A DNA stretch of 20,515 nt from a virus. The DNA lies in the IMG/VR virus record IMGVR_UViG_3300042564_004256, positions 1 through 20,515 of that record. The stretch is one strand, 5' to 3'. The position numbers and the translations under genes were made by a program. Below, piece after piece: positions 1 to 20,515 of this stretch. The first letter of the stretch is position 1. Every line of letters begins with the position of its first letter. A model generated the notes under the pieces. That model did no database searches. It was not told the origin of the DNA and worked only from the letters and a program-made list of their open reading frames with translations.

Positions 1-206
1 TTGGGAGTCAACAACTTCTCTGGCAAATCAAATGTGTAACTGCTGAGTTCCAGCAAGTTCTCAAACACATAAAAACCTTCGTATGTGAGTCTTAGGCCAC
101 CATCATCTTGAATGTTCTGCCACCAGGTGCGCATGGCTTCATCAAGAGGTGGCGCATCAGGATAACGTGTTATCAGTTCCTGAGTAAGAGCAAGTTTATT
201 GAGCAT
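1..206 (-). CDS. Conserved phage hypothetical protein, 3' end outside the window
   Basis: The reading frame starts at the ATG at 206 and stays open to the window edge, giving 68 residues that begin MLNKLALTQELITRYPDAPP and continue with a Trp-rich stretch (RTWWQN) and an Asp-Gly-Gly-Leu-Arg segment. I do not recognise a named domain. The opening resembles small conserved proteins that I recall from T4-like cyanophages. The start overlaps the last codons of the upstream gene (stop at 196-198) by 11 bases, the same tight packing as elsewhere in the window. The C-terminus is not visible, so length and completeness cannot be judged. No signal peptide or membrane segment is seen in the visible part. 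Confidence 0.7.
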   Translation of the reverse strand, partial: MLNKLALTQELITRYPDAPPLDEAMRTWWQNIQDDGGLRLTYEGFYVFENLLELSSYTFDLPEKLLTP

Positions 207-492
207 TGGGATAGATCTTATCCCCTTGTGTCAACAGCACAACACTGAACTTGTCTGTTCGAAACTGTGTGTTGAGTTTTCTAGCCAAGTTAATGGCGTG
301 TCCTGGGTTGGAGAACGATACTTTTTTGTACTTGGGACCAGGAAACTGAGTAAGCAAGTTGCTGGTTTTCAAGTTGATAGGCTTGGCATCAAAAAACACC
401 GCCCAAACACCTTCTGACGCCAGCACTTGTTCTGTCTTGTAAGTCTGTTTGTTAGTGTGCTCAATCAGCACTGTAGGCTTTGGTCTTGACAT
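196..492 (-). CDS. Conserved T4-like phage hypothetical protein, 98 aa
   Basis: Small basic protein starting MSRPKPTVLIEHTNK, with a central segment FPGPKYKKVSFSNPGHAINL that looks highly conserved (Pro/Gly-rich loop followed by a helix). Proteins with this PGPKYKK...SNPGHA pattern occur, as far as I recall, in T4-like cyanophages and have no assigned function. The ATG at 492 has a GGAG ribosome-binding site about 8 bases upstream. There is also a CATAAATA late-promoter-like box 16 bases upstream (508-515). The 30-base gap to the preceding gene is one of the few real gaps in this block. Function unknown. Confidence 0.8.
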   Translation of the reverse strand: MSRPKPTVLIEHTNKQTYKTEQVLASEGVWAVFFDAKPINLKTSNLLTQFPGPKYKKVSFSNPGHAINLARKLNTQFRTDKFSVVLLTQGDKIYPNAQ

Positions 493-507
493 ATTAAACT
501 CCGCGTT

Positions 508-515
508 TATTTATG
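508..515 (-). promoter_or_regulatory. T4-late-promoter-like box CATAAATA
   Basis: On the minus strand the gap between 523 and 492 contains CATAAATA, which matches seven of eight bases of the T4 late promoter TATAAATA. It is followed after five bases by GGAG and then the ATG at 492. Related T4-like marine phages use a similar late motif. A single 8-base match in an AT-rich gap can arise by chance, so this is only a candidate. Confidence 0.3.
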
Positions 516-522
516 CCAATAA

Positions 523-735
523 CTATGTAGATTTAAAACTACCGCCGGTGATCTGCACTTCTACTATTTCTGCACCACGTGCTTGTTGTGTTCGCATTTG
601 TTCCAGTGTAAGCAACAGTTTGGTAATATCACTATGCAGATCTTTGGCATCACGCAGGCTTATTTGTAGTTCTCGTTGTCCGCGGCTTTCTGCAGCCTTT
701 ATTGAGTCCACAAAACGATTTATGTGCATGCTCAT
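523..735 (-). CDS. Small helical hypothetical protein, 70 aa
   Basis: The start chosen is the ATG at 735, which forms an ATGA overlap with the stop codon of the MazG-like gene (732-734). An upstream in-frame ATG at 771 lies inside that gene and is less likely. The protein (MSMHINRFVDSIKAAESRG...) is predicted by eye to be almost all helix, with repeated hydrophobic spacing through residues 5-55, suggesting a short coiled coil or helical hairpin. It ends in a Gly/Ser tail. No SD is obvious upstream (an A-run precedes the ATG), so translation probably depends on coupling to the gene before it. No family recognised. Confidence 0.7.
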   Translation of the reverse strand: MSMHINRFVDSIKAAESRGQRELQISLRDAKDLHSDITKLLLTLEQMRTQQARGAEIVEVQITGGSFKST

Positions 736-1091
736 TTTTTTAGAAACGGTACCAAGTTGGGCGCAGTCCAACCCACGGGCTTGAGTACTTTGCCATCTTC
801 ACGTTTGCGCACCTTGCCTGTTTCACGATCAATCTTGGCAAAGTTGGTACTCATGACTTCCTTCCAGGCACCTTCGGCATCAAAGCCTGCTGAATGGATG
901 GCACCAATGGTGACCACAAGGATGTCAATCAACGCATCAAGTTCTGCTTCCATGTCGTGTGCTTGTTGCAGTTCGCCGAACTCTTCTTCAATCAAACTCT
1001 TGTACATGGTGTACTGAGATTCGTTCATTGCGTCCACTGACTGATCGCAAGCCCGCATGAATTTTTCTTGATCACGAAAGGGATTTGTCAC
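732..1091 (-). CDS. MazG-like nucleotide pyrophosphohydrolase, 119 aa
   Basis: All-alpha NTP-PPase/MazG-type protein. Family members hydrolyse nucleoside triphosphates to monophosphates, and phage versions are thought to adjust nucleotide pools or alarmones. The metal-binding pattern is visible at about residues 35-56: EEEFGEL followed by EAELDALID, i.e. EExxE then acidic residues on the next helix. The C-terminal part (TNFAKIDRETGKVRKREDGK) is typical of single-domain phage MazG-like proteins. I choose a GTG start at 1091 because AGGAG sits seven bases upstream and the product then begins (V/M)TNPFRDQEKFM. A longer frame would need a TTG at 1145 with no SD. It overlaps the end of the upstream gene by 20 bases. 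The substrate cannot be told from sequence. Confidence 0.85.
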   Translation of the reverse strand: MTNPFRDQEKFMRACDQSVDAMNESQYTMYKSLIEEEFGELQQAHDMEAELDALIDILVVTIGAIHSAGFDAEGAWKEVMSTNFAKIDRETGKVRKREDGKVLKPVGWTAPNLVPFLKK

Positions 1092-1521
1092 GTGCTGACT
1101 CCTGAGTGTGAAATGGTCCTTGATATTGATAACGTTCCAACACAATTAGTTTTGGGTTGCGAAGCAGTCGCCATGCACGATGTTGTTTCACAGCATACCA
1201 ACCTGCAGCATACCATGACTTGCTTTTGTTTTCTTTGGTGAACAATGGCAATCTGTGCTTGACATCCCACATGGGGTTGAATGCTCTGCATCCTGTTTCA
1301 AATCCATGCACTTGGTCTGGTGCAGGCTTTGTGATTTTCTCAGGTGGTGCAAACTCAATGTTGGCCTGCTTTCGCACCATGGGAATGGTTTTGAACTTGC
1401 CCACTTGATCATTGATGCGCACAGTGTAGCCGTCGGCTTCGGCTTCTACCACACCAACCTTGCGATTGTCTTGCTTCAAGATCCAATACTTTTTATCCAC
1501 TATGGGTTTGGCTTCGATCAT
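1072..1521 (-). CDS. Conserved T4-like phage hypothetical protein, 149 aa
   Basis: The ATG at 1521 is preceded by AAAGGAG with a six-base spacer, a strong ribosome-binding site lying inside the 3' end of the exonuclease gene (29-base overlap). The N-terminal half looks like beta strands (KKYWILKQDNRKVGVVEAEADGY...), followed by a Pro/Lys linker near residues 58-68. The C-terminal half has aromatic/basic segments (HRLPLFTKENKSKSWYAAGW, HRAWRLL). I recall similar proteins in T4-like cyanophage genomes without an assigned role. The many Lys, Arg and Trp residues would suit nucleic-acid or protein binding, but that is inference only. Confidence 0.8.
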   Translation of the reverse strand: MIEAKPIVDKKYWILKQDNRKVGVVEAEADGYTVRINDQVGKFKTIPMVRKQANIEFAPPEKITKPAPDQVHGFETGCRAFNPMWDVKHRLPLFTKENKSKSWYAAGWYAVKQHRAWRLLRNPKLIVLERYQYQGPFHTQESARDKSLS

Positions 1522-2551
1522 CTAATACTCCTTTGTATGTTTGATTCAACCAGCGACCAATTGCATCTGCAAAGTCACTGAGTTTGGTGAGTTCGTATTT
1601 GCCACAGAATCTTAGGAAGTGCGCACCTACCATGCCCACATCCTTATGACTAATCTGCTCACGAATGGCTTCGTCTACTACAGCTTTGACAGCATCGGGC
1701 TGTGCAGTGAGATCAATCAACACACGATTGCGTTCATAATCTTCCAGCACCTTGCGTTCTGTTTGCTCATGGTCCATCCAACGTTGCAACATGAGATTGT
1801 TCCATGCATAGCCACGACGGTCACGATCTTCAAACGCTTCTGTCAGTCCCACTTGATTCTTTGTGCCTTTCACACGCACACCTGGATAGGCTGAAAACAC
1901 ATTGTCACCGGGATCACCACGCATGCACTTCAAGAACAACACCCACTTCTGATAGTCAGTGGGAGGCACAAAGTTGGCATCGGCTTTGCCAACCTTGATC
2001 TTTGAGTTACTCTCAATAGTGAATGCCAAGTTTTTGCCTTTTGCGTCTGTAACACCCGTGGTACTAAACAAGTGATCGTTGATGCCATTGTACAATTTTA
2101 CATTGGGTGCAATCAACTGCACAAAGTCGGAATCTGAGCTGACAATAACGTGTTCGTCTTGGGGGTGTAATGCAATCCAACGTGCAATGATGTCGTCTGC
2201 TTCTGCTGTGGCACAACGGATCACACTACAGTTGGTTCGTGTAGACAAGTATTTAGTCAGTTCATCATAGGTTTCCCAGAACAGCTTGTCCTCTTCTGCT
2301 TCTGACTCGCTCATTTGCCCACGTGCCACTGCACGATTGGCTTTGTAGGGTTTATAATGATCTTTGCGCCAGCTACGTCCTTCCAGTGCGAATACCACAT
2401 GATCAGCACCCAAATCACGTGCTACTTTGTTTGCGCTCATCAAGGTAAGATGCAGGGCAAAACCCAATTTGGTCCACGTGTCTGCGGCACGATGCGCTTG
2501 GTGCCGGGCACGGAAAAACATGTTGCTAGTATCAATCAGTAGGTAGCGCAT
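1493..2551 (-). CDS. 5'-3' exonuclease / RNase H of the FEN family, 352 aa
   Basis: Matches the phage T4 RNase H/FEN-type nuclease family, which removes RNA primers and 5' flaps during lagging-strand synthesis. Metal-binding acidic motifs are visible in order: LLIDTSN with Asp7 near the N-terminus, AEADD at 116-120, SSDSDF at 138-143, and the helix-hairpin motif GDPGDN at 212-217. Length is a little above the T4 enzyme (about 305 aa), with extra sequence after residue 220. It overlaps the upstream SGNH-like gene by 20 bases and the downstream hypothetical by 29. Apart from the clamp at the other end of the window, it is the only clear DNA replication enzyme here. Confidence 0.92.
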   Translation of the reverse strand: MRYLLIDTSNMFFRARHQAHRAADTWTKLGFALHLTLMSANKVARDLGADHVVFALEGRSWRKDHYKPYKANRAVARGQMSESEAEEDKLFWETYDELTKYLSTRTNCSVIRCATAEADDIIARWIALHPQDEHVIVSSDSDFVQLIAPNVKLYNGINDHLFSTTGVTDAKGKNLAFTIESNSKIKVGKADANFVPPTDYQKWVLFLKCMRGDPGDNVFSAYPGVRVKGTKNQVGLTEAFEDRDRRGYAWNNLMLQRWMDHEQTERKVLEDYERNRVLIDLTAQPDAVKAVVDEAIREQISHKDVGMVGAHFLRFCGKYELTKLSDFADAIGRWLNQTYKGVLDDRSQTHSG

Positions 2552-3251
2552 TTGTGTTCACCAAGTTGTGTTGTTTGATGTATTGTAACACATAGTTGGC
2601 CCAAAAGCAATGGCCTTTGGCATCAAAATGGTACCATTTTGAGGGCACATGCCCGTTTTGTTGCAAAATAGCATTGTAAGAACCCTGTCTGTTGTAAGGG
2701 TACATGTAACTAGTACCCCAAATATGTTGATTTTGAACATCACTGAAAGTACTGTAACTACTGTAAAACAAGTGAGGGATGTTCGACCTTTGTAGTTCGG
2801 TGTGTAATGTCCAAATCTTTTCATGGCATTCCTGAGTTTTGATTGCCCAATCCACATCAACCACAAACTGTTTGTATCGTTGTTGCAATTTTGCAGGAAC
2901 CCAATCTGCCCCAGATGCGTTCACCTGATACCATATGCCGTTGTGCAACCACTCTTCTCGTTCCCAAGTGGTCCACTGTATGACCATGAATGTGTTGTTC
3001 AGTTTGTCAGGGTTGTTGGCAATCCATTCCCTGGTGGTTCTAATAATGCGATCATTACTGCTGGCCGACTCTGCATCACAGACCAATGTACGGCCAAGAT
3101 TCTGTGCCAGATGTGTACACCAGCTGGCTGCCAAGTTGAGTGGATGTGGACGACGATCTATACCGTTCTTACCATCATCCACTGCAAAAGCATCTGGCAC
3201 AACTGCTTCTGCGGCAGCGGTGTGACTGCACCCATTTGCATACAATATCAT
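2532..3251 (-). CDS. SGNH/GDSL-like hydrolase-fold protein, 239 aa (first of three)
   Basis: The start at 3251 gives MILYANGCSHT and forms an ATGA overlap with the nucleotidyltransferase gene stop (3248-3250). A longer frame exists but only adds a basic tail encoded inside the upstream gene. SGNH-type blocks are visible: the nucleophile-like Ser9 in NGCSHT, an SxSSND block in the N-terminal third that looks like the Gly/Asn oxyanion block, and a C-terminal HFDAKGH segment that could supply the catalytic Asp/His. SGNH enzymes cleave or transfer acyl groups on sugars, lipids or peptidoglycan. Here the setting (nucleotidyltransferase, glycosyltransferases) suggests acyl-group handling on a glycan, but the substrate is unknown. 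Confidence 0.7.
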   Translation of the reverse strand: MILYANGCSHTAAAEAVVPDAFAVDDGKNGIDRRPHPLNLAASWCTHLAQNLGRTLVCDAESASSNDRIIRTTREWIANNPDKLNNTFMVIQWTTWEREEWLHNGIWYQVNASGADWVPAKLQQRYKQFVVDVDWAIKTQECHEKIWTLHTELQRSNIPHLFYSSYSTFSDVQNQHIWGTSYMYPYNRQGSYNAILQQNGHVPSKWYHFDAKGHCFWANYVLQYIKQHNLVNTNALPTD

Positions 3252-3739
3252 CTGGGACTGGGACCACCTGTGTCGTCTGCGCCTACTGGTTCCCATGATT
3301 CTAATTTCTTTTTCAAATCTTCAGCATTGGCCACACGCTGCCGCAGTTCACTGCTGCTGAATGAATGATCGCGACCATTGAAGTGTAGTTCAATATCACG
3401 CTTGTGACAAATCTCACGACCAGTAAATTCTCGACCTTCGTATTCCACACCCAGTATACGAACATCAATAGGCAGGATCAACAACAGGTCTTCTAGATCT
3501 TTTTCTGTGTTGTACACCCAAACTTCATCCACGTACTTGCAACCTATCAGTTGCAGTTGTCGTTCCACAATGCTCTGTACTGGGCGATTTTTGTTAGGAC
3601 GATCCAAGGTGGGATCGTTTTGCAACGCACAGATCAGGTAGTCACATTCTTCCTTGGCTTCACGCAACATGGCAATGTGACCAGCGTGTAACAAATCAAA
3701 AGTGCTGGCAGTAAAGCCCACACGTCTTCCATCCATCAT
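3248..3739 (-). CDS. Cytidylyltransferase-like nucleotidyltransferase (TagD/RfaE type), 163 aa
   Basis: Rossmann-type nucleotidyltransferase of the HxGH superfamily. The signature FDLLHAGH is at residues 14-21, the helix motif VERQLQL comes mid-protein, and the C-terminal FSSSELRQRV resembles the ISTS-type motif that binds nucleotide phosphates. Members transfer CMP or AMP onto phospho-alcohols or phospho-sugars (glycerol-3-phosphate, heptose-1-phosphate). The start chosen is the ATG at 3739, eight bases after AAGGA; a second ATG follows directly at 3736. A longer frame to 3796 would run into the upstream gene and lacks such a site. It probably activates a sugar or glycerol unit for the glycan genes nearby; substrate not determined. 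Confidence 0.85.
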   Translation of the reverse strand: MMDGRRVGFTASTFDLLHAGHIAMLREAKEECDYLICALQNDPTLDRPNKNRPVQSIVERQLQLIGCKYVDEVWVYNTEKDLEDLLLILPIDVRILGVEYEGREFTGREICHKRDIELHFNGRDHSFSSSELRQRVANAEDLKKKLESWEPVGADDTGGPSPR

Positions 3740-3749
3740 ATCAATTTCC

Positions 3750-4148
3750 TTAACTAATCTCAGTGCGTCCGTCACCAATGTCACGGGTGTGTACATAACC
3801 GCCTGCTGAGTTACGCATGGCTTGATCCTGTTCCCATGTTTCCATCACAACATGTCTGCACACATTCTGGAACCAGCGATCCACAATGTCTGAGTCTGCG
3901 TCTGTGGGTTTCATCATGTAGCCGGCCTTGACCAAGCGGGCAATGAATATCTCATTCCAGTCCAGTTCAAATGCACCTTGGTGCAAGTTGTTGGGATCAA
4001 TGTCCATGTTCAAGATAGCCACATACGGTTCGTTGTTTTCTGTGGCCAGTTGTTTGGCAGTTTTCTCAGGCGCCTTGGGCACACGGATAACTTTTTCTGC
4101 TACAGGTTTAGGTTCTGGCTTTTTCTTAAAGCGGTCAAAGAATCCCAT
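3750..4148 (-). CDS. Conserved T4-like phage hypothetical protein, 132 aa
   Basis: Starts at the ATG at 4148, which shares its first base with the queE stop codon (TAATG). The product begins MGFFDRFKKKPEPKP, a basic amphipathic start followed by a Pro/Lys-rich linker to about residue 35. A compact acidic domain follows (NMDIDPNN, FELDWNEIFIARLVKAGY, ADSDIVDRWFQNVCRHVV), and the end reads GDGRTEIS. I recall proteins with the FELDWN...DIVDRWFQ...GDGRTE pattern from T4-like cyanophages, with no known role. The direct coupling to queE is notable but does not by itself imply a shared pathway. Confidence 0.8.
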   Translation of the reverse strand: MGFFDRFKKKPEPKPVAEKVIRVPKAPEKTAKQLATENNEPYVAILNMDIDPNNLHQGAFELDWNEIFIARLVKAGYMMKPTDADSDIVDRWFQNVCRHVVMETWEQDQAMRNSAGGYVHTRDIGDGRTEIS

Positions 4149-4993
4149 TATTTGCCCCACCCATTGCCCCAAAGGTCAACGTGTAATCGTGGACTGTACC
4201 AGTAGCCACGTTTGAGTGCTTCGTCGGCCACATTGATTCTATTGCCATCATACACACTGACCACACCGCCCACAGGCATCACAAACACAGGACCACCAAA
4301 CTCACGCAGTCGATATTCATCCACTGCACGATCCAGTTCGTCAAAGTCTTCAACTTTTTCCACAACAAACTTGAGATATGTAATACCATGTGTCTCATAA
4401 TCCCAAATCACATCAGGCTTGATAGCGTCCGCCCAGGACTCGCCACTGACACTTAATTTTGGACTAACACTAAAAGTAATTTCACCAAACCAGTTGCGCA
4501 AGTAGTCTCCAAACTCTTGACTTAGCTCTTGAGTACCATTGGTCTCAAATGTGATATGTCGCAGTCCACGTTCGGCCAACACATCCAACAGTTCTGGATA
4601 AGCACGTTGCCAACCCAGCAATGGTTCACCACCAGTGATTACTAAATGCACAGGATTGCCATTGGGTTGCAACCAGTTGCCATTGGGCAATAGCTCAGTC
4701 ATTCGGTTCACAAGCTCTTCCACTGTGTATGTGGGACTCAAGTGTTTGAAGTCTGGATGCCAGCTTGCATAACTGTCACAGCCTGTGTTCACCAATGGCA
4801 GTTCTTCAAATGTTTTGTACAATTCCACAGTCTTGGCCACTTCGTCTGCTTCTTTACTCCGCTCTCCTGGTTTGCAACCAAACCCTGAACAGGTAAAGTT
4901 GCAACCAAACATGCGTAAAAATACACTGGGCACACCAACATAGCGTCCTTCGCCTTGTGCTGAATAAAATAATTCTGATACTTTTAATTTCAT
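4148..4993 (-). CDS. queE: QueE, 7-carboxy-7-deazaguanine synthase (radical SAM), 281 aa
   Basis: Converts 6-carboxy-5,6,7,8-tetrahydropterin to 7-carboxy-7-deazaguanine (CDG) using a [4Fe-4S] cluster and S-adenosylmethionine. The QueE N-terminal pattern SELFYSAQGEG at 6-16 is clear. Cysteines lie at 31, 35 and 40 (GCNFTCSGFGCK) and at 72 (GCDSY), and the SAM-binding GGEP is at 121-124, with a FETNGT strand further on. In standard QueE the third cluster Cys sits in a WCDT-type motif. Here the equivalent CDSY comes about 37 residues after Cys35, so an insertion seems to split the motif. The ATG overlaps the SGNH gene stop (ATGA). With FolE and QueD in the same block it would complete the route from GTP to CDG. 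Confidence 0.92.
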   Translation of the reverse strand: MKLKVSELFYSAQGEGRYVGVPSVFLRMFGCNFTCSGFGCKPGERSKEADEVAKTVELYKTFEELPLVNTGCDSYASWHPDFKHLSPTYTVEELVNRMTELLPNGNWLQPNGNPVHLVITGGEPLLGWQRAYPELLDVLAERGLRHITFETNGTQELSQEFGDYLRNWFGEITFSVSPKLSVSGESWADAIKPDVIWDYETHGITYLKFVVEKVEDFDELDRAVDEYRLREFGGPVFVMPVGGVVSVYDGNRINVADEALKRGYWYSPRLHVDLWGNGWGK

Positions 4994-5697
4994 AATCTTG
5001 TTACCTTTGTCATGCCCGACTTGCGGGGATCTTTATTTAGATTGATACTTTGTTCATGCATTTTAACACGAGTTTCTTGTTTTGTCACCCAGCCCGGTAA
5101 TACTGCGTCTAAATAGGCCAAATGCTCGGCTGGACTGGGATGTGGATCGCCATTTCTATTGGGCCAACCAGTTTCGGCAAACAATGTATTATAGTAACTT
5201 GGCAAGATGCTATCTAATACATCACTGTATAATCGTACGGCATCTCTGTGCAAACTGACATGATCATCTGCAGGAGGAGCCACGAGTTCTACCATGCTGA
5301 GAAAGCGCCAGGTCAAACCCGGGCGATTTTCCAACAACGTTTTTACTGCTTTGATGTAGGCAAGATCTCTAATTAAAAATCCCCGCTCATCAATATGTGT
5401 TTTGAGATATTCTTTGTTGAACACGTTGGTTGCAAAATGCGCATTGCCTGGAGTATGCCACCGTCTATCAACATAACGATCTTCGCGATCTAAACTGGTC
5501 CAACAAACCATCACAGTATCACCAGCACCAAATCTATGCCGCTGATCTGCTTCCATTACGCTGTTAAAAATGTAGTGATTGCCAGCGCCGCTTTGACCCC
5601 AGTTTTCAAAATAGTCAAATTCTGGAGCAAGGCAGTCGGCCCAGGTGCTCCAACGGTAGTTGGTAAAACTGCACCCAAACGCAAACAATCTCGACAT
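4990..5697 (-). CDS. SGNH/GDSL-like hydrolase-fold protein, 235 aa (second of three)
   Basis: Visible SGNH blocks: FAFGCSFTNYRW with nucleophile-like Ser10, GQSGAGN at 34-40 in the place of the Gly and Asn blocks, and GDPHPSPAEH near 183-192 carrying the Asp-x-His dyad. No signal peptide is seen, so it should act in the cytoplasm. The ATG shares its A with the stop codon of the radical SAM gene (TGATG), and the 3' end overlaps queE by ATGA, so it is locked between these two radical SAM genes. The C-terminal 35 residues after the His motif are polar and basic. Substrate unknown; acyl ester on a carbohydrate is the family default. Confidence 0.78.
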   Translation of the reverse strand: MSRLFAFGCSFTNYRWSTWADCLAPEFDYFENWGQSGAGNHYIFNSVMEADQRHRFGAGDTVMVCWTSLDREDRYVDRRWHTPGNAHFATNVFNKEYLKTHIDERGFLIRDLAYIKAVKTLLENRPGLTWRFLSMVELVAPPADDHVSLHRDAVRLYSDVLDSILPSYYNTLFAETGWPNRNGDPHPSPAEHLAYLDAVLPGWVTKQETRVKMHEQSINLNKDPRKSGMTKVTRL

Positions 5698-7703
5698 CAG
5701 GCCACTAGTTGTTTTTTCTTTACAGAGAAACTGCCTTGTGCTTTGGCAGCACCTGCGCCTCGACGTGCGCCCTTGGAGTCTCCGCCACTGACGCGATCTA
5801 CTGTGGCCTTGCCAAAGTTTCTGCGTCTTGCAAAGTAAAACAATTCCAAGAATCTGTTGAAGCTCATGGTCTTGTCTTCGGGAAAGTCCAATCGATACAC
5901 AGTAGGTAATTTTTCTAAGGGCTTACTAAAGCTCAAATATTCCCAGATGTTGTAGTCCAACTGCAAGTTCATGGGATACTGATTTCTATCATCATACTTG
6001 ATGTAGTAACTTCTTTGCAGTTTCATCAAGCTGGCCAGTAGATCTGGGGGCAAGTTGTAGCGTTCTAGAAACTGTTCTAGGTGATCATACAACTGTTCCA
6101 CTTGATTTTCCTGGTGCATGTTCATGCTGGTTCTGTGAATGATGTTCCAGCCGTGTATTTCCACACCAATCTTGGGATGATTAATGCGTCCAGTCATCAT
6201 CCAATTGTTGAAGTACATACGGGCTTCAGATTCTTCTTTCTTTACCCATTCATTGGTCATGAAGTGTGCAAATAATTCTTCGTAGTAGTCGTTGTAGCTG
6301 ATGCTCAAGTACTTGTTGATAAAACGTGCAACCAAGGTAGCAAAGCCGTTGATATGAAACGTGGTCTGGAACCAGGCAAATATCTGTGCATCCAGCATCA
6401 CCGGAGTGGGCATGTCTTTGGTGCCTGTAATGACGTCAATGCTTTCTTCAATGTGTTCCACACTGTAGCTGCCAGCAAAATAGTCTGTCACAGGCTGGCT
6501 GGTGATTTTGAATAGTTTTTTCTGCAACAGGTTCATTTCAGCATTTTCCAACAACTGTGCTTGGAATGTTGTGATGCCAGTGTGCTGATTCAATTCGTAC
6601 AGGGCATAGAAGTTTTTCTTCCATGTTTCCAATGTTTCACCAGGCAAGCCCAGGATCAGTTCGGTGTATGCAGGAATGTTGCGTTGATCGCATAACTCAA
6701 ACACTTCGTTGAGCTTGTTCATTTCCATGTTCTTGCGACGAATGTTTTCCAACACATCCAAGTCCAGACTTTGCACACTCAGTGTAAGGCCTTGATTAAA
6801 TCCCTTGGCATCCAACAGTTTCTTTACAATGTCTATGACTTCTTTCTTTTGATTCTTGGCCCAGGCCACACTGAAAGTTCTTGGTGATCCATATTTTTCT
6901 TGACACTCAATGATCTTGTCTGCAATCATGCCGTCACGTTCGGGGTACATGCCAAAGTTGGCATCAGTTATACTGATCCAATCAAAGTTGTGCTGAGCCA
7001 TCCATTCCAGTTCAGCAAACACACGTTCCAGTTTGAACTTCTTGACTTTGTTGTAGGTCAAACTGCCCCAGTCACAAAAGGTACATTGATATGGACAACC
7101 ACGATTGGTTTCCAGGGTGCCTTGCCAGGTCACCTCAGGATGATCAGCAATGAGTTGATCAAATATACCAGACAAGTATGGACTTTCAACTTCTTCAAGA
7201 CTTTCAATGCGCTTGGCTTCTTCGGTTTTTACAGCCTCACCGTTTCTGTTGATCAGCAGGCCGGCCACAGTTTCCCAGTTTTTGGTGTCAAACACTTCCA
7301 ACACACGTTTGAATGTGATTTCGCCTTCGTAACAAATGATCAAATCCATGAACGGATTGTCTCGGAAAATGTTGACGTCTGTGATAGCAGGTTCAGGGCC
7401 ACCAAACAAAATCACTGTGTTGGGATTACGTGCTTTGATCTGCCGGGCAAGTTCATAGTTGTAGCGATGGTTCCAAACATAGGTGCTGAATGCTACCATG
7501 TCATTTTGACACAATCTTTCGGCTGTTTCTTCAATGGCTTCTCTGCGCCACAAAAATTCAGTCACTTTGAAACGTTCACGTATGGCCGGGTCTGCCAAGC
7601 TGTAACTCCATATCACGCCTGCAGAATAAGGCAGATAGTAGGCGTTGAACTCTTTTGGTCCTTGTTGAAAATTTGGTTGTACCCAAGCAATGTTATATGT
7701 CAT
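5697..7703 (-). CDS. B12-binding-type radical SAM protein, 668 aa
   Basis: Layout matches B12-binding-domain radical SAM enzymes. An N-terminal Rossmann-like region (about 1-150) carries VILFGGPEPAIT near 97-107 and YEGE near 125-128, followed by a radical SAM barrel with CxxxCxxC at Cys203, Cys207 and Cys210 (NRGCPYQCTFCDWG). Later segments LGLPGETLETW and SVQSLDLDVLENIRRKN are typical of this superfamily. A large C-terminal region of about 250 residues has no motif I know, and it ends in a Gly/Ala/Lys-rich basic tail. Reactions in the family include methylation of unactivated carbon and other rearrangements. Its place between a glycosyltransferase and the SGNH-queE pair suggests tailoring of a sugar, lipid or base, but the substrate is unknown. 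The only obvious SD-like sequence before the ATG is weak. Confidence 0.85.
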   Translation of the reverse strand: MTYNIAWVQPNFQQGPKEFNAYYLPYSAGVIWSYSLADPAIRERFKVTEFLWRREAIEETAERLCQNDMVAFSTYVWNHRYNYELARQIKARNPNTVILFGGPEPAITDVNIFRDNPFMDLIICYEGEITFKRVLEVFDTKNWETVAGLLINRNGEAVKTEEAKRIESLEEVESPYLSGIFDQLIADHPEVTWQGTLETNRGCPYQCTFCDWGSLTYNKVKKFKLERVFAELEWMAQHNFDWISITDANFGMYPERDGMIADKIIECQEKYGSPRTFSVAWAKNQKKEVIDIVKKLLDAKGFNQGLTLSVQSLDLDVLENIRRKNMEMNKLNEVFELCDQRNIPAYTELILGLPGETLETWKKNFYALYELNQHTGITTFQAQLLENAEMNLLQKKLFKITSQPVTDYFAGSYSVEHIEESIDVITGTKDMPTPVMLDAQIFAWFQTTFHINGFATLVARFINKYLSISYNDYYEELFAHFMTNEWVKKEESEARMYFNNWMMTGRINHPKIGVEIHGWNIIHRTSMNMHQENQVEQLYDHLEQFLERYNLPPDLLASLMKLQRSYYIKYDDRNQYPMNLQLDYNIWEYLSFSKPLEKLPTVYRLDFPEDKTMSFNRFLELFYFARRRNFGKATVDRVSGGDSKGARRGAGAAKAQGSFSVKKKQLVA

Positions 7704-7710
7704 GTCTTAT

Positions 7711-8550
7711 TTACTTGTTTCCAAAATGCACATGCGGATTTGAAAACTGTACCATTTGGCGATTGACATCATTTTTAGCTAATTTTTCCCAGGGATCTTG
7801 TGCGCCCAGCCAGATATTGTTGAAAAAACTCAGATCCATTTGCAAATCATTCAACATATAAGCTGCCAATTTATAGCAATCTTGCTGCCGCAGTGCTATC
7901 TGTGACACACTGTGAAAGTCATTTTCGTCCATGGGACGACCTTCCAGCGATGCACGTTCACGGAACGTGGCATCATTGTTGTTGCCGGTTAGATCTGCAC
8001 GGTCATGCAACACATTCACAGGTATACGCTGCCAGATATCCAGCATGTATGCCTGTTGGCTCAGCCAGCCATCCTGCACACTGTGTGGTGAGATATAGCC
8101 CAACAAATCAAACCACTTTCTGGGAATGATAGGAAAGATGCTGTAGGGATGATCCATGTGAGTATGAAAAGCCAGCAATCGAAATTGTCCTTCGTAACTC
8201 ATGATGGTGGTATCCCAACCTTGAGTTTCCATGTAAGCATCATCATTCCAAATCATCAGCCAACGTGAATCAGTATTTTCTGCCAACTTGTTGTTGTAGA
8301 TGTGTAGTCTGTGATATCCCTGGCGATCAAACACCATGGCCTTGTAGGCCAGTTTTTGCTGATCCATCCAGGGTTGAAGTTCCGTTTTAAAATAATCTTT
8401 GCCAATGACATCATCGCGATCAAACGCAAACATCAACTGTACACGTTCAGGATGGTCGGCCAACTCTATTAGGCTGCGAACACTGCGGCCCAGACTTTCA
8501 GTTCGGCCTCGTGTGGCCAACAACATAGCAATATCATACTTGGGGGTCAT
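7711..8550 (-). CDS. GT-A fold glycosyltransferase-like protein (family 2 type), 279 aa
   Basis: The N-terminus IAMLLATRGRTESLGRSVRSL (7-27) is the usual nucleotide-sugar binding start of GT-A enzymes. AFDRDD near 42-47 comes next, and WNDDAYMETQGWD at 101-113 resembles the metal-binding DxD region. An SVQDGWLSQQ segment further on would fit the acceptor side with its acidic residue. No membrane segment is present. It starts with ATG in an ATGA overlap with the queD stop and ends seven bases before the radical SAM gene. The donor and acceptor are unknown. Candidates are a host surface glycan, a phage structural protein, or a modified DNA base, the last being pure speculation from its place beside queD. 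Confidence 0.82.
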   Translation of the reverse strand: MTPKYDIAMLLATRGRTESLGRSVRSLIELADHPERVQLMFAFDRDDVIGKDYFKTELQPWMDQQKLAYKAMVFDRQGYHRLHIYNNKLAENTDSRWLMIWNDDAYMETQGWDTTIMSYEGQFRLLAFHTHMDHPYSIFPIIPRKWFDLLGYISPHSVQDGWLSQQAYMLDIWQRIPVNVLHDRADLTGNNNDATFRERASLEGRPMDENDFHSVSQIALRQQDCYKLAAYMLNDLQMDLSFFNNIWLGAQDPWEKLAKNDVNRQMVQFSNPHVHFGNK

Positions 8551-9080
8551 GCAAATAAATCCTCATTCCATTCTCTATGGCCTTCTCGGAAAGCCATGTT
8601 ACTTTGTGTTTCACGTACTTCTACGCGGTAGCACCACAAACGTTCTGCTTCGCCCTGTCCCCACATGTCGGGAATATAAACACCGTTGACGTATTTGTAC
8701 AACTGATCTGCAAGACCTTCACAGCCTAGTTTGGGCAATATAGTTAGCTTGGCAATGTTTCTGCGTTGCATTTCCATGTAGAACTCCAATTCAGGATCAT
8801 CTTCTGACACCAACAAGGTGTGATCAAATTGGCTTTCCAACACTGACTTGAGTTCTTTGAGACCACCATAATCAGCAGCCCAATTGCGTGTGTCCAAGTT
8901 GTCTGTGCCAAAGTAGAACTTCATGCTAAAACTATAGCCATGAATCAAATTGCAATGACTGTCTGCCCTCCACTGACGATACGCACATGGAAATGCATCG
9001 TGATATTCTTTGGTACTGGTATATTTGTATTGTCTTGCTGACATCCAGCGGTGACCTACTTGATTTTGATCTTGTGACAT
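8547..9080 (-). CDS. queD: QueD-like 6-carboxytetrahydropterin synthase, 177 aa
   Basis: T-fold enzyme of the PTPS/QueD family, second step of 7-deazaguanine synthesis (dihydroneopterin triphosphate to CPH4). Catalytic landmarks are present: Cys43 followed by HGYSF (SHCNLIHGYS), the Asp86-His87 pair (QFDHTLL), and Glu121 in GCEGLADQL. The usual zinc ligands are altered. The AAHR-type first His position reads CAYRQW and the HGH motif reads HGY, so only one of the three standard His ligands (His47) aligns clearly. Other His residues (27, 42) could compensate. The length exceeds the usual 120-140 aa because of N- and C-terminal additions. The ATG at 9080 follows AGGAG by seven bases and has its own promoter. 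Confidence 0.85.
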   Translation of the reverse strand: MSQDQNQVGHRWMSARQYKYTSTKEYHDAFPCAYRQWRADSHCNLIHGYSFSMKFYFGTDNLDTRNWAADYGGLKELKSVLESQFDHTLLVSEDDPELEFYMEMQRRNIAKLTILPKLGCEGLADQLYKYVNGVYIPDMWGQGEAERLWCYRVEVRETQSNMAFREGHREWNEDLFA

Positions 9081-9089
9081 GCTTTTTCT

Positions 9090-9111
9090 CCTATGTTAAT
9101 TTTAGCATAGG
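9090..9111 (-). promoter_or_regulatory. Inverted repeat covering queD -10 region and part of the SD
   Basis: A 22-base near-palindrome: arms CCTATG and CATAGG flank a 10-base centre that also pairs except at two positions. The -10 hexamer (9099-9104) lies in the centre, and the right arm includes the AGG of the queD ribosome-binding site (9088-9092). In a read-through mRNA from upstream the hairpin would hide the SD; an mRNA started at the local promoter would lack the left arm. It could instead be a protein-binding operator. No function is proven. Confidence 0.5.
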
Positions 9112-9127
9112 CAGCAGAATTTGTAAA
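9099..9127 (-). promoter_or_regulatory. Sigma70-like promoter for queD
   Basis: Minus-strand TTTACA (9122-9127) and TAAAAT (9099-9104) with a 17-base spacer, each matching five of six consensus bases, plus TGC directly before the -10 (extended -10). It lies in the 82-base gap between the HIT gene and queD, the largest gap inside the block. The expected start of transcription is only a few bases before the SD, giving a very short leader. Confidence 0.7.
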
Positions 9128-9162
9128 GCGGGATGATGCTCAGAGACCGCTGGAAACATTAC

Positions 9163-9564
9163 TTATGTTGGTTGTTGATAGCCGGCTGCTTTGTAGTTGG
9201 CCTGACCTGAGATAACACCTCGTACTCCGCCGACAGGATCAGCGCAATCACCATGACGTCTGGGAATTAAATGCACATGTGGATACATCACAGTTTGGCC
9301 AGCAGCCTGTCCCATGTTGATGCCTACATTGAATGCATTGCACTCGTCTTCCGCAACCATTCTACGACCTTCACGCATGGCAGTTTCAAAACAGTCCATG
9401 ATTACCGCATCTGTGTTGTATTGTGGCACAAACAACAAATGCCCGACAGCAACTGGATAACGATCCCGAAAAACTGCTACATGAAAGTCTGACAGTCTTT
9501 CAACTTCTAAATCCCAAGGTGCTACTCCTGCGGTCTGTGCTTCTTTTAATGTTTCATACTTCAT
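9163..9564 (-). CDS. HIT-family (histidine triad) protein, 133 aa
   Basis: HIT proteins bind nucleotides and hydrolyse or transfer nucleotidyl groups through a His nucleophile. The signature is at 94-100 (YPHVHLIPRRHGD region): His96 is in the nucleophile position and His98 in the last position, while the first His of the triad reads Tyr94. GHLLFVP at 41-47 and FNVGINMGQAAGQ at 78-90 are the usual strand and glycine-rich segments leading into it. The C-terminus (SGQANYKAAGY) is short. The ATG lies within the end of the amidinotransferase gene (11-base overlap), so the two should be made together. The role in this phage is unknown; removal of a nucleotidyl group from an activated intermediate is one option. 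Confidence 0.9.
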   Translation of the reverse strand: MKYETLKEAQTAGVAPWDLEVERLSDFHVAVFRDRYPVAVGHLLFVPQYNTDAVIMDCFETAMREGRRMVAEDECNAFNVGINMGQAAGQTVMYPHVHLIPRRHGDCADPVGGVRGVISGQANYKAAGYQQPT

Positions 9565-10624
9565 TTATTATCTTTCTTCGTTGACCACGTCTTTTTATGT
9601 CTAATGTCACACAGTGTATGCCGGCGTACCAAAATTTGTTGTGTCTAAATTCACTGTAGTGACATGTTATACCATGTTGTTTTAAATGTGCAAATAACTC
9701 TGGTCGATAAGATCCGAAAATAATATTATTGGAATCTACCACCAGCACGTTCAAATCAAAGTTGGTAACTTGTACATAGCCTTTGGCTTCATCCAGCAAA
9801 CCGTGTATGTTCTGCAAACTGTTGCTCAACACAGTACGAGCAGGTTGTGTTGATTGATTCACAGGTAGATACTGCTGTACACATATCATGTTTTTATCAC
9901 GCAAAACTTTGGGAACAAATTCTGGATCTAGGCAGATTACTGTGTTGTCATCTATCATCAAAAACCCATGATCAATATGACCCCAGTTTTTTTGTGTGGT
10001 ATCATAATTAGCAACCACAGTGTCAGGCGGCAAGTTTCTTTGCATCCATTCCAGTCCCAAGGCAGTGCCAGGACCGGCAGTGTTGGTAATCAATGCATCG
10101 CCGCACTTGAACATGGTTGCTGTGTGCCACAACACACGTTCGTGCAATATTTTTTTATAGACTGTTTCGCCTTGCTGTGTCCAGTCTACATCATTGGGCA
10201 TGTCAAACAGGATTGGTGCAGGTTGGCTAAGCCAATTGTGTCCTTTTTTGAATAGACTGCAGAAAATTTTATAGTATGACAAGCTGTCAATGTACCTGTC
10301 AGGCATGCTGGTAAATGTTTGATACACAGTAGAACCGTATACCAAAAATTGATCTCTAGGCACCACCGGAGCCACTGCACATTTGATTGAAAATGTGGGC
10401 AGTTGGATATTTTGTTGTATGTTTGGGACCAAAGGACGATGAACTGTCACACCAAGTGATTGTAACAATGCCGCCAAACTGTCGAGATCCTGTTTGGTTT
10501 CTTCAAGTATTTGATTGAATGCAGACTGTTTTGCCTCGGGCACATACCAATCCAGTGCATGCACAGCATGACAATCACCTACTATGACTTCTTCCAGCGG
10601 ATCCCAATTGGTCCAAACACTCAC
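9554..10624 (-). CDS. Amidinotransferase-like protein (glycine/inosamine amidinotransferase family), 356 aa
   Basis: Guanidino-group-modifying enzyme fold. NWDPLEEVIVGD at 6-17 is the classic N-terminal signature of arginine:glycine and inosamine-phosphate amidinotransferases. PRD at 89-91, GHID at 215-218 (catalytic His216 and Asp218 candidates) and AGIHCVTLD at 334-342 (nucleophile Cys338) complete the catalytic set. Such enzymes move an amidino group from arginine to an amine. The length agrees with the family. Translation starts at a GTG at 10624 in a GTGA overlap with the upstream gene, and the next gene (HIT) overlaps by 11 bases. The acceptor is unknown; nearby biosynthetic genes suggest an amino-sugar or aminated base. 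A related deiminase activity is not excluded. Confidence 0.87.
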   Translation of the reverse strand: MSVWTNWDPLEEVIVGDCHAVHALDWYVPEAKQSAFNQILEETKQDLDSLAALLQSLGVTVHRPLVPNIQQNIQLPTFSIKCAVAPVVPRDQFLVYGSTVYQTFTSMPDRYIDSLSYYKIFCSLFKKGHNWLSQPAPILFDMPNDVDWTQQGETVYKKILHERVLWHTATMFKCGDALITNTAGPGTALGLEWMQRNLPPDTVVANYDTTQKNWGHIDHGFLMIDDNTVICLDPEFVPKVLRDKNMICVQQYLPVNQSTQPARTVLSNSLQNIHGLLDEAKGYVQVTNFDLNVLVVDSNNIIFGSYRPELFAHLKQHGITCHYSEFRHNKFWYAGIHCVTLDIKRRGQRRKIINEV

Positions 10625-11268
10625 TTGTTGGGATCCTCAGCCAAACCGCGCCACTTCTCAATGCTGTCCTCGCTCCACTTTTGCCCATCCCAGTCTGCAT
10701 AAGTTGGAAATGGCCATTGTGGATTTTTGTTGTCGTTGATTTGGTAACGACCTTCGCGAACAGGCGCAACATCTGAAGGAAACCATTCGGTCAACGGGGG
10801 ATCGAGTTTGTCAAGTTCTGCTGCAGGATCCCATTCTGGTTCAGGAATGATGTTGAAGTTCTCATCCAGTACTGAGAACTCTTCGCCGGTATCTCGATTC
10901 ACCAACTTTAGTGGACCTTGAAAGTGATACTCAGTGTCATCATTGCTCCAGCCCAAATCTTCCATGCCTTCGTACCAGTTTTCGTCCCAGGCAGCTTCAA
11001 TCTGCTCACGTTCCTCTGCTGACACAGAATCAGGATACTGCCATTCACTCCAGCAACCATCATCTAGGCTGTCCAGTTCCCAGTCATAGTCAGCCAACTC
11101 ATAGCCGTCTGGGTTGCGCAAATCAATGTCAGGTCGCTCGTCGCTTTCACAGTAAAAAGTACCCCAGCGATAGCCTTCGATCTTTTTGATAGTAACGCCA
11201 TCCTTGTACCACAGTTGTACTTCAATAGCGTTCTTTTTGTATTCGGTTGATAGTTCCCAGACAGCCAT
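10621..11268 (-). CDS. Acidic conserved phage hypothetical protein, 215 aa
   Basis: Strongly acidic, Trp-rich protein. The N-terminus (VWELSTEYKKNAIEVQLWYKDG) leads to a strand-rich domain with TFYCESDERPDIDL near 37-50, then a long run of Asp/Glu/Trp segments (ADYDWELDSLDDGCW, EEREQIEAAWDENWY). A Pro-rich linker sits near residues 140-160, and a second short domain ends the chain. Proteins with the WELSTEYKK...CESDERP pattern are, as I recall, common in T4-like cyanophages and unassigned. The ATG at 11268 follows AAGGAA at good spacing, nine bases after the previous gene. The acidity could suit DNA mimicry or protein binding, but nothing specific supports that. Confidence 0.8.
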   Translation of the reverse strand: MAVWELSTEYKKNAIEVQLWYKDGVTIKKIEGYRWGTFYCESDERPDIDLRNPDGYELADYDWELDSLDDGCWSEWQYPDSVSAEEREQIEAAWDENWYEGMEDLGWSNDDTEYHFQGPLKLVNRDTGEEFSVLDENFNIIPEPEWDPAAELDKLDPPLTEWFPSDVAPVREGRYQINDNKNPQWPFPTYADWDGQKWSEDSIEKWRGLAEDPNK

Positions 11269-11277
11269 AGCAGTTCC

Positions 11278-11472
11278 TTAAGAGTCAATTTCCATTGAGT
11301 TCCATTCTTTGACCACGTCAAGCATTTCTGCTTCTGTGTTACAAAGAATCTTGGCACTTTTCCAATCGTTTTCTTTGTCTCGTCCGCCCACTTCGACCAT
11401 GAAGCCATTATCGTAACGATTGATTGTGATTGATTCGTTTACTTTGTCCAATTTAATTAATTTCTTTGCCAT
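11278..11472 (-). CDS. Small conserved phage hypothetical protein, 64 aa
   Basis: Compact protein starting MAKKLIKLDKVNESITINRYDNG and continuing MVEVGGRDKENDWKSAKIL. It looks like a small beta-sheet followed by one helix (AEMLDVVKEWNSM). The ATG at 11472 has AAAGGAG with a good spacer. The whole leader of this gene is almost the same as that of queD (see finding). I recall similar mini-proteins in cyanophages but know no function. Confidence 0.75.
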   Translation of the reverse strand: MAKKLIKLDKVNESITINRYDNGFMVEVGGRDKENDWKSAKILCNTEAEMLDVVKEWNSMEIDS

Positions 11473-11498
11473 GCTCTTTCTCCTTTAAGTTAATTCTA
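11470..11498 (-). promoter_or_regulatory. Leader module similar to that of queD (possible -10 plus SD)
   Basis: On the minus strand this reads TAGAATTAACTTA then AAGGAGAAAGAGC and the ATG; the queD leader reads TAAAATTAACATA then GGAGAAAAAGC and the ATG. The match covers the -10-like hexamer (11493-11498) through the start codon. No good -35 is seen at 16-18 bases, so promoter activity is doubtful; the match could reflect duplication or shared translational control. Confidence 0.35.
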
Positions 11499-11601
11499 CC
11501 ACTCTATACTGACTTGCAGGATAGTTTTCGTGCAACCATTCCAACAACCCTGGTTCCCAGGGCAATTTAATTTCACCGGTGATGTTTGTAATGTATATCA
11601 T
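11485..11601 (-). CDS. Microprotein of 38 aa coupled to folE
   Basis: A short frame fills the gap between folE and the next gene. Its ATG (11601) forms an ATGA overlap with the folE stop (11598-11600). AGGAG lies 12 bases upstream, and the stop at 11485-11487 lies just before the next SD. The product starts MIYITNITGEIKLPWEPG and ends in YRVVELT, with a Trp-containing helix (LLEWLHENYPAS). No family recognised. Evidence that it is real is the exact packing (overlap at one end, next SD at the other), the plausible composition, and the fact that removing it would leave an unusually large unexplained gap. Confidence 0.6.
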   Translation of the reverse strand: MIYITNITGEIKLPWEPGLLEWLHENYPASQYRVVELT

Positions 11602-12293
11602 CTTGGTGCAAACTCCTGTTGTAATTTGATATTGTCCATGAACTCTTTTTTCACACTGTCGTCCGTTTTAAAGGCACCACGCAACACAGTGGTCTGTGTT
11701 AGGCTGGAGTGTGCCATGATGCCACGATTCTCACAGCAGCCATGCACTGCTTGAATGTAAACACCAACGTCCTGTGATGCGGTTGCGGCCATGATCTCGT
11801 TGGCAATGTCTATGCACAGTTCTTCCTGTAGGGTACCTCGACGGGCACACCACTGTGCAATGCGGGTGTACTTACTAAGTCCGATCAGTTTCTCTGCCGC
11901 AATAATGCCAATATAAGCAACCCCAGCAACGGGTTGGTGATGATGACTACACATACTGCGAAGTTCACTGCGAACCACGAGCATGCCCTCGTAACGGTCT
12001 GCTGAATCATTTGGAAACGCTGTGCAATCGGGTGCTGGTTCATATCTTCCTGCCATTATTTCGTTGTAGTACATCTTGGCCAAGCGTCGAGCTGTGCCTT
12101 TTGAATTGGGATCGTTTTCTCTATCAATCAGCAATGCATCCAACACACCCTCAAACGCCACAGTGGCTTCGTCAATGAGTTTTTCTTTGATGGCATCACT
12201 CATGTAATCGCTGATGTTGTCTCCAGCCCAAAAGCGGCGCCCGCGAGCTGTCATTTGTTCTCTAAGCACTTGTGATAAATTCTTTTCTTGCAT
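11598..12293 (-). CDS. folE: FolE, GTP cyclohydrolase I, 231 aa
   Basis: Opens the GTP imidazole ring to make dihydroneopterin triphosphate, first step of both folate and 7-deazaguanine synthesis. The C-terminal catalytic domain is intact. Zinc ligands are Cys115 and His118 in ELRSMCSHHHQPV (110-122), and Cys186 in AVHGCCENRG (182-191). GLSKYTRIAQWCARR (138-152) is the family core motif, and GTARRLAKM (66-74) precedes it. Length agrees with bacterial type IA enzymes (about 220 aa). Start ATG at 12293 with GGAG five bases upstream. It has its own promoter and is the first gene after the sugar genes, followed by a coupled microprotein. With queD and queE present, deazaguanine supply is a likelier purpose than folate. 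Confidence 0.96.
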   Translation of the reverse strand: MQEKNLSQVLREQMTARGRRFWAGDNISDYMSDAIKEKLIDEATVAFEGVLDALLIDRENDPNSKGTARRLAKMYYNEIMAGRYEPAPDCTAFPNDSADRYEGMLVVRSELRSMCSHHHQPVAGVAYIGIIAAEKLIGLSKYTRIAQWCARRGTLQEELCIDIANEIMAATASQDVGVYIQAVHGCCENRGIMAHSSLTQTTVLRGAFKTDDSVKKEFMDNIKLQQEFAPR

Positions 12294-12302
12294 TGTTACT
12301 CC

Positions 12303-12320
12303 AGTGTGTGATTGTACACT
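12303..12320 (-). promoter_or_regulatory. Short inverted repeat between folE -10 and SD
   Basis: Arms AGTGT and ACACT flank an eight-base loop. The -10 hexamer (12311-12316) lies inside it, and the right arm directly abuts the GGAG of folE (12299-12302). The geometry is the same as at queD, but with shorter arms (5 bp), so chance is a real alternative. Confidence 0.35.
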
Positions 12321-12339
12321 ATTTAGATTTACGAGTCAA
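12311..12339 (-). promoter_or_regulatory. Sigma70-like promoter for folE
   Basis: Minus-strand TTGACT (12334-12339) and TACAAT (12311-12316), each five of six to consensus, separated by exactly 17 bases. The -35 overlaps the stop codon of the DegT-like gene. The spacer also carries CTAAATA, which resembles a T4-type late element. The predicted transcript start is a few bases before the folE SD. Confidence 0.7.
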
Positions 12340-12926
12340 CTGACTATGGAAATTTGTCTGCAATCTGGATAAACAACCTCACGTGGTGGTTGACTTTGAT
12401 ATTGACTCAACAGTTCCATGCCACGTTGGGCTTCTTCGATTGTGGGACGATAATGATAGCCTACTTGAAATTCTTGTTGTTTGACCCAAGGGCTTACAGT
12501 TAGATCACGACCGTCATATCTCATGCGCAACAGGGCTTGGTAGGCAGTTTCATTATCCAACAATATGGCACCACCACGACCGATAGGCAAAGGTTTGTCG
12601 TGTCCAAAACTCACACACTGCATCTGCCCGGCTCGATACATATTGGCTTCTAGGCGTCTTGCACTATCCCAAATGCGTGTTTCAACAAACGGGTACTCTC
12701 CCACCCAACGTTGCCATTCATGATCTAAGTATTGATATTTGATGCCCAGTTTGTGCATGGTCATTGGCACACTAACATAGGTATATGGTGTAAACTTACA
12801 TGTTTGGACTTGATCATATCGTAAACACAATTCAATAGCATGGGTACAACAGTCAGTCATCACAGCACGTGATGCACCAGTGAACTGGGCCAGGGCTGTT
12901 TCAAACTCAAGTATCTTTTCGAACAT
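12336..12926 (-). CDS. Short DegT/DnrJ-type PLP aminotransferase-like protein, 196 aa
   Basis: Resembles the large domain of DegT/DnrJ/EryC1/StrS sugar aminotransferases. The N-terminus has FETALAQFTGASRAVMTDCCTHAIEL (TGA.. AV...G/C T.AL pattern). IWDSAR near 85-90 stands where the family has its EDAA-type Asp, and VSFGHDKPLPIGRGGAILLDN (105-125) matches the SFHxxK...GEGG block with Lys111 as the PLP lysine. Family members are about 370 aa, so roughly half is missing, chiefly inter-motif segments and the C-terminal domain. No frameshift is apparent and the frame is clean, so it is a compact version, not an obvious wreck. It overlaps the epimerase by 20 bases. It could make an amino sugar or act as a PLP-binding partner. 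Confidence 0.75.
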   Translation of the reverse strand: MFEKILEFETALAQFTGASRAVMTDCCTHAIELCLRYDQVQTCKFTPYTYVSVPMTMHKLGIKYQYLDHEWQRWVGEYPFVETRIWDSARRLEANMYRAGQMQCVSFGHDKPLPIGRGGAILLDNETAYQALLRMRYDGRDLTVSPWVKQQEFQVGYHYRPTIEEAQRGMELLSQYQSQPPREVVYPDCRQISIVS

Positions 12927-13866
12927 ACCAGTTCCAGGCGTGTTGGATCATGTGGTCCAATTCAAATTGTCTCCAACCCTCACCAACACGGCCAAATTTG
13001 GCAGCACTTGCTGTGAGCACCGCAGGATCTCCTGGTCTAGCCGCACCCATCACAACTTTCAATTTCTTTCCAGTTATGCGTTCGGCCGCGGCAATGATTT
13101 CTCTATTGCTGGTTCCGTTGTTGGAGCCTAGATTGTATACACCTGATGGAATCTTCTCATCTAGAGCCATGACATGTGCTCGAGCAATGTCTTCCACATG
13201 CACATAGTCACGCACACAAGTGCCATCTGGTGTGGCAAAGTCTACACCGTTTAATGTAAATTCTGCATCATCTCTAATGGCACCCAACACACGAGCAAAG
13301 ATGTGTGTGGCATCTTCAGTTTGTCCGTGTCTGGTTTGACTATCAGCCCCACAGGCATTGAAATAACGAAATGCCACATAATCCAAATTGTAGGCTGTGT
13401 GATATGCTGATAGAATTTTTTCTACCATGAGTTTGCTGTCACCGTAAGGTGATATGGGTTCACAAGGATCCACTTCATGGCATGGAGTCATAATAGGCTC
13501 GCCATACACTGCGGCACTGCTACTGAAAATAACTCTGGTCTTGGGCATGCTTCTGCGTACTTGATCCAACAGTGTGAGTGTGTTAACCACATTGTTTTCA
13601 AAGTAACGACCTGGATGCCGGATGCTTGGCCCAACCAAGCTGGTGGCGGCACAGTGAACAATAGCACTAGGCTCGTGTATCAACAGTTTAACCAAGGCAT
13701 CTTTGTCAGAAAAATCTCGTTCAATGTATTCATGAAAGATTGATTTTAATTGTTTGGGGCACTTGGCTTTGTCAATGCCCACCACACGATGTCCAGCATC
13801 GGCCAACATCAAGGCAGTTTGACCGCCAATGTATCCGGCTGCTCCGGTTACTATAACTGTTTTCAT
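12907..13866 (-). CDS. galE: NAD-dependent UDP-sugar 4-epimerase, GalE-like, 319 aa
   Basis: Extended short-chain dehydrogenase that interconverts UDP-glucose/UDP-galactose or their N-acetyl forms. NAD-binding GAAGYIG is at 8-14, FSSSAAVYGEP at 114-124, and the catalytic Tyr141-xxx-Lys145 lies in SPYGDSK. RYFNACGAD and GTCVRDYVHVEDIARAH are the usual GalE segments for UDP-sugar binding. Length fits the family (about 330 aa). The ATG overlaps the SGNH gene stop (ATGA), with GGAG upstream. It would supply a sugar for the two glycosyltransferases. The exact sugar cannot be read from sequence, and other UDP-sugar epimerases share these motifs. Confidence 0.9.
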   Translation of the reverse strand: MKTVIVTGAAGYIGGQTALMLADAGHRVVGIDKAKCPKQLKSIFHEYIERDFSDKDALVKLLIHEPSAIVHCAATSLVGPSIRHPGRYFENNVVNTLTLLDQVRRSMPKTRVIFSSSAAVYGEPIMTPCHEVDPCEPISPYGDSKLMVEKILSAYHTAYNLDYVAFRYFNACGADSQTRHGQTEDATHIFARVLGAIRDDAEFTLNGVDFATPDGTCVRDYVHVEDIARAHVMALDEKIPSGVYNLGSNNGTSNREIIAAAERITGKKLKVVMGAARPGDPAVLTASAAKFGRVGEGWRQFELDHMIQHAWNWYVRKDT

Positions 13867-14636
13867 TTTAAATATTCTCCAATTTCGTTTTTTAACATTT
13901 TGTACAACACTTCATGACCTAATCGAGTTGGATGAAAGCTGATTGGATTGACCAGTTGTAAGTCTACCAGAGCATCCAATCTAGCAGTGTCCAAAGACCA
14001 TGTACTCAAATGATACTTTGAATCAGGCACAACATGACCTTGTTGTATCAACATTTGTGACAGCAAATCTCTTGGTTGTTTGCTATTGTAGATGAAATTT
14101 TTCAATGTGTCAACTTGATAATCGTGATGATTAAAAGTATCAAACCAAAAATTCTGTATGCCGTGGCCATGAAAATATTCATCCCAATATTTTATTGCCA
14201 TAGACAACTGCTGTACTTCATGTTCGTGATTGTAGTTGGCTATCCAAGACTTGGCCTGGGGGGTCGAGTCTCCAGAGTATATTTCTTCAAAATGATTCCT
14301 TGCAATATCAAAATATTCAGTTCTAGCAGTGCTGGTTATTCCCCAAAGCACTGTGACGGTGGACCATTGTTTTTTTAGTTTTTCAACTTGATCTAGAGAA
14401 AAAAACTCCTTGGCATGCCGAAACTGCTGTTGATTGCTGGAACCCATCACAGCATGGTTGTGCTCTGCACATTGATAATCGGCTGCAAGACGCCGCCTAA
14501 AAGTCAGTGCAGTACTGTCTTCTCGATGTACAATTGCTTCATACTGTTTTTTTGACATACCTGGTTGATATTGAACCCCTACTCCAAAGGTCCAACTACA
14601 ACCAAAGGTAACCAATAGTCTTGACTGTGTTTTCAC
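13863..14636 (-). CDS. SGNH/GDSL-like hydrolase-fold protein, 257 aa (third of three)
   Basis: LVTFGCSWTFGVGV at 8-21 carries the nucleophile-like Ser14. GSSN at 65-68 is the Gly/Asn oxyanion block, and FHPTRLGHE with His235 is the C-terminal His block. A SVTVLWGITSTAR-type strand around 90-105 fits the central sheet. Translation starts with GTG at 14636, overlapping the glycosyltransferase stop (GTGA), so it is coupled. It is longer than, and diverged from, the two SGNH-like proteins at 2532 and 4990. No signal peptide. Probably an esterase or acyl-transfer enzyme on sugars, given its place between a glycosyltransferase and a UDP-sugar epimerase. Confidence 0.78.
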   Translation of the reverse strand: MKTQSRLLVTFGCSWTFGVGVQYQPGMSKKQYEAIVHREDSTALTFRRRLAADYQCAEHNHAVMGSSNQQQFRHAKEFFSLDQVEKLKKQWSTVTVLWGITSTARTEYFDIARNHFEEIYSGDSTPQAKSWIANYNHEHEVQQLSMAIKYWDEYFHGHGIQNFWFDTFNHHDYQVDTLKNFIYNSKQPRDLLSQMLIQQGHVVPDSKYHLSTWSLDTARLDALVDLQLVNPISFHPTRLGHEVLYKMLKNEIGEYLK

Positions 14637-15835
14637 ATGGCAATCTTTACTACGTGATATTTGGCTTCAGCCACATGGTCACGGTATCTATTGCTCGCCC
14701 TATTCCAATGCTCACCATGACCAAGCAGTATATCAACCACACGGTCAACAGTGCCATTGTTCCAGTCAGATATGAGACCCATGTTGTGATGAGGTTCTTG
14801 CAGGAGATTTTGCATCTTGTGATATGCATCATCAATGCTCCACGGAATGTACAGTCTGTTGGGATCGTTGGCAAAGGTTTCGGGGAATGACCGGTATGCC
14901 GGATATAACACATTGCAGCCAATAGTGTCAGCCTCACTGACCGTATTGCTGACCCAATCTTGCAAAGCACAGTTGAACAAAACTCTAGTGTTGTTGAGAT
15001 GATCATAGTATTCATTCTTGGTGATGTTGTCGTAGATTTTCAACTTGCCGGCTGCTTCCATAGCTCTGGCACGTGTCACATACTCTGGATTGTTGCTACG
15101 CAATGGCCCACCTGAGTAAATGGCAAACTCGCAGGGCTCACTAGTAAGTTCACCATACATTTCAATCAAGTCCATGAAGAAGCCAGGCTGCTTTTCTTGA
15201 TCAAAACGTGCGGCAAACCCCACGCGGCGCGGACGATCTGCAAATGGTCGAATATTGTCGCTACCACCAATGCGTTCCAGTACCTCTTCTTTGCCAAATG
15301 CCAAGCCCGAGATGTTGTAGATTGGAGCAGTCCAACCTGCAATGCGCATGTGTGCAACCATTTCTTCGTTTGTGGCCAGCACGCCTGTGACAAAGTGATT
15401 GACCATCTTTTCATATGTGCTCATCCATCCGGCCATGCCCCACACATGCACAAAGTCATCGGGGTCAATGGCTTGTGCTAGACAGCGCACATAAATGCGA
15501 GGACGCTGTTCTGCAGGAACCTGGTCCATGATGTATGGCAAACTCTCAATGCCTGGCTGAAACATGTCTTCAAAATAGATCACATCTTCTGCTGTTACTT
15601 CACCTTGTTGCATGAGTCTGACTAAGTTCATCATCTGGCTCATGCCAAAGTAACTGCGTCCGTGTGCATCCAGCACTTGTCCCACAACAATCTTTTGACT
15701 GTTGTCTAGGGTCAAGCCCGGCACATAAACCACATCAAGACCTCGACGTTCAAACACACGTCGATTCCACTCAGTCAGTTGCAGTGTGTAACGGGCCTCA
15801 TAACTTTCAAGGCCCATGTAGTATAGTTTTCTCAT
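14633..15835 (-). CDS. GT-B fold glycosyltransferase-like protein, 400 aa
   Basis: Two-domain layout of GT4-type enzymes. The N-terminal half (1-195) is the acceptor-binding domain. After a Pro-rich hinge, VGFAARFDQEKQPGFFMDLI (205-224) is the usual start of the donor domain, with FAIYSGG at 237-243. NTVSEADTIGCNVLYPAYRSF (297-317) sits where GT-B enzymes hold the E-x7-E nucleotide-sugar motif. No membrane segments. The ATG overlaps the preceding small gene (ATGA). It leads the sugar group of genes: glycosyltransferase, SGNH, epimerase, DegT-like. T4-like cyanophages often carry such enzymes, and their acceptors are generally unknown. A modified DNA base as acceptor is possible (T4 glucosylates its DNA) but there is no direct evidence. 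Confidence 0.85.
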   Translation of the reverse strand: MRKLYYMGLESYEARYTLQLTEWNRRVFERRGLDVVYVPGLTLDNSQKIVVGQVLDAHGRSYFGMSQMMNLVRLMQQGEVTAEDVIYFEDMFQPGIESLPYIMDQVPAEQRPRIYVRCLAQAIDPDDFVHVWGMAGWMSTYEKMVNHFVTGVLATNEEMVAHMRIAGWTAPIYNISGLAFGKEEVLERIGGSDNIRPFADRPRRVGFAARFDQEKQPGFFMDLIEMYGELTSEPCEFAIYSGGPLRSNNPEYVTRARAMEAAGKLKIYDNITKNEYYDHLNNTRVLFNCALQDWVSNTVSEADTIGCNVLYPAYRSFPETFANDPNRLYIPWSIDDAYHKMQNLLQEPHHNMGLISDWNNGTVDRVVDILLGHGEHWNRASNRYRDHVAEAKYHVVKIAM

Positions 15836-16056
15836 GCGCGATGTCCTGCAAAGCGACGAGTGTCCTCATCCCACATGTTTTTGGCATACTTGCCAGCATG
15901 CCACTTGCTGAACTGTTGCCAGGCATAGGTTTTGAAGTTGTACAGATCCGCTTCGTTGTAGCGGTATCCATAGTCCTGGCAAAATTCCAGATACACTTCA
16001 AGATCGTCTTGGATCTCACGTACCTTGGGGTTGGGTTTGAATGTGGGTCTTGCCAT
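15832..16056 (-). CDS. Small basic hypothetical protein, 74 aa
   Basis: Start chosen at the ATG at 16056 because AAGGAG lies six bases upstream; an in-frame ATG at 16077 would precede this ribosome-binding site and lie inside the upstream gene. The product (MARPTFKPNPKVREIQDDLE...) is rich in Tyr, Trp, Lys and Arg, with helix-like segments QDDLEVYLEFCQDYGYRYNE and FKTYAWQQFSKW. It ends RRFAGHRA. Possibly a small nucleic-acid or protein-binding factor; I recognise no family. The stop overlaps the glycosyltransferase ATG. Confidence 0.75.
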   Translation of the reverse strand: MARPTFKPNPKVREIQDDLEVYLEFCQDYGYRYNEADLYNFKTYAWQQFSKWHAGKYAKNMWDEDTRRFAGHRA

Positions 16057-16066
16057 GTTGTTCTCC

Positions 16067-16510
16067 TTAGATGACAATATTGTTGAGGGGTCTAGTGATT
16101 TCGTATTTGATCAGTGCGCCGTTTTCTCCGTCTTCGGAGACTTCGATCCACACCGCTCGACTGGGATAGCGACTTGCTATTTGTATATATAGGTCGTCTG
16201 CCATCATCTCACAACTTTTGTAGTCTAGTTGGAGAGTTCCACTGCGGTAGAGATTTTCGAGCCAGCGTTTGAATTGGATGAATTCAATGTCGCGATCATT
16301 GTGTACAACATCAATCCACACCCGGAAATGAAAGATGTGACGATGAGGATTGGCAAGAAACGAAACATCATATTCATCACCTGTGGCCAGTGCGGGATCT
16401 GTGGCAGCCGCAGGATATCTGTGCATGCCTTCCTTTTGAAATGTAACCCATATTTTTTTCTGTGCATGTTGCATCACTCGGTCTACCACTTCACGTTCTG
16501 CTTGATTCAT
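16067..16510 (-). CDS. Conserved phage protein resembling a divergent T-fold (PTPS/QueD-like) enzyme, 147 aa
   Basis: Known to me only as a conserved hypothetical of T4-like cyanophages, but the order of blocks recalls PTPS/QueD. MHRYPAAATDP has His30. NPHRHIFHFRVWIDV (54-68) has His56-x-His58, like the HGHN strand. RDIEFIQFKRWLENLY (73-88) resembles the MVMDFxxLK strand-helix. YKSCEMMADDLYIQI (97-111) resembles the T/S-x-E-x-x-A helix with Glu101, and VWIEVSEDGENGALIKYE resembles the final VxVxET...A.Y strands. The PTPS catalytic Cys between the first and second His blocks is not seen. The three His are placed as a zinc triad would be. Activity is unproven; a T-fold structural or accessory role is possible. 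It overlaps the nuclease-like gene by ATGA. Confidence 0.72.
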   Translation of the reverse strand: MNQAEREVVDRVMQHAQKKIWVTFQKEGMHRYPAAATDPALATGDEYDVSFLANPHRHIFHFRVWIDVVHNDRDIEFIQFKRWLENLYRSGTLQLDYKSCEMMADDLYIQIASRYPSRAVWIEVSEDGENGALIKYEITRPLNNIVI

Positions 16511-17058
16511 TTGAATAAGTCCTTAAAGGTTGATGTTGCCATGTTTTCTAATTTTTGCATGGCGGCGTCGGTCAGTCTAAAATCATATGATCTAGATGTC
16601 TTGGGGTTGGTGCGTTCAAAGTATCCAAATGGTCCACCAGCTATGTAATTGCTGTCATCACCTGCAATGATTTTTGCTCTGCCTGCCTCGTATGATTCTT
16701 CGATCTTTTGTTGTATATAAGGATTGCTGAAATCATACATGTCGGCACTGACAATAACTTGGTCCTGGGTTTTTACTCTAAGCTGTTGTTGTATTTTGTC
16801 GTAGATAGGAGATTTGGGAAATGGCGTGACTTTTATATCTTCGGGTAACATCTTGCCTATGCTTTGAGCTGATGTTGAATCTAAATCTCTACTTTTTACT
16901 TCAAATCCATATGCAGGAACGTCAATTCCTTGACCATGACGATCCATGGGCCAACCTTGTGCCTCCATTATTTCTTCTATCGCTCGCCCAGCTGCGCCAT
17001 TGGTCTTTGGCGGTACTGCCTGTCCTACCAAATGTTTGACTTGTTTGATTTTTGCCAT
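16507..17058 (-). CDS. Putative PD-(D/E)XK nuclease, 183 aa
   Basis: The segment from residue 20 to 58 has the core of a PD-(D/E)XK nuclease. A helix GAAGRAIEEIMEAQGW carries Glu28/Glu29. GQGIDVPAYGFEVKSRD follows, with Asp46 and Glu53-x-Lys55 as metal ligands and catalytic Lys, with strand-like spacing between them. The remaining 120 residues hold a polar helical region (KSPIYDKIQQQLRV), a sheet (DQVIVSADMYDFSN) and a basic C-terminus (TNPKTSRSYDFRLTD...). No known family name comes to mind. It starts one base after the neighbouring stop and is followed by ATGA coupling. The place two genes after the DpdA unit is suggestive: the nuclease might act on unmodified DNA. That is inference. Confidence 0.6.
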   Translation of the reverse strand: MAKIKQVKHLVGQAVPPKTNGAAGRAIEEIMEAQGWPMDRHGQGIDVPAYGFEVKSRDLDSTSAQSIGKMLPEDIKVTPFPKSPIYDKIQQQLRVKTQDQVIVSADMYDFSNPYIQQKIEESYEAGRAKIIAGDDSNYIAGGPFGYFERTNPKTSRSYDFRLTDAAMQKLENMATSTFKDLFK

Positions 17059-17059
17059 T

Positions 17060-17368
17060 TTAAGATTTCAAACTTTCAAATGTTACAATCTTGCCCAAGG
17101 CATCACCAAGATTTTCATCTGGATGCACAATGTGCAGTTCACAGTGATGATGATCCTTGCGTTCATCGTATCTGTTGATCTCCACCAGTACACCACCATT
17201 GGCACGATACACAGTAAAGTTCATTCTATGCCGACTGCTGCCAATACTTGCAGATTCCTTCATCCCTATACTGAGACCACGCTCTGCACGATCTACTGAC
17301 ACTTGTGTATCATCGCGGTTTCTAAGATACTTGGCACGTTTCAATATCCAGTTGTCTAGCCATTTCAT
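17060..17368 (-). CDS. Conserved T4-like phage hypothetical protein, 102 aa
   Basis: Basic N-terminus (MKWLDNWILKRAKYLRNRD), then a strand-rich domain with MNFTVYRANGGVLVEINRYDE (49-69), CELHIVHPDENLG and a final helix (ALGKIVTFESLKS). Proteins sharing NF.VY.A.GG...E and LHI...E.LG patterns are, from memory, common in marine T4-like phages with no known role. The ATG overlaps the upstream gene stop (ATGA). The small fold might be a protein-interaction domain; nothing points to a catalytic site. Confidence 0.8.
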   Translation of the reverse strand: MKWLDNWILKRAKYLRNRDDTQVSVDRAERGLSIGMKESASIGSSRHRMNFTVYRANGGVLVEINRYDERKDHHHCELHIVHPDENLGDALGKIVTFESLKS

Positions 17369-17862
17369 AATTTACTATCACCTTTGTAATCATCCCATGA
17401 AGTAAATGTCTCACGGCTCATCAGGCTGTGTAGACTGTGGCACCAGACGCCGGGATTGGTAGCGTCAAAGTCCTTGTCATCTATTTTTAACATTGTATTA
17501 TAATTCCACAGTTTTGTATACGGCACACTTACTCGAATCTGCGGAATGAAGTTGCGATAATCACACAATGAACCATCATTGAACTCTTCTACAGCACTGA
17601 TAGGAATGTCCAAAGTGCAAAGATAACCACGTAGCAAAAAGTACGTGATCATGCTTTCCCATTTGCGCCATTCTTCCGGGGTCTTGGGATCAAAACTGTG
17701 ATTGGCGCCAAAGAATATGTGTTCACATTCAAGCATTTTGGCAGCAATGTTATCGATGGACTGTAACCCTACCACAAACAATGTCTTCTTACCAAATGCC
17801 GGAGTGCGTTCTACTTCTGTGCCCGTAAAGAAATCAACGCCTGCATGTCCTGCTCTATTCAT
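17365..17862 (-). CDS. Conserved hypothetical protein coupled to dpdA, 165 aa
   Basis: The ATG is in an ATGA overlap with the end of the DpdA gene. The sequence is soluble and mixed alpha/beta. TLFVVGLQSIDNIAAKMLECEHIFFGANHSFD near 27-58 looks like a Rossmann-type strand-helix-strand. ITYFLLRGYLCTLDIPISAVEEF follows, and a conserved-looking C-terminal part has LKIDDKDFDATNPGVWCHSLHSLM. No catalytic signature that I can name is present. I recall related proteins in T4-like cyanophages. The tight coupling makes a partner or helper of the transglycosylase a reasonable guess, no more. Confidence 0.8.
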   Translation of the reverse strand: MNRAGHAGVDFFTGTEVERTPAFGKKTLFVVGLQSIDNIAAKMLECEHIFFGANHSFDPKTPEEWRKWESMITYFLLRGYLCTLDIPISAVEEFNDGSLCDYRNFIPQIRVSVPYTKLWNYNTMLKIDDKDFDATNPGVWCHSLHSLMSRETFTSWDDYKGDSKL

Positions 17863-19523
17863 GTTGTGGTCCCCAACTTGTCAAGTTTACTAGAATCAAA
17901 ATCTTCTTGTTCCATTTGTTCATATGAAAACAATGCATTGAATTGGGGTTTAGAATTGGTAGTGTTCTTGCCTTTGTTGCCACGTGTGCCAACAATTTGA
18001 TTCCAATAACCAGTCTTACCTGTGTAACCAGTTCGTTCAATCACAGCCATGGCGCTGGCCTTGTCTGGCGCTGAAAAAATTTCTTCTATAATGTTTTCAA
18101 AATACTCGTAGTCGCCGCCGTTGCGTTGCATCATGGCAGGATGTTCTCCTGCATCAAAACGACGATTGGCTTCTTGCACAGCAGTCAAATGCATCCACAC
18201 GTTATGCCCCATGAGCAAAGCATAACTGAAACTGTCCCAGGATGTCTTGCCTTCTTTACCATTTTTGTTGACATCGCCTGGACCATAGATGCAGACATCT
18301 TTCATTGTAAGCATATCGCTGATAGGACTGTCCTGCCAGTTTTTAATATTGCTTGTTTTTGGCAAATCAGCCAACAATCCCACACTCCATTTGCGAGTGT
18401 CTGTGGAATATTTTTTGTCATCCAACACCGGAGCCATACGATACGACCACTTTGAATCATGTTCAAACACATTTTCAAAGTACACCTGACCATTGGCAGT
18501 GGCGAGGAATGGGCTGGCACAATCAAAGGAGATAGTAAAAGACGGGTTAACGTATTTTCTAACTGCCCTTTGAATCACGGTGAGTAGCACAGCCCATTCC
18601 AACTTTGATGTACCCAAAAAGTGCATCCAGTCATGTACACCCTGCTGTAACAGATTGTCATAACGAAGTGCAACCAGTCGAGTCAGTATCAGTTGAACGT
18701 CGCACATGTTCTGTCCGCCCATGGCCCAGCCGTCAAAGTGTGTGGCAGGATACACAGCAGGATCGCAAAACTCTTTCATTTCCTGATACCATGCTTCGGC
18801 ACTGTCGTGACCATCGCCTTGCAACACATTCAAGAATCGGGCGCCACCTTCTTTGACACCTCGACGGTGTGCCATAAAATACAAGTTGTTGTATTTGGTG
18901 GCTGCAACTGCTTCATCCAGTGTGGTAACACCACAGGCCTTGCTGGATTTTTGATCGTGTATGACCCAGGTAGGAATATCAAGAATCATTCCATAGTCTG
19001 CAATGCTGTCTAGCCAACGCAACACTGTGTCACGTTTTTTCTGGGCAGCATCCAGCAACTTCTGATAGTCGGCAGCAGGGTCTTTTTTAATTTTTTTACC
19101 TTTGGCATTGACCACTTCAGTTGGGCCTTGAGCAACCAATGCAGTCATTTTATCTTGCACTGCTTGACTGGTTGGGTCTCGCCACTCGCCCTCCCACAAA
19201 CCCTTGGCAATCTGGAATCCACCAGAGTCGCCAAGTATAAATGTGCCAGATTCACGATTGCGAACCATGTCTTCTGACCAGTCCTGCTTGGTCAAATCCA
19301 AATTGGCATGTCCTGCTGAATACAAACTCCAACGATATGGGAACAGCGCCTTCTGACTGTTGAGCCAGTTCATCTGTTCCATGTCAGTCAACCCTTGTGG
19401 AAACCTTGCAGGATCCACATATGGCTCGTTGCGTTGTTTGCCCACAAACGTGGCATAGAAACCTGATATAGCTGGTAAAAACACAGCATAATCATTTTGC
19501 TTGGCTGTTAAGTTATCTTTCAA
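17859..19523 (-). CDS. dpdA: TGT-like DNA transglycosylase, DpdA family, 554 aa
   Basis: Related to tRNA-guanine transglycosylase; the DpdA branch swaps guanine in DNA for a 7-deazaguanine. TGT-type blocks appear in order: GDSGGFQ at 98-104 with Asp99, MILDIP at 179-184, LNVLQGDGHDS at 231-241 (VQGG block), FDGWAMGG at 263-270 (the TGT DG(Y/F)AIGG block), LGTSK at 303-307, and SFDCASPF at 332-339. The CxCxxC zinc site of tRNA enzymes is not visible. The chain is far longer than a bacterial TGT (about 375 aa), with an inserted Lys-rich helical region at 130-165 and a C-terminal domain of about 200 residues. The start is a TTG at 19523 overlapping the DUF2061 gene by 11 bases. A stop lies five codons upstream and no ATG is near. 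The presence of folE, queD and queE supports a DNA-modifying role. Confidence 0.85.
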   Translation of the reverse strand: MKDNLTAKQNDYAVFLPAISGFYATFVGKQRNEPYVDPARFPQGLTDMEQMNWLNSQKALFPYRWSLYSAGHANLDLTKQDWSEDMVRNRESGTFILGDSGGFQIAKGLWEGEWRDPTSQAVQDKMTALVAQGPTEVVNAKGKKIKKDPAADYQKLLDAAQKKRDTVLRWLDSIADYGMILDIPTWVIHDQKSSKACGVTTLDEAVAATKYNNLYFMAHRRGVKEGGARFLNVLQGDGHDSAEAWYQEMKEFCDPAVYPATHFDGWAMGGQNMCDVQLILTRLVALRYDNLLQQGVHDWMHFLGTSKLEWAVLLTVIQRAVRKYVNPSFTISFDCASPFLATANGQVYFENVFEHDSKWSYRMAPVLDDKKYSTDTRKWSVGLLADLPKTSNIKNWQDSPISDMLTMKDVCIYGPGDVNKNGKEGKTSWDSFSYALLMGHNVWMHLTAVQEANRRFDAGEHPAMMQRNGGDYEYFENIIEEIFSAPDKASAMAVIERTGYTGKTGYWNQIVGTRGNKGKNTTNSKPQFNALFSYEQMEQEDFDSSKLDKLGTTT

Positions 19524-19695
19524 TTCGACCCCAATTTATTTTAAGCCACACACGTTCCATAACATAATGAACAATAGCCAACACAATGTGAATAATCACT
19601 GCATTGCCCAGGCCTGTCCATAAGGCAGTGATCAGCATGGCAATGATTCTATAACTTATTGTTCTTGCAACGGTGCGTGTGTGTGTTTCTGTCAT
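19513..19695 (-). CDS. DUF2061 small membrane protein, 60 aa
   Basis: Matches the DUF2061 pattern: RTISYRIIAMLITALW near residues 12-27, then a hydrophobic stretch (NAVIIHIVLAIVHYVMERVWLKI) that contains the conserved HYVxERVW ending, and the final W-G-R. One or two membrane-spanning helices are expected, so it sits in the inner membrane of the infected cell. The start overlaps the clamp stop (TAATG). In bacteria DUF2061 proteins are often fused to or found with unrelated enzymes, and function is unknown. Its place between the clamp and dpdA is odd for a membrane protein. Confidence 0.88.
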   Translation of the reverse strand: MTETHTRTVARTISYRIIAMLITALWTGLGNAVIIHIVLAIVHYVMERVWLKINWGRIER

Positions 19696-20417
19696 TATTT
19701 GCTCTGTGCTGGTAAAATATAGTTGTAAACAGCCACGCCACTATCCACAGTGATCTTGGCAGCACCATCATCGCTGATGCGCATGGTTTTGTCACCACTC
19801 AGGGCTAGGATGCTCATGACTTCCTTCACTGGCCATGACCAAGTGCGTTTGAGTTGTCCTGTAACACCAGCATGAAAAACAAAATTACCAGAATGAGTGC
19901 TGTGGTCGCCAAAGAAAAACTTTAGATCGCCGTTTTCAGTGCGAGCTTGAAAGTTGGGTTCATCAGAATTGGCCTGTGCCTGTGAACGTAGTTTGATAAT
20001 ACCAGCCACAGTGGGGTCAAACTCAATGTGCCATGTCACGCCGGCAAATTTGGGTGTTTTGAGTTTTTCTTGCACAATTTGTTCAGCCATGAATCTGTAG
20101 TTGTTGCGAAAATCGCCATCTGCATTTTCAAAATTAATGCCTTCGGGTGTGCCATCACTTTTGGTGGCAATGGACAGTTTTGCATTCTCTTTGTATTCGG
20201 GCAAGTTCAACAAGATTTTGATCTTGCTCAAATTAGGCATGCCAAAAGTGTGTGCAAATTCTGCAATGGGCTTGTGGAAAGTACCTTCCAGCACCACAGA
20301 CAAGTTTTCTGCCACGCCCACTATGCTTGTGGTTTTGGCATCTCCTGTGATTTTGATCAGGTCAATACAGCCCAGATCATGTGTGTGTTCTACCAAGTCT
20401 TTGAGATAGTCTTTCAT
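19695..20417 (-). CDS. 45: Sliding clamp, T4 gp45-type DNA polymerase processivity factor, 240 aa
   Basis: Ring-forming clamp that tethers the phage DNA polymerase and, in T4, also activates late transcription. The length matches gp45 (228 aa). The recognisable parts are the N-terminal region with SIVGVAENLSVVLEGTF, FGMPNLSKIKILLNLPEY in the first third, and the C-terminal end KTMRISDDGAAKITVDSGVAVYNYILPA, which is the characteristic T4-type clamp finish. The ATG at 20417 follows AAGGAG by six bases. It has its own promoter. In T4-like phages gp45 is usually followed by clamp-loader genes 44 and 62; here a DUF2061-dpdA group comes next instead. Confidence 0.93.
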   Translation of the reverse strand: MKDYLKDLVEHTHDLGCIDLIKITGDAKTTSIVGVAENLSVVLEGTFHKPIAEFAHTFGMPNLSKIKILLNLPEYKENAKLSIATKSDGTPEGINFENADGDFRNNYRFMAEQIVQEKLKTPKFAGVTWHIEFDPTVAGIIKLRSQAQANSDEPNFQARTENGDLKFFFGDHSTHSGNFVFHAGVTGQLKRTWSWPVKEVMSILALSGDKTMRISDDGAAKITVDSGVAVYNYILPAQSK

Positions 20418-20438
20418 TTATTACTCCTTAATTTGTGT

Positions 20439-20467
20439 ATTATATAGATTTTTTTACTGTGGCGCAA
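20439..20467 (-). promoter_or_regulatory. Sigma70-like promoter for the clamp gene
   Basis: Perfect -10 TATAAT (20439-20444) with a 17-base spacer to a weak -35 TTGCGC (20462-20467, three of six). An A-run lies inside the spacer. The predicted start of transcription lies a few bases before AAGGAG, as at folE and queD. The stretch ATATAATA also resembles a T4 late element, so it could serve late transcription too. Confidence 0.65.
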
Positions 20468-20515
20468 CTATTTTGGCCAGGCTCTGCCCGCCGCGAATGC
20501 TTTGGATGGATCCAG
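20454..20515 (-). CDS. Possible 3' end of an upstream gene
   Basis: Two minus-strand frames are open at the window edge. One ends at TAA 20454-20456 with the tail QSIRGGQSLAKIVAPQ, which reads like a normal protein end. The other ends at TAG 20468-20470 with SKAFAAGRAWPK. The first is preferred by composition, but about 20 residues are too few to decide or to name the protein. Confidence 0.35.
   Translation of the reverse strand, partial: GSIQSIRGGQSLAKIVAPQ

Follow-up and report, generated by a model that had tools for sequence, protein, structure and literature searches.

A candidate QueC-independent system for 7-deazaguanine modification of DNA in large phages, with a QueD-like protein and a predicted glycosyltransferase

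Phages 9g, nt-1 and CAjan modify their DNA with 7-deazaguanines via DpdA1 or DpdA2, and the DNA of nt-1 contains dPreQ0, according to the sections on these phages in Hutinet et al. 2019 (PMC6884629). The locus described here resembles these systems, as far as those sections set them out, in that the phage encodes FolE, QueD and QueE together with a DpdA related to tRNA-guanine transglycosylases (TGTs). Unlike them, it yielded no full-length QueC or Gat-QueC and adds three proteins, p147, GT400 and p165. For phage PA5oct, the relevant passages of Iyer et al. 2021 (PMC7824862) name a synthesis and incorporation system, without a glycosyltransferase or a QueD-like gene among the parts given there. 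We find that PA5oct and the present locus share homologous DpdA, p147, GT400, p165, FolE, QueD and QueE, and that QueC is absent from both; in PA5oct, however, p165 lies ~28 kb from dpdA. The locus also resembles the dDG and dCDG phage systems reported by Cui et al. 2023 in pointing to 7-deazaguanine bases other than the preQ0 type. Its module includes a glycosyltransferase, which is not known to be part of those systems, and p147 may correspond to DpdL in its proposed role. That work reportedly published dDG and the decarboxylase DpdL, and is said to present dCDG as a viral base; the name DpdL was not met in our literature search.

The window, the whole 20,515-nucleotide stretch of viral DNA analysed here, encodes three enzymes of 7-carboxy-7-deazaguanine (CDG) synthesis, which lie on the minus strand, as do all genes given with coordinates below. 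FolE, a GTP cyclohydrolase I (11598-12293), matches PF01227 (E = 7.6e-39) and phrog_2197 (E = 9.4e-45). QueD (8547-9080; PF01242, E = 2.6e-14; phrog_2389, E = 4.5e-35) retains Cys-43 and the His-Gly-Tyr and Phe-Asp-His motifs in alignments. The radical-SAM CDG synthase QueE (4148-4993) matches phrog_2076 (E = 8.8e-53), and its Cys-31, Cys-35 and Cys-72 are kept in 8/8 aligned sequences. An earlier note on this DNA had claimed that the phage encodes the whole route leading from GTP to CDG, and the Pfam and/or PHROG matches of all three enzymes support it. The route recurs in 30 records without full-length QueC, with QueE in 29, QueD in 27 and FolE in 29.

The same note's 554-residue TGT-like protein is likewise borne out. 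This predicted DpdA-like DNA guanine transglycosylase (17859-19523, TTG start) matched nothing among Pfam, PHROG, NCBIfam or PADLOC models, and its AlphaFold2 model (pLDDT 88.5) has the TGT fold. The best 50 listed rows from VIA-align are all TGTs (Z 19.4 to 18.1), and a TGT was the sole Foldseek match at E <= 0.001. Asp-99 (DSGGFQ) and Asp-334 (FDCAS), which we take to be the catalytic aspartates, are identical in 125/125 aligned sequences, the window protein among them. The protein falls outside PHROG 887, the DpdA1 or 9g type, which 9g itself matches and PA5oct and Phosso also fail to match, and it is probably only remote kin of DpdA2. It matches the profile of the ACP17, X1 and BUCT-ZZ01 transglycosylases remotely (hhalign probability 84%, E = 7e-6), and the ACP17 protein in turn matches the nt-1 record at its transglycosylase (35.7% over 59%), presumably the published DpdA2, judging from position and kind. 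The TGT fold would also suit an enzyme acting on tRNA. We regard this as extremely unlikely, since the sequence is far from cellular TGTs, with no profile match and no match among PDB sequences for the DpdA profile, and since ACP17, which has a module of this kind, encodes a transglycosylase related to the one in nt-1, a link that is remote for the window protein. The ACP17-type profile likewise gave 0 matches among PDB sequences. DNA rather than RNA may thus be the target, on the strength of sequence kinship to DpdA2, distant as this is here. Adjoining dpdA, a sliding-clamp-like protein (19695-20417; phrog_12062, E = 2.4e-31) serves as a locus marker and occurs at 79/80 DpdA loci. Its PHROG is a family of unknown function, and the window's clamp-like profile matches a Phosso gene annotated as a sliding clamp.

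A profile search found no QueC in the window, itself a fragment, while 12/14 control genomes gave a match. QueC scored over cut-off in 0/26 records of relatives, which reach 354 kb, and was not found in the complete isolate genomes of PA5oct and Phosso, with Vibrio 2.275.O positive in the same search. The absence reported in the earlier note therefore extends to whole records of relatives as regards full-length QueC, and because these records, PA5oct and Phosso also lack it, the window edge is not its cause; a QueC gene just beyond the window is rejected. Among 37 p147-bearing records, none had a full-length QueC match (both positive controls were found), four had partial QueC-family matches over cut-off (D479, G032, G029 and G038) and two had matches below it (G027 and X1). 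Several of the weak matches resemble other proteins when read by eye, PF06508 being the sole profile run on them: NAD synthetases in the case of L081, L178 and L182, and different PP-loop proteins in that of L177, L179 and L180. L177, from D479, has a QueC-like C-terminus. In Ps15, a relative of ACP17, the cluster holds FolE, QueC, TGT and QueE; it looks as if QueC has been exchanged.

The host could instead supply QueC, and the inserted base would then be preQ0 or one of its derivatives. QueC is widespread among prokaryotes, as the control genomes illustrate, and the part of Iyer et al. (PMC7824862) concerned with partial phage systems suggests that hosts may complement them. We consider this very improbable, since the phages bring three other enzymes that hosts also own, and only QueC is absent, with p147 present, across different phages.

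The p147 gene (16067-16510), overlooked in the earlier note along with GT400, encodes a QueD/PTPS-like T-fold protein. Its AlphaFold2 model (pLDDT 92.5) gave E. coli QueD as the best Foldseek matches and a VIA Z of 12.1 to a PTPS. Like E. coli QueD, p147 has the T-fold, three zinc histidines and a ligand-binding glutamate; unlike QueD, the CPH4 synthase, it carries Leu in place of the catalytic Cys and is missing the Asp-His pair. Eight residues (H30, L52, H56, H58, R73, E76, S99 and E101) are invariant in 138/138 sequences. H30, H56 and H58 align with the zinc histidines of E. coli QueD, L52 sits at its catalytic Cys position, and the Asp-His stretch is absent from all six p147 sequences in the alignment with QueD. 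The hhalign comparison with QueD reached only 80% and covered only the C-terminal half, and a search of PDB sequences gave four chance-like matches. By eye p147 was at first read as a QueF homologue. This was rejected, as the fold search ranks QueD/PTPS first and QueF-like proteins lower, and as the QueF profile was over cut-off in 0/30 records without full-length QueC. The QueF match of 9g falls within the FolE gene of that phage and is thus a cross-match. Profile scans covering 20 of the window's proteins brought up neither QueF nor ArcS.

The p147 gene occurs in 30/30 records without full-length QueC and in 0/2 QueC-bearing controls. These 30 comprise 12 chosen via DpdA, three via GT400 or p165 and 15 via p147 itself, so that 15/15 records not picked via p147 carry it (12/12 and 3/3, respectively). 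From the fold, the residues and this co-occurrence, p147 is likely a CDG-converting enzyme that stands in for QueC. It also occurs where a GT400 match is absent, in phages phiST, RHph_I1_18, Bakedbeans, Ahp1, D479, MA9V-3 and Roos, and the two proteins are thus separable. A collection scan with the phiST p147 returned no relatives.

GT400 (14633-15835) is predicted to be a GT-B/GT4-like glycosyltransferase from a homologue's profile match and conserved residues. The window protein matches PF13524 weakly (E = 0.056, below cut-off) and its family matches are all sub-threshold; the phage X1 homologue scores over cut-off with PF00534 (E = 8e-12; 45.5 bits against 26.4), and the GT400 profile matches GT-B structures weakly (best E = 0.0014). 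R210, K215 and E301, which presumably correspond to the donor-site Arg, Lys and Glu, are present in 119/119 sequences. The family is found in 20 of 50,697 phage records, 16 of which carry p147. Of the other four, two were examined, and both encode FolE, QueE and a QueC-family ORF; these two, PhiXhv-12 and Ep032, pair GT400 with a QueC-family gene and have no p147 match. GT400 accompanies 7-deazaguanine genes in every lineage examined (ACP17, Phosso, PA5oct, X1, BUCT-ZZ01 and PhiXhv-12/Ep032). It likely adds a sugar, its chemistry being predicted from these features.

Together with p165 (17365-17862), a conserved protein that accompanies the glycosyltransferase, p147 and GT400 are all present at 41/41 DpdA loci with >=6 kb downstream, a set that includes contigs that are near copies of one another. 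At p147-centred loci, 43/44 with p165 contain GT400 too. p165 had no Pfam or PHROG match and nothing credible among PDB sequences. GT400, p147 and a transglycosylase adjoin in ACP17, X1, BUCT-ZZ01 and PA5oct. The earlier note had the modification genes scattered among sugar genes. They are more than that, since the glycosyltransferase and QueD-like gene between DpdA and FolE are part of the conserved module. A small protein, p81 (15832-16077), lies between p147 and GT400 and occurs at 66/84 loci, and no homologue was found among the isolate loci searched. A UDP-glucose 4-epimerase-like GalE (12907-13866; TIGR01179, 293 bits, over cut-off; 52/80 DpdA loci) could possibly supply the sugar donor. 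A partial DegT-type aminotransferase-like ORF of 196 aa (12336-12926; PF01041, E = 4e-13, in two stretches; 48/80 DpdA loci) is a possible, uncertain second source of sugar supply. A B12-radical-SAM enzyme and a 356-aa protein were rejected as core tailoring enzymes, as they occur at only 10/84 and 15/84 loci, respectively. At least 597 related stretches were found in one collection scan, and the relatives include jumbo phage PA5oct.

The conserved module bears on whether the pathway ends at CDG, which would be inserted and stay as the final base, dCDG. Such a truncated pathway would agree with the presence of FolE, QueD and QueE where full-length QueC is absent and no QueF scores over cut-off, and the part of Hutinet et al. 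2019 (PMC6884629) on phage Bipper had previously raised dCDG. It would, however, leave the conserved p147 and GT400 without a role, and we judge it improbable. Because p147 is in all 30 records without full-length QueC and, in the window's lineage, GT400 and p165 stand beside it at all 41 loci, the pathway probably does not end with CDG, which is more likely an intermediate. The earlier note's pathway that simply stops at the carboxy base is thus not upheld. Its alternative, a base tailored by interleaved enzymes, comes closer, although two interleaved genes, for the B12-radical-SAM enzyme and the 356-aa protein, lack conservation with the system.

We lean towards a system by which large phages modify their DNA with a 7-deazaguanine independently of QueC, p147 replacing QueC and GT400 adding a sugar. 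p147, with the QueD fold and without the QueD catalytic Cys, would convert the carboxyl group of CDG, most simply by decarboxylation to 7-deazaguanine, or by another conversion. GT400, probably with p165, would then glycosylate either the base itself or the side group, and the product would be a glycosylated 7-deazaguanine that shields DNA from nucleases. The decarboxylation and sugar steps fit together poorly, because loss of the carboxyl group leaves no obvious sugar acceptor at C7; the problem would be avoided if the sugar goes elsewhere.

Plain 7-deazaguanine in DNA, with p147 being the published CDG decarboxylase DpdL, or its equivalent, and with GT400 acting on something else than the base, is a rather doubtful alternative with several points in its favor. 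In records lacking full-length QueC, p147 occurs together with the CDG route, Cellulophaga phages have p147 with no GT400 match found, and conserved arginines in p147 could hold a carboxylate. Against it, GT400 tracks 7-deazaguanine genes across lineages, even in PhiXhv-12 and Ep032, which have a QueC-family gene and no p147 match.

More tentatively, the sugar-bearing system that we prefer can be put in fuller form: phage DNA might carry a sugar-bearing 7-deazaguanine made from CDG without QueC, via p147, as a QueD put to a new use, and a glycosyltransferase dedicated to this base. A GT400 relative might act on amidotransferase (Gat-QueC) systems, for instance the one in Xanthomonas phage PhiXhv-12. 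No report of glycosylated 7-deazaguanine in phage DNA appeared among the open-licence papers listed in our literature search.

This analysis names candidate QueC-replacing enzymes for a group of large phages and suggests that a guanine-type base in their DNA bears a sugar. The same module is present in cultured phages, namely Paride/PA5oct, ACP17 and BUCT-ZZ01. These phages may bear a hitherto undescribed kind of guanine mark on their DNA. If it is a glycosylated 7-deazaguanine, it would be to guanine what glucosyl-hydroxymethylcytosine is to cytosine and would add a new chemical class to the armour of phage DNA, and two families of hypothetical proteins would gain testable functions.

The window encodes FolE (11598-12293), QueD (8547-9080) and QueE (4148-4993), the route from GTP to 7-carboxy-7-deazaguanine (CDG), as the earlier note had stated. 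Each matches its own family well in Pfam, PHROGs and NCBIfam profile scans. In alignments, QueD retains Cys-43 and the His-Gly-Tyr and Phe-Asp-His motifs, and the three cysteines of QueE are invariant across all eight aligned phage QueEs. By homology, these enzymes would synthesize CDG. All of the window genes discussed here lie on the minus strand of the 20,515 bases, with small gaps or overlaps between them.

A KedN5-like B12-binding radical-SAM protein (5697-7703; 260 bits against a cut-off of 700) is considered accessory because its gene is present in 10 of 84 loci. A 356-residue protein (9554-10624), amidinotransferase-like by eye only, has phrog_25854 (function unknown) as its sole match; its relatives occur in 15 of the 84 loci (median identity 25%). 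The DegT/DnrJ/EryC1 ORF (12336-12926) appears shortened (196 residues against a 360-position family model), and related ORFs are retained in 48/80 loci; GalE (12907-13866) is found in 52/80. Radical-SAM genes are numerous in the large phage records G004, G008, G009, G011, G021 and G044: the QueE radical-SAM profile finds 3-9 matches in each, and in every record these are weak with a single exception.

The 554-residue protein (17859-19523) matches no model of Pfam, PHROGs, NCBIfam or PADLOC. Its AlphaFold2 model (mean pLDDT 88.5, 31 aligned sequences as input) aligns exclusively with tRNA-guanine transglycosylases (TGTs) among the 50 VIA-align matches listed (Z 19.4 to 18.1; best match, rmsd 4.2 over 300 aligned residues), and the single Foldseek match at E <= 0.001 is a TGT (E 2.5e-5). 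Asp-99 and Asp-334 are invariant in 125/125 sequences. By its modelled fold the protein is a transglycosylase, which upholds the TGT-like part of the DpdA assignment made in the earlier note; that its target is DNA, the other part, we infer. Relatives are abundant, being encoded by at least 597 of 599 pattern-matched stretches of the viral collection, and the locus set comprises the best 80 of these. PMC6884629 gives nt-1 as the phage from which DpdA2 was described, and a transglycosylase of nt-1 is matched by that of phage ACP17 at 35.7% over 59%. The window profile aligns with the ACP17/X1/BUCT profile (hhalign 84%, E 7e-6), and judged by sequence the window enzyme is a different branch from the ACP17 type.

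Since the window alone cannot decide on the absence of QueC, this was judged from the whole records of relatives. QueC (PF06508) was above cut-off in none of 26 whole records behind loci of the best-80 set, five of them 225-354 kb, with one match below it (E 8e-4). IMG/VR records are possibly fragments, and isolate genomes carry the weight here: the genomes of Pseudomonas phage PA5oct and Sinorhizobium phage Phosso, whose titles call them complete, encode the transglycosylase and no QueC, and Vibrio phage 2.275.O encodes both. Among 39 further records, only the positive controls 9g and 2.275.O yielded a full-length QueC; of the other 37, all p147-bearing, four gave partial matches above cut-off and two gave matches below it. 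Sequence inspection of seven weak matches from the 26- and 39-record searches found three NAD synthetase-like and three other PP-loop-like proteins, one of the latter (D479) with a QueC-like C-terminus; the seventh did not fall clearly into either group. A custom QueC profile, built from few sequences, found none in 157 fetched contig loci. These results agree with the missing QueC reported earlier and argue against a QueC just outside the window.

The window also encodes p147 (16067-16510), which the earlier note missed. Its AlphaFold2 model (pLDDT 92.5, 37 sequences) is a beta-beta-alpha-alpha-beta-beta T-fold. Foldseek places E. coli QueD (E 8e-5), together with further QueD/PTPS entries, at the top of its matches, and VIA-align places PTPS at Z 12.1 (rmsd 2.2, 93 residues). 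The T-fold is well supported by the model; the QueD/PTPS-like subfamily, which rests on Foldseek order and sequence alignment, is less firm because dihydroneopterin aldolases and QueF-like proteins also lie near Z 10 in VIA-align. The three zinc histidines of QueD align with H30, H56 and H58, and its ligand glutamate with E126; Leu-52 replaces the catalytic cysteine of QueD, and p147 lacks the Asp-His stretch. Eight residues (H30, L52, H56, H58, R73, E76, S99 and E101) are invariant in 138/138 sequences.

p147 occurs in 30/30 records without full-length QueC versus 0/2 QueC-bearing controls. Fifteen of the 30 were selected via p147 itself and are uninformative alone; p147 is present in all 15 selected otherwise (12 via the transglycosylase, three via GT400 or p165). 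The 30 records encode QueE (29), FolE (29) and QueD (27, counting Ahp1, with a match at E 6e-5 only). Faecalibacterium phage Roos carries p147, and no QueE, QueD or FolE was found in it. Of 50,697 annotated phage records, 27 carry p147 (E up to 0.01) and 319 match the 2.275.O QueC (E up to 0.001). By our own grouping, p147 represents about twelve independent lineages. Proteins of 260-300 residues with TGT-like motifs by eye adjoin p147 in five loci (L091:9798-10577, L097:9785-10579, L095:9453-10325, L096:9692-10549 and L098:9284-10195), and only that of Roos (L098) matches phrog_887. These are perhaps other small DpdA subfamilies.

The putative GT4-like glycosyltransferase GT400 (14633-15835) has weak glycosyltransferase matches. 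The GT400 homologue of Xanthomonas phage X1 matches Glycos_transf_1 (E 8e-12), the family profile weakly matches GT-B structures, and R210, K215 and E301 are retained in 119/119. All 41 of the best-80 transglycosylase loci with at least 6 kb of downstream sequence hold p147, GT400 and the conserved protein p165 (17365-17862), and 39 hold FolE; some contigs are near copies of each other, so the 41 are not independent cases. GT400 is present in 18/35 and 40/42 loci fetched via p147, many of them cut short. In all 120 loci with both, GT400 and p147 are co-oriented, with median gaps of 0-300 bases across three locus sets. p165, for which no known relative was found, tracks GT400: in the p147-centred sets, 44 loci hold p165, and 43 of these also hold GT400.

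A search with the ACP17 enzyme finds the GT400 family in 20 of 50,697 phages, 16 of them p147 phages. The other four (Erwinia Ep032 and PhiXhv-12, -15 and -16) are not among the 27 p147 records, and the two tested, Ep032 and PhiXhv-12, encode FolE and QueE and, near the glycosyltransferase, a QueC-family ORF. In Xanthomonas phage PhiXhv-12 (L184:6747-9981), Gat-QueC by Pfam is followed by a PIG-L deacetylase and the GT400-family glycosyltransferase, a row that resembles the sugar steps of bacillithiol synthesis transferred to a deazaguanine system. Because GT400 is found with p147 or with FolE, QueE and a QueC-family ORF, this co-occurrence points to the 7-deazaguanine pathway as its target, not a chance neighbourhood. 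Eleven Pseudomonas records in the set are close relatives of each other; our own grouping gives about six independent lineages for GT400. Just before the p147/GT400 module, X1 (L088:7338-8526) encodes a PAPS-reductase-like protein (PF01507) and another ORF, which contains a PIG-L-like motif and has no Pfam match.

Among the isolates, gene order differs and gene company is constant. The order is DpdA-GT400-p147 in PA5oct, p165-transglycosylase-GT400-p147-QueE in ACP17, GT400-transglycosylase-p147-QueE in X1 and transglycosylase-p147-GT400 in BUCT-ZZ01; in Phosso, p147-GT400 lies close to FolE and QueE, with DpdA at another place. According to PMC9025141, Stenotrophomonas phage Ps15 carries FolE, QueC, TGT and QueE in one cluster, with QueD elsewhere; beyond its own genus, the relative of Ps15 that stands out most clearly is ACP17, although a distant one. 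In contrast to Ps15, ACP17 lacks QueC and holds p165, GT400 and p147 at this place, as if, from gene content, QueC had been naturally exchanged.

Phage 7-deazaguanine systems are known: PMC6884629 notes Bipper as lacking only QueC, and PMC7824862 mentions a deazaguanine system in PA5oct. A search of open-licence literature, which did not cover Cui et al. 2023, found no paper linking such a system with p147, GT400 and p165, and these three appear to be added parts.

The retained pocket residues, the conserved arginines and the presence of p147 where QueC is missing suggest CDG as its substrate. The simplest reaction would be decarboxylation of CDG to 7-deazaguanine, in agreement with the deoxy-7-deazaguanosine type base (dDG) and DpdL reportedly published by Cui et al. 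in 2023. In that case GT400 would require some acceptor besides C7-H. Alternatively, p147 could do something else that leaves a handle for GT400, or the CDG carboxyl group could itself receive the sugar. The 554-residue protein would, by homology, perform the transglycosylation, and GalE and the partial DegT ORF might supply the sugar.
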